From an uncultured Gemmatimonadota bacterium (GTDB lineage: Bacteria; Gemmatimonadota; Gemmatimonadetes; Longimicrobiales; Longimicrobiaceae), in assembly GCA_902805735.1 (NCBI GenBank), contig CADCTW010000159.1:1-43309 (forward strand): DNA of 43,309 nucleotides, written 5' to 3'. Below, one piece after another: positions 1 through 43,309 of this stretch. The translations under genes and the position numbers were made by a program. The notes beneath the pieces are model-generated. The model saw only the letters and a list, made by a program, of their open reading frames with translations, did not search any database and was not told the DNA's origin. How positions within the stretch are numbered: position 1 is the stretch's first letter; the number at the start of each line of letters is the position of its first letter.

Positions 1-2
1 TA

Positions 3-356
3 GAGCATCTTATCGCCATTCGGTGGGTGGAAGCGCTGGATGCGGATGACGCGGAGGTGCTGGGCTTCTGGCGCAGGGCCGTTGAATCGTACGGGGACGC
101 GGCGACCCCGCGCGTGAGCCGCACCGGCCAGTTCAAGCTCCTATACGATGCGGCACGGCAGGGAGTGGTTGCGTTCAACGCCGCCCACGGCTATCGCGCT
201 CTGGGCGCGGCGAATCACCACCAGCACACCTTTGCTGCGGGAATCGCGCTCGCGCCCGAGGCTTTGCAGAGTGCGATTGCCGGGATGCAGGTGCAGCGCG
301 GCGTGCGCCACGACCTGGAATACGCCGCGTACGATCCGTGTCGGATCAGCAGGTGA
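3..356 (+). CDS. Small HEPN-like protein, 5' end outside window
   Basis: The reading frame is open from base 3, so the true start probably lies upstream; GTG at 27 is the first possible internal start. About 118 residues are visible and appear alpha-helical. Near the C-terminus is an RGVRHDLEY segment (an R-x-x-RH arrangement followed by an acidic residue and Tyr). This recalls small HEPN-type proteins, whose RxxxxH-like motif is catalytic in RNases, but the match is from memory and weak. The stop codon overlaps a possible GTG start of a 42-codon ORF (GTGA at 353-356), suggesting translational coupling. It could also be an unrelated helical hypothetical protein. The frame is believable; the function is uncertain. 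Confidence 0.45.
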   Translation, partial: EHLIAIRWVEALDADDAEVLGFWRRAVESYGDAATPRVSRTGQFKLLYDAARQGVVAFNAAHGYRALGAANHHQHTFAAGIALAPEALQSAIAGMQVQRGVRHDLEYAAYDPCRISR

Positions 357-481
357 GCGACCTGCGGGAGGTTGTGTGTGCGCTTTTGAATGCGTTGGCT
401 GATGAGATCCGCCAGCTCCGCCCGGCGGTCAAGCAGCCGGTGAAGAAACTTCGCTGTTCCCATCAATCGCACCGCCCTTGA
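353..481 (+). CDS. Tiny 42-residue ORF overlapping the HEPN-like gene
   Basis: A GTG at 353 overlaps the preceding stop as GTGA and opens 42 codons ending in TGA at 479-481. The product begins MSDLREVVCALLNALADEIR. Its first half is a predicted amphipathic helix and its C-terminus is basic, with one Cys in each half. No family is recognised. The overlap is the kind seen for coupled small partners, but there is no clear Shine-Dalgarno sequence and chance cannot be excluded at this length. It ends 14 bases before the cobC-like start. Confidence 0.3.
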   Translation: MSDLREVVCALLNALADEIRQLRPAVKQPVKKLRCSHQSHRP

Positions 482-495
482 TCCGCGAAAACGCG

Positions 496-1107
496 ATGTA
501 CACCGAGCTTTACCTGATCCGCCACGGCGAGACGGACTGGAACCGCCGCAACCTGTACCAGGGCACGACCGACGTGCCGCTGAACGACACGGGGCGCGAG
601 CAGGCGGAGGCGCTGGCGGAGCGGCTGGCGGGGGTGGCGTTCGACGCGGCGTACACCTCGCCGCTGCGGCGCGCGGAGGACACGGCGCGCGCGGTGCTGG
701 GCGCGACGAGCGTGCCGCTGATGAGGGTGCGGGAGCTGATGGAGCTGTCGTACGGGCACTGGCAGGGGCGCTCGCCGGGGGCGGCCGAGCTGGAGCTGCA
801 GTGGCGCCAGGCGCCGTGGACGGTGCGCTTCCCCGGCGGCGAGTCGCTGGAGGACGTGCGCATGCGGGCCGCGGCGGCCGTCGGCGCCATCGTGGCCGCG
901 CACGGCGGCGAAAAGGTGCTCGTGTCCGGCCACGGGCACCTCAACCGCGTGCTCCTGATCCACCTGCTGGGGCGGCCGCGCGAGACCTTCTGGGAAATCG
1001 CCCAGCCCAACGGCGCCTGCTGGCGCCTGGAGATCGGCATCGACCCGGAAACCGGCCTCCGCCGGGCCACCGGCGAGCCCCTGAACGAATCGGCATCCGT
1101 TGACTGA
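496..1107 (+). CDS. cobC: Histidine phosphatase family protein, CobC-like (alpha-ribazole phosphatase candidate)
   Basis: This 203-residue protein belongs to the histidine phosphatase (phosphoglycerate mutase-like) superfamily. The phospho-accepting His lies in LIRHGETDWN at residues 7-16. The second catalytic His is in VSGHGHLNRV near residue 150, and an acid typical of the family lies in the ELMELSYGHWQG segment. An in-frame TTG occurs at 478, but ATG at 496 puts the RHG motif at the usual distance from the N-terminus. The C-terminus overlaps the next gene, a BluB-CobT fusion. In cobalamin synthesis, CobC removes the 5'-phosphate of alpha-ribazole phosphate made by CobT. The substrate is therefore inferred from context, since the fold also covers mutases and broad phosphatases. 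Confidence 0.75.
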   Translation: MYTELYLIRHGETDWNRRNLYQGTTDVPLNDTGREQAEALAERLAGVAFDAAYTSPLRRAEDTARAVLGATSVPLMRVRELMELSYGHWQGRSPGAAELELQWRQAPWTVRFPGGESLEDVRMRAAAAVGAIVAAHGGEKVLVSGHGHLNRVLLIHLLGRPRETFWEIAQPNGACWRLEIGIDPETGLRRATGEPLNESASVD

Positions 1108-2902
1108 CACACCCGTCCCGGGCGAGTTCGCGCCGCGGGCGAAGCAGGCCGTCTACGACGCCATCGCGCTGCGCCGCGACATCCGCAGCTTCCGGCCGGA
1201 CCCGGTGCCGGACGAGACGCTGCTGCGCATCCTGGGGGCGGCCCACCGGGCGGGCTCGGTGGGCTTCATGCAGCCGTGGGACTTCGTGGTGGTGCGCTCG
1301 GAGGCGCGCCGCGCGCGCATCTACGATCTCTTCCGCCGCGCCAACGACCACGCCGCCCGCCACTGGCGCGGCGACCGCGGCGAGAAGTACCTCGCGCTCA
1401 AGCTGCAGGGCGTGCTGGACGCGCCGCTCGGCATCTGCGTGACCTGCGACACGCGGCGCGGGGGGCCGCACGTGCTGGGGCGCGACAGCATCCGCGAGAC
1501 GGACGTGTACAGCACCTGCCTGGCCGTGCAGAACCTCTGGCTCGCCGCGCGCACCGAGGGGGTGGGCGTGGGCTGGGTCAGCATCGTGGACAACGACGAG
1601 CTCGCCGCCGAGCTGGGGTTGCCCGAGGGGGTGATCCCGGTCGCCTTCCTGTGCGTGGGGTATCCGGTGGAGTTCCCGGCCACCCCCATGCTGGAGGCCA
1701 CCGGCTGGCGCGACCGCGAAGAGCTCGCCCGCCTCGTCCACTTCGACGGCTGGGGCGGGGCGGGGGAGGGAGATCCCCTGCGCGCCCTGCTCGGATCGGC
1801 ACCGGCCGAGCCCGCGGCGGTGCCGGACGATGCGCCGGCCACCGTGGATGCGCTCGCCGCCAGCGTGCCCCCCGCCGCCCGCGACGTGGCGGAGCGGGTG
1901 CGCGCGCGGCTGGACGCGCTCAGCATGCCGCGCGGGAGCATGGGGCGCATCGAGGAGCTGGCGGTGCAGCTCGCGACCGTGCAGGGGCGCGACTTCCCCG
2001 TGGCGGAGCGGCGCGCGGTGCTCGTGTTCGCGGGGGACCACGGGGTGTGCGAGGAGGGGGTGAGCGCGTACCGGGCGGGGGTCACGGCGCGGCTCTGCTA
2101 CAACATGGTGGCGGGGGGCGGCGTGGTGAACGCGCTGGCCCGGCGGCAGGGGGTGGAGGTGTGCGTGGTGGATGTGGGGGTGGACCACGACTTCGGCGGG
2201 GCCACGGGGATCGTGCACGCCAAAGTCGCACGTGGCACCCGCAGCCTGGCCCGCGCCGACGCCATGACCCGCGCCCAGGCCGAGCAGGCGCTCCTCGCGG
2301 GGATGGACGCCGTGCGCGCGCTGGGCCCGTGCGATGTGCTGGCGCTGGGCGAGGTGGGAATCGGCAACACCACCTCCGCCGCGGCCCTCTTCGCCCTCCT
2401 CACCGGCAGCTCCGCGGACGACGCGGTGGGGCGCGGCACCGGCGTGGGCGACGCCACCCTGGCGCGCAAAGCCGACGCCGTGCGCCGCGCCGCCGAGCGC
2501 ACCCGCGGCGCGGAGCTGGACGCGCTGGGCAAGCTGGCCGCCGCGGGCGGCTACGAGATCGCCGCGCTGGCCGGCGCCGGCCTGGGCGCGGCGGCGCGGC
2601 GCATCCCGGTGGTGCTGGACGGCTTCATCACCGGCGTCGCGGCCATGGTGGCCGTGGAGCTGGCCCCCGCGGCCCGCGATTCCCTGGTCGCCTCGCACCT
2701 CTCCGCCGAGCGCGCGCACGCCGCCGTGCTGGACGCGCTGGGCCTGGATCCGCTCCTGCGGCTGGGCCTGCGCCTGGGCGAGGGCTCCGGCGCCCTGCTC
2801 GCCCTCCCGCTGGTGGAAGCGGCCTGCGCCCTCCTCCGCGACGTGCGCACCTTTCGCGAAGCGGGCATCGAGGAGCCGCTCGATCCCCGCGGGGTTGGCT
2901 GA
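1100..2902 (+). CDS. bluB-cobT: BluB-CobT fusion: 5,6-dimethylbenzimidazole synthase / DMB phosphoribosyltransferase
   Basis: The 600-residue product joins two cobalamin lower-ligand enzymes. Residues about 10-220 are a nitroreductase-fold BluB domain with RRDIRSFRPDPVPDE, the BluB-like SVGFMQPWDF segment and GVGVGWVSI; BluB converts reduced FMN to 5,6-dimethylbenzimidazole. Residues about 245-595 are CobT, with FAGDHGV near 310, GEVGIGNTT near 417 and the C-terminal TFREAGI segment, whose Glu (about residue 587) matches the catalytic base of CobT. CobT couples DMB to nicotinate mononucleotide. The two domains are joined by an Ala/Pro-rich linker. TTG at 1100 overlaps the end of the cobC-like gene by eight bases and gives a normal BluB N-terminus. 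Making DMB and activating it on one chain is an efficient arrangement. No cobalamin riboswitch was seen upstream. Confidence 0.92.
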   Translation: MTDTPVPGEFAPRAKQAVYDAIALRRDIRSFRPDPVPDETLLRILGAAHRAGSVGFMQPWDFVVVRSEARRARIYDLFRRANDHAARHWRGDRGEKYLALKLQGVLDAPLGICVTCDTRRGGPHVLGRDSIRETDVYSTCLAVQNLWLAARTEGVGVGWVSIVDNDELAAELGLPEGVIPVAFLCVGYPVEFPATPMLEATGWRDREELARLVHFDGWGGAGEGDPLRALLGSAPAEPAAVPDDAPATVDALAASVPPAARDVAERVRARLDALSMPRGSMGRIEELAVQLATVQGRDFPVAERRAVLVFAGDHGVCEEGVSAYRAGVTARLCYNMVAGGGVVNALARRQGVEVCVVDVGVDHDFGGATGIVHAKVARGTRSLARADAMTRAQAEQALLAGMDAVRALGPCDVLALGEVGIGNTTSAAALFALLTGSSADDAVGRGTGVGDATLARKADAVRRAAERTRGAELDALGKLAAAGGYEIAALAGAGLGAAARRIPVVLDGFITGVAAMVAVELAPAARDSLVASHLSAERAHAAVLDALGLDPLLRLGLRLGEGSGALLALPLVEAACALLRDVRTFREAGIEEPLDPRGVG

Positions 2903-2910
2903 ACAGAGGT

Positions 2911-2937
2911 CTCACACGGAGACACAGAGGCACAGAG
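2911..2937. repeat. CACAGAG repeat, single arm (copy a)
   Basis: One 27-base copy of the window-wide repeat (consensus start CTCACACAGAGACACAGAGG; here CTCACACGGAG...). It fills the 40-base gap between the convergent 3' ends of bluB-cobT and infA. No opposing arm is present. Confidence 0.85.
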
Positions 2938-2942
2938 GAGGA

Positions 2943-3161
2943 CTACTTGTGCCGGTAGGTGATCCGCCCGCGGGAAAGGTCGTACGGGGACATGCTGAGG
3001 GTGACGCGGTCTCCTTCCAGCACGCGGATCTTGTTCTTGGACATGCGGCCGGCGGCGTAGGCCAGCACCTGGTGGCCGTTCTCCAGCTTCACGCGGTAGT
3101 TGCGGTCGGGGAGCACTTCGGTGACCACTCCTTCCACCTCGAACCCTTCCTGCTTCGCCAT
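2943..3161 (-). CDS. infA: Translation initiation factor IF-1
   Basis: The 72-residue protein is exactly the normal IF-1 length and is a single S1-like OB-fold domain. It begins [19 protein letters not shown] and carries family features such as [19 protein letters not shown] near residues 23-41, [23 protein letters not shown] and the terminal ITYRHK. IF-1 binds the 30S A site with IF-2 and IF-3 during initiation. In many bacteria infA sits in the spc ribosomal operon; here it stands alone, convergent to the cobalamin fusion gene, as is common for dispersed infA copies. The call is firm. Confidence 0.98.
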
Positions 3162-3321
3162 TCAGCCTCCGATGGATGCGTTCGCCGGGCCCGATAAGCG
3201 TCGGCGCGCGGAGGCACCTTCCCCCGCGCGCCGACGCCTGGCCGTGCCGGGCCCCGGCGGGCCCGCACGCGTTTTCGGGGAATATAGCGCGCGCCCGCCG
3301 GGAAACAAGCGCGGCGCCCGC

Positions 3322-3486
3322 CTACGTTCCGGCGGGAACCGGCGCGGGGGTGGCCTGGCGCACGCGCACGCTGCCGTCGCTGCTCAGCAGGCTCATCAGC
3401 GCGACCCCCAGCAGCACCAGCGCGACCGCCCCGATCACCCACGGCCACACGTTGCTCCCCGCCCGCTCCACGTCGATCTCGGCCAT
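3322..3486 (-). CDS. 54-residue single-helix membrane protein
   Basis: This small ORF begins MAEIDVERAGSNVWPWVIGA and has one strongly hydrophobic segment at about residues 13-35 (WPWVIGAVALVLLGVALMSLL), followed by a short polar tail rich in Ala and Pro. A good ribosome-binding site (GGAGGAAACC directly before ATG) supports it as a real gene. It lies upstream of infA on the same strand, separated by about 160 bases. No family is recognised. The short acidic N-terminus before the helix and the basic residues after it do not settle orientation. Confidence 0.7.
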   Translation of the reverse strand: MAEIDVERAGSNVWPWVIGAVALVLLGVALMSLLSSDGSVRVRQATPAPVPAGT

Positions 3487-3577
3487 GGTTTCCTCCGCTG
3501 TTGCGGCGTTCCCGCGACTCTCCCAACCCGGCCGGAGCGTGCAATCTCCGCGCCCGAGGGTTAGACTCAACTGCTGT

Positions 3578-3604
3578 CTCACACAGAGGCACAGAGACAC
3601 AGAG
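3578..3604. repeat. CACAGAG repeat, single arm (copy b)
   Basis: A 27-base arm whose internal order is slightly permuted (ACACAGAGGCACAGAGACAC). Unlike most copies it lies 5' of a gene, ending eight bases before the glycosyltransferase ATG at 3613, so its AGAGAGAAG tail may form part of the translation start region. Confidence 0.8.
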
Positions 3605-3612
3605 AGAAGCGA

Positions 3613-4767
3613 ATGGAGACCGTGCTGTTCTGGATGGCCGCGGCGACGGCGTTTTTGTTCCTGGGGATGGTGGTGCTGCTGCTGCACGGGCGCAGCCGCA
3701 TGCGGCACCTGGGCGGCGTGGAGGCCCTCACGGAGGACGAGCTGCCGCGCGTCTCCATCGTGGTGGCGGCGCGGGACGAGGAGCGCAACATCCGGGAGGC
3801 GGTCGGGTCGATGCTCGCGCAGGACCTGCCGGGGCTGGAGCTGGTGGTGGTGGACGACCGCTCCACGGACCGCACGGGGCCCATCCTGGACGCGCTGGCG
3901 GCGGCCGACCCGCGGCTGCGCGTGGTGCACGTGCGCGAGCTGCCGCGGGGCTGGCTGGGGAAGACGCACGCGCTGGACCTGGGCGCGGCCGAGGCGAGCG
4001 GCGAGCTGATCCTGTTCACCGACGCGGACATCATGATGAAGCCGGACACCCTCCGGCGCGCGGCCAGCTTCGTCCAGCGCGAGCGGCTGGACCACCTGAC
4101 GATGGCGCCGCGCATCGACATGCCGGGCTTCCTGCTCAGCGCGTTCGGCGTCTTCTTCGGCATCTGCTTCCTCCTCTTCTCCCGCCCCTGGCAGGCGCGC
4201 AACCCGCGCTCCCGCAGCCACATCGGCATCGGCGCGTTCAACATGGTGCGCGCGGAGCCGTACCGGCGCATCGGCAGGCACCGCGCCATCGCCATGCGGC
4301 CGGACGACGACATGAAGCTGGGGAAGCTGGTGAAGAAGAACGGGCTGCGGCAGGACTTCCTGGTGGGCGTTGATCACGTTTCGGTGGAATGGTACCGCAC
4401 CCTGGGCGAGGCGGTGCACGGGCTGCGGAAGAACGGCTTCGCGGGCGTCGACTACCGCGTCTCCGTGGTCGTCTTCGCCACGCTCATGCAGCTCGCCACC
4501 TTCGTATTCCCCTTCCTCGCCATCTTCATCACCACCGGCCCCACGCGCCTCCTCTACGCCCTCACCGTCGCCATCATCCTGGGCATCTACGCCGGCGCCG
4601 CGCGCGAGCAGCGCTCGCCGGTCTGGGGCGGCATCCTCACCCCCGTCCTCAGCCTCCTCTTCATCACCGTGCTCTGGAACGCCACCCTCTACGCCCTGGT
4701 CCACCGCGGCATCGAGTGGCGCGGAACCCACTACCCCCTGGATGAACTGCGCGCGAACCGGGTGTGA
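3613..4767 (+). CDS. Family 2 glycosyltransferase, membrane-bound (HpnB/CrtQ type)
   Basis: The 384-residue protein starts with a membrane helix (residues 3-25), followed by a cytosolic GT-A domain. It has VSIVVAARDEERNIREAV near 47-64, VVVDDRSTDRTGP near 79-91 (nucleotide-sugar binding), LILFTDADIMMKPD near 131-144 (the DxD metal site) and the acceptor-side DDDMKLGKLVKKNG near 230. Three or so C-terminal helices follow (about 295-375). This layout matches lipid glycosyltransferases such as HpnB and the carotenoid enzyme CrtQ, and broadly ceramide-type GT2/GT21 enzymes. It lies about 430 bases upstream of the ceramide-type operon on the same strand, so a sphingolipid acceptor is possible but unproven. 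The sugar donor cannot be read from sequence. Confidence 0.85.
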   Translation: METVLFWMAAATAFLFLGMVVLLLHGRSRMRHLGGVEALTEDELPRVSIVVAARDEERNIREAVGSMLAQDLPGLELVVVDDRSTDRTGPILDALAAADPRLRVVHVRELPRGWLGKTHALDLGAAEASGELILFTDADIMMKPDTLRRAASFVQRERLDHLTMAPRIDMPGFLLSAFGVFFGICFLLFSRPWQARNPRSRSHIGIGAFNMVRAEPYRRIGRHRAIAMRPDDDMKLGKLVKKNGLRQDFLVGVDHVSVEWYRTLGEAVHGLRKNGFAGVDYRVSVVVFATLMQLATFVFPFLAIFITTGPTRLLYALTVAIILGIYAGAAREQRSPVWGGILTPVLSLLFITVLWNATLYALVHRGIEWRGTHYPLDELRANRV

Positions 4768-4783
4768 CGCGGTGCGACGGCTA

Positions 4784-4981
4784 GGGCCCTCACCCCCCCG
4801 ACCCCCGCTCTCCCGATAACGGGAGAGGGGGGCGCATCTTCCGTGTCCGCGCGATGGTCGGCGGCGTCGCGCCTGCAGTTGCGTGAACTGCGGCCCTCGA
4901 GGTCCGTGGGCGCGGCTCGATGGCCGGAGTGCGCCCCCCTCTCCCGTTATCGGGAGAGGGGGGTCGGGGGGGTGAGGGCCC
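4784..4981. repeat. 198-bp element with about 52-bp terminal inverted repeats (copy 1)
   Basis: The left end reads GGGCCCTCACCCCCCCGACC and continues through the palindrome CTCTCCCGATAACGGGAGAG to GGGGCGCA. The right end is the reverse complement over about 52 bases, with one obvious mismatch. Only about 95 bp lie between the arms and no ORF is credible. A diverged, longer relative is at 9520-9768. The structure suggests a MITE-like non-autonomous element or a large REP/BIME-type repeat. Confidence 0.8.
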
Positions 4982-5038
4982 CCCCTCTCCGCACGCCGCA
5001 GCCGCGTGCGCGCGCACCAGCGCACTTCGTTGCGGCGG

Positions 5039-5067
5039 TTGACTTTCCACCTGCTTTGGCCTACCTT
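5039..5067 (+). promoter_or_regulatory. Probable sigma-70 type promoter of the ceramide-type operon
   Basis: TTGACT (5039-5044), a 17-base spacer and TACCTT (5062-5067) lie about 130 bases upstream of the SDR gene ATG and downstream of the 198-bp repeat element. The -35 is close to consensus; the -10 keeps the TA...T pattern also seen upstream of the subtilase gene. Confidence 0.45.
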
Positions 5068-5197
5068 CCGGCGCATTTCCGAAGGCAGTCCGTGATGCCA
5101 GGGAGAGGATGGGGCGCACCTGCCCGATCCTCTTTTGTCATACCCAGGGCCGCAATCGTTGCGTTTCGCCCCGTACGTGAGCATCTTCCCGGCACCC

Positions 5198-6181
5198 ATG
5201 GATCGCATCGCGCTCATCACCGGGGCCACGGGCTTCGTGGGCGGCCACCTGGCCGGGCACCTGGCGGCGCAGGGGTGGAAGCTCCGCGCGCTGGTGCGCC
5301 CCACCAGCGACACGGCCCGCCTGCGCGCCCTGGGCGCCGAGCTCCGCACGGGCGATCTGGACGCCGTGGACGCCATCGCGGCGGCGGCGGACGGGGCCGA
5401 CACGGTGTTCCACCTGGCCGGCGCGACCACGGCCCCCTCCGAGGCGGCGTTCCGCCGCGCCAACGCAGAAGGGACCCGAAACGTGGTCGCCGGGGTATTG
5501 CGGGCCGGAAACCGCCCGCGGCGCCTGGTGTATGCAAGCTCCTTCGCGGCGTGCGGGCCCGCGGTGGACGGCCGCCCCCGCCGCGTGGAGGAAACACCCG
5601 CGCCCATCACGGCGTACGGGCGCAGCAAGCTGGCCGGCGAGACGGAAGCGCGCGCGGCCACGGGGGAGGGGGTGGAGGTGGTGGTGCTGCGCGTTCCGGC
5701 CGTGTACGGCCCCGGCGACCGTGCATCCTTTCTCCCCCTCTTCAAGCTGGTGAAGCGGCGGCTGGCCCCGCTCCCCGCGGGCCCCGAGCGGCGCGCCCAG
5801 CTCATCTACGTGGCGGACCTGGCGCGCGCCTTCGCGCGCGCGGCCGGCGTGGCACCCGGCACCTACGCGGTGGCCGCGCCGCGCGCCCACCCCTTCGCCG
5901 AGCTCCTGGGCGAGATCGCGGCGGCGGTGGGCACCCATCCCCTCCGCGTCCCCATCCCCCCGGCGCTCTTCCGCGCGGCGGGGACGGTGGCGGGGCGCTG
6001 GGGAGACCTGCTGGGCGGCGCGGGGGTCTTCAACCGTGAAAAGGCGGAGGAGGTGCTGGCCGAGGCATGGGAGTGCGACCTCTCCGGCTCGGAAGCCCTG
6101 CTCCCGCCCGACGAAGCGATGCCGCTGGGCCGTGGGACGGCCGAGACGGCGCGGTGGTACCGAACTCAGGGATGGCTTTGA
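5198..6181 (+). CDS. Extended SDR / NAD-dependent epimerase-like reductase (CerR candidate)
   Basis: This 327-residue protein is an extended short-chain dehydrogenase. The Rossmann motif GATGFVGGHLAG is at residues 9-20, the HLAGATT segment is near 75, and the catalytic Y140-x-x-x-K144 pair lies in AYGRSKLAGE. ATG at 5198 is chosen because it puts the dinucleotide motif at the usual distance from the N-terminus; in-frame codons reach back to 5135. Its stop overlaps the next ATG as TGATG, so it is translationally coupled to a serine palmitoyltransferase-like gene. In Caulobacter, CerR, an SDR annotated as an epimerase, reduces the 3-keto group in ceramide synthesis. That role is inferred from operon context, as sugar epimerases share the fold. 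Confidence 0.8.
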   Translation: MDRIALITGATGFVGGHLAGHLAAQGWKLRALVRPTSDTARLRALGAELRTGDLDAVDAIAAAADGADTVFHLAGATTAPSEAAFRRANAEGTRNVVAGVLRAGNRPRRLVYASSFAACGPAVDGRPRRVEETPAPITAYGRSKLAGETEARAATGEGVEVVVLRVPAVYGPGDRASFLPLFKLVKRRLAPLPAGPERRAQLIYVADLARAFARAAGVAPGTYAVAAPRAHPFAELLGEIAAAVGTHPLRVPIPPALFRAAGTVAGRWGDLLGGAGVFNREKAEEVLAEAWECDLSGSEALLPPDEAMPLGRGTAETARWYRTQGWL

Positions 6182-7404
6182 TGGCTACTGTGGCGACGAC
6201 GGCGACTACCACCCGGCGGACCTCGGACCTCTTCGACAAGTGCAGCCGCTACACCGCTGCACGGGAGATGATGGGGCGCGGCCTTTATCCGTACTTCCAG
6301 CCCATCGAGGCTTCGGAAGACACCGAGGTGGTGATCCGCGGCGAGCGCAAGATCATGGTGGGCTCCAACAACTACCTGGGGCTCACGCACGAGCCCTACG
6401 TGCTGGAGCGGGCGCGCGAAGCGCTCTACCGTTACGGCACCGGTTGCACGGGGAGCCGCTTCCTCAACGGCACGCTGGACCTGCACGAGGAGCTGGAGCA
6501 CCGCCTGGCCACCTTGATGGGCGCCGAGTCCGCCCTGGTGTTCAGCACGGGGTACCAGACCAACCTGGGCGTCATCTCCGCGCTGGTTACGCGCGGCAGC
6601 GTGGTGGTGCAGGACCGCCTGAACCACGCTTCGCTGGTGGACGGCGCGCAGCTCGCCGGCGGCGAGCTGGTGCGCTACCCCCACGGCGACCTCAAGGGGC
6701 TGCGCCGCGCGCTGGAGCGCAACGCCGGCGCCAACGGCATCCTGGTGGTGACGGACGGCGTGTTCTCCATGGAGGGGAACATCGTGGACCTCCCCCGCGT
6801 GGCCGAGGTGGCGGAGGAGTTCGGCGCGCGGCTGATGGTGGACGACGCGCACTCGGTGGGCGTGCTGGGGCCCAGCGGCGGCGGCACGGCCGAGCACTTC
6901 GGGATGCAGGACCGGGTGGACCTCACCATGGTCACCTTCTCCAAGTCGTTCGCCTCCATCGGCGGCGCGGTGGCGGGGCCGGAGAACGTGATCCACTACC
7001 TGCGCCACCACGCGCGCCCGCTGATCTTCAGCGCCAGCATGCCGCCCTCGGCCGTGGCCACGGTGCTGGCCTGCCTGGACGTGATGGAGCGCGAGCCGGA
7101 GCGCCGCGCGCGCCTGTGGGAGAACGCGGACTACCTGCGCAGCGGCCTGCGCTCGCTGGGCTTCGACACGGCGACCTCCGAGACGCCCATCATCCCCGTG
7201 GCGTCGGGGAACATCGAGAGCACCTTCGTCTTCTGGAAGGCGCTCTTCGACGGCGGCGTCTTCACCAACCCGGTGCTCCCGCCCGCCGTGCCCGAGCACG
7301 CGTGCCGCCTGCGCACCTCGGTGATGGCCACCCACACCACCGACCAGCTGGACTTCGTGCTGGACGCCTTTGCGCGCGTGGGGCGCCAGCTCGGCCTCCG
7401 CTGA
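6181..7404 (+). CDS. spt: Serine palmitoyltransferase-like alpha-oxoamine synthase
   Basis: This 407-residue PLP enzyme belongs to the alpha-oxoamine synthase family, which condenses an amino acid with an acyl thioester. The PLP Lys is K255 in TFSKSFASIGG. The ring-contacting DDAHSVG is at 221-227 and the cofactor-binding HASLVDG lies near 145. YGTGCTGSRFLNGTLDLHEE and the N-terminal GLYPYFQPIE-to-GSNNYLGL block resemble bacterial serine palmitoyltransferases more than BioF or Kbl. The product would be 3-ketosphinganine from serine and an acyl-CoA or acyl-ACP. ATG 6181 overlaps the upstream stop; a second in-frame ATG at 6172 is possible. No biotin or threonine-catabolism genes are nearby, and the flanking genes fit sphingolipid synthesis. 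Confidence 0.85.
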   Translation: MATVATTATTTRRTSDLFDKCSRYTAAREMMGRGLYPYFQPIEASEDTEVVIRGERKIMVGSNNYLGLTHEPYVLERAREALYRYGTGCTGSRFLNGTLDLHEELEHRLATLMGAESALVFSTGYQTNLGVISALVTRGSVVVQDRLNHASLVDGAQLAGGELVRYPHGDLKGLRRALERNAGANGILVVTDGVFSMEGNIVDLPRVAEVAEEFGARLMVDDAHSVGVLGPSGGGTAEHFGMQDRVDLTMVTFSKSFASIGGAVAGPENVIHYLRHHARPLIFSASMPPSAVATVLACLDVMEREPERRARLWENADYLRSGLRSLGFDTATSETPIIPVASGNIESTFVFWKALFDGGVFTNPVLPPAVPEHACRLRTSVMATHTTDQLDFVLDAFARVGRQLGLR

Positions 7405-7435
7405 GACCGTGGATCGGGGATGGCGCGCAGCCCGG

Positions 7436-7571
7436 CCAGGAGCGAATGAATTCGCCGCTGGACATGCGCGAAGACCGCCTTCGCGGTGTGTAGCCCGCCG
7501 CTCCGGCTCGCGGAAAACAGTGCCCGCAGGGCACTTCGCGTGGTTCCAGCGGCGAATTCATTCGCTCCTGG
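7436..7571. repeat. 136-bp element with perfect 27-bp inverted repeats
   Basis: The arm at 7436-7462 (CCAGGAGCGAATGAATTCGC...) is the exact reverse complement of 7545-7571. The 82-base interior has further small hairpins (CGCGAAG...CTTCGCG and GTGCCCGCAGGGCAC). The right arm begins within GTGGTTCCAGCGG, a string also found in the inverted-repeat element at 18283-18382, so the two appear related. It lies between the spt-like and GNAT-like genes, where it may act as an intra-operon stem. Confidence 0.85.
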
Positions 7572-7637
7572 TCCGCGTACCTCCGCGAGTGCCGCCGATC
7601 CTCCCGGATCGCGTGTGAGACTTCTTCCCGACTCCCC

Positions 7638-8795
7638 ATGACGGCCACCGCTTCCGCTGTACCGTCCACCGCCCTGCGGGTCCGAGAGGTCCCGCGGGGC
7701 GAGTCGCTTCGGCCCTTCATCGACCTGGCCTGGAAGATCAACGGCCGCGACCCCAACTGGGTGGCGCCGCTGCGCGTGGCGCTGGAGCCCGCGCTGGACC
7801 GGAAGAAGCACCCCTTCCACAGGCACGCCGACGTGGCCTACTTCCTCGCCGAACGCGGCGTGGAGGTGGTGGGGCGCATCGCCGCCATCGTGAACCACCG
7901 CCACAACGAGTTCCACCAGGACCGCATCGGCTTCTTTGGCCTCTTCGAGTGCGTGGACGACCCCGCCGTGGCCCGCGCGCTGGCCGACGCGGCCGCCGGG
8001 TGGCTCGGGGCGCGCGGGATGGACACCATGCGCGGCCCCATGAACCTCTCCACCAACGAGGAGGTCTCCTCGCCCGGAGTGCTGGTGGAGGGCTTCGACA
8101 CCCCGCCGGCGATCACCATGTCGCACAACCCGCCCTACTACGGCGCGCTGCTGGAAGGGGCGGGGCTGGCGAAGAGCATGGACCTGCTGGCCTACTGGAT
8201 CGGGAGCCCCGTCCCGCCGGAGCGGCTGGTGCGCGGGGTGGAGCGGATGACGCGCCGCGAAGGGGTCACGCTGCGCTCGCTGCGCATGGGCAAGCTGGAC
8301 GAGGAGGTGCGCATCATCCAGGAGGTCTACAACTCCGCGTGGTCGCGCAACTGGGGCTTCGTGCCCATGACCGACGAGGAGTTCGCCTACCTCGCCAAAG
8401 ACATGAAGTCGGTGGTGGACCCGGAGCTGTGCATGATCGCGGAGAAGGAGGGGAAGCCGGTGGGCTTCTCGCTCACCCTGCCGAACCTCAACGAGGCGCT
8501 GCGGCACCTCCCGGACGGCAAGCTCTTCCCCTTCGGCCTCTTCAAGTTCCTCTGGCACAAGCGGAAGATCGGCTCCGCGCGCATCATGACGCTGGGCCTC
8601 AAGCCGGAGTTCCAGACCTCGTCCGGGATCGGCGCCGCCATGTACCTGCGCACCTTCCAGGTGGCCGGCGAGCGCGGCTACAACACCGGCGAGGCCTCGT
8701 GGATCCTGGAGAACAACCTGCTGATGCGGCAGGCGCTGGAGAAGGTCGGCTTCGAGCTTTACAAGACGTACCGGGTGTACGACCGGGCCCTGTAA
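7638..8795 (+). CDS. Long GNAT-like acyltransferase (bacterial ceramide synthase bCerS candidate)
   Basis: The 385-residue protein resembles a family often annotated as N-acetyltransferase or dATP pyrophosphohydrolase. It has INGRDPNWVAPLRVALEPAL near 35-54, KKHPFHRHADVAYFLAERG near 56-74, VVGRIAAIVNHRHNEFHQDR near 77-96, GFFGLFECVDD and a GPMNLSTNEE segment. The C-terminal half carries a GNAT-like EEGKPVGFSLTLPNLN stretch near 272-290 and ASWILENNLLMRQALEKVGF near 352-371. A protein of this family, encoded near spt and cerR in Caulobacter, was shown to be bacterial ceramide synthase, which N-acylates the long-chain base. Placement directly after an spt-like gene supports that role. The assignment rests on recalled motifs and context, not a search. 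Confidence 0.75.
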   Translation: MTATASAVPSTALRVREVPRGESLRPFIDLAWKINGRDPNWVAPLRVALEPALDRKKHPFHRHADVAYFLAERGVEVVGRIAAIVNHRHNEFHQDRIGFFGLFECVDDPAVARALADAAAGWLGARGMDTMRGPMNLSTNEEVSSPGVLVEGFDTPPAITMSHNPPYYGALLEGAGLAKSMDLLAYWIGSPVPPERLVRGVERMTRREGVTLRSLRMGKLDEEVRIIQEVYNSAWSRNWGFVPMTDEEFAYLAKDMKSVVDPELCMIAEKEGKPVGFSLTLPNLNEALRHLPDGKLFPFGLFKFLWHKRKIGSARIMTLGLKPEFQTSSGIGAAMYLRTFQVAGERGYNTGEASWILENNLLMRQALEKVGFELYKTYRVYDRAL

Positions 8796-8801
8796 AGACT
8801 G

Positions 8802-8869
8802 GGCTCACACAGAGACACAGAGGCACAGAGATCACTTCATCTCTGTGCCTCTGTGTCTCTGTGTGAGCC
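8802..8869. terminator. Perfect 31-bp hairpin, CACAGAG family (copy c)
   Basis: 8802-8832 and 8839-8869 are exact reverse complements around the loop CACTTC. The hairpin sits six bases after the GNAT-like stop and abuts the stop of the convergent HTH gene, so it could terminate transcription from both sides. There is no T-run. Confidence 0.75.
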
Positions 8870-9267
8870 TACGCGGAGCGCCGGGTGCGCAGCTCGTGGA
8901 CCCAGCGAGGGTGCTCGCGGCCGCTGGCGTCGTAGCCCCGCGCCAGCGACTCCAGCACCCCGTCGGTGACGGTGCCTCGCGCGCCCGGCGGCAGGTCCTG
9001 GGTCAGGACCGCGAGCGCGTGGCCTACCGCCTCTTCCTCGATGGCGCCCGGGTGGGCGCCGCCGTACTGGAGGTACCACTTCCGGAGCCGCCGCAGGGTG
9101 GGCGAGTACGGCGCGGTTCCCAGCAGGAACTTCTTGAGCCCGGTGGGGCTCATCCCGATCTCACGGGCCACGCGCCGCAACGAGCTCCCCTCCACGCGCG
9201 CGGCCGCCGTGTCGCGCAGGTGGCGGATGTTGGCTTCGTGCGGGTCCCGCGTCCTCTGGTCGTCCAT
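8869..9267 (-). CDS. Small helix-turn-helix protein
   Basis: The 132-residue protein, starting MDDQRTRDPHEANIRHLRDT, has a helix-turn-helix of XRE/lambda-repressor style around residues 33-52: SLRRVAREIGMSPTGLKKFL, where REIGMSPTGLKKF reads as helix-turn-recognition helix. The remaining C-terminal half is helical with no recognised ligand domain. GGAGGGACC precedes ATG 9267 as a good ribosome-binding site; the frame extends further upstream but without such a signal. It is probably a DNA-binding regulator of unknown target. A cluster of AAGTGCGC-like motifs lies just upstream of its promoter and could be its own operator. Confidence 0.75.
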   Translation of the reverse strand: MDDQRTRDPHEANIRHLRDTAAARVEGSSLRRVAREIGMSPTGLKKFLLGTAPYSPTLRRLRKWYLQYGGAHPGAIEEEAVGHALAVLTQDLPPGARGTVTDGVLESLARGYDASGREHPRWVHELRTRRSA

Positions 9268-9323
9268 CACAGGTCCCTCCGTGCTCCGATCCAAGGGGTT
9301 CGTCGGCGTTCTCCTGCGTCCAT

Positions 9324-9351
9324 AGATAATGCCGAACAAAACCCGAAGCAA
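9324..9351 (-). promoter_or_regulatory. Possible promoter of the HTH gene
   Basis: On the minus strand TTGCTT (9346-9351), a 16-base spacer and TTATCT (9324-9329) lie about 57 bases upstream of ATG 9267. This AT-richer stretch stands out in a GC-rich region. Confidence 0.4.
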
Positions 9352-9371
9352 GGCTCTTGCCGCACCGCGTA

Positions 9372-9487
9372 AAAGTGCACGGGGCGCGCACTTGCGACAC
9401 TTTCCCGTCGTCGCGGAACCCTAAGTGCGCGTCCGCCAGCGGCTTCCGAGGTGCCCACTTTGCCATGCCCCTGGCCGAAAGTGCGCG
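9372..9487. promoter_or_regulatory. Cluster of AAGTGCGC-like half-sites
   Basis: Six matches in about 115 bases, in both orientations: AAAGTGCAC 9372, GCGCACTT 9386, ACACTTT 9397, AAGTGCGC 9423, CCCACTTT 9454 and GAAAGTGCGCG 9477. They lie between the HTH gene promoter and the second long-TIR element, and nothing else occupies 9268-9519. They could be repeated operator half-sites, but the binding protein is unknown. Confidence 0.35.
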
Positions 9488-9519
9488 GGGTGGACGATGA
9501 AGGTGTGCGGAGTGAACAG

Positions 9520-9768
9520 GGGCCCTCACCCCCCCGACCCCCTCTCCCGATAACAGGAGAGGCTGCGCCTCTCGTTATCGAGAGCGGGGGCGCATCTTCA
9601 GTGTCGGCGCGTCGGTCCGTTCCGTCGCGTCCGTCGCCCGGCGGCTCCTACCAGGCCGGCGCAGAGTTTCTGCGATGCCGAGGCCCAGCAGGTCCCCACA
9701 GGCGCACCGCCGGGTGGAAATCGCCCCCTCTCCCGTTATCGGGAGAGGGGGTCGGGGGGTGAGGGCCC
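9520..9768. repeat. 249-bp element with long terminal inverted repeats (copy 2)
   Basis: Same family as 4784-4981. Both ends carry GGGCCCTCACCCCCCCGACC (one C shorter in the right arm) leading into CTCTCCCGATAAC-GGAGAG. The left part also holds an extra inverted segment (GAGGCTGCGCCTCTCGTTATCGAGAGC) followed by GGGGCGCATCTTCAGTGTC, which matches copy 1 at GGGGCGCATCTTCCGTGTC. The interior differs from copy 1, as expected for old non-autonomous elements. Confidence 0.75.
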
Positions 9769-9805
9769 TTTCAGCGCGAGCCAAGCTCCCTCAGGTACCC
9801 ACGCA

Positions 9806-10447
9806 TCAACGCCCTTCCTCCCCCACCTGCATCCCGTCGCGCATGAACAGGATGCGGTCGCCCAGGCGCTCGGCCTCGGCCCGGTCGTGGGTGACGAAGA
9901 CGAAGGGGATGCGCCACTCGGCGTGCGCGGCCAGCACCTCGTCCTGGGCGATGCGGCGGGCCGTCTCGTCGAGGGAGGAGAAGGGCTCGTCGAGGAGGAG
10001 GACCTCGGGCTCGGCCATGAGGGCGCGGGCCAGGGCCACCCGCTGCGTTTCGCCGCCGGAGAGCTCGCTGGGGTAGCGGGAGGCCAGGTGGGCGACGTGG
10101 AAGGAGTCCAGGAGGCGCGGAAGGCGCGCGCGCGCCTCGGCCGAGCGCGCCCCGAAGAGCACGTTGCCGTCTACGGTGAGGTGGGGGAAGAGGGCGGAGT
10201 CCTGGAAGACCAGGCCGCAGCGGCGCTCGCGCGGCGGCACCCACACCCGCGGCTCGCGCGACACCAGCACGCGCCCGCCCAGGCGGATCTCCCCGTCGTC
10301 GGGGCGGTCCAGGCCGGCCACCAGGCGCAGCGTCATGGACTTCCCCGCGCCGGAGGGGCCGAAGAGGACGAGCACCTCGCCGCGCACCCGGAAGTCCACG
10401 TCCAGGGTGAAGCCAGGGAGCCGGCGCGCCGCGCGGACGTCCAGCAC
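9806..10447 (-). CDS. modC: Molybdate ABC transporter ATP-binding protein, short form
   Basis: The 213-residue ABC ATPase has Walker A GPSGAGKSMTLR near 34, a Q-loop in CGLVFQDSALFPHLTV, the signature LSGGETQRVALARAL near 130, Walker B VLLLDEPFSSLD and the switch His in FVFVTHDRAEAE. GTG at 10447 is chosen as start because it lies three bases past the modB stop behind a G-rich stretch; no ATG is available nearby. ModC proteins often carry a C-terminal Mop/TOBE molybdate-binding domain, but this one ends after the nucleotide-binding domain. It energises molybdate (or tungstate) uptake with ModB and ModA encoded immediately upstream. Confidence 0.88.
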   Translation of the reverse strand: MLDVRAARRLPGFTLDVDFRVRGEVLVLFGPSGAGKSMTLRLVAGLDRPDDGEIRLGGRVLVSREPRVWVPPRERRCGLVFQDSALFPHLTVDGNVLFGARSAEARARLPRLLDSFHVAHLASRYPSELSGGETQRVALARALMAEPEVLLLDEPFSSLDETARRIAQDEVLAAHAEWRIPFVFVTHDRAEAERLGDRILFMRDGMQVGEEGR

Positions 10448-10449
10448 CG

Positions 10450-11136
10450 CTACCGCCCCCCCGTTCGCTGCCAGCGCGGGGTGCGCCGGCGGGTCCACAC
10501 GTTCAGCCCCACCACCAGCGCCATGCTCAACGCGCTGATCCCCAGCGCGTAGATCCCCGCCGTGCGCAGGTCGCCCGCGTCGGCCAGGAAGTAGATGGCG
10601 AGCGGCACCGTGGTCGTTTCGCCCGGGATGTTGCCCGCCACCATGGCCGTGGCGCCGAACTCGCCCAGCGAGCGCGCGAAGGCCAGCGCCATCCCCGCGA
10701 TCACGCCGGGCCAGGCCAGGGGCAGGGTGACGGCCAGGAAGACGCGCGCCTCCCCCGCGCCCAGGGTGCGCGCGGCGTCTTCCAGGCGCGGATCGACGGA
10801 CTGGAAGGCGGCCTTGGCGCTCTGGTACATCAGCGGGAAGGCGACCACGGCGGAGGCGATGATGGCGGCGTGGATGGTGAACACCATGCGCACGCCGAAC
10901 GCGCTCTCCAGGAATCGCCCCACGGGCCCGTTGCGCCCCAGCAGCACCAGGAGCGCGAAGCCGGTCACCACCGGGGGAAGCACCAGGGGGAGGAGGAAGA
11001 GCCCGTCCACCACGTCGCGCCCGGGGAAGTGGCGGCGCGCCGTCCAGCGCGCGGCCAGCGTTCCCAGCACGAAGACGATGGCGAGCGCGGAGAGCGCCAC
11101 CCGCAGCGACAGCCACACCGGCGTCCAGTCGAACAC
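10450..11136 (-). CDS. modB: Molybdate ABC transporter permease
   Basis: This 228-residue inner-membrane permease has about five predicted helices (around residues 10-30, 45-67, 85-107, 130-155 and 195-218). The EAA-type cytoplasmic loop (EDAARTLGAGEARVFLAVTLP near 119-139) docks ModC. FARSLGEFGATAMVAGNIPGE near 155-175 is a strong ModB/CysT-type signature. It starts three bases after the modA stop and ends three bases before the modC start, giving a compact modABC operon. Substrate is molybdate or possibly tungstate, which sequence alone does not separate. Confidence 0.93.
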   Translation of the reverse strand: MFDWTPVWLSLRVALSALAIVFVLGTLAARWTARRHFPGRDVVDGLFLLPLVLPPVVTGFALLVLLGRNGPVGRFLESAFGVRMVFTIHAAIIASAVVAFPLMYQSAKAAFQSVDPRLEDAARTLGAGEARVFLAVTLPLAWPGVIAGMALAFARSLGEFGATAMVAGNIPGETTTVPLAIYFLADAGDLRTAGIYALGISALSMALVVGLNVWTRRRTPRWQRTGGR

Positions 11137-11139
11137 GCT

Positions 11140-11886
11140 TTACTCCACCCGGAATCCGCGCCGGCGCAGCGCCGCGCGGCCCTGGGGGCCCATCAGGAAG
11201 GCGAAGTAGGCGCGCGCGCCCTCAGGGTTGGGCCCGCCCGCCAGCACGGCGGCGGGGTAGACGATGGGGCGGTGCGACCCCGCCGGTGCCGCCGCCGCGA
11301 TACGCACCCGCGGCGTGACGGCCGCGTCGGTGCGGTAGACGATCCCCGCGTCCGCGTTGCCGGAGGAGACGAAGGCGAGCACCTGGCGGACGTCCTGCGC
11401 GTACACGGCCCTGGCGCGCGCCGCGTCCAGCACGCCCGCCGCCCGCAGCGCCTCCTCCGCGTACTCCCCCGCGGGCACGGAGGCCGGCGCCCCCAGCGCC
11501 ACGCGCCGCACCCCGGCTTTCGCCAGGTCCGTGAACCCGTTCACCGCCCCGCCCTTTGCGGGAACGATCAGCACCAGCTCGTTCCCCGCGAACACGCGGC
11601 GCGTGGCTGTATCCACCCGCCCGGCCCGCGCCAGCGCGTCCATGGGCGCCACGGCGGCGGACACGAAGATGTCCACGGGCGCCCCCTGCTCGATCTGCTG
11701 CCGCAGCGCGCCGGACGCTCCAAAGGTGGTGCGCACCTCCACCCCCGGGTTCGCCTCCTCGTACGCCGCCTCCAGCTCCGCCATCACCTCCCGCAGCGAC
11801 GCCGCCGCGGCGACGGTGACCTGCGCGCGCTCCCCCCCGCCGCACGCGGCCAGCAGCAGGGTGAGCATGATCGGGAGACGGGACAT
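11140..11886 (-). CDS. modA: Molybdate-binding periplasmic lipoprotein
   Basis: The 248-residue substrate-binding protein begins with a lipoprotein signal (MSRLPIMLTLLLAACGGG; lipobox LAAC). ModA family features follow: VTVAAAASLREVMAELEAAY, VRTTFGASGALRQQIEQGAP and VDIFVSAAVAPMDAL, which form the oxyanion-binding cleft. IVYRTDA near 180 and a C-terminal YFAFLMGPQGRAALRRRGF complete the family pattern. It captures molybdate and delivers it to ModB/ModC, encoded directly downstream. Lipid anchoring is common in lineages that lack free periplasmic ModA. No molybdenum-cofactor riboswitch was seen; a CACAGAG hairpin lies upstream. Confidence 0.93.
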   Translation of the reverse strand: MSRLPIMLTLLLAACGGGERAQVTVAAAASLREVMAELEAAYEEANPGVEVRTTFGASGALRQQIEQGAPVDIFVSAAVAPMDALARAGRVDTATRRVFAGNELVLIVPAKGGAVNGFTDLAKAGVRRVALGAPASVPAGEYAEEALRAAGVLDAARARAVYAQDVRQVLAFVSSGNADAGIVYRTDAAVTPRVRIAAAAPAGSHRPIVYPAAVLAGGPNPEGARAYFAFLMGPQGRAALRRRGFRVE

Positions 11887-11910
11887 GGAGCGTCGTTTCG
11901 GGGTGGATAG

Positions 11911-11964
11911 GACAGAGGCACGGAGATGAAGTCATCTCTGTGCCTCTGTGCCTCTGTGTGAGCC
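11911..11964. terminator. Imperfect CACAGAG hairpin (copy d)
   Basis: A short left arm (ACAGAGGCACGGAGATGA) faces a longer right arm (TCATCTCTGTGCCTCTGT...GTGTGAGCCC) around a loop of a few bases. It lies between the DUF4344-like gene stop and the modA start on the minus strand and may terminate the former. Confidence 0.6.
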
Positions 11965-11972
11965 CAGCAGTC

Positions 11973-12788
11973 TCAGTCCTTCAGGTACGGCCCCAGCAGG
12001 CGGTCCCAGCTCCGGGACACGTGCGCGTACTCCTCTTCGCACCCCTCGGCCCGCTCGCCGGGGAGGGTGCCGTCGCTCACCCACTGCGCGTAGCCCTCGG
12101 GGTCCTGCCCGTACACCAGGCAGAGGACGTTGTAGAAGCGCTGCGATCCCAGCGCGTGCTCGTCCGCGAAGTCCAGGCTGTCCAGCTCGTCGTCGTCGGT
12201 GGCCAGCCCCGCGGCGCCGTTCACCGCCGCCTCGCTCCCCTCGTCCGAGCCGTCCACCAGCATCACGGCGGCGAGCTGGTCCACCGCGTCCTCCTCGCGC
12301 CCGGCGATGGGGATGTCCAGCACGTCCACCAGCGCGTGCCCCACCTCGTGAAGCGTGGTGAAGAGGAGCGCGTCGCTCACCGCCTGCGCGCCCTCCTCGC
12401 CGCCGTCCGCCGCCAGCGCGTCGTCCAGCTCCTGCACCAGCTCGTAGCACAGGGATACGGAGCGAGTCTCGGGGTGGTAGTACGCGTTGGGCTCGCCGCA
12501 GCGGTCGAAGCCGATGGTCACGTCGTGCGGAAGGGCGATCCACCCGTTGAGCCACTCCGCCACGTCTTCCAGGAAGCGCGCCTCGCGGAAGTCGTCCTGC
12601 CACCGCGCGTACGTGGAGTCGTCCACGGCGTGGTAGGCCACGCGGAACTTCCCCGCCATCGCGGGCTTCGCGGGCTCGGCGCGCAGGGGGCTCACGGGTA
12701 CGGCGGGTACCTGCGCGGCGGGAAGGTCGCACGAAGCGAGCGCCAGGGCGGCGCCGAGCGCGAGCAGGGCGGAGAGCGGCGAGGGCAT
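11973..12788 (-). CDS. DUF4344-like putative metallopeptidase lipoprotein
   Basis: The 271-residue protein starts with a lipoprotein signal (MPSPLSALLALGAALALASC). It carries a zinc-type motif H147-EVG-H151 in TTLHEVGHALVDVLDIPI, followed about 14 residues later by EEDAVDQLAAVML, whose Glu/Asp residues could complete the metal site. This fits the DUF4344 family of putative metallopeptidases. The segment before it (WLNGWIALPHDVTIGFDRCG, then YYHPETRSVSLCYEL) also agrees, with two Cys that may pair outside the cytoplasm. ATG 12788 is preferred over the longer frame to 12869 because the signal sequence starts there. Substrate is unknown. Confidence 0.75.
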   Translation of the reverse strand: MPSPLSALLALGAALALASCDLPAAQVPAVPVSPLRAEPAKPAMAGKFRVAYHAVDDSTYARWQDDFREARFLEDVAEWLNGWIALPHDVTIGFDRCGEPNAYYHPETRSVSLCYELVQELDDALAADGGEEGAQAVSDALLFTTLHEVGHALVDVLDIPIAGREEDAVDQLAAVMLVDGSDEGSEAAVNGAAGLATDDDELDSLDFADEHALGSQRFYNVLCLVYGQDPEGYAQWVSDGTLPGERAEGCEEEYAHVSRSWDRLLGPYLKD

Positions 12789-12876
12789 GCGGGCCGGCGG
12801 CGGGACAGAGCGGGAGTGTGGTGCGGCTACAAAGGTCGGTACAGCCGGGCGCGTTGTCCAGTCCTTCAACCGATTG

Positions 12877-12905
12877 GCTCACACAGAGACACAGAGGCAC
12901 AGAGA
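12877..12905. repeat. CACAGAG repeat, single arm (copy e)
   Basis: A 29-base arm (GGCTCACACAGAGACACAGA...) in the divergent region between the DUF4344-like and subtilase genes, one of two copies not at a 3' end. No opposing arm is seen. Confidence 0.85.
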
Positions 12906-12981
12906 CAAAATATGAATCGTTTCGCGTCACCTATTAGCGCGCGAGAATCGTATTCGTGATGTAAGCGATATATATTCGGAC

Positions 12982-13011
12982 TTGACGTGAAGAGAAAGCC
13001 GCTGTTACCAT
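12982..13011 (+). promoter_or_regulatory. Probable promoter of the subtilase gene
   Basis: TTGACG (12982-12987), an 18-base spacer and TACCAT (13006-13011) lie about 50 bases upstream of ATG 13060, next to an unusually AT-rich stretch at 12935-12980 (including GATATATATTC) that may help as an upstream element. Confidence 0.5.
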
Positions 13012-13059
13012 CCTCGCGCCGGTTCTTTCGCGGCATTCCCCCATTCCTTTGGAGACCTG

Positions 13060-14892
13060 ATGCGCTCGCTGTTAACGTTTGTTCGCCCGTTGCGGATTGC
13101 TGCCGCTCCTCTGGTGGCACTCTCTCTGCTCGGCGGCTGCACCGATGAGCCGCTCCCGCTGGAGCCCCGCGCGCCGACCGCATCGGCTAGCGTGGCCCCC
13201 TCCACCCTTCGCACTGGCAAGGGCGACCTCATCACCGGCGACGCGGCGGTGTTCGCGGAGGCTCTGAAGTCCATCGGCCCGGACGGGGAGGTTCTCGTCT
13301 GGCTCAAGGAGACCGGCACCGCGCGTCCGTCGGCCGAGTTCCTGGCCAACCTGCCGGGCTCCGCCACCGAGACCATTGCGCTCGCCACGGAAGCCCCGGG
13401 CGCGAAGCGGCGCAGCGACCTGGGCCCCGCGTCCGTGCGCGGCGCCTCCATCGACGCGGTGGTCCGCGCACTCGGCCAGGCCGGTGCGACGAACCCCCGC
13501 CCGATGCAGGTGCTCCCGGTGCTCACTGTAAACCTGCCCGAGCAGGTGCGCCACGCGGCACTGCAGGTGCTGCTTCGCCATCCCAACGTGGACTACGTGA
13601 GCGCCGTGCGCACGCACGCCATCGAACCTTTGGCGAGCCCCCTGGGCACCAATCCCATCGATGCCAAGCACACGGTACACAAGGTTCCGCAGGCGTGGGA
13701 CCTAACGCGCGGGAGTGGGGCGAAGATCGGTATCTTGGATAGCGGGTTAGCGCGCAGCAGCGCAACGGGCGGGTTCCACAGCGATGGGCAGAACTTCGGG
13801 AGCTACGGCATCGTGCCGCTGGGCTTCGTGGACGACGGCTGCAGCAGCACCAGCACAGCCAACAACGGGGGCTGCGTTCCCTGGGACGACGGGTGGAGGA
13901 ACGGCGAGTCGTACCCGCACGGCACCGCGATGGCTGGGCTGGTCGGGCAGAACGACAACGACTACGGTCACGTGGGCATCGCCCCCCAGGCGCTCACCTA
14001 TAGCATGAAGGTGTACTGGAATACGTACATCCACGGACACTGCAAGGACGACATCTTCGGCGATAATCCTTCATGCGTCGAGGAAGACGATCTCGTCCGC
14101 GCGATTGACTATGGCGCGTATCGGCGGCTGCACGTGCTTTCCATGAGCTTCGCGGGCGATTTCGGCGGGGACGTGTACCGCGCCCTGGCCACCGCTCGCA
14201 ACACGTACGGTGTGTTCCTAGTCGCGGGGACGGGAAACACTGTAGGCGGTTCGCCGAAGGAGCCTGCTTCTTATGACGTGGTGATGGGTGTGGCGGGCGT
14301 GGACGCGGCGGGGAACAACATGTATAGCACCGCCTCGCGCGACGTGTCGGGCTACGCCGACGGTATCTCGATGGGTGCGACCTGCTACAAGAACTACTAC
14401 TGCGACGCAGGCAATCCGGGGATCGTCGGAGGGGCGGGGGGCACCTCGGCGGCCACGGCGAACGTGGCGGGCATCGTAGGCTTGGTGCGCTCGTACCATC
14501 CCAATGAAACCGTCGCGCAGATCTGGGAGCGGCTGGTGAACACCGCCGAAGGGCCTAACCGCGTGGTGAACGCGTACGCGGCCATCACCTACCAGCGGCC
14601 GCTCTCGGTGAGCATCTCCGGCCCCTCGACGGTTCAACCGTATGATTACGGCACCTGGTACGCCACGCGCAGCGGCGGCGTGGGCCCGTACGCCTACACC
14701 TGGTACCGCGATGGCGTAGCCGTGGGGACTGGCGAGACGTACAGCGAAACCGTCGGTGAGACGAGCTTCCAGCTCCAGGTGACCGCGACCGACGCCCTGG
14801 GCGCCTCCGCGACGGCGGGGATGTACGTCTCTGTGCAGTACCCGATCGAAGAGTGCGGCGACCCCAACCAGCCGCGGCAGATCTGCCCGTAA
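13060..14892 (+). CDS. Subtilisin-like serine protease (S8), lipoprotein, with C-terminal Ig/PKD-like domain
   Basis: The 610-residue exported protease has a lipoprotein signal ending LSLLGGC (Cys27). A propeptide-like region (about 30-205) includes an inhibitor-I9-like end (LRHPNVDYVSAV). The catalytic triad is D227 in IGILDSGLA, H287 in YPHGTAMAGLVG and S463 in GGTSAATANVAGIVG; the oxyanion Asn is probably in VAGTGN near 392. Several Cys in the catalytic domain (around 263, 272, 327, 337, 447 and 452) suggest disulfides. Residues about 520-600 are a beta-sandwich-like domain (PYAYTWYRDGVAVGTGETY). The gene has its own promoter and ends 12 bases before a perfect hairpin. It is probably a cell-surface or secreted protease; the target is unknown. 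Confidence 0.92.
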   Translation: MRSLLTFVRPLRIAAAPLVALSLLGGCTDEPLPLEPRAPTASASVAPSTLRTGKGDLITGDAAVFAEALKSIGPDGEVLVWLKETGTARPSAEFLANLPGSATETIALATEAPGAKRRSDLGPASVRGASIDAVVRALGQAGATNPRPMQVLPVLTVNLPEQVRHAALQVLLRHPNVDYVSAVRTHAIEPLASPLGTNPIDAKHTVHKVPQAWDLTRGSGAKIGILDSGLARSSATGGFHSDGQNFGSYGIVPLGFVDDGCSSTSTANNGGCVPWDDGWRNGESYPHGTAMAGLVGQNDNDYGHVGIAPQALTYSMKVYWNTYIHGHCKDDIFGDNPSCVEEDDLVRAIDYGAYRRLHVLSMSFAGDFGGDVYRALATARNTYGVFLVAGTGNTVGGSPKEPASYDVVMGVAGVDAAGNNMYSTASRDVSGYADGISMGATCYKNYYCDAGNPGIVGGAGGTSAATANVAGIVGLVRSYHPNETVAQIWERLVNTAEGPNRVVNAYAAITYQRPLSVSISGPSTVQPYDYGTWYATRSGGVGPYAYTWYRDGVAVGTGETYSETVGETSFQLQVTATDALGASATAGMYVSVQYPIEECGDPNQPRQICP

Positions 14893-14904
14893 GCCGCCAC
14901 CAGC

Positions 14905-14974
14905 GGGCTCACACAGAGACACAGAGGCACAGAGACGACTTCGTCTCTGTGCCTCTGTGTCTCTGTGTGAGCCC
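14905..14974. terminator. Perfect 34-bp hairpin, CACAGAG family (copy f)
   Basis: 14905-14938 and 14941-14974 are exact reverse complements with a two-base gap (CT). It lies between the convergent subtilase and unknown-lipoprotein genes and is the longest perfect stem in the window. Confidence 0.78.
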
Positions 14975-14979
14975 CTTTA

Positions 14980-15978
14980 CTATCCTTCGCCCCGGCAGGG
15001 CGTCCCTTCCCAAACCTTGGTCCAGCGGCCCCCGCGGTCGGAGGACACGGCCTCGTACCAGCTGTCGCGGGCGCCGAAGATCTGCACCAGCATGTCGGCG
15101 CCGCCGGCGCGGTTCCAGTTGAGGTGGTCCACCAGCTTGGGGGCGCGCTTCCCCACCTTGCGGTAGTCCGTGACCTCGGTGTAGAACGGGTTGTAGCCCG
15201 TGCGCTGCTCGTACGAGGCCACAAAGAACACGCTCCACCCGTCCTGCTCCGGCGGGCCCACGGCGAGCTGGTCGCCCACCAGGAAGGTGGAGGCCATCTC
15301 CGGCTGGCCGCCGCGAACCGGGTCCACCGCCTGCAGGTCGCGCTGGGCGCCGGGCCAGCTCCGCGGGCGCGGCAGGCCGTTCTGCAGCACCAGCCGCTCC
15401 GCGATCAGCGGGCCGTAGCGGCGGATGGGGCCGGCCACCTGCGGCGGCGAGTACTCGCCGATCACGTTGGGCTCCAGCCCCTTGCGGAAGGCGATGAACT
15501 CGCGCTCCGCCGCCGCGGCCGCCACTGTCGTCACCAGCCCCAGGGCGCTGGGGACGCCGCAGGTGCTCACCGGGCCGTTCGCCTGCACGGTGGCGGTGCC
15601 CACCTGCGCGCCGCGGCGGAAGAGGACGAACTGCGAGTTGGGCTCCAGCACCGCGCGGCGGAAGCGCTGCTCGTACGCTTCCGGCGATACCCCCGGCGGG
15701 CGGCGCAGCGTGCGCAGCGAGTCGCCCGAGATCTCGGCCACGGGAACGATCTGCGCGCCGTTGGCGGTGCGCACCACGTGGAAGAGCACCGAGCCGGTGG
15801 GGAGCCCCAGCGAAGTGGGCCCCTCCGTGACCGCCGCCACCTCCGCCACGTCGCTGGCCGGCGGGGGCGGCACGCGCTGGACGGAGGCGCCCCCCCACTG
15901 CACGTTGTCGCAGCCGGAGAGAGCGGTTAGAATCAGGAGCGCCGCGGCGCGGGCGCTGCGGGTCGGAAAGTCTCGCAT
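14980..15978 (-). CDS. Lipoprotein of unknown function
   Basis: This 332-residue protein begins MRDFPTRSARAAALLILTAL and has a clear lipobox (ALSGC). ATG 15978 is chosen because the signal peptide starts there; the open frame upstream to 16098 has no signal features. The mature part is globular with several aromatic-rich segments (VLFHVVRTANGAQIVPVAEI; SVFFVASYEQRTGYNPFYTE; WNRAGGADMLVQIFGARDSW) and three Cys after the lipid Cys or near the end. No family is recognised. It is convergent with the subtilase gene and probably faces the periplasm or cell surface. Confidence 0.72.
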   Translation of the reverse strand: MRDFPTRSARAAALLILTALSGCDNVQWGGASVQRVPPPPASDVAEVAAVTEGPTSLGLPTGSVLFHVVRTANGAQIVPVAEISGDSLRTLRRPPGVSPEAYEQRFRRAVLEPNSQFVLFRRGAQVGTATVQANGPVSTCGVPSALGLVTTVAAAAAEREFIAFRKGLEPNVIGEYSPPQVAGPIRRYGPLIAERLVLQNGLPRPRSWPGAQRDLQAVDPVRGGQPEMASTFLVGDQLAVGPPEQDGWSVFFVASYEQRTGYNPFYTEVTDYRKVGKRAPKLVDHLNWNRAGGADMLVQIFGARDSWYEAVSSDRGGRWTKVWEGTPCRGEG

Positions 15979-15999
15979 CGAAGGCCGTCTGTGTGTGCA

Positions 16000-16026
16000 G
16001 CGGGCCGGGCCAGGTTCCCGGCCCGC
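16000..16026. other. 10-bp GC hairpin in a divergent intergenic region
   Basis: GCGGGCCGGG (16000-16009) pairs exactly with CCCGGCCCGC (16017-16026) around CCAGGTT. It lies in the 159-base gap between the unknown lipoprotein (minus) and the flavin reductase gene (plus), so it would fall in a 5' leader. It could be a regulatory stem or simply GC-rich chance. Confidence 0.4.
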
Positions 16027-16137
16027 GGTCGTTGCGGGCCCCTGGGCCCGGTGCGTGCGTGCGAGCGCAAAGAACCGGCCAGGGCTTCGTCCCGGCAAGC
16101 CAGCCTCAACCTACCGTCCCCCTCGCGGGGGTGCCAG

Positions 16138-16614
16138 ATGATCGATCCCAGCCAGTTTCGCCGCGTCATGGGGCACTTCGCCGCGGGCGTCACCGTGGTC
16201 ACCACCCTGCGCGCAGACGGCGCCCCCGCGGGGCTCACCGTGAGCGCCGTGTGCTCCGTGTCGCTGAACCCCACGCTCGTGCTCGCCTGCGTGGACCGCG
16301 GGAGCGAGTCGCACCCCGCGATCCGGCAGTCGGGGGTGTTCGCCGTCAACGTGCTGCGCGAGGGCGAGGGCGAGACGCTGGCCCGCCGCTTCGGCACCTC
16401 GGACGGGGACAAGTTCCGCGGGGTGGGCTTCCACGCGGAGCACACCGGCGCGCCGGTGCTGGACGACGCGCTGGCCTGGCTGGACTGCCGCGTGCGCGAC
16501 GCCCACGAAGCCGGCGACCATACCATCTTCGTGGGCGAGGTGGAAGCGGCCGACACCCGCGAGGGGGTTCCCCTCCTTTACTACCGCGGGGGGTATGGAC
16601 GCTTTGCGCCCTGA
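16138..16614 (+). CDS. Flavin reductase-like FMN-binding protein
   Basis: The 158-residue protein belongs to the flavin reductase domain family (HpaC-like, split-barrel FMN binding). Family segments are FRRVMGHFAAGVTVVTTL near 7-24, GLTVSAVCSVSLNPTLVLAC near 32-51, SGVFAVNVLREGEGETLARR near 65-84 and HTIFVGEVEAADTREGVPLLYYRGGYGRF at the C-terminus. It would use NAD(P)H to reduce FMN/FAD or act as a flavin-bound oxidoreductase for a partner monooxygenase, none of which is nearby. The 3' end overlaps the next gene by 20 bases, so the two are probably co-translated. Confidence 0.9.
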   Translation: MIDPSQFRRVMGHFAAGVTVVTTLRADGAPAGLTVSAVCSVSLNPTLVLACVDRGSESHPAIRQSGVFAVNVLREGEGETLARRFGTSDGDKFRGVGFHAEHTGAPVLDDALAWLDCRVRDAHEAGDHTIFVGEVEAADTREGVPLLYYRGGYGRFAP

Positions 16615-18037
16615 CCGCTTCGGCGGCCTGGCCCCGCGCGCCGCGCTGGTGGGGGCCGCCGTGGCCGTCACCCTGTTCGCCGCGGGCAGCCTGATCCTGT
16701 ACGAGGCCGGCGGCGCGCTGGGGGCCGCCGGCGGGCTCGTCGCCACCTTCGCCGTGGCGCTGGCCGCCGGGGTGTGGGCCGGCGCCCCCGGCGCCCGCGG
16801 CGACGCGCCCCCCTCCGGCCGCTGGATCTTCGCGGGGGTGTCGCTGGCGCTGGGCGGCCTCTTCGCCATCGTGTGGACGGTGGCGGGCGGGGAGCGATTC
16901 GGCGGCCCCGCGCGCGCCGCCGCCCTCCTCCTCATGGTGGGGATCCCCGTGTACGCCGCGGGCTTCCTCCTCCCCGCGCTGGTGGCGTGGGAGCGCACCG
17001 TCTCCGCCCGGGACGGCGACGAGGAGGAGGACGACGGGGACACGCTGGGGACGGTGGGCACGGCGGGTGTCTCGCTGCTGGTGGGGCTCGCCGTCGGCGC
17101 CGCGCTCGCGGGGCTGGTCCTCCTCCCCAGCGTGCAGCCGGGGCCGCTGCTGATGGTGGTGGGAGCGATCCTCACCTCGCCCCTCCTGTTCCCCGCGCAG
17201 CCCAGGGCGCGCTCGGAGGAGCGGGTGCTGTACGAGGCGGAGACGCCCTTCAACGTGCTGCGCGTCACCGAGACGGTGTTCGCGGAGGGGCGCCAGCCGG
17301 AGCTGCGCCTCTACCAGAACGACGAGATCGAGTCGGGCGAGCTGGCGCGGAGCGGCGCTCCTTCTTTCGCTTACATCGCGGCGGCCGAGCGCTGGCTGGC
17401 CGAGACGGGGCGCCCGGGGATGTCGTACCTGTGCCTGGGCGGGGGCGCGTACACCCTTCCGCGCCGCGTGGCGGAGAAGGACCCCGCCGCCCGCGTCACG
17501 GTGGTGGAGCGCGACCCCGAGGTCACGCGCGTGGCCTACCGCTTCTTCGGCCTGCGCCCGGAGCACGGCATCGTGTCGCTGCACGGCGACGCGCGCGCCG
17601 TGGCCGCGGGCCTCCCCCGCGCCTCCTGGGACCGCGTCTTCCTGGACGTGTACGATGGCACCGAGATGACCCCGCTGCACCTGGCCAGCGCCGAGGCCAT
17701 GCGGGAGCTGGGCGGGCTGCTGCGCCCGGGAGGCCTGCTGCTGATGAACGCCATCGGCGTGGCGGCGGGGCCGGGATCGGTGCGCCTGTGGTCCACCGTG
17801 CGCACCGTGGCCGAGGTCTTCCCCCGCGTCGCCGTGTATTCGCACCTGGGCCCCGACTACCCGGACCGCCAGAACTTCCTCCTCGCCGCCTGCGACGGCG
17901 ACGGCCCCGCCTTCCCCGCCCGCGCCGGGATGTTCGACACCTGGCCGTCCGGCGACTGGCCCCGGCTCCCCGGCGTCGCCGTCTTCCGCGACTCCGCGGA
18001 ACGGGCGGCTCCGGCGGACGCGATCGCCCGGCGTTGA
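16595..18037 (+). CDS. Membrane protein with C-terminal spermidine-synthase-like methyltransferase fold
   Basis: The 480-residue protein has about six hydrophobic helices in residues 15-200 (around 15-35, 42-62, 76-97, 106-130, 152-175 and 180-198) broken by an acidic loop (DGDEEEDDGD near 140). A Rossmann-type domain from about 215 follows: YLCLGGGAYTLPRRVAEKDP near 273-292, VTVVERDPEVTRVAYRFFGL near 297-316 and FLDVYDG near 349. Such fusions are annotated as spermidine synthase or fused MFS/spermidine synthase, but the real substrate is usually unknown. The short overlap with the flavin reductase gene suggests an operon. The alternative reading is a membrane-bound SAM-dependent methyltransferase. 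Confidence 0.78.
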   Translation: MDALRPDRFGGLAPRAALVGAAVAVTLFAAGSLILYEAGGALGAAGGLVATFAVALAAGVWAGAPGARGDAPPSGRWIFAGVSLALGGLFAIVWTVAGGERFGGPARAAALLLMVGIPVYAAGFLLPALVAWERTVSARDGDEEEDDGDTLGTVGTAGVSLLVGLAVGAALAGLVLLPSVQPGPLLMVVGAILTSPLLFPAQPRARSEERVLYEAETPFNVLRVTETVFAEGRQPELRLYQNDEIESGELARSGAPSFAYIAAAERWLAETGRPGMSYLCLGGGAYTLPRRVAEKDPAARVTVVERDPEVTRVAYRFFGLRPEHGIVSLHGDARAVAAGLPRASWDRVFLDVYDGTEMTPLHLASAEAMRELGGLLRPGGLLLMNAIGVAAGPGSVRLWSTVRTVAEVFPRVAVYSHLGPDYPDRQNFLLAACDGDGPAFPARAGMFDTWPSGDWPRLPGVAVFRDSAERAAPADAIARR

Positions 18038-18076
18038 ACCCGCTCCGGGTTGAACGCGCCCGGTGTCGCATGCGCC

Positions 18077-18275
18077 GGGCGTTGGACCCGCCCGGCGTTG
18101 GACCCGGCCCGGCGTTGGACCCGGCCGGGCGTTGGACCCGCCCGGCGTTGCACCCGCCGGGCGTTGGACCCGGCCCGGCGTTGGACCCGGCCGGGCGTTG
18201 GACCCGCCCGGCGTTGCACCCGCCGGGCGTTGGACCCGCCCGGCGTTGGACCCGCCGGGCGTTGGACCCGCCCGG
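18077..18275. repeat. GC-rich tandem array, 16-17 bp units
   Basis: About twelve copies of a unit resembling GGGCGTTGGACCCGCCC, of alternating 16 and 17 bases, begin 40 bases after the upstream stop codon; weaker units extend back to 18031. A 66-base higher-order period is visible (18112-18177 repeats at 18178-18243), marked by GTTGCACCC variants. Each unit has CCCGG/CCGGG ends that can pair between neighbours. There are no unique spacers, so it is not a CRISPR array. Confidence 0.85.
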
Positions 18276-18282
18276 GGGCTGA

Positions 18283-18382
18283 AGCCCCCGGCTGCAACTA
18301 CGGGAAGCCCGCTGAAGCGGGCTCGCACCCGTCCGAATACCGAGCCCGCTTCAGCGGGCTTCCCGTGGTTCCAGCGGGGGGC
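18283..18382. repeat. Nested inverted-repeat element with perfect 25-bp arms
   Basis: 18301-18325 (CGGGAAGCCCGCTGAAGCGG...) pairs exactly with 18341-18365 around a 15-base loop. Outer flanks GCCCCCGGCTGCAACTA and TGGTTCCAGCGGGGGGC pair imperfectly. The GTGGTTCCAGCGG string is shared with the element at 7436-7571, and each arm contains its own small palindrome (AGCCCGCTGAAGCGGGCT). It follows the tandem array; 18383-18502 holds nothing recognised. Confidence 0.82.
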
Positions 18383-18502
18383 TTTATCCCCTCGTGGGGT
18401 ACGGCACGGCCTGTCAGGTCGCGCACACCGGATCGCGCAAGACGGAGCCCCCGCCCGCGCTCGGTGCGTGGGAGGGGGCTCGATGGGGGATGAACGGAAG
18501 GG

Positions 18503-18832
18503 CTAGCGCTTCTTGCCCTGGCGCTTGGACTGGCGCTGCTGGGCGCGCTTCATCTCGTTCTGGTAGTACTCCATCGCCTTCTGGCGCTGCTCCAGGTGGC
18601 GCTTCATCTGCTCGCTCTGCTTCAGCTTGCCCCCTTCGGCGCCCTTGTAGCGCTGCTTGTTCATCATCCGGTTCATGAAGCGGACGATGGGGCCGCTGAC
18701 GTACTTCAGCATGAACGCGCGGCCCTTCTTCCCTTCCTTCTCCGCCTGCGCGATCGCAAAGGGAAGCGCCTGCGCCTGGTCCTGGAGGTTGCGGTGCATC
18801 TCCTCGGGAGAGCGCTTCTGTTTCTTGGCCAT
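18503..18832 (-). CDS. Highly charged conserved-looking hypothetical protein
   Basis: The 109-residue protein begins MAKKQKRSPEEMHRNLQDQA and ends in a Lys/Arg/Gln-rich tail (QRQSKRQGKKR). The middle has a mixed helix with aromatic and hydrophobic residues (KGRAFMLKYVSGPIVRFMNRMMNKQRYKG near 36-64), then a long charged helix or coiled coil (about 70-100). ATG 18832 is the first start with a well-formed charged N-terminus; upstream codons are Arg/Ala-rich and look non-coding. No family is recognised. The strong positive charge could suit RNA or ribosome binding, but that is only a guess. Confidence 0.65.
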   Translation of the reverse strand: MAKKQKRSPEEMHRNLQDQAQALPFAIAQAEKEGKKGRAFMLKYVSGPIVRFMNRMMNKQRYKGAEGGKLKQSEQMKRHLEQRQKAMEYYQNEMKRAQQRQSKRQGKKR

Positions 18833-19105
18833 GATGCCGTGACGTTCGCAAGTTCGGTGTTGAGCCCGGCCGGCGGCCGGGGCCCGCTGGTACCCCGATC
18901 CCCCCGCCGCGGTCCGGCGTTGCTCCGGGGCCGCGCGGCGCCTACGTTGCCGCTCGAAACCGGGAGATCGGGGTAAGAAGAAAGGGGCGGCATCCCCCTC
19001 CCCGCAAGTGGCGCGGCCCGTTTCCAGCCGCGCCCTCCGGAGCCTCGCGGTCGCCGCGGGGCGCTTCGTGCAGCCGTCGCAGCGCATTCATTCGCCCGTA
19101 TACCC

Positions 19106-20257
19106 TTGAGAATCGCACACCTCGCCGACCTGCACCTGGGCTTCCGCGCCTACCACCGCGTCACACCGCGGGGGATCAACGTGCGCGAGGCGGACGTGGC
19201 GGAAGCCTTCCGCCGCGCCGTCGCGCGCACCTGCGAGCTGCGGCCGGAGCTGGTGCTGGTGGCCGGCGACATCTTCCATTCCGTACGCCCGTCCAACACC
19301 TCCATCGCCGAGGCCTTCCGCCAGTTCAGCATCCTGGCCGAGCGCCTGCCGGGGGTGCCCGTGGTGATGATCGCGGGGAACCACGACTCCCCCCGCTCGT
19401 CGGACACGGGCAACATCCTCAGCCTCTTCCGCGAGATCTCCGGCGTCACCGTGGTCACCGAGGAGTGCCGGTCCGTGCGCCTGGAGGCGATCGGCACCAC
19501 CGTGATGTGCATGCCCCACAACGCGCTCCTGGCGGACCACACGGCGTCGATGGACCCGGACCCCGCGTCGGAGCACAACGTGCTGATGCTGCACGGCACG
19601 GTGGGCGGCAGCGTGGCCGAGCAGAAGATGAGGTACGTCACCGAGTATGGCGGCGCCGTGGTGCCGGAGACCAGCATCGGGCCGGAGCGGTGGACGTACG
19701 TGGCGCTGGGGCACTACCACCTGGTCACCGAGCTGGCGCCCAACATGTGGTACGCCGGCGCGCTGGAGCGCACCTCCACCAACATCTGGATGGAGACGGG
19801 AGACAAGGGCTTCCTGGTGTACGACACGGAGCAGGGGAGCGCCGACTTTCACCCGGTGGACACGCGCGCCACTGTGGACCTGCCGCGCCTCAACGGGCAC
19901 GGGCTGGGCGCCGCCGAGCTGGACGAGCGCATCCGCGCCGCCGTGGAGGCGGTGCCGGACGGGATCGCCGCCAGGATGGTGCGGATGGTGATCACCGACG
20001 TGCCGCGCAACCTGATCCGCGAGCTGGACCACCGGCGCATCCGCGAGTGGAAGGCGGAGGCGCTGCACTTCCACCTGGACGTGCGCCCGCCGGAGGTGCG
20101 CCGGCGCGTGGGCTCCGGCGCGCCCATGCGGCGGCAGACGCTGCAGGAGCAGGTCGCGTCGTACCTGCGCGGCTGGAGCCCCCGCAACCCGGGGATCGAG
20201 CGCGACCGGCTGGTGGAGCTGGCCACGGCGTACGTGGACCAGGCGGGGGAGGGCTGA
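19106..20257 (+). CDS. sbcD: SbcD/Mre11-like DNA repair nuclease
   Basis: The 383-residue calcineurin-like metallophosphoesterase has the ordered metal motifs of Mre11/SbcD: DLHLG (residues 8-12), VLVAGDIFH near 50-58, GNHDSP near 92-97, the LMLHGT segment near 155 and GHYH near 204-207. SbcD with SbcC forms an ATP-dependent exo/endonuclease that opens hairpins and processes double-strand ends. The start is TTG (MRIAHLADLHLG), fixed by the usual motif distance; no good ribosome-binding site precedes it. The stop overlaps the sbcC-like ATG as TGATG. A hairpin-cutting nuclease in a segment so rich in long inverted repeats is worth noting. Confidence 0.92.
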   Translation: MRIAHLADLHLGFRAYHRVTPRGINVREADVAEAFRRAVARTCELRPELVLVAGDIFHSVRPSNTSIAEAFRQFSILAERLPGVPVVMIAGNHDSPRSSDTGNILSLFREISGVTVVTEECRSVRLEAIGTTVMCMPHNALLADHTASMDPDPASEHNVLMLHGTVGGSVAEQKMRYVTEYGGAVVPETSIGPERWTYVALGHYHLVTELAPNMWYAGALERTSTNIWMETGDKGFLVYDTEQGSADFHPVDTRATVDLPRLNGHGLGAAELDERIRAAVEAVPDGIAARMVRMVITDVPRNLIRELDHRRIREWKAEALHFHLDVRPPEVRRRVGSGAPMRRQTLQEQVASYLRGWSPRNPGIERDRLVELATAYVDQAGEG

Positions 20258-22695
20258 TGCGCCTGGTATCCCTCAAGCTGCGCAACTTCCGCCAGCACGC
20301 CCGCACCGACATCAGCTTCCGCGCGGGGCTCACCGGCATCATCGGGCCCAACGGGGCGGGGAAGAGCACCATCCTGGAAGCCATCGCCTGGGCCGTGTAC
20401 GGCGCGGCGGCGGCGCGGGGCACCAACGACACCATCCGCTTCGTCCGCGCGGGGCAGGGCGCGCGGGTGGAGGTGGAGCTGCGCTTCGAGCTGGGCGGCC
20501 ACGACTACCGCGTGGTGCGCACGCTCAGCAAGGCGGAGGTGTTCCTGGATGGAGGGGCGTCTCCCGTGGCGGCCACGCTGGGCGGCGCCACGGCGTACCT
20601 CCAGGGCCGCCTGGGGATGTCGCGCGAGGAGTTCTTCAACACCTACTTCACGGGGCAGAAGGAGCTCGCCTTCCTCGCCACCATGGGCGCGGCGGACCGC
20701 GGGCGCTTCCTCAGCCAGGTGCTCGGCTACGAGCGCCTGCGCCGCGCGCAGGAGCTGGCCCGCACTCGCCGCAACGAGCTGCGCACCGAGATCCGCGCCC
20801 TGCGCGCCGCCCTGGGCGACCGCGACGAGATCGTGGGCGCCCGCCAGACGGCCGAGCGCCGCGTGGCCGAGGCCCTCGAAGCCCTGCGCGCCGCGGACCG
20901 CGAGGCCGAGGACGCCCGCGCGGGCCTCAAGCTGGTGGAGCCGCGCTGGACGGCCGCGCAGGCCGCCCGCGAGCGCTTCCGCGAGCTGACGCACGACGCG
21001 GAGACGGCTGCGCACGACCGCGAAGCCGCCCGCCGCGACGCCGCCCGCGCCGAGGCCGAGCTGGCCTCCGTGGCCGACGCCGAGTCGCGCCTGGCCCCGT
21101 TGCGCGAACAGCTCGCGGCCCTCCCTGCGCTCACCGACGAGTCCGCGCGCCTGGCCGAGCTCGCCCGCCAGGAGGAGCGGCGCAAGGCCCTGGCCTCGCA
21201 GCTCGCGGACGCGCAGGGGGAGATCGAGCGCACCGCCGCGCGCCTCGCCCGGCTGGACACGGCGCCCGGGATGGAGCGGCGCTACGCCGGCGAGCTGGAA
21301 ACGCTCCGCGCCCAGCGTGCCGAGGCGGAGGGCGAGCTGGAAGAGCGCAAGACCACCTGGCTGCGCGACCGGCAGGACGCGGAAACCAAGCTGCTGAGCT
21401 ACCGCGACCGCGGGGTGGAGCTCAAGGAGCAGATCCGGCAGATCGAGGAGCTGGGCCCCCAGGGCACCTGCCCCACCTGCGGCCGCCCCGTGGGCGACGA
21501 CTACGAGCGGCTGCTGGAAGAGATGCAGGACCAGTGGGTGACCATCGTGCAGGACGGGAAGTGGTGGTCGTCCCGGTTCGAGCAGCTCAAGGGGAAGCCG
21601 GAAGAGGTGGCGGAGCTGGAGGCCCGCACGCAGGACCTTTCGCGCCAGGTGGAAGACCGCACGCAGAAGCACACCCGCTGCCAGGCCGCGCTGCAGGAGC
21701 GCGAGGGGCTGCTGAAGGAGCGCGGCCAGCGCGAAGCCCGCCACGCGGAGCTCGCGGCCGCCCTGGCGGCGACCCCGTCCGGCTACGACGCCGCGCGCCA
21801 CCGCGAGGTTGAGGCCGCCATGCGCGAGCTGCGCGACGTGGAGAAGCGGGCCGCGCGCCTGGAAGAGACCACCCGCCGCCGCGCGGACTGGGAGCGCGAC
21901 CGCGCCGAAGCCGCCGCCCGCGAGGCCGCCGCCGAGGCCCGCGCCCTCGCCGCCGCCGCCCTGCGCGACGCGCTGGGCTTCTCCGAGGCCGCCTTCGAGA
22001 CGGCCCGCGCGGACCACGCCGCCGCCGACGGCCGCGCCCGCGCCGCCGACCTGCGCGCCGCCACCCTGCGCGGCGACGTCAACACGGCCGAGCAGTCGCT
22101 GCAGACGGCCCGGGCCGCCGAGGCGCAGTACCACGAACGCGCCCGGCACGTGGCCGAGCAGGAAACCGACCTGCGCTACCACGAGGAGCTGGACACGGCC
22201 TACACGGAGCTGCGCTCCGAGCTGAACGACCAGGTGCGCCCCGAGCTTTCCGAGATCGCCTCCGCCTTTCTGGCCCAGCTCACGGACGGGCGCTACACGG
22301 CCATGGAGATCGACGAGGGCTACAACCTGATGGTGCTGGACGAGGGCGAGGAGAAGCCGGTGATCTCCGGCGGCGAGGAGGACGTGGCCAACCTGGTCCT
22401 GCGCCTCTCCCTCTCGCAGATGATCGCGGAGCGCGCCGGCCACCCGCTCTCCCTGCTGATCTTGGACGAGGTGTTCGGCTCGCTGGACGTGGCCCGCCGC
22501 GACAACGTCGTCCAGCTCCTCCACGCCCTGGAAGGCCGCTTCGACCAGGTGATCCTCATCACCCACGTCGAGGGGATCCGCGAGAGCCTGGACCAGGTGC
22601 TCCGCGTGGACTTCGACGAGCGCGCCGCCACCTCCATCGTCCGCGAAGAGAACGCCGACGGGTCGGAGGAGGAAGCTCCCATGGCCGCGGATTGA
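20257..22695 (+). CDS. sbcC: SbcC/Rad50-like ATPase
   Basis: This 812-residue SMC-like ATPase has Walker A GPNGAGKST near residues 30-38 and two long charged coiled-coil arms (about 170-400 and 430-690). A zinc hook CPTC at 405-408 (GTCPTCGRPVGDDYERLLEE) sits almost exactly at the midpoint. The C-terminal lobe has the signature VISGGEEDVANLVLRLSLSQ, Walker B LLILDEVFGSLD and the switch His in LITHVEGI. It pairs with the upstream SbcD. Length is nearer archaeal Rad50 than E. coli SbcC, which is longer. Arg, Glu and Ala dominate the coils, as expected for high GC. Confidence 0.93.
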   Translation: MRLVSLKLRNFRQHARTDISFRAGLTGIIGPNGAGKSTILEAIAWAVYGAAAARGTNDTIRFVRAGQGARVEVELRFELGGHDYRVVRTLSKAEVFLDGGASPVAATLGGATAYLQGRLGMSREEFFNTYFTGQKELAFLATMGAADRGRFLSQVLGYERLRRAQELARTRRNELRTEIRALRAALGDRDEIVGARQTAERRVAEALEALRAADREAEDARAGLKLVEPRWTAAQAARERFRELTHDAETAAHDREAARRDAARAEAELASVADAESRLAPLREQLAALPALTDESARLAELARQEERRKALASQLADAQGEIERTAARLARLDTAPGMERRYAGELETLRAQRAEAEGELEERKTTWLRDRQDAETKLLSYRDRGVELKEQIRQIEELGPQGTCPTCGRPVGDDYERLLEEMQDQWVTIVQDGKWWSSRFEQLKGKPEEVAELEARTQDLSRQVEDRTQKHTRCQAALQEREGLLKERGQREARHAELAAALAATPSGYDAARHREVEAAMRELRDVEKRAARLEETTRRRADWERDRAEAAAREAAAEARALAAAALRDALGFSEAAFETARADHAAADGRARAADLRAATLRGDVNTAEQSLQTARAAEAQYHERARHVAEQETDLRYHEELDTAYTELRSELNDQVRPELSEIASAFLAQLTDGRYTAMEIDEGYNLMVLDEGEEKPVISGGEEDVANLVLRLSLSQMIAERAGHPLSLLILDEVFGSLDVARRDNVVQLLHALEGRFDQVILITHVEGIRESLDQVLRVDFDERAATSIVREENADGSEEEAPMAAD

Positions 22696-22701
22696 CTCCT
22701 T

Positions 22702-22725
22702 CGTGTCTCTGTGCCTCCGTGTGAG
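22702..22725. repeat. CACAGAG repeat, single degenerate arm (copy g)
   Basis: CGTGTCTCTGTGCCTCCGTG then TGAG, reverse orientation, starting six bases after the sbcC-like stop and before trpE. No partner arm. Confidence 0.75.
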
Positions 22726-22757
22726 ATTCGCCGTCCCTTTTCACGCCCGCTCCAACC

Positions 22758-24251
<1,494 letters not shown>

Positions 24252-24282
24252 GGCCACTTGCAACGCGGGGCGTCTTAACGGC

Positions 24283-24311
24283 TTGACACAGCCGAACGAT
24301 CGTTCTATTAA
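24283..24311 (+). promoter_or_regulatory. Strong sigma-70 type promoter of susCD
   Basis: A consensus TTGACA (24283-24288), a 17-base spacer and TATTAA (24306-24311) lie 31 bases after the trpE stop. Transcription would begin near 24318, giving an untranslated leader of about 280 bases before ATG 24599. A weaker TATACT-like -10 at 24418-24423 could be a second start. Confidence 0.65.
24294..24305. promoter_or_regulatory. Perfect 12-bp palindrome between -35 and -10 (operator candidate)
   Basis: GAACGATCGTTC is exactly palindromic and occupies the spacer of the susCD promoter, ending at the base before the -10. A repressor bound there would block RNA polymerase. The GAACG-CGTTC spacing resembles TetR-family operators, but the protein is not identified. 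Confidence 0.5.
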
Positions 24312-24598
24312 TGGTTGATTGCCTCAAGCAACTCTCCTGCTTTTCTGTCGGCCTTTGTACTCTTTTGCGGTTATTAACACCCGGTGCGCCCTGTCGCACT
24401 CCCGGGTCTCCGTACGTTATACTGTAGTTCACCCCCACCCACCCCCAGCAGGAGGTGTCCCTCGCCGGTGAGAGCCATCGCAGGACCCGCCGCATCCCAT
24501 CCCAGGCGCGCGGGAAGTCCCATCGGAGCACGGCGCAACGCCATGCCCGAAACCACCCGACTGCCGGCGCAGTGCCGGCGAGTTCCCGGAGGCCTTGC

Positions 24599-27500
24599 AT
24601 GAACAAATCCCGTTGGCTGTTTGCGGCAGTGGTAGCCGCAGCCACGGCGTCCTCCCCGCTGTCGGCCCAGGAGCCGGCCGTGGTGACCGGACGTGTGACC
24701 AATGCGCAGGGCGCGGCGGAGAATGCCGTGACCGTGCGCATCAACGCGCTGACCATCGGCACTACCACGGCCGCGGACGGCACGTACCGCCTGGTGATCC
24801 CGGCCGCGCGCCTTACGCGCTCGGGCCCGCACACCATCACCGCTTCGCGCGTGGGTCTCGCCACCCAGTCGCGCACGGTGACGCTGACCCCGGGCGCCTC
24901 GCTCACGCAGAACTTCCAGCTCGGCGCCCAGGCGCTCGGCCTGGAAGGGCTCGTCGTGACCGCGCTCGGCATCACGCGCGAGGAGCGCGCCATCTCGACC
25001 TCGGTGCAGACCGTCCAGGGCGAGGACCTCAACCAGGCGCGTGAGACCAACATCGTCAACGCGCTCTCCGGCAAGGTGTCCGGCGTGCAGGTGACGAACG
25101 CCGGCCCGCAGGGCGGCTCGTCGCGCATCGTGATCCGCGGCTCCAACTCGATCACGGGCAACAACCAGCCGCTGTTCGTGGTGGACGGCATTCCGATCGA
25201 CAACTCGGCGCCGCGCCTCGATGGCTACGGCGGCGTGGACTACGGCAACGCCGCGCAGGACATCAACCCGAACGACATCGAGTCGGTCAGCGTCCTGAAG
25301 GGCCCGAACGCCGCCGCGCTCTACGGCTCGCGCGCGGCCAACGGCGCCATCATCATTACCACCAAGTCCGGCGCCGGCCGCACCCGCGGCCTGGGCATCA
25401 CCGCCAACAGCAACGTCTCCTTCGAGACGCCGCTGCGCCTGCCGAGGTACCAGAACGAGTACGGGCAGGGCCTGTACGGCGAGTTCGAGTACGTGGACGG
25501 CAACTACGGCGGCGTGGAAGACGGCACCGACGAGAGCTGGGGCCCGGTGCTCGACGGCACCGTGCGCAACCAGTGGTTCGGCGAGGGCCCCTGGCGGGCC
25601 AACCCGGACAACGTGCGCAGCTTCTTCGAGACGGGCCGCACGGTGAACACCAACGCGTCGATCGCCACCAGCGGCGAGAACGCGAACGTCCGCTTCTCCG
25701 TGTCCAACCTGAACCAGGACGGGATGTACCCCGGCTTCGGGCTGGAGCGGACCACGGTGGCGCTCAACGGCGGCGCGAACATCTCCAAGCGCCTCCGCAC
25801 CAACGCGTCGGTGCAGTACATCAACTCCGACGGCCACAACCGTCCGGGCGTCGGCTACGACGGCGACAACCCGATGCTGCAGTTCGTGTGGTTCGGGCGC
25901 CAGAACGACATCGGCCAGCTTCGCCAGGCGTACGAGCAGGGGCGCAAGAACGGCCAGATGGTGAACTGGAACTACAGCTACCACTCGAATCCGTACTGGA
26001 TCGCGCTGGAGAACGTGAACACCGACTCGCGCGACCGCGTGATCGGGAGCGGCAACGCGACCTACAACTTCACCGACTGGCTCAGCGCCACGCTCCGCTC
26101 CGGCACGGACTTCTACGAAGACCGCCGCAAGCGCACGTACGCCGCCGGGACCATCGGCCTGGACTACGTGGGTGAGCGCGGTGCCTACGGCGAGGACGTG
26201 CTGTTCCGCCAGGAGACCAACTCGGACTTCCTGCTGAACGCCGACCGCGACTTCAGCGACAACCTGAGCTTCAACGCCAGCGTGGGCGCGAGCCGCCGTG
26301 ACGCGCGCTTCAACTCGAACCGCGCGTTCGTGGGCAACCTGAGCATCCCGGGGATCTACAACCTGGGGAACGCCGCCCAGAAGCCGGACGTGTTCGACTA
26401 CAGCGAGCGCAAGCGGGTGAACAGCGTGCTCGGCCAGGCGCAGGTCGGCTTCAAGGACTACGCCTTCCTGGACGTCACGGGCCGCAACGACTGGTCGTCG
26501 ACGCTGCCGGACGGGAACAACTCGTTCTTCTACCCGTCGGTTTCCGGGAGCGTCGTCTTCTCGGACGCCTTCCCGAACCTGCCCAGCGCGCTGTCGTTCG
26601 GCAAGGTGCGGGCGAGCTGGGCCCGCGTGGGTAACGACACGGATCCGTACCGCCTGGCGCTGTACTACAACGCCATCGATCCGTTCAACAGCGTTCCGGG
26701 CTTCGCGACCAGCAACGACATCCCGAACCCGAACCTGAAGCCCGAGCAGACGGAGTCGGTGGAGCTCGGGACGGAGCTGCGCTTCTTCAACAACCGCGTG
26801 GGTCTGGACCTGACCTACTACGACCGCAAGTCGCGCGACCAGATCATCGGCGTGCCGGTTTCGCCGACGAGCGGGTTCCAGCGCCACTTCCTCAACGCGG
26901 GCACGATGTCCAACCGCGGCATCGACCTGGGGCTGAACCTGACCCCGGTGAAGCTGGCCAACAGCTTCCAGTGGGACATCCGCGCGAACTACAACAAGAA
27001 CCGCAACCGCGTGGACGAGCTGGCCGAGGGCGTCGAGGCGCTGGTGCTCGGCAACTACTGGGGCCTGAACGTGGAAGCGCGCCGTGGCGAGGAGTTCGGC
27101 ACGCTGTTCGGCGCGCCCTACCTGCGCAACGAAGCTGGTGAGATGATCCTCCGCGGCGGCCTTCCGCAGGCCGATCCCACGCGGCGCGTGCTCGGCAACT
27201 ACAACCCCGACTTCGTGGCGAGCCTGGGGACGTCCGTGCGCTACCGCGGGCTGGACCTGAGCGTCCTGTTCGACGGCCGCCGCGGCGGTGACATCTTCTC
27301 GGTGACCAACATGTTCGGCCAGTACGCCGGCGTGCTGGAAGAGACGGCGAAGGGCCGCTGCTCGTACGACGAGCCGGTGGGCGGGATGCCCGTCTGCGAC
27401 GCGAACACCGGGATCGTGCTCAAGGGCGTGAACGCCGACGGCACCCCGAACACCTCGTTCGTGACGGCGCAGGACTACTGGGCTTCGCTCTACAACCTGC

Positions 27501-27760
27501 ACGAGGCGCACATCATCGACGGCAGCTTCGTGAAGCTCCGCGAGGTGCAGCTCGGCTACTCGCTCTCCGAGAGCTTCTCGCGCCGCATGGGCGTGACCGG
27601 GCTGAGCCTGTCGCTGACCGGGCGTAACCTGGCTCTCTGGTCGAATGCCAAGCACATCGACCCCGAGACCGCGTTCGACGCCAGCAACGCGCAGGGCCTG
27701 GAGTTCGGCCAGCTTCCGTCGGCCCGGAGCATCGGGTTCAACATCGTCGTCACCCCGTGA
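24599..27760 (+). CDS. SusC/RagA-type TonB-dependent outer-membrane transporter
   Basis: The 1053-residue protein has a signal peptide (MNKSRWLFAAVVAAATASSP, cleavage near LSAQE). A carboxypeptidase-regulatory-like beta domain (about 27-105) follows, then the plug: LEGLVVTALGITREERAIST near 118-137, NALSGKVSGVQVTNAGPQGG near 157-176 and FVVDGIPIDN near 196-205. The rest is a long 22-strand-type barrel ending GFNIVVTP. SusC-type transporters import oligosaccharides, peptides or other large nutrients with a SusD-like lid, encoded just downstream. Substrate is unknown, as no degradative enzyme or sensor gene is adjacent. ATG 24599 starts the signal sequence; the upstream in-frame stretch is Arg-rich and lacks one. 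Confidence 0.95.
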   Translation: MNKSRWLFAAVVAAATASSPLSAQEPAVVTGRVTNAQGAAENAVTVRINALTIGTTTAADGTYRLVIPAARLTRSGPHTITASRVGLATQSRTVTLTPGASLTQNFQLGAQALGLEGLVVTALGITREERAISTSVQTVQGEDLNQARETNIVNALSGKVSGVQVTNAGPQGGSSRIVIRGSNSITGNNQPLFVVDGIPIDNSAPRLDGYGGVDYGNAAQDINPNDIESVSVLKGPNAAALYGSRAANGAIIITTKSGAGRTRGLGITANSNVSFETPLRLPRYQNEYGQGLYGEFEYVDGNYGGVEDGTDESWGPVLDGTVRNQWFGEGPWRANPDNVRSFFETGRTVNTNASIATSGENANVRFSVSNLNQDGMYPGFGLERTTVALNGGANISKRLRTNASVQYINSDGHNRPGVGYDGDNPMLQFVWFGRQNDIGQLRQAYEQGRKNGQMVNWNYSYHSNPYWIALENVNTDSRDRVIGSGNATYNFTDWLSATLRSGTDFYEDRRKRTYAAGTIGLDYVGERGAYGEDVLFRQETNSDFLLNADRDFSDNLSFNASVGASRRDARFNSNRAFVGNLSIPGIYNLGNAAQKPDVFDYSERKRVNSVLGQAQVGFKDYAFLDVTGRNDWSSTLPDGNNSFFYPSVSGSVVFSDAFPNLPSALSFGKVRASWARVGNDTDPYRLALYYNAIDPFNSVPGFATSNDIPNPNLKPEQTESVELGTELRFFNNRVGLDLTYYDRKSRDQIIGVPVSPTSGFQRHFLNAGTMSNRGIDLGLNLTPVKLANSFQWDIRANYNKNRNRVDELAEGVEALVLGNYWGLNVEARRGEEFGTLFGAPYLRNEAGEMILRGGLPQADPTRRVLGNYNPDFVASLGTSVRYRGLDLSVLFDGRRGGDIFSVTNMFGQYAGVLEETAKGRCSYDEPVGGMPVCDANTGIVLKGVNADGTPNTSFVTAQDYWASLYNLHEAHIIDGSFVKLREVQLGYSLSESFSRRMGVTGLSLSLTGRNLALWSNAKHIDPETAFDASNAQGLEFGQLPSARSIGFNIVVTP

Positions 27761-27783
27761 CCCCGGCCACCCGCACAGGACTA

Positions 27784-29229
27784 ATGATGAAACTCTCTCG
27801 CCTGACGCGGACCGCCTCGTTCGTCGCACTTGCCGCTGTCGCGGCAAGTGCGTGCGACGACGGTCTGACCGAAATCAACCAGAATCCGAATACGCCCGAC
27901 CGGGTGACCGCGGATCTGCTGTTCCCCACCGCCGTGCAGTCGTCGGTGAACCGCGTGTTCGGCAGCACGCTTCACTACGACTACGCCAGCACCTGGATCC
28001 AGCACTACGCCAAGATCCAGTACACCAACGAGGACCGCTACCAGCTGCGGACCACGGGGAACGACGCCGCCTGGCTGGGCTTCTACGCCGGCGCGCTGCA
28101 GGACTTCACGGGCGTGATCGCGAAGAGCGACAGCACGGGTGAAGTGAACAAGAAGGCCTCCGCCATGGTGATGCGGAGCTGGACGTACGGGGTGGTGACC
28201 GACGTGTGGGGCGACGTCCCCTACACCGAGGCCAACAAGGGGCTCAGCGCCATCGCGGGCGAGCGCGCGTCCACCTCGCCCAAGTACGATCCGCAGCAGG
28301 TGGTGTACAACGGGATCTTCACGGAGCTTGCGGCTGCTTCGGCGATGATCACCGGCACCGGCGAGAACTTCGGCAGCGCGGACCTGATCTACGGCGGGAA
28401 CATGGCGAGGTGGAGGAAGTTCGCCAACTCGCTGCGCCTCCGCCACGCGATGCGCCTGTCGCAGGTGGACCCGGCCAAGGGCCGGACCGAGTTCGCGGCG
28501 GCGATGGCGGCCGCGGGTGGCGTGTTCACGAGCAACGCGGACAACGCGATGATGCAGTACCAGTCGTCGCGTCCGAACAACCACCCGCTGAACGAGCTGT
28601 TCCGCACGCGCTTCGACCACGTGGTCAGCCGTACGCTGGTGGACACGCTCAAGTCGCTCAGCGACCCGCGCCTGCAGGTGTACGCGGAGCCGAACGCGAA
28701 CGGCAACTACCGTGGCGCCCCCAACGGGGTGGTCTCGCCGGGCGTTCCGTTCGACTCGCTGTCGAAGATCGGCGCGTACTTCCTGCGGCCGGACGCCGAG
28801 GCGGTGCTGATGTCGTACTCGGAGGTGCTCTTCCTGCAGGCCGAGGCCGCCGAGCGTGGCTGGATCGCCGGCGACGCCGCGGCCCTGTACCGCGCGGCCA
28901 TCACCGCCCACATGCGCTACTACGGCGTCTCGGCGGCGGCGGTCGAAGCTTACCTGGCCCAGCCGCGCGTGATGTACGCCGGGCTTCCCACCCTGCACCT
29001 GCAGAAGTGGATCTCGCTGTTCGGCAACGGCGTGGAAGCGTGGTCGGAGCAGCGGCGCACCAACGTGCCGACGCTCAAGGCTGGCCCGCGTGCTAGCAAC
29101 GGCGGACGCCTTCCGGTTCGCTTCCCGTACCCGACGATCGAGCAGTCGGTGAACAACACCAACCGCGTCGAAGCGATCAACCGGGCCGGTGGCGCCACGC
29201 TGAACGAGCCGGTGTGGTGGGACAAGTAG
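27784..29229 (+). CDS. SusD/RagB-like nutrient-binding outer-membrane lipoprotein
   Basis: The 481-residue lipoprotein starts MMKLSRLTRTASFVALAAVA with the lipid Cys in ASACDD. It has the SusD-like helical architecture: the N-terminal LTEINQNPNTPD, common just after the lipid anchor in this family, then repeated TPR-like helices including NMARWRKFANSLRLRHAMRL, ALMSY-type SYSEVLFLQAEAAERGW near 335-351 and a C-terminal RLPVRFPYPTIEQSVN. It caps the SusC barrel and binds the substrate. It begins 23 bases after the SusC stop behind an AGGA site. Either tandem ATG (27784 or 27787) could be used. A strong terminator follows. Confidence 0.93.
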   Translation: MMKLSRLTRTASFVALAAVAASACDDGLTEINQNPNTPDRVTADLLFPTAVQSSVNRVFGSTLHYDYASTWIQHYAKIQYTNEDRYQLRTTGNDAAWLGFYAGALQDFTGVIAKSDSTGEVNKKASAMVMRSWTYGVVTDVWGDVPYTEANKGLSAIAGERASTSPKYDPQQVVYNGIFTELAAASAMITGTGENFGSADLIYGGNMARWRKFANSLRLRHAMRLSQVDPAKGRTEFAAAMAAAGGVFTSNADNAMMQYQSSRPNNHPLNELFRTRFDHVVSRTLVDTLKSLSDPRLQVYAEPNANGNYRGAPNGVVSPGVPFDSLSKIGAYFLRPDAEAVLMSYSEVLFLQAEAAERGWIAGDAAALYRAAITAHMRYYGVSAAAVEAYLAQPRVMYAGLPTLHLQKWISLFGNGVEAWSEQRRTNVPTLKAGPRASNGGRLPVRFPYPTIEQSVNNTNRVEAINRAGGATLNEPVWWDK

Positions 29230-29249
29230 TCTGAACACCGCTGGTGAAG

Positions 29250-29284
29250 AGGCCCCCCCGGCAGCACGCCGGGGGGGCCTTTTC
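29250..29284 (+). terminator. Intrinsic terminator of susCD
   Basis: AGGCCCCCCCGGC (29250-29262) pairs perfectly with GCCGGGGGGGCCT (29268-29280) around AGCAC, followed by a short T run. It is one of the few classical rho-independent terminators in the window, about 20 bases after the susD-like stop. Confidence 0.88.
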
Positions 29285-29819
29285 GCGCACCTGGTCCGCC
29301 GGGGCCCTCCCCGCCGGACCCGCTCCGGCGCGGGTGAGAGGAGGGACCCCCGTGCGAGCGGTGGAGCCATGGACTCGCCGGAAGGAAACGGTGGTCCGGC
29401 CCGGCGTCGGCGGGGTGGACCTGCGCCGCGATCACGGGAGCCCGGCTGGAGCCGGCTGAAAAGGACCCCGTTCCCAGGTCTCACACCGGGGGGGGGCGGC
29501 GGTCCCGGCCCGCAGCTTCTGCCGCTTCCAAAAAATCCAGTGCGTGCCACGTTCGCCGAACAGGCCTCACACGTAGACGCGGAGGAGAGGCGCTGGCACT
29601 CCCCGCGTCTTCGCGCCTCTTCCGGGCGATGCACATTCAGCGAAGCGGTGCCGGCGTGCGCGGGGATGCAGGCCGGGTGCGGGCTTCCTGAGCCGACCTC
29701 GCGGCGGCGACGGCATGGAGGCAGCCTCCGTGGTGCGTCCCCGGCGGACCGGGCGGAACGCGCGGCCGCGGCGGGCACGGGTGGCTGCCGCGATTCCGCG
29801 GATCGAGGGCGACGGAAAA
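29285..29819. other. Gene-poor stretch, with a degenerate repeat fragment
   Basis: No credible gene is seen; open frames here are Arg/Pro/Gly-rich and lack start signals. A degenerate CACAGAG-family fragment is at about 29565-29590 (CTCACACGTAGACGCGGAGG). The rest may hold decayed repeats. I see no tRNA or other structured RNA. Confidence 0.5.
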
Positions 29820-29855
29820 GGAGGCACGGAGAGATCCAATCCTCTCCGTGCCTCC
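29820..29855. terminator. 14-bp perfect hairpin, possible terminator
   Basis: GGAGGCACGGAGAG (29820-29833) pairs with CTCTCCGTGCCTCC (29842-29855) around an eight-base loop, 32 bases beyond the stop of the minus-strand lipoprotein gene. It carries a GGCACGGAGAG core related to the CACAGAG family but with shorter arms. Confidence 0.55.
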
Positions 29856-29887
29856 CCTTATTCGCGTTCAGACCCGCACTCGTGCGT

Positions 29888-30454
29888 TCAGGAGGTGATG
29901 CGCTCCGTGACCATCTGGGCGATGCGCTCCTCCAGCTTGCCCGTGCTCCGGCAGGGCGCCCCGACCCCGCTCCCGCTGCCCCCGGCGCGCGAGTACGCGG
30001 TGCCCACCATCTGCGTGCGCAGCTCCGTGCCGGTGTCTCCGCCGCGGACCAGCGTGACCATGCGGATCTGCACGGTGGAAGCGTCGGCCATGTTGGTGCC
30101 GATGGGGGTGGACCCGCAGTTCAGGTACTCGGAGACCCGCTGGCCGCCCAGCCGCCGGTTCACCACGAACCCGTCGTTCACGATCCGGAGCGCCGCGCCC
30201 TCCTCGGTGGAGGTGGTGGGGATGCCCAGCGACTCGTAAACGGCCGGGAGCACCTGCTGCACGCGGTTCATGGGCGCGCGCACCCACTGCGTGGAGATGC
30301 GCTGGTCGGCATTGCTCTGCACGCTCACGTTGCCCGCGTCGGTGAGGACGCGCGTGGTGGTGAGGGTGCCGGGGGTGGTGACGATGCCGTCGCCCTCGGG
30401 GGCGGTGGCGCAAGCGGATAGGGCGAGAGTGGCAAGGACGAGGCTGCGCAGCAT
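29888..30454 (-). CDS. Lipoprotein of unknown function
   Basis: The 188-residue protein begins MLRSLVLATLALSACATAPE, a clear lipoprotein signal with lipobox LSAC. The mature part has beta-rich segments (WVRAPMNRVQQVLPAVYESL near 59-78; AALRIVNDGFVVNRRLGGQR near 88-107) and a central Cys (EYLNCGST) matched by another in GAPCRSTGK, so one disulfide is possible. No family is recognised. It lies downstream of the plug-like lipoprotein on the same strand with a 54-base gap, so the two may be co-transcribed. Confidence 0.72.
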   Translation of the reverse strand: MLRSLVLATLALSACATAPEGDGIVTTPGTLTTTRVLTDAGNVSVQSNADQRISTQWVRAPMNRVQQVLPAVYESLGIPTTSTEEGAALRIVNDGFVVNRRLGGQRVSEYLNCGSTPIGTNMADASTVQIRMVTLVRGGDTGTELRTQMVGTAYSRAGGSGSGVGAPCRSTGKLEERIAQMVTERITS

Positions 30455-30508
30455 GGAACCTCCTCGAAGCAGGGTGAGCGGCCCGGGAGGGCCGGGCCGG
30501 CGGGTGTC

Positions 30509-30955
30509 CTACGAGTCCGCGCGCTTGGTGAAAACCAATATACTCCCGGTGGCACTGGCCGGATAGCCACGCTTGCGGACGATCCCCGAGGGATAGATCT
30601 CCACGCGCTCCACGTCCCAGCGGCGGATCAGGTCCAGGATGCAGCTGTCGCTCGCCGCCTGGCCGTCCACCCACACGTGTGCCTCGGACGAGCCGGTGAG
30701 CGACTGCACCCCCCGGAAGATGACACGGCTGCACCCCGCCGACTTCGATACGCGCATGCTGGACACGCGGCCCGCGAGCGCCTCCATCAACGAGCCCCCG
30801 GTGGTCAGGTCGGCTTCGGTGAAGACGATCTCGCCCCCGTGGTACCCGGCGGGCTGCGGCCCCGCGTCGGTGTCGCTCCCGGTGCCCTGGAGCGGCGAGC
30901 AGGCGCAGGCCAGCGCGAGCAGCGCCGCACCACCGTGACGCGCGCGTGGGTGCAT
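30509..30955 (-). CDS. Free-standing TonB plug-like domain lipoprotein
   Basis: This 148-residue protein has a lipoprotein signal (MHPRARHGGAALLALACACS) and then a region that lines up well with the plug of SusC-type receptors: SLMEALAGRVSSMRVSKSAG near 58-77, RVIFRGVQSLTGSSEAHVWVDG near 80-101, WDVERVEIYPSG near 116-127 and the end GYPASATGSILVFTKR, as in plugs that finish G-x-I-x-I-x-T-K. No barrel follows; the stop comes directly after TKRADS. Two Cys (AGCSR and DSCIL) could form a disulfide. A strong AGGAGGAGG site precedes ATG 30955. It may regulate or compete for TonB-type receptors, or be a decayed receptor kept as a binding protein. Confidence 0.75.
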   Translation of the reverse strand: MHPRARHGGAALLALACACSPLQGTGSDTDAGPQPAGYHGGEIVFTEADLTTGGSLMEALAGRVSSMRVSKSAGCSRVIFRGVQSLTGSSEAHVWVDGQAASDSCILDLIRRWDVERVEIYPSGIVRKRGYPASATGSILVFTKRADS

Positions 30956-31215
30956 GGGGTCCTCCTCCTGGGGAAGGCGGCGCGTCCGGACCGGTGCGCG
31001 GATGACCGCGTGTTCACCCCCGGGCACGTGTCAGGGTGCAGCATGAATCACGCCCGTGCGGACCTCCGCCCGCGCACCGGTGGAACGCGGGAAGAAGGGG
31101 GTTTCTGACGCGCGATCCGTGCGGGAACGGGCGGAGGCGCCGCCGGGGCGGGGCGCCGCGCCGCGGCCCGCGCGCGGTGCCCTCCCTGGCCCGCCTCTTG
31201 CGCCCGCGCCGGGGC

Positions 31216-33201
31216 ATGGCAACTCCTCCCAACGTTCCCAACGAGCGCCGCAAAGGGAACAACGACCGGCGCACCACGCGCGGCGGGTTCGACCCGCGCC
31301 GCTCCCGCTTCGGCCTGGGGCCGCTGCTCCTTTTCCTGGTGGCGCTGCTGGCGCTGAACGTGGTGTTCAGCGGCCGCGGCAGCACCCGGCTGGAGTACAG
31401 CGAGCTCAAGAACCGCATCCGCCAGGGGCAGGTGGCCCGCGCCACCCTGGCCGCCACCACCATCACCGCCGTGCCGCGCGACTCCGTGGGCCCCAAGGGG
31501 CGCGTGGTGTGGCAGGCCGAGCGCTCGGCCGGCGAAGACGAGACGCTGATCCCCGCGCTGGACCAGGCGGGGGTGCGCTACGACTTCGAGCAGCCCTCGC
31601 GGTGGACGGGGCTGGTGATGCTCTTCCTCCCCATCCTGGTGCTGGTGGGGCTCTTCACCTTCTTCACGCGGCGCATGAACCCCACGCAGGGGGTGCTCAC
31701 CGTGGGGAAGAGCCGCGCCCGCATCGTGGGCGAGGAGGGCACGGGCGTCACCTTCGAAGACGTGGCGGGGGTGGACGAGGCGAAGCAGGAGACCTACGAG
31801 GTCGTCGAGTTCCTGAAGCACCCGGAGAAGTTCGCCAAGCTGGGCGCCAAGATCCCCAAGGGCGTGCTGCTGGTGGGCCCCCCGGGAACGGGGAAGACGC
31901 TGCTGGCGCGCGCGGTGGCCGGCGAGGCGGGGGTCACCTTCTTCTCCATCAGCGGCGCCGAGTTCGTGGAGATGTTCGTGGGCGTGGGCGCGGCTCGGGT
32001 GCGCGATCTGTTCGCGCAGGCCAAGGCGCAGTCGCCCTGCATCATCTTCATCGACGAGCTGGACGCGCTGGGCAAGGCGCGCGGCCCCGGCGGGGTGCTG
32101 GGCGGCAACGACGAGCGCGAGCAGACGCTCAACCAGCTCCTGGTGGAGATGGACGGCTTCGACCCGCGCATGGCCGTCATCATCATGGCCGCCACCAACC
32201 GCCCCGAGATCCTGGACCCGGCGCTGCTGCGCCCCGGCCGCTTCGACCGGCAGATCCTGGTGGACCGCCCCGACCTCAACGGCCGGCTGGACATCCTGCG
32301 CATCCACGCCAAGGACGTGCAGCTGGAGCCGGACGTGAACCTGGAGAAGATCGCCCGCCGCACCCCCGGCTTCGTGGGCGCGGACCTGGCGAACCTCCTC
32401 AACGAGGCGGCGCTCCTGGCCGCGCGGCGCGACCGGGCGGCCGTGTCGCTCAAGGAGATCGACGACGCGGTGGACCGCATCATCGCGGGGCTGGAGAAGA
32501 AGAACCGGCTGATCAACGAGAAGGAGCGCACCATCGTGGCCTACCACGAGGCCGGCCACGCCATCGTGGCCGAGCGGGTGCCCACGGCGGACCCGGTGCA
32601 CAAGATCTCCATCATCCCCCGCGGCGTGGCGGCGCTGGGGTACACGCAGCAGCTCCCCACGGAAGACCGCTACCTGCTCACCAAGCAGGAGCTGATGGAC
32701 CGCATCGCCGTGCTGCTGGGCGGGCGCGTGGCCGAGGAGATCGTCTTCAACGAGATCTCCACGGGCGCGGGGAACGACCTGGAGCGGGTGACGGAGCTGG
32801 CGCGCAGCATGGTGATGGAGTACGGGATGAGCCGCGAGCTGGGCCCGGTGAACCTTTCCGGCCCCCGCCGCAACCAGTTCCTGCAGGGCTCCGAAGGGGG
32901 CGCCGCGCCGCGCTCGTACTCCGAGGAGACCGCCCGCGCCATCGACGCGGAGATCCGCGGCCTGATCGACGGGACGTACGAGCGGGTGCGCCGCATCCTC
33001 ACGCAGGATCGCGACGTGCTGGAGGTGCTGTCGCAGCGCCTGCTGGAGGTGGAGGTGGTGGACGAGGCGGACCTGCGGCGCATCATGGGGCTGCCGCCGC
33101 GCACCCACGAGCCCTCCGAAGACCGCGTGGTGGCCCCGCCGCCGCCCAAGGGCGGGATGATCGACCCCGAGGGCCGCGCCGCTTCGGAAGCGGCGGACTG
33201 A
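31216..33201 (+). CDS. ftsH: ATP-dependent zinc metalloprotease FtsH
   Basis: The 661-residue AAA+ membrane protease has TM1 near 34-51, a small extracytoplasmic domain, TM2 near 130-150, Walker A GPPGTGKT near 221-228, Walker [11 protein letters not shown] near 276-285, the SRH region [20 protein letters not shown] near 325-344 and the zinc site H444-EAG-H448, with a third ligand Asp expected in [13 protein letters not shown]. It degrades unneeded or damaged membrane and cytosolic proteins. ATG 31216 is chosen because the upstream frame is Arg-rich and unlike FtsH; no clear ribosome-binding site is seen. It diverges from the plug-like lipoprotein gene across 260 bases in which no promoter was recognised. 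Confidence 0.97.
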
Positions 33202-33218
33202 CCTAACCAGGAGGAACG

Positions 33219-33389
33219 GTGTCCAAGGACCCACGCTACAGCGACAAGAGCCCCCACACGTCCGACGAGCAGAAGGGTGCTCCGGCCCCGGAGCGGCCCA
33301 CCAACACGGACGAAGATGCGGGGATGAGCAACCAGGAGGGCCGCGGGCCCTCGCAGGCCGAGGGCGAGCGGAAAGAGGACGGCGACTGA
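33219..33389 (+). CDS. 56-residue hydrophilic, probably disordered protein
   Basis: A GTG start with a near-perfect AGGAGG site (33209-33214) opens 56 codons. The product begins MSKDPRYSDKSPHTSDEQKG and consists almost wholly of polar and charged residues plus Pro and Gly, with no predicted helix or hydrophobic core. It begins 17 bases after the ftsH stop on the same strand, so co-transcription is likely. Its stop is two bases before a CACAGAG hairpin. No family is recognised; small hydrophilic proteins of this type are sometimes stress-related. Confidence 0.6.
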   Translation: MSKDPRYSDKSPHTSDEQKGAPAPERPTNTDEDAGMSNQEGRGPSQAEGERKEDGD

Positions 33390-33391
33390 TT

Positions 33392-33457
33392 GGCTCACAC
33401 AGAGACACAGAGGCACAGAGAAAGAAGATCTTCTCTGTGCCTCCGTGTCTTGGCTCA
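33392..33457. terminator. CACAGAG hairpin (copy h)
   Basis: GGCTCACACAGAGACACAGA... pairs with ...CTGTGCCTCCGTGTCTTGGC with a few mismatches, and the tip contains its own palindrome GAAGATCTTC. It lies between the convergent 56-residue peptide and propeller-like lipoprotein genes, overlapping the latter's stop. Confidence 0.7.
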
Positions 33458-35548
33458 GGGGAGGTCCACCACGTAGACGGTGGTGGGCCCGTCCGGGCTG
33501 TCGGCGCGCGCATCCACGGCGATCATCCGCCGCGGCCCGGCGAAGAGGATCCGCCCCTCCACGCTGCCGGGGAGCGTAATGCGCTCGACGTACTCACCGT
33601 CGGAGACTCTCAGCTTCGCGATTCCTCTCACCAGCCCCACGTACAGGTGCGACCCATCGGGAGAGAGGCCCGTGGTGTAGCTGAATGACGTTCCGCTGAC
33701 GATAGGGAAGCTCCGCACCCTGCCCCGGTCCGCGTCGAACACGTCGTACCCCCAGGCGAACCGGTCGCCCGAGGGTGTGGAGGACCACGACCCGTAATGG
33801 CGGCCCGCCGGGAAGCACGAGCCGATCTCGTTGGTGCGGGAGTCGTACACGATGACGCAGCGGGGGTCGACCCTCTCCAGGAAGATGCGGCCGCGGTCGG
33901 CCGAGCGGGCCGCCACGATGGTGGCTCCGGCCGCTTCCGTATCGGCGCGCAACCGCTGGCCAGTCCCCGAGCTCGTCATCTCCACCACTTGCTTCGCCCA
34001 GGGCACTCCCGACACCAGCACCTTGCCGTTGGCGGCTACCCGCACGCCCCACACGTGGATCTTCTCGCCGTTCACGAGGATCGGCACCTTGAGGGGCGCG
34101 GCATCCGGCCGCGCAAGGTCCACCACCGCGACCGCGGTTTCGCTGGGGAGCGCCGCGAGCAGTGTGTCACCCCCGCGGGTCAGCTCCACCGCCAGCGGGC
34201 TGTGACGCACGGTGCCCAGGTTGATGCTGGTGGATGTCATGGTCGCGAGCGACAGCACTTCCACCCGCCCCGTGTACGGGAAGGCGAGGTAGAGCAGGCC
34301 GCGCGCTTCGTCCAGCACCATGTCCGTGGCCCGCGTGGCGAAGGTGGCCGTCCTCACCGGGTACTCGGGCGCGGGGACGATCCGGAAGCTGTCCGCGGGC
34401 GCGCTGGCCGTTCCGCTGTACATGTGCTCGCCGTTCACCACCTGCACCGAGAATCGCGTCGCGCCCACCCACTCCGGCTTCACGGGGATGCTGACGTCGA
34501 TGTTGCCGGTGGTGAAGGGCACCGGCACCGAGTCGCGGACGCTGACCGCCCCGCCCAGCGTGTACACCAGCCACCCCGGCCCCCGCGACTCCATGACGTC
34601 GCCGCGCACCTTCATCGTGTCTCCCGCGGCGAAGTTCCCCACCAGCCGGTTGGAGTCCATCCCCGAAGGCACCGAGGTGAGGAAGTAGGCGTAGCGTAGT
34701 ACCGGCGGCTTGTTGCTTACCACCTGCACCTGGGTGGCCGAGGTGGCGACGCCGGGCTGCAAGAACCCGTCGAGGGCGTAGGCCTGCACCCGGATCGGCT
34801 GCCCGATCTGCGCGTCCGCCGGCACCGCGATCTCCACCCTGCCGCGCACGGTGCCTCCGACGGTACCGGTCACCGCATGCCGGTCCAGCATCCGCGCGCT
34901 GAACGCACCCGAGACGAGGATGCCGCTCTCCCACACCCCGCTCGCCGACTCCGCCTCGTAGGTGATCGTCAGGCTGCGCCCCGGGATGATCGCGACGGCG
35001 GCGGTGTCGTCGAACAGGGGGGTGACCCGTACGTTGCGCACCACCGGCGCCGGCACCCCGCCCGGGGGCGGCGTGGGACCGCAGGTGAAGGTATGGCTAG
35101 CGATACCCGTGGCGCCGGTCGCCTCCTCCAGGTAATCCATCTCCAGCGTGAGCTTGAAAGGCGCGCCCGCGTAGAAGGTCCAATGCGAGTTCCGGGTGCT
35201 GCCGCTGGCGATGACGGAGGTCCCCCACCCCTTCACGATCTCCTGCTCGGAGATCGGCGTGGTGTCGCTGGGCACCGCGCGAGTCAGGCCAAAGTGCCAG
35301 AGCATCCTGCCGCCCTGCCACCGCACCACGTTCCCCGTTTTTCCGGAGGCCACGGCGGCCAGAGGGATCTCGCATTGCGCCCGCAGGCTCCCGTTGGATG
35401 CCGCGTACGTCCGCATCTCGCCCGGGGTGCCGGTGAGGGCGATCTGGGTCTTGGGAACGGGAGGGCCCGGCGGATCGGAGGTGGTCGTGGAGTCGCAGCC
35501 GCCCAGCGCCAGCAGGGCCGCCAGGCATGTATGCCGGATGAGGCGCAT
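33455..35548 (-). CDS. Large lipoprotein with Ig-like and beta-propeller-like regions
   Basis: The 697-residue protein begins MRLIRHTCLAALLALGGCDS, with lipobox ALGGC. After a low-complexity Thr/Pro linker come beta-sandwich-like segments at about 200-390 (for example SLTITYEAESASGVWESGIL). From about 405 to the end there are repeated blade-like units (MVLDEARGLLYLAFPYTGRV; LAVELTRGGDTLLAALPSET; TGLSPDGSHLYVGLVRGIAK), as in YVTN/NHL-type propellers. It probably sits on the outer membrane or periplasmic face and binds a partner or polymer. ATG 35548 is chosen for the signal peptide; the frame runs upstream without one. No specific family is recognised. Confidence 0.78.
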   Translation of the reverse strand: MRLIRHTCLAALLALGGCDSTTTSDPPGPPVPKTQIALTGTPGEMRTYAASNGSLRAQCEIPLAAVASGKTGNVVRWQGGRMLWHFGLTRAVPSDTTPISEQEIVKGWGTSVIASGSTRNSHWTFYAGAPFKLTLEMDYLEEATGATGIASHTFTCGPTPPPGGVPAPVVRNVRVTPLFDDTAAVAIIPGRSLTITYEAESASGVWESGILVSGAFSARMLDRHAVTGTVGGTVRGRVEIAVPADAQIGQPIRVQAYALDGFLQPGVATSATQVQVVSNKPPVLRYAYFLTSVPSGMDSNRLVGNFAAGDTMKVRGDVMESRGPGWLVYTLGGAVSVRDSVPVPFTTGNIDVSIPVKPEWVGATRFSVQVVNGEHMYSGTASAPADSFRIVPAPEYPVRTATFATRATDMVLDEARGLLYLAFPYTGRVEVLSLATMTSTSINLGTVRHSPLAVELTRGGDTLLAALPSETAVAVVDLARPDAAPLKVPILVNGEKIHVWGVRVAANGKVLVSGVPWAKQVVEMTSSGTGQRLRADTEAAGATIVAARSADRGRIFLERVDPRCVIVYDSRTNEIGSCFPAGRHYGSWSSTPSGDRFAWGYDVFDADRGRVRSFPIVSGTSFSYTTGLSPDGSHLYVGLVRGIAKLRVSDGEYVERITLPGSVEGRILFAGPRRMIAVDARADSPDGPTTVYVVDLP

Positions 35549-35649
35549 CGGAAGGTCAGGTGGGGAGCTTGGCCGGATACAGATGTTCAGGCTGGATGAT
35601 AACGGCGTCATGCGCGCGGGAGCAAGTTGCCCGGCGGCCCGGAGATGTC

Positions 35650-35680
35650 TTTCTCTGTGCCTCTGTGTCTCTGTGTGAGC
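35650..35680. repeat. CACAGAG repeat, single arm (copy i)
   Basis: A 31-base reverse-oriented arm (TTTCTCTGTGCCTCTGTGTC...) abutting the waaA stop codon. It has no opposing arm. Confidence 0.85.
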
Positions 35681-36919
35681 CTAAAGAAGGCGCTGGATGA
35701 TCTCTGCCCCGCGCTCGGCCGCGCCCCGGTTGTCCTGGACGTAGCGGCGGGCGGCGGCGCCGTCGGGAGGGGTGCGCAGGGCGGCGGCGAGGGTGGCCGC
35801 GTCGTGGACCTCCGCGGCGGCGCCCAGCGCGAGCAGCTCGCCGGCTTCGCGGGCGTTGGCGTGGCGCGGGCCAAAGAGCACCGGAGCACCGAACGCGGCG
35901 GGCTCCAGCACGGAGTGGAGCCCCGCCGTGCCGAACCCGCCGCCCACGTACGCCACGTCCGCCAGCGCGTACAGGTCGCCCAGGACGCCCGTGCGGTCCA
36001 CCAGCGTCACTCGCTGTACGGGGGCGCCCGCCTCGATGGCCGAGAGGCGCGCGTGCGGCAGGCCGTGCGCGGCTAGCGCGGCTTCGGCGCGGGCCAGGTG
36101 GTGCGGCGTGGGCTCGTGCGGCACGAGGACGACGCGCATTCCGAGCCCCGCGACGGCGGGGACCAGGTGCTCCTCGTCGGCGGGCCAGGTGGAGCCGGCG
36201 ACGAGGGTTGGTTGGGTGGTGTCCGCGAAGGGGGCCAGGATGGCGCGGTCGGCCCGCTGGGCGCGCTCCCACACCTGGTCGAAGCGCGCGTCGCCCATCA
36301 CCACGCGCCGCGCGGAGGCCACGCCCAGCGCCGCGAACCGTTCCGCGTCGGCGGGGGAGATGGCGGCGACGAGGTCCAGGCGCGCGTAGGCGGGGGCCAG
36401 CACCGCGCGCGCGACGCCGCCCAGCCGGCTGGACGAGGCGGGGAGCGTGGCGCTGAGGAGCGCCAGCCGCACGCCGCGCGACCGCGCCTCGCGCGTGAGC
36501 ACCGGCCACACGTCCGTCTTGGAGAACGCGAACACCGCGGGGCGCAGCAGATCCAGGGCGCGCCCCACCTCGCCCGCCAGGTCGAAGGGAAGGTAGTCCG
36601 TGAAGTCCGCGGCCACGCTGCGCGCGAACGCCTCGGCCGACGGCGAGAAGTAGGTGTAGGCCACCTGGAGATCGGGCCGGCGCGCACGGAGCGCATCCAC
36701 CACCGCCCGCGCCTGCAGCCCCTCGCCCACGCTCGGCGCGTGGAACCAGACGAGCGGCCGCGTGGGATCGCGCTCCGCCGCCGCCCACGCCGCCATGCGC
36801 TCCAGCACCCCGCGCCGCCCGCGGACCGCGCGCGCCAGCTTCCCCTCGCCCCGCGCCGCCAGGGGAAGCAGCGGGCGCGCGGCGGAGAGCGCGAGCGTGT
36901 ACAGGGTTTCCGCGATCAT
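35681..36919 (-). CDS. waaA: 3-deoxy-D-manno-octulosonic acid transferase (Kdo transferase)
   Basis: The 412-residue GT-B enzyme transfers Kdo from CMP-Kdo to lipid A precursor at the inner membrane. The N-terminal hydrophobic segment (MIAETLYTLALSAARPLLPL) is the membrane anchor. VWFHAPSVGEGLQARAVVDAL near 57-77 contains the conserved S-x-GE site, with YTYFSPSAE near 89-97. The C-terminal domain has LVAGSTWPADEEHLV near 237-251, VLVPHEPTPHH near 262-272 and VAYVGGGFGTAGLHSVLEPA near 328-347. The usual ETElWPn motif reads SKTDVWPVL here, so the first Glu is replaced. ATG 36919 is chosen; further in-frame starts fall in repeat-derived sequence. It implies an LPS outer membrane. Confidence 0.92.
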   Translation of the reverse strand: MIAETLYTLALSAARPLLPLAARGEGKLARAVRGRRGVLERMAAWAAAERDPTRPLVWFHAPSVGEGLQARAVVDALRARRPDLQVAYTYFSPSAEAFARSVAADFTDYLPFDLAGEVGRALDLLRPAVFAFSKTDVWPVLTREARSRGVRLALLSATLPASSSRLGGVARAVLAPAYARLDLVAAISPADAERFAALGVASARRVVMGDARFDQVWERAQRADRAILAPFADTTQPTLVAGSTWPADEEHLVPAVAGLGMRVVLVPHEPTPHHLARAEAALAAHGLPHARLSAIEAGAPVQRVTLVDRTGVLGDLYALADVAYVGGGFGTAGLHSVLEPAAFGAPVLFGPRHANAREAGELLALGAAAEVHDAATLAAALRTPPDGAAARRYVQDNRGAAERGAEIIQRLL

Positions 36920-36937
36920 CCCCCAAACTACCATGGC

Positions 36938-37002
36938 CTCACACAGAGACACAGAGGCACAGAGAAGAACTTCTCCTCTGTGCCTCTGTGCCTCTGTGTG
37001 AG
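36938..37002. terminator. CACAGAG hairpin (copy j)
   Basis: Left arm CTCACACAGAGACACAGAGG... and right arm ...CTCTGTGCCTCTGTGTGAG pair over most of their length around GAAGAACTTC. It lies between the DJ-1/PfpI gene stop and the waaA start, both on the minus strand. Confidence 0.72.
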
Positions 37003-37003
37003 A

Positions 37004-37780
37004 TTAAAGCTGTACCCCGTCGCCCACGATGACGACGCGCTCCACTTCCACGGGCTCCGGGGGCAGGGGCATGGGGGTGGTGGCGGCCAGGGGCGCGGGG
37101 GCCGCCTCCTCGTAGCCGTCGCCGCGGGCCTGGAGGTACTGCCAGACGGCGTAGCCCGCGGCGGCGGCGGCGATGCCGGCGGCCAGCATCCCCAGGCCGC
37201 CCCCGCGCTCCTCCTCCACTTCCACCACCACCGGGGCGTGCTCGGCGAAGAGGTCGGCGGCGGCCTCGTTGAACTCCGGCAGGTCGTGCGGGCCGCGGCT
37301 GGATACCCAGTTGCGGTCGCGCACCACCGACTCGTCGCTCCACACGCCGCCCGCGTTCAGCACGTCGTGCTTGATCCCCGGCCACGAGGTGAGCCGCCGG
37401 CCCGACACCATCCCGGCCGAGATCAGCACCCAGGGGGCATGGCAGATCATGGCGATGGGCTTCCCCTGCGCGTTGAAGGCGGAGACGAAGTCCAGCACGC
37501 GGTCGCTCTGGCGCAGCGTGTCGGGGTTGATCAGCCCGCCGGGGAGGAGGAGGGCGTCGTAGTCGTCGACCCCCACCTCGTCCAGCGTGTAGTCCACCCG
37601 CACCTTCTTCCCCGGGTACATGTGGTTCACGCCGCGGATGCGCCCCTCGTGCAGCGAGACGACGTCCACCCGGGCGCCGCGGTCCTCCAGCGCCTCCACC
37701 GGCGAGGTAAGCTCCACCTGCTCGAAACCATCGGCCGCGAGCACCGCTACGCGCAGTCCTTCCAAGTTGTCGCTTCTCAT
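37004..37780 (-). CDS. DJ-1/PfpI family protein with C-terminal membrane helix
   Basis: The 258-residue protein has an N-terminal DJ-1/PfpI domain (about 1-185): E20 in AADGFEQVEL, DALLLPGGLINPD near 75-87 and the nucleophile elbow C113-H114 in IAMICHAPWVL. It resembles PfpI/YhbO-type glyoxalase or deglycase-like proteins. An acidic stretch (VVVEVEEE) and a Gly/Ala-rich hydrophobic helix (about 194-217, GLGMLAAGIAAAAAGYAVWQ) follow, with a Pro-rich tail, which is unusual since family members are normally soluble. A perfect AGGAGG site precedes ATG 37780. It may be a stress protein held at the membrane. The function is inferred from the family; whether the helix is membrane-spanning is uncertain. 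Confidence 0.85.
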   Translation of the reverse strand: MRSDNLEGLRVAVLAADGFEQVELTSPVEALEDRGARVDVVSLHEGRIRGVNHMYPGKKVRVDYTLDEVGVDDYDALLLPGGLINPDTLRQSDRVLDFVSAFNAQGKPIAMICHAPWVLISAGMVSGRRLTSWPGIKHDVLNAGGVWSDESVVRDRNWVSSRGPHDLPEFNEAAADLFAEHAPVVVEVEEERGGGLGMLAAGIAAAAAGYAVWQYLQARGDGYEEAAPAPLAATTPMPLPPEPVEVERVVIVGDGVQL

Positions 37781-37995
37781 CCCTTTGCCTCCTGATTGTA
37801 TCGGGTCGCCGCGTATGTCGCAGAGGCGCGCGGGCGGTGCAAAAGGTCTGCCGGGAAGGAGCGGCGGATCTCCCACGGAGGGATGGAGACCGGGAGGGAA
37901 GCGGGGGCGGAACCGATTCTTGTTGGAAATCCGGTAAGTGTATATGAAGAAAGGCGTTGGGTGTGACCCGGGGGAAGGGGCGGATGTGGCCGAGG

Positions 37996-38025
37996 TTGAC
38001 ACCCCGGGAACGGCGCGTATATCAT
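37996..38025 (+). promoter_or_regulatory. Promoter of the M23 peptidase gene
   Basis: TTGACA (37996-38001) matches consensus exactly and is followed by TATATCAT: TATCAT at 38020-38025 gives an 18-base spacer and TATATC at 38018-38023 gives 16. The leader to ATG 38108 is about 75 bases. The rest of the 37781-38107 gap shows nothing else recognised. Confidence 0.65.
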
Positions 38026-38107
38026 AGGCTCCTACATCACTTCGACTTGCCGCGTCCGGAGCCCCTCTCGGACCCCCTTCCGTCCGCAGCCCTCGAGACC
38101 GAAGTAC

Positions 38108-39040
38108 ATGCCTCGATCCCGCTGGACGCTGATGCTCGTTCCGCACGACAACGAGCGCGTCCTTTCCTGGCAGGTGACCGGGAAGCACATCCGCGCCGCC
38201 GTCTCGGCCGCCGTCGCAATCGCACTCCTCCTCGCCATCTTTGGAGTCGGCTTCTTCGTGAAGCAGAGCCGCTCCGTGCGCGACGCCCAGCTTCGCCGGG
38301 AGAACCGGCTGCTGGCCGCCGAGGTGGACCAGATGCGCGAGCAGATGGCCGAGCTCAACCAGAGCATCGACCAGCTCGCCCTCAAGGACGAGGAGTACCG
38401 CACCATCGCGGGGCTCCCCGAGCTGGACGAGGACGTGCGCAAGGTGGGGATCGGCGGGCCGGGCGCGACGCTGGCGGACGCGGCGCTGTTGCACCTCAAC
38501 CCCGGCGTGGGGAAGAAGCTGGAGAGCGCCGAAGACAACCTGGGGACTCTGGCCCGCCGGGCGCGGCTCCTGCAGGCGTCGCTGGACGAGGCGCTGGGCG
38601 CGCTGCGCAGCAACAACGAGCGGATGGCGCGCACCCCTTCCATCGCGCCCGCCAACGGCCCCCTGTCGTCGCTCTTCTCCAACGCCCGCGCGCACCCGGT
38701 GCTCCGCATCAGCCGGCCCCACAAGGGGATCGACATCGCCGCGCGCGTGGGCGAGCCGATCCTGGCGCCGGGGAAGGGGCGGGTCCGGTTCTCCGGCAAC
38801 CGCGCCAACGGCTACGGCAACACGGTGGAGATCGACCACGGCTTCGGCTACATCACCCGCTTCGCGCACGCGTCGCGGCTGCGGGTGAGGACCGGCGACG
38901 TGGTGCAGCGCGGCGACGTGATCGCGGACGTGGGGGCCACGGGGCTGGTGAGCGGGCCGCACCTGCACTACGAGGTGGAGCAGAACGGGCGCCAGGTGGA
39001 CCCGCTCAACTTCATCGTCGCGGACGCGATCCCGGATTGA
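38108..39040 (+). CDS. M23 family murein endopeptidase with coiled coil
   Basis: The 310-residue protein has a membrane helix near 33-52 (AVAIALLLAIFGVGFFVKQS), a coiled coil (about 57-95, RRENRLLAAEVDQMREQMAE) and a C-terminal LytM-type domain. Its zinc residues are in H205-KGI-D209 and HLHYEV (H285 and H287); GYGNTVEIDHGFGYITRFAH completes the domain. This is the layout of envelope regulators or amidases such as MepM-like endopeptidases, which cut peptidoglycan crosslinks or activate partner enzymes. The full metal-ligand set suggests it is active. It has its own promoter and ends before a degenerate repeat. Confidence 0.92.
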   Translation: MPRSRWTLMLVPHDNERVLSWQVTGKHIRAAVSAAVAIALLLAIFGVGFFVKQSRSVRDAQLRRENRLLAAEVDQMREQMAELNQSIDQLALKDEEYRTIAGLPELDEDVRKVGIGGPGATLADAALLHLNPGVGKKLESAEDNLGTLARRARLLQASLDEALGALRSNNERMARTPSIAPANGPLSSLFSNARAHPVLRISRPHKGIDIAARVGEPILAPGKGRVRFSGNRANGYGNTVEIDHGFGYITRFAHASRLRVRTGDVVQRGDVIADVGATGLVSGPHLHYEVEQNGRQVDPLNFIVADAIPD

Positions 39041-39051
39041 GAGAACCGCCT

Positions 39052-39105
39052 GGCTCACACAGAGGCACGGAGGCACAGAGAGACGGATTTCTCGGTGCCT
39101 CTCGT
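39052..39105. repeat. CACAGAG repeat, degenerate hairpin (copy k)
   Basis: The left arm is GGCTCACACAGAGGCACGGA... and the right side keeps only part of the opposing arm (TCTCGGTGCCTCTCG). It follows the M23 gene stop by 11 bases and precedes the M16-like pair. Confidence 0.65.
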
Positions 39106-39122
39106 TGCGTTATGATGATTGA

Positions 39123-40280
39123 ATGCTGACGATCCTGATGATGGCGGCGCTGGCGGGGGACACGGTGCCGGCGGTGACGGTGCACCGGCAGCCGGCGCTC
39201 CCCGTGGTGGCGCTGCGCATGGCGCTCCTGGCCGACGATCCCCAGGGGTTCGCGGGGGCGGGGCACCTGATCCAGCACCTGCACCTCCCCGCCATGGAGG
39301 AGCAGGCGGCGCGGGTGGGGGGGCGGGTGCAGGCGCTGCGGACCTCCGATGCGCTGGTGTACACGGTGACGGGGCCGGCGGCGGAGCTGGATTTCCTGGC
39401 CGGTGTGCTGCGGGGCGCGCTGAACGTGCCGCGGCCGGCGCAGCCGCAGCTGCTGATGGCGCTGAACACGCTGGCCGAGGAGCGCGGGGCAGAGCGGGAG
39501 ACGGCGGCGTCGTACGTGCGCGCGGCGTTGCGCCAGGGCGTCTTTCCCGGCGAGCTGCCGGCGGCGGGGACCGCGGCCTCCGCGCGGCGGCTGGAGACGG
39601 CCCCGCTGGAGGCGCTGTGGGGGGAGATGTACTCGCCCGGGCGGCTGGCTGTGGTGGCGGTGGGGGATGTAGGGGCCGAGCAGGTGACGCGGGCGCTGCG
39701 CGGCCTTCCCGCCGCGGCGGGGGAGCGGCTGGCGGAGGCGATGCCGGACACGGCGCCCTCGCTCGCCGCCGACACGCCGCAGGCCACGCGCGCCTGGGTC
39801 GGGTGGGCTGCCTCCGCCCCCGCCGACGACGCGGCTTCGCTCTCCGTGGCCGCGCGGCTGCTAGGGAACCGGCTGCGGCGCGGGATGACGGGGTCCACCG
39901 TGGAGGTGGAGCACTGGTGGACCCATCGCGGGCACGCGCTGGCCATCGTGGTGGCCACTCCGGGCCCGCGGGCGGCGGCGGCGCGCAGGACGGTGTCCGG
40001 GGCGCTGGCGACGACTCTGGGGGCGCTGGACGCGGAGGCGGTGAGGGACGCGGTGGCCGGGGTGCGGCGCGACCTCCTCTTCTTCTCCCGCACGCCGGAG
40101 CGCATGGCGGAGGTGCTGGGCGCCTTCGCGGACCGCGGCGGCGAGCCCGACGCGGCGCAGCGCTTCTTCGCGGCGCTGGACGGGGTGACGGAGGCGTCGG
40201 TGCGGGCGGCGCTGGAGGGGGTGCGCGCGAGCGAGCCCGTCACCGTGGGGATCGCCCCGCAGCGGCTGGTGCCCAACTGA
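39123..40280 (+). CDS. M16-like protein with altered zinc motif (first of pair)
   Basis: The 385-residue protein has an M16 (pitrilysin/processing-peptidase) fold judged from FAGAGHLIQHLHLP near 43-56, GGRVQALRTSDALVYTVTGP near 66-85, LDFLAGVLRGALNVP near 89-103 and an internal YSPGRLAVVAVGDV segment. The expected HxxEH site reads H48-LIQ-H52, with the catalytic Glu changed to Gln, so hydrolysis is unlikely. The N-terminus (MLTILMMAALAG) may be a short export signal. Its stop overlaps the next gene's ATG. It may be a non-catalytic subunit or a chaperone-like protein. Confidence 0.75.
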   Translation: MLTILMMAALAGDTVPAVTVHRQPALPVVALRMALLADDPQGFAGAGHLIQHLHLPAMEEQAARVGGRVQALRTSDALVYTVTGPAAELDFLAGVLRGALNVPRPAQPQLLMALNTLAEERGAERETAASYVRAALRQGVFPGELPAAGTAASARRLETAPLEALWGEMYSPGRLAVVAVGDVGAEQVTRALRGLPAAAGERLAEAMPDTAPSLAADTPQATRAWVGWAASAPADDAASLSVAARLLGNRLRRGMTGSTVEVEHWWTHRGHALAIVVATPGPRAAAARRTVSGALATTLGALDAEAVRDAVAGVRRDLLFFSRTPERMAEVLGAFADRGGEPDAAQRFFAALDGVTEASVRAALEGVRASEPVTVGIAPQRLVPN

Positions 40281-41473
40281 TGCGCGCGCTCGTCTCGACG
40301 CTCGCGGCCGTGCTGGCCTGCGCTCCGCTGGGCGCGCAGGAGCGCTTCCTGGTGCGCTCCGAGCCCGGGAACCCGGTGGTGACGGTGGAGATCCTGCTGG
40401 CCGCGGGGCCCGCGGACGAGCCGGAGGGGGAGGAGGGGGTCGCCTACCTGACGGCGCGCTCGGTGGTGGCGCCGGTGCTTCCCCTGCTGGACTCGCTGGG
40501 GGCGCGGCTGCGGGTGGAAGGACGCAAGGACGCCGTGTCCATGACCATGACGGCCGCGCCCGACGCGTGGGACGAGGCGACGCGCATCCTGCTGGTGGCG
40601 CTCTTTCGCGACCCCGTGAGCGGCGAGGCGGTGGAGCGGCAGCGCACGGCCATCGCGGCCGAGCTGGCGGGGCGCGAGGCGAGCCCGGCCGATGCGCTGG
40701 CCCGCGAGGTGGACGCGGCCGTGTGGGGGCGCGGGCACCCCTGGGGCCGTCCCGCGGTGGGGACCGCCGCGTCGGTGGCGCGGATCACCCCCGCGGCCGT
40801 GGAGATCTTCCTCCGCCGCGCATTCTCGCAGGAGCGCGCGCTGGTGGCCGTGGTGGGCCCCGTGGAGCGTGCGGACGTGGACGCGCGCGTCTCCGCCTTC
40901 CTGGAGCCCGGCCCCCTGCGCGGGGGGGAGGTGCCGCCGCCGCTGCGCGGGGACACGGCGGTGCACACGGAGTACAACGCCATCACGGCGTGGGTGTCCG
41001 CCTCCTACCGCTTCGGCGCCGACGCGGACGCGGAGTCGCTGCGCATGCTGGGGAGCCTGGTGCTGGACCAGGTGGGCTTCGGGCCCACCCGCCGCTCGGT
41101 GTACGACCAGCGCGCGGAGGTGGTGCGCCACGCGGGCGGGGGCGAGCTGCGCATCCACCTGGTGGTGCCCCCGCGCGAGGCGGAGGCGTGGGGGGCGCGC
41201 ATCCGCGAGGCGGTGGCCGCGTACGCGGGCGCGCCGGTGCCCGCCGCCGTGTTCGCCGAGCGGGCGCGGCGCTTCCGCGGGCGGCGCCTGCTGGAGCTGG
41301 ACTCGCCGGAGGCGCGGGCGGACGCCGTGGCGCGCGGGGCGCTGGTGGGGGAGCGGGGAGACCCGTTCGCGGCGGTGCGGGGCGTGACGGCGGAGCGGCT
41401 CCACGCCGCGGCGAGGTCGCTGGAGCCGCCGGTGCTGGTTTACCTGGGTCCCTTTGAGAAAGGCGAAGACTGA
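40280..41473 (+). CDS. M16-like protein lacking the zinc motif (second of pair)
   Basis: The 397-residue protein starts with a signal peptide (MRALVSTLAAVLACAPLGAQ). It has M16 C-half-like features: AFSQERALVAVVGPVERADV near 183-202, YNAITAWVSASYRFGADADA near 233-252 and RRSVYDQRAEVV near 272. Where HxxEH should be, EEGVAYLTARSVV gives Y56-LTA-R60, so all three catalytic and metal-binding positions are lost. The start overlaps the first member's stop as ATGA and its own stop overlaps yggT. In known M16 heterodimers one subunit keeps HxxEH; here neither does. It is possibly a structural or binding partner. Confidence 0.75.
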   Translation: MRALVSTLAAVLACAPLGAQERFLVRSEPGNPVVTVEILLAAGPADEPEGEEGVAYLTARSVVAPVLPLLDSLGARLRVEGRKDAVSMTMTAAPDAWDEATRILLVALFRDPVSGEAVERQRTAIAAELAGREASPADALAREVDAAVWGRGHPWGRPAVGTAASVARITPAAVEIFLRRAFSQERALVAVVGPVERADVDARVSAFLEPGPLRGGEVPPPLRGDTAVHTEYNAITAWVSASYRFGADADAESLRMLGSLVLDQVGFGPTRRSVYDQRAEVVRHAGGGELRIHLVVPPREAEAWGARIREAVAAYAGAPVPAAVFAERARRFRGRRLLELDSPEARADAVARGALVGERGDPFAAVRGVTAERLHAAARSLEPPVLVYLGPFEKGED

Positions 41474-41730
41474 TGCTGGCCTTCCAGATCCTGGTCTACT
41501 CGATCCGCCTCTTCCAGATCCTCATCATCGTGAGGATCGTCCTGTCGTACGTGGTCAGCCCCGTATCGCGCAACCCGCTGGTGGAGATGGTGCGCACCGC
41601 CACCGACCCCATCCTGGGCCCCATCCGCTCCGTGATGCCGGACACGGGGATGTTCGACCTGTCTCCCATGGTCGCCATCCTGGTCCTGCAGTTCATCGAG
41701 TACCTGCTGATCGGCATCGCGAACGGCTGA
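41473..41730 (+). CDS. yggT: YggT family membrane protein
   Basis: The 85-residue protein has two hydrophobic segments (about residues 5-25 and 65-82) separated by the family-like SPVSRNPLVEMVRTATDPIL GPIRSVMP region, whose NPLVxxxxxxTDPxLxPxR pattern is typical of single-unit YggT proteins. YggT proteins have roles linked to osmotic stress and cell division in some bacteria, but the mechanism is not settled. The ATG overlaps the upstream M16-like stop, so it is co-translated, and a perfect-arm repeat hairpin follows its stop by two bases. Confidence 0.88.
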   Translation: MLAFQILVYSIRLFQILIIVRIVLSYVVSPVSRNPLVEMVRTATDPILGPIRSVMPDTGMFDLSPMVAILVLQFIEYLLIGIANG

Positions 41731-41732
41731 TA

Positions 41733-41798
41733 CTCACACAGAGACACAGAGGCACAGAGAAAAGCATCTTTCTCTGTGCCTCTGTGTCTCTGTGTGAG
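41733..41798. terminator. CACAGAG hairpin (copy l)
   Basis: Left arm CTCACACAGAGACACAGAGG...GAGAAA pairs with TTTCTC...CTCTGTGTGAG around a short AGCATC-type tip. It lies between the convergent yggT and LemA genes, two bases from each stop codon, and is close to perfect. Confidence 0.78.
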
Positions 41799-41800
41799 AA

Positions 41801-42409
41801 TCAGAACTTGACCTGCGGCGCCGCGTCGGAGCCGGCGGGCTCGCGGTAGGGCTCCTTGCGCTGCGCGCCGCTGAAGCGGGCCGTCATGGCCTGCGGGAAC
41901 TGGCGGATGTACGTGTTGTACTCGCGCACGGCGCCGTTGTAGTCGCGCCGGGCCACGGCGATGCGGTTCTCGCTCTCGGCGAGCTGGTCCTGCAGGCCGC
42001 GGAAGTTCTGGGTGGCGTTGAGGTTGGGGTACGCCTCGCGCGCCACGTTGATGAAGGTGCCGATCTGCCGCGTCACCGCCGCGTCGGCCTGCGACATGGC
42101 GGCCACGTCCTGCTTCTGCACCGCCTGCTGGAGCTGCTGGGCGCTCTGGCGGAGCGCCGCTTCGGACTGCGTGATGGCCTGGCCGCTGCGGGCGCGGGCC
42201 ACGTCCGTAAAGGTGCCGCGCTCGAACTCCGAGGCGCCCTTGACGGTGGCCACCAGGTTGGGGATCAGCTGGTTGCGGGCCGTGAGCTCCACGCCCACGT
42301 TGCCGCGTGCCTGCTCCACCTGCTCGTCAAGCTGCTGGATGCGGTTGTAGCCGCACCCGGAAAGCGACGCGCCCAGCGCCGCCACCACAACAATGTTCGC
42401 GAGCCGCAT
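41801..42409 (-). CDS. LemA family lipoprotein-like protein
   Basis: The 202-residue protein has an N-terminal export signal with a lipobox-like LSGCGYN, then a long helical domain with LemA features: NRIQQLDEQVEQARGNVGVE near 22-41, RNQLIPNLVATVKGASEFER near 45-64 and YPNLNATQNFRGLQDQLAES near 126-145, then ENRIAVARRDYNGAVREYNT near 146-165. LemA proteins have an extracytoplasmic helical bundle of unknown biochemical role and are often encoded near a TPM-domain (YgcG-like) protein, whose C-terminus is visible upstream here. GAGAGGA before ATG 42409 is a fair ribosome-binding site. Confidence 0.92.
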   Translation of the reverse strand: MRLANIVVVAALGASLSGCGYNRIQQLDEQVEQARGNVGVELTARNQLIPNLVATVKGASEFERGTFTDVARARSGQAITQSEAALRQSAQQLQQAVQKQDVAAMSQADAAVTRQIGTFINVAREAYPNLNATQNFRGLQDQLAESENRIAVARRDYNGAVREYNTYIRQFPQAMTARFSGAQRKEPYREPAGSDAAPQVKF

Positions 42410-42479
42410 CGGTTGTCGTCCTCTCAAGGTCAAGGGCCCGGTGCGGGTGCACCGTGCCCGGTGGTTCCTGCAAAAAACG

Positions 42480-43211
42480 TCACGCCACGCCGTGCACCAG
42501 CCGGTCCACGTACCGCGAAACCTGCTCCACCGCCTCCAGGTACCCCGTGACCACCGGCGAATCCGGGGCCGGGCGCAGCGCGGCGTCGCGTCCCGCCCGC
42601 GCGCGGGTGATGGCCAGGAGCGGCTCCGCGGTGAAGCCCACCCGCTCGGCCGTGGCACGCACCGTCTCTTCCGGGTCGCGCGGCACGGCCACGCCGGAGA
42701 GGCGCAGCACCGTGCGAAAGAGCACCAAAAAGGTGGGGAACGACTTCACCAGCAGCTCCCCCAGCCGCTCCGGGTCGTCGGCCGCCAGCATGAAGTGCTC
42801 GCGGAGCTGGATGTGCTTCCCCCGGATCTCGCGCTCGCACTGGCGGCGCAGGTCTTCGGCGTGCACCTCGATGCCGCGGAAGGGGTCGGCGCCGTGCAGC
42901 ACGCGGTGCGCGTCGCGGATGTCCGAGTACTCGATGGGGAAAACGTCCGCCGAGCGCTGCCACTCCTCTTCCCCCAGGATCATGGGGGGCGGGTTGCGCT
43001 CCGCCACCCACCTGCGCGCCAGCGCCGAGCCGCGGCGCAGCGCCGCCGGCCCCGTGCCGCGCAGCAGCACCAGGACGTTGAGGTCCGACACGCCTTCGCG
43101 GTACTCCCCGCGCGCCGCCGACCCGTAGAGCACCACCGACACCAGGTCGTCGCCGTACGCGCGCTTCAGCTCTTCCGCGAAGGCGTCCGCCCGCTGGATC
43201 GAATCCGCCAT
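42480..43211 (-). CDS. Nucleotidyltransferase-fold protein
   Basis: The 243-residue protein starts MADSIQRADAFAEELKRAYG and carries the polymerase-beta-like motif VVLYGSAARGEYREGVSDLN at about residues 25-44, of the GSxxxG...DxD type. The second Asp is Asn here (SDLN), a variant that could reduce or alter catalysis. A C-terminal helical region (about 125-240) follows, with HFMLAADDPERLGELLVKSF near 137-156. Target and reaction are unknown; related proteins include antibiotic and toxin-type transferases. A GGAG-containing site precedes ATG 43211, 22 bases after the TPM-like stop, suggesting an operon with TPM and LemA. The frame continues upstream without a better start. Confidence 0.8.
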   Translation of the reverse strand: MADSIQRADAFAEELKRAYGDDLVSVVLYGSAARGEYREGVSDLNVLVLLRGTGPAALRRGSALARRWVAERNPPPMILGEEEWQRSADVFPIEYSDIRDAHRVLHGADPFRGIEVHAEDLRRQCEREIRGKHIQLREHFMLAADDPERLGELLVKSFPTFLVLFRTVLRLSGVAVPRDPEETVRATAERVGFTAEPLLAITRARAGRDAALRPAPDSPVVTGYLEAVEQVSRYVDRLVHGVA

Positions 43212-43233
43212 CAGCACCGCTCCGTCGTCGGGT

Positions 43234-43309
43234 TCACCATTCGCCTCCCGCGCCTCCACCGCCCCCGCTCCCGCCTCCGAACCCTCCGAAGCCGCCCCCG
43301 CCGCCAAAC
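43234..43309 (-). CDS. C-terminus of a TPM-domain (YgcG-like) protein, rest outside window
   Basis: Only about 25 codons are visible, running to a stop at 43234-43236. They encode a Gly-rich tail of FGGFGGGSGGGGG style ending AGGEW, which is typical of TPM-domain proteins where a hydrophobic anchor is followed by a poly-Gly tail. The adjacent LemA gene supports this, since LemA and TPM proteins are frequently encoded together. The main domain cannot be seen. Low-complexity alone could mislead, so confidence is moderate. Confidence 0.65.
   Translation of the reverse strand, partial: FGGGGGFGGFGGGSGGGGGAGGEW

What the first reader, a model, noticed from the sequence alone, without database searches (positions are those of the whole stretch)
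2911..41798. One CACAGAG repeat family marks gene ends across the window
At least twelve copies of a 24-34 base arm (core CACAGAGACACAGAGGCACA) occur at 2911, 3578, 8802, 11911, 12877, 14905, 22702, 33392, 35650, 36938, 39052 and 41733. Ten lie directly 3' of a gene. All five convergent junctions hold a copy, and at four of them (8802, 14905, 33392, 41733) it is a long hairpin starting 2-12 bases after a stop codon. Only copies at 3578 and 12877 are 5' to genes. Classical T-run terminators are almost absent, so this family may have taken over termination or mRNA 3'-end protection. Spread as a mobile palindrome is the alternative.
Basis: partly seen in the sequence, partly recalled or inferred. 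Interest (0 to 1): 0.72.

Follow-up and report, generated by a model that had tools for sequence, protein, structure and literature searches.

The report
Repeat hairpin that replaced gene terminators
In this bacterium one repeated DNA hairpin, present in hundreds of copies, sits immediately after stop codons where related species usually have other hairpins, so a spreading repeat appears to have become a common gene-end signal.

Summary
The repeat is real and genome-wide: 1365 + 1332 exact CACAGAGRCACAGAG in the 5.79 Mb draft, against 0-136 per strand in nine same-genus genomes. In 903 kb I found 195 elements: 81 two-armed hairpins, 37 degenerate hairpins, 77 single arms. Hairpins abut stop codons: 72 of 76 lie within 20 nt (random placement in the same gaps: mean 41.7, maximum 51); three other palindrome families do not. 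Of 89 convergent junctions, 48 carry one, and the gap is then mostly just the element (32 of 48 are 58-91 nt). At 14 of 17 element-bearing gene ends with orthologues (13 by a stricter reading), relatives have a different strong stem, retained here in 1 of 28 cases. The core stem covaries; loops rarely repeat. T-tracts are enriched but weak, and single arms share them. The arm occurs patchily in unrelated bacteria. Best reading: a mobile REPIN-like palindrome now serving as a bidirectional 3'-end stem-loop that displaced older stems. Termination and the moving enzyme are unshown; none of 20 RAYT loci examined has it as immediate flank.

The parts
2911..2937 (+). single arm, between two convergent stops (3' of the gene ending 2902 and of the IF-1-like gene 2943-3161)
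3578..3604 (+). single arm in a divergent gap, 5' of the gene at 3613
8801..8869 (.). hairpin filling the gap between convergent stops 8795 and 8869
11912..11964 (.). degenerate hairpin (right arm intact), 3' of the minus-strand gene 11973-12788
12876..12904 (+). single arm in a divergent gap
14905..14973 (.). hairpin between convergent stops 14892 and 14980
22702..22725 (-). single arm starting 6 nt after the stop (22695) of an SbcC-like gene; missed by the strict arm scan
33391..33450 (.). degenerate hairpin between the ORF ending 33389 (weak call, next to the FtsH-like gene) and the minus-strand gene 33455-35548; relatives G004 and G006 have a CCCCTCCCCC-type stem after ftsH
35652..35680 (-). 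single arm 3' of the minus-strand gene 35681-36919
36938..37002 (.). hairpin 3' of the minus-strand gene 37004-37780; G004, G005 and G006 have a GCACCCCGCCG stem here
39052..39102 (.). degenerate hairpin 3' of the plus-strand gene 38132-39040; the seven relatives printed carry a GGAGCG/CGCTCC stem here
41733..41798 (.). hairpin between convergent stops 41730 and 41801; G004, G005 and G006 carry a CGGGGCCGCGTCC-type stem here

Best explanation
CACAGAG is a dispersed repeat built from a roughly 40-nt unit: an A-rich border, GGGCTCA, then three octamers CACAGAGR. Two units tail to tail, separated by a loop of about 10 nt, make a hairpin of about 30 base pairs. The unit spread in this lineage to an estimated 520 good hairpins, 240 degenerate ones and 490 single arms (scaled from the sample). 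Hairpins just after stop codons work as bidirectional 3'-end stem-loops, either ending transcription with help of a short T-tract or blocking 3' exonucleases. They made the older gene-end stems redundant, and these were lost, so that the space between convergent stop codons is now often just one element. Shown by computation: copy numbers, structure, placement, substitution for other stems, covariation of the core. Inferred: that transcripts end there, that spread was by an enzyme acting on the arms, and the order insertion first, loss afterwards.
For: Placement: 72 of 76 hairpins with a neighbouring stop lie within 20 nt of it (two overlap it), and 19 of 20 in gaps with over 100 nt to spare (random 2.0); REP-A 2 of 16 (random 1.9), REP-B 2 of 8 (0.7), CTCTCCCG palindrome 1 of 30 (2.1). 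Context of 81 hairpins: 36 convergent, 40 tandem, 1 divergent, 4 at sequence edges, 0 inside genes. Tandem hairpins, good and degenerate: 54 nearer the stop, 5 nearer the start. Substitution: another strong stem in 4 of 45 hairpin-bearing convergent gaps against 16 of 34 without an element, Fisher p = 1.7e-4. Orthologues: 28 of 41 relative ends have a strong stem not flagged as CACAGAG (shuffles 4.1; 26 if two with loose CACAGAG words are removed); 1 of 28 retained here against 5 of 14 at control ends (Fisher p = 0.011, rows within a junction not independent). Covariation in the core arm: 23 cells against 5.5 (maximum 13 of 1000 shuffles). Stable folds. T enrichment beside the stem. Expansion: 850 pattern matches here against 19, 4, 3, 3 and four zeros in the eight same-genus genomes drawn. 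The 41733 hairpin has at least seven other places in the genome identical over 65-68 bases, loop included.
Against: No transcript data. The T-tract is weak: 18 of 40 tandem hairpins have at least 4 T in 8 downstream, against 14% of random intergenic 12-mers, and the outer side of single arms, which form no hairpin, has as much (33 of 76), so it may belong to the repeat rather than to termination. 77 of 195 elements are single arms, 20 of them in divergent gaps. Single arms with a neighbouring stop are also close to it (41 of 47), so closeness to stops is not tied to the hairpin alone. Loops are mostly different (71 distinct of 81) and the outer six positions of the two arms do not covary, which copying of whole hairpins alone does not predict. 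No transposase with these ends was found. The masked hairpin-bearing gaps are short, so part of the lack of other stems is lack of room (shuffle expectation 0.6 against 3.2). Some relative stems are themselves repeats, and stems differ among relatives at some junctions, so fast turnover is general in this genus.
Confidence: 0.6

Rival explanations
1. Purely selfish palindrome: it inserts widely, survives only where harmless (gene ends), and does nothing for the host.
For: Patchy distribution and sudden expansion; singles in divergent gaps; nine distinct elements contain a gene's stop.
Against: Three other intergenic palindrome families in the same sample, small in number, are not stop-abutting. 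Other stems are scarce where the hairpin sits. Core covariation.
Confidence: 0.2
2. Uptake-sequence-like signal for natural transformation, with inverted pairs doubling as terminators as in Neisseria and Haemophilus.
For: Over a thousand copies, single and inverted-pair forms, all 81 arm pairs under 150 nt apart in the +- order, different words in sister species, as described for uptake sequences (PMC1852404, PMC2397512, passages read).
Against: Only 3 of 195 elements lie inside genes. The conserved unit is 23-27 nt of tandem octamers, not a 9-12-mer. Nine same-genus genomes have few or none. Competence genes were not examined.
Confidence: 0.1
3. Protein-binding or chromosome-structure site whose arms are bound as DNA, with gene ends merely permissive.
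For: Arms conserved while loops and borders drift; single arms also conserved.
Against: Does not by itself explain paired arms within 0-20 nt of stops or the scarcity of other stems.
Confidence: 0.1

Closest known systems
REPINs / REP doublets (Pseudomonas fluorescens; PMC3116915, passages read)
   Same: Short extragenic units, single or as inverted doublets forming hairpins, hundreds of copies.
   Different: Arms here are tandem octamers with no strong palindrome inside one arm; no RAYT examined has it as immediate flank; REP doublets are described there as randomly distributed in extragenic space, this one is stop-abutting.
GTAG- and CGTC-tagged REPs (PMC3733652, passages read)
   Same: Small palindromic repeats in several phyla, sometimes supplying the stop codon of a neighbouring ORF.
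   Different: No GTAG or CGTC end in the border logo; stem of about 30 bp instead of 5-13 bp.
Uptake-signal terminators of Neisseria and Pasteurellaceae (PMC1852404, PMC2397512, passages read)
   Same: A repeated motif in inverted pairs used as terminator at a large share of gene ends.
   Different: Longer periodic motif, few copies inside genes, few or none in sister species; uptake role untested.
E. coli REPs near stop codons (PMC12306157, passages read)
   Same: A share lies within 15 nt of a stop and is said to stall ribosomes.
   Different: 446 of 4072 in that study, 260 of 496 in an earlier one it cites; here 72 of 76 hairpins within 20 nt.

Membership tests
REP/REPIN | short extragenic repeats, single and as inverted doublets, in high copy | tested here: met
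REP/REPIN | cognate RAYT gene flanked by the repeat | tested here: not met
   Two Y1_Tnp genes in the 86% complete draft, each immediately flanked by another REP family; the one on C66 does have CACAGAG hairpins just outside its REP pair. Of 24 other same-genus matches, 18 loci were fetched and 0 of 18 has an arm within about 1.5 kb.
REP/REPIN | imperfect palindrome within one unit and GTAG or CGTC tail | tested here: not met
   border and arm logos; two single arms fold weakly
Intrinsic terminator | strong stem just 3' of the stop | tested here: met
   (degenerate copies weaker)
Intrinsic terminator | T-tract after the stem | tested here: inconclusive
   enriched but weak, 18 of 40 against 14% of random, and shared by single arms
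Intrinsic terminator | transcripts end there | not testable with these tools
   no RNA data
Uptake sequence | arm promotes DNA uptake | not testable with these tools
   none
Uptake sequence | a share of copies inside genes | tested here: inconclusive
   3 of 195 inside genes; PMC2397512 says most neisserial copies are intergenic, so this separates poorly
Integron attC site | integron integrase in the genome | tested here: not met
   TIGR02249: no match over cut-off in any of 10 genus genomes; G007 holds below-cut-off pieces
MITE of a DNA transposon | transposase gene between the same terminal repeats | tested here: inconclusive
   Ten arm-to-arm intervals of 300-3500 nt with genes, all in the own sample; ten enclosed proteins scanned, none a transposase, plus window 33455-35548 without Pfam match; other enclosed genes and 84% of the genome not scanned
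Known RNA family | Rfam match | tested here: not met
   0 matches in the window at gathering threshold

The most novel reading that the evidence does not exclude
A broad-host palindromic repeat spreads by colonising the bases just after stop codons and displacing resident terminators, so that a bacterium's transcription-end signals can be swapped wholesale for one selfish family within a genus; sister species carry other periodic-word palindromes that may be doing the same.
Probability: 0.35. Interest if true: 0.85.

Novelty: new variant of a known kind. Interest (0 to 1): 0.63.

Why it matters
If right, terminators are not only shaped gene by gene but can be replaced genome-wide by a spreading repeat, which makes a parasite-to-signal conversion directly testable by comparing sister species. 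Terminator predictors built on short GC stems with T-runs might then miss many gene ends in such genomes.

Tried and rejected
RAYT-driven REP: the two own RAYTs have other REPs at their immediate ends, and none of the 18 other same-genus RAYT loci fetched (of 24 matches) carries CACAGAG. Integron attC: no integrase over cut-off. Composite transposon: ten scanned proteins between inverted arms are ordinary or unknown. Viral contigs: the full hairpin pattern gives 0, the single 23-mer 25. Plasmids: six records, one place covering most of the query at 69.7% identity, E 0.2 or worse. Literature in the held library: long sequence words of the repeat and of the other words give 0 papers; shorter words with 'palindromic' and 'intergenic' gave 61 papers, 20 seen in the listing, none on such a repeat by title; Gemmatimonadota with 'transcription terminators' 0. 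No call named the organism; a Gemmatimonadota guess is recall only. Cross-lineage gene-end placement: clear for IMG/VR pairs (18 of 19 within 40 nt, random 13.7, 0 of 1000 reach it), not distinguishable from chance in the Burkholderiales set (14 of 18, random 13.3, 431 of 1000), so I do not claim it as general. Outer flanks as remnants of an old terminator stem: no covariation at -6 to -1, so rejected.

Limits. Genes were called with a simple codon-usage finder written here, good for stops, rough for starts. The sample is 902,753 of 5,787,258 bases: the window plus 60 stretches, contigs mostly taken by number, two stretches (L047, L048) chosen for their RAYTs; five short pieces that read only N were dropped (L044, L072, L076, L080, L093) and the overlaps of L091 and L092 trimmed. 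Ortholog work used only window, L033 and L037 and relatives G004-G006; junction 36938 fell out of the automatic table, probably because its alignment ended too far from the stop, and is shown by hand. The strict arm scan misses weak copies: 4 of the 27 control ends hold weak CACAGAG words in the own sequence, among them 22702. The stem threshold (score 24) is arbitrary; one search allows loops of 3-14, of 3-9. One convergent junction can count as two gene ends (among the 17 ends, 41730/41801 and L033 3993/4069 do so). One search drew eight of the nine other same-genus genomes.
Full report
Genome-wide, the 15-mer CACAGAGRCACAGAG occurs 1365 times forward and 1332 times reverse. Nine same-genus genomes have 0-136 per strand; of 61 genomes searched, own included, 13 have any. 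A two-arm hairpin pattern scores 850 here (overlapping matches counted), against 19, 4, 3 and 3 and four zeros in the eight same-genus genomes drawn; 9 of 395 genomes of the phylum sample have a match.

Anatomy. In 903 kb of own sequence (plus window; 56 of 61 pieces, five read only N) I found 195 elements: 81 two-armed hairpins, 37 degenerate hairpins, 77 single arms. Scaled to the genome this is about 519, 237 and 494. The arm is GGCTCA-CACAGAGA-CACAGAGG-CACAGAGA, bordered outside at about -15 by an A-rich tract, which is a T-rich tract when read out of the hairpin. Modal loop length is 10 (45 of 81). In the core the two arms of one hairpin share the same changes more often than shuffled partners do (23 against 5.5, maximum 13 of 1000), while the outer six positions do not covary and 71 of 81 loops are distinct. 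Yet the hairpin at 41733 has at least seven other places identical over 65-68 bases, loop included, so whole units are copied too. All 81 neighbouring arm pairs under 150 nt apart are in the +- order. Single arms keep the same border but end in a purine run after the third octamer.

Placement. With 692 called genes, 36 hairpins are convergent, 40 tandem, 1 divergent, 4 at sequence edges and none inside a gene. 72 of the 76 convergent or tandem ones lie within 20 nt of a stop, two of them overlapping it, against a mean of 41.7 and a maximum of 51 when each is placed at random in its own gap; in roomy gaps it is 19 of 20 against 2.0. Three other palindrome families in the same DNA, two of them the REPs of the resident RAYTs, give 2 of 16, 2 of 8 and 1 of 30, random 1.9, 0.7 and 2.1. 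Single arms with a neighbouring stop are close to it as well (41 of 47), but 20 of 77 sit in divergent gaps. 48 of 89 convergent junctions carry a hairpin or degenerate hairpin, 58 of 361 tandem and 2 of 86 divergent ones. Nine distinct elements contain a gene's stop.

Substitution. Where the hairpin fills a convergent gap another strong stem is rare (4 of 45, shuffled 0.6); without any element it is common (16 of 34, shuffled 3.2, Fisher); pooled relatives have 25 of 42, with CACAGAG arms in 3. Convergent gaps with a hairpin have a median of 76.5 nt (n 48, 32 of them 58-91 nt), without element 108.5 (n 38), pooled relatives 173.5 (n 52). At 17 gene ends with an element and an orthologous end in G004, G005 or G006, 14 have a strong stem not flagged as CACAGAG in at least one relative; over all 41 relative ends it is 28, shuffles 4.1, with 3 flagged CACAGAG-like. 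Two of the 28 contain loose CACAGAG words, which would make it 26 and 13 of 17 (loose words also turn up at two ends after 39040 whose stem is clearly another one). Only 1 of the 28 stems is recognisable in the own sequence, against 5 of 14 at control ends (p = 0.011). That one is a CACAGAG-type stem in G005 at a junction (L033 3993/4069) where relatives carry an older variant of the repeat, so some copies are ancestral. A few relative stems are themselves repeats, and stems differ among the relatives at some junctions (for example after L033 13983), so turnover of gene-end stems is fast in this genus in general.

Function. Full hairpins fold very stably, degenerate ones less so. T enrichment next to the stem is real but modest, and single arms share it. 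I commit to a bidirectional 3'-end stem-loop, terminator or exonuclease barrier, as the likely role, with transcript ends untested.

Origin. Borders differ by lineage. This patchy spread argues for a mobile or horizontally passed repeat rather than 23 bases invented repeatedly. Sister species carry other 7-8-nt periodic words in intergenic arrays (AGTGCGTG, GGGAATG and others), one with the same AACAGC-like border. No enzyme was found: the RAYTs examined carry other repeats at their immediate ends or at least not this one, although the own RAYT on C66 has CACAGAG hairpins just outside its REP pair.

Against. Single arms, weak T-tracts, variable loops and the absence of an identified transposase all leave room for a selfish or DNA-binding role. 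The cross-lineage gene-end placement is supported only for the IMG/VR set.

Known kinds. It works most like uptake-signal terminators (PMC1852404, PMC2397512) and looks most like REPINs (PMC3116915), but fails the RAYT and tail features tested. I file it as a new variant of a known kind. The six papers opened were seen as passages by term search only.

Noticed in passing
window 18266-18400; L047 about 9940-10520: REP-A palindrome (GGGAAGCCCGCTGAAGCGGGCTCG) occurs in the window and as the inverted pair flanking the own RAYT on C66; its likely cognate repeat.
   Followed up: partly
L048 about 10155-10700: A second own RAYT on C238 is flanked by a different REP (AAAGTCCGCCTTCGCGGACT).
   Followed up: partly
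window 4804-4970 and 9537-9759: Another palindrome family, CCCCCTCTCCCG(TTATCG)GGAGAGGGGG, 35 matches in the 903 kb sample, not stop-abutting.
   Followed up: partly
L111 15766-15900, L112 16540-16700, L141 2821: Sister species carry intergenic periodic-word arrays with other units (AGTGCTA, AGTGCGTG, GGGATGAG, GGGAATG), some as inverted pairs near gene ends.
   Followed up: partly
window 19106-22695: Metallophosphoesterase (SbcD-like) and SbcC-like genes (Pfam); a CACAGAG arm follows the SbcC-like stop after 6 nt. Palindrome cleavage by SbcCD is recalled and might bear on loop variability.
   Followed up: no
window 33201-33389: The FtsH-like ORF stops at 33201, yet DNA similarity to relatives runs on to 33386, as if the tail were in another frame; left as it is.
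   Followed up: no
window 18010-18302: About 16-nt tandem repeat CGGGCGTTGGACCCG around the end of the gene ending at 18037.
   Followed up: no
own sample, e.g. hairpins with loop starting ATAA or ATGA: Nine distinct elements contain the neighbouring gene's stop codon (4 hairpins, 5 degenerate), so some proteins appear to end in residues read from the arm.
   Followed up: partly
L225 (G007 C97 3602-4457): Integron-integrase-like coding pieces in a same-genus genome, one with an in-frame stop, each below the family cut-off.
   Followed up: no
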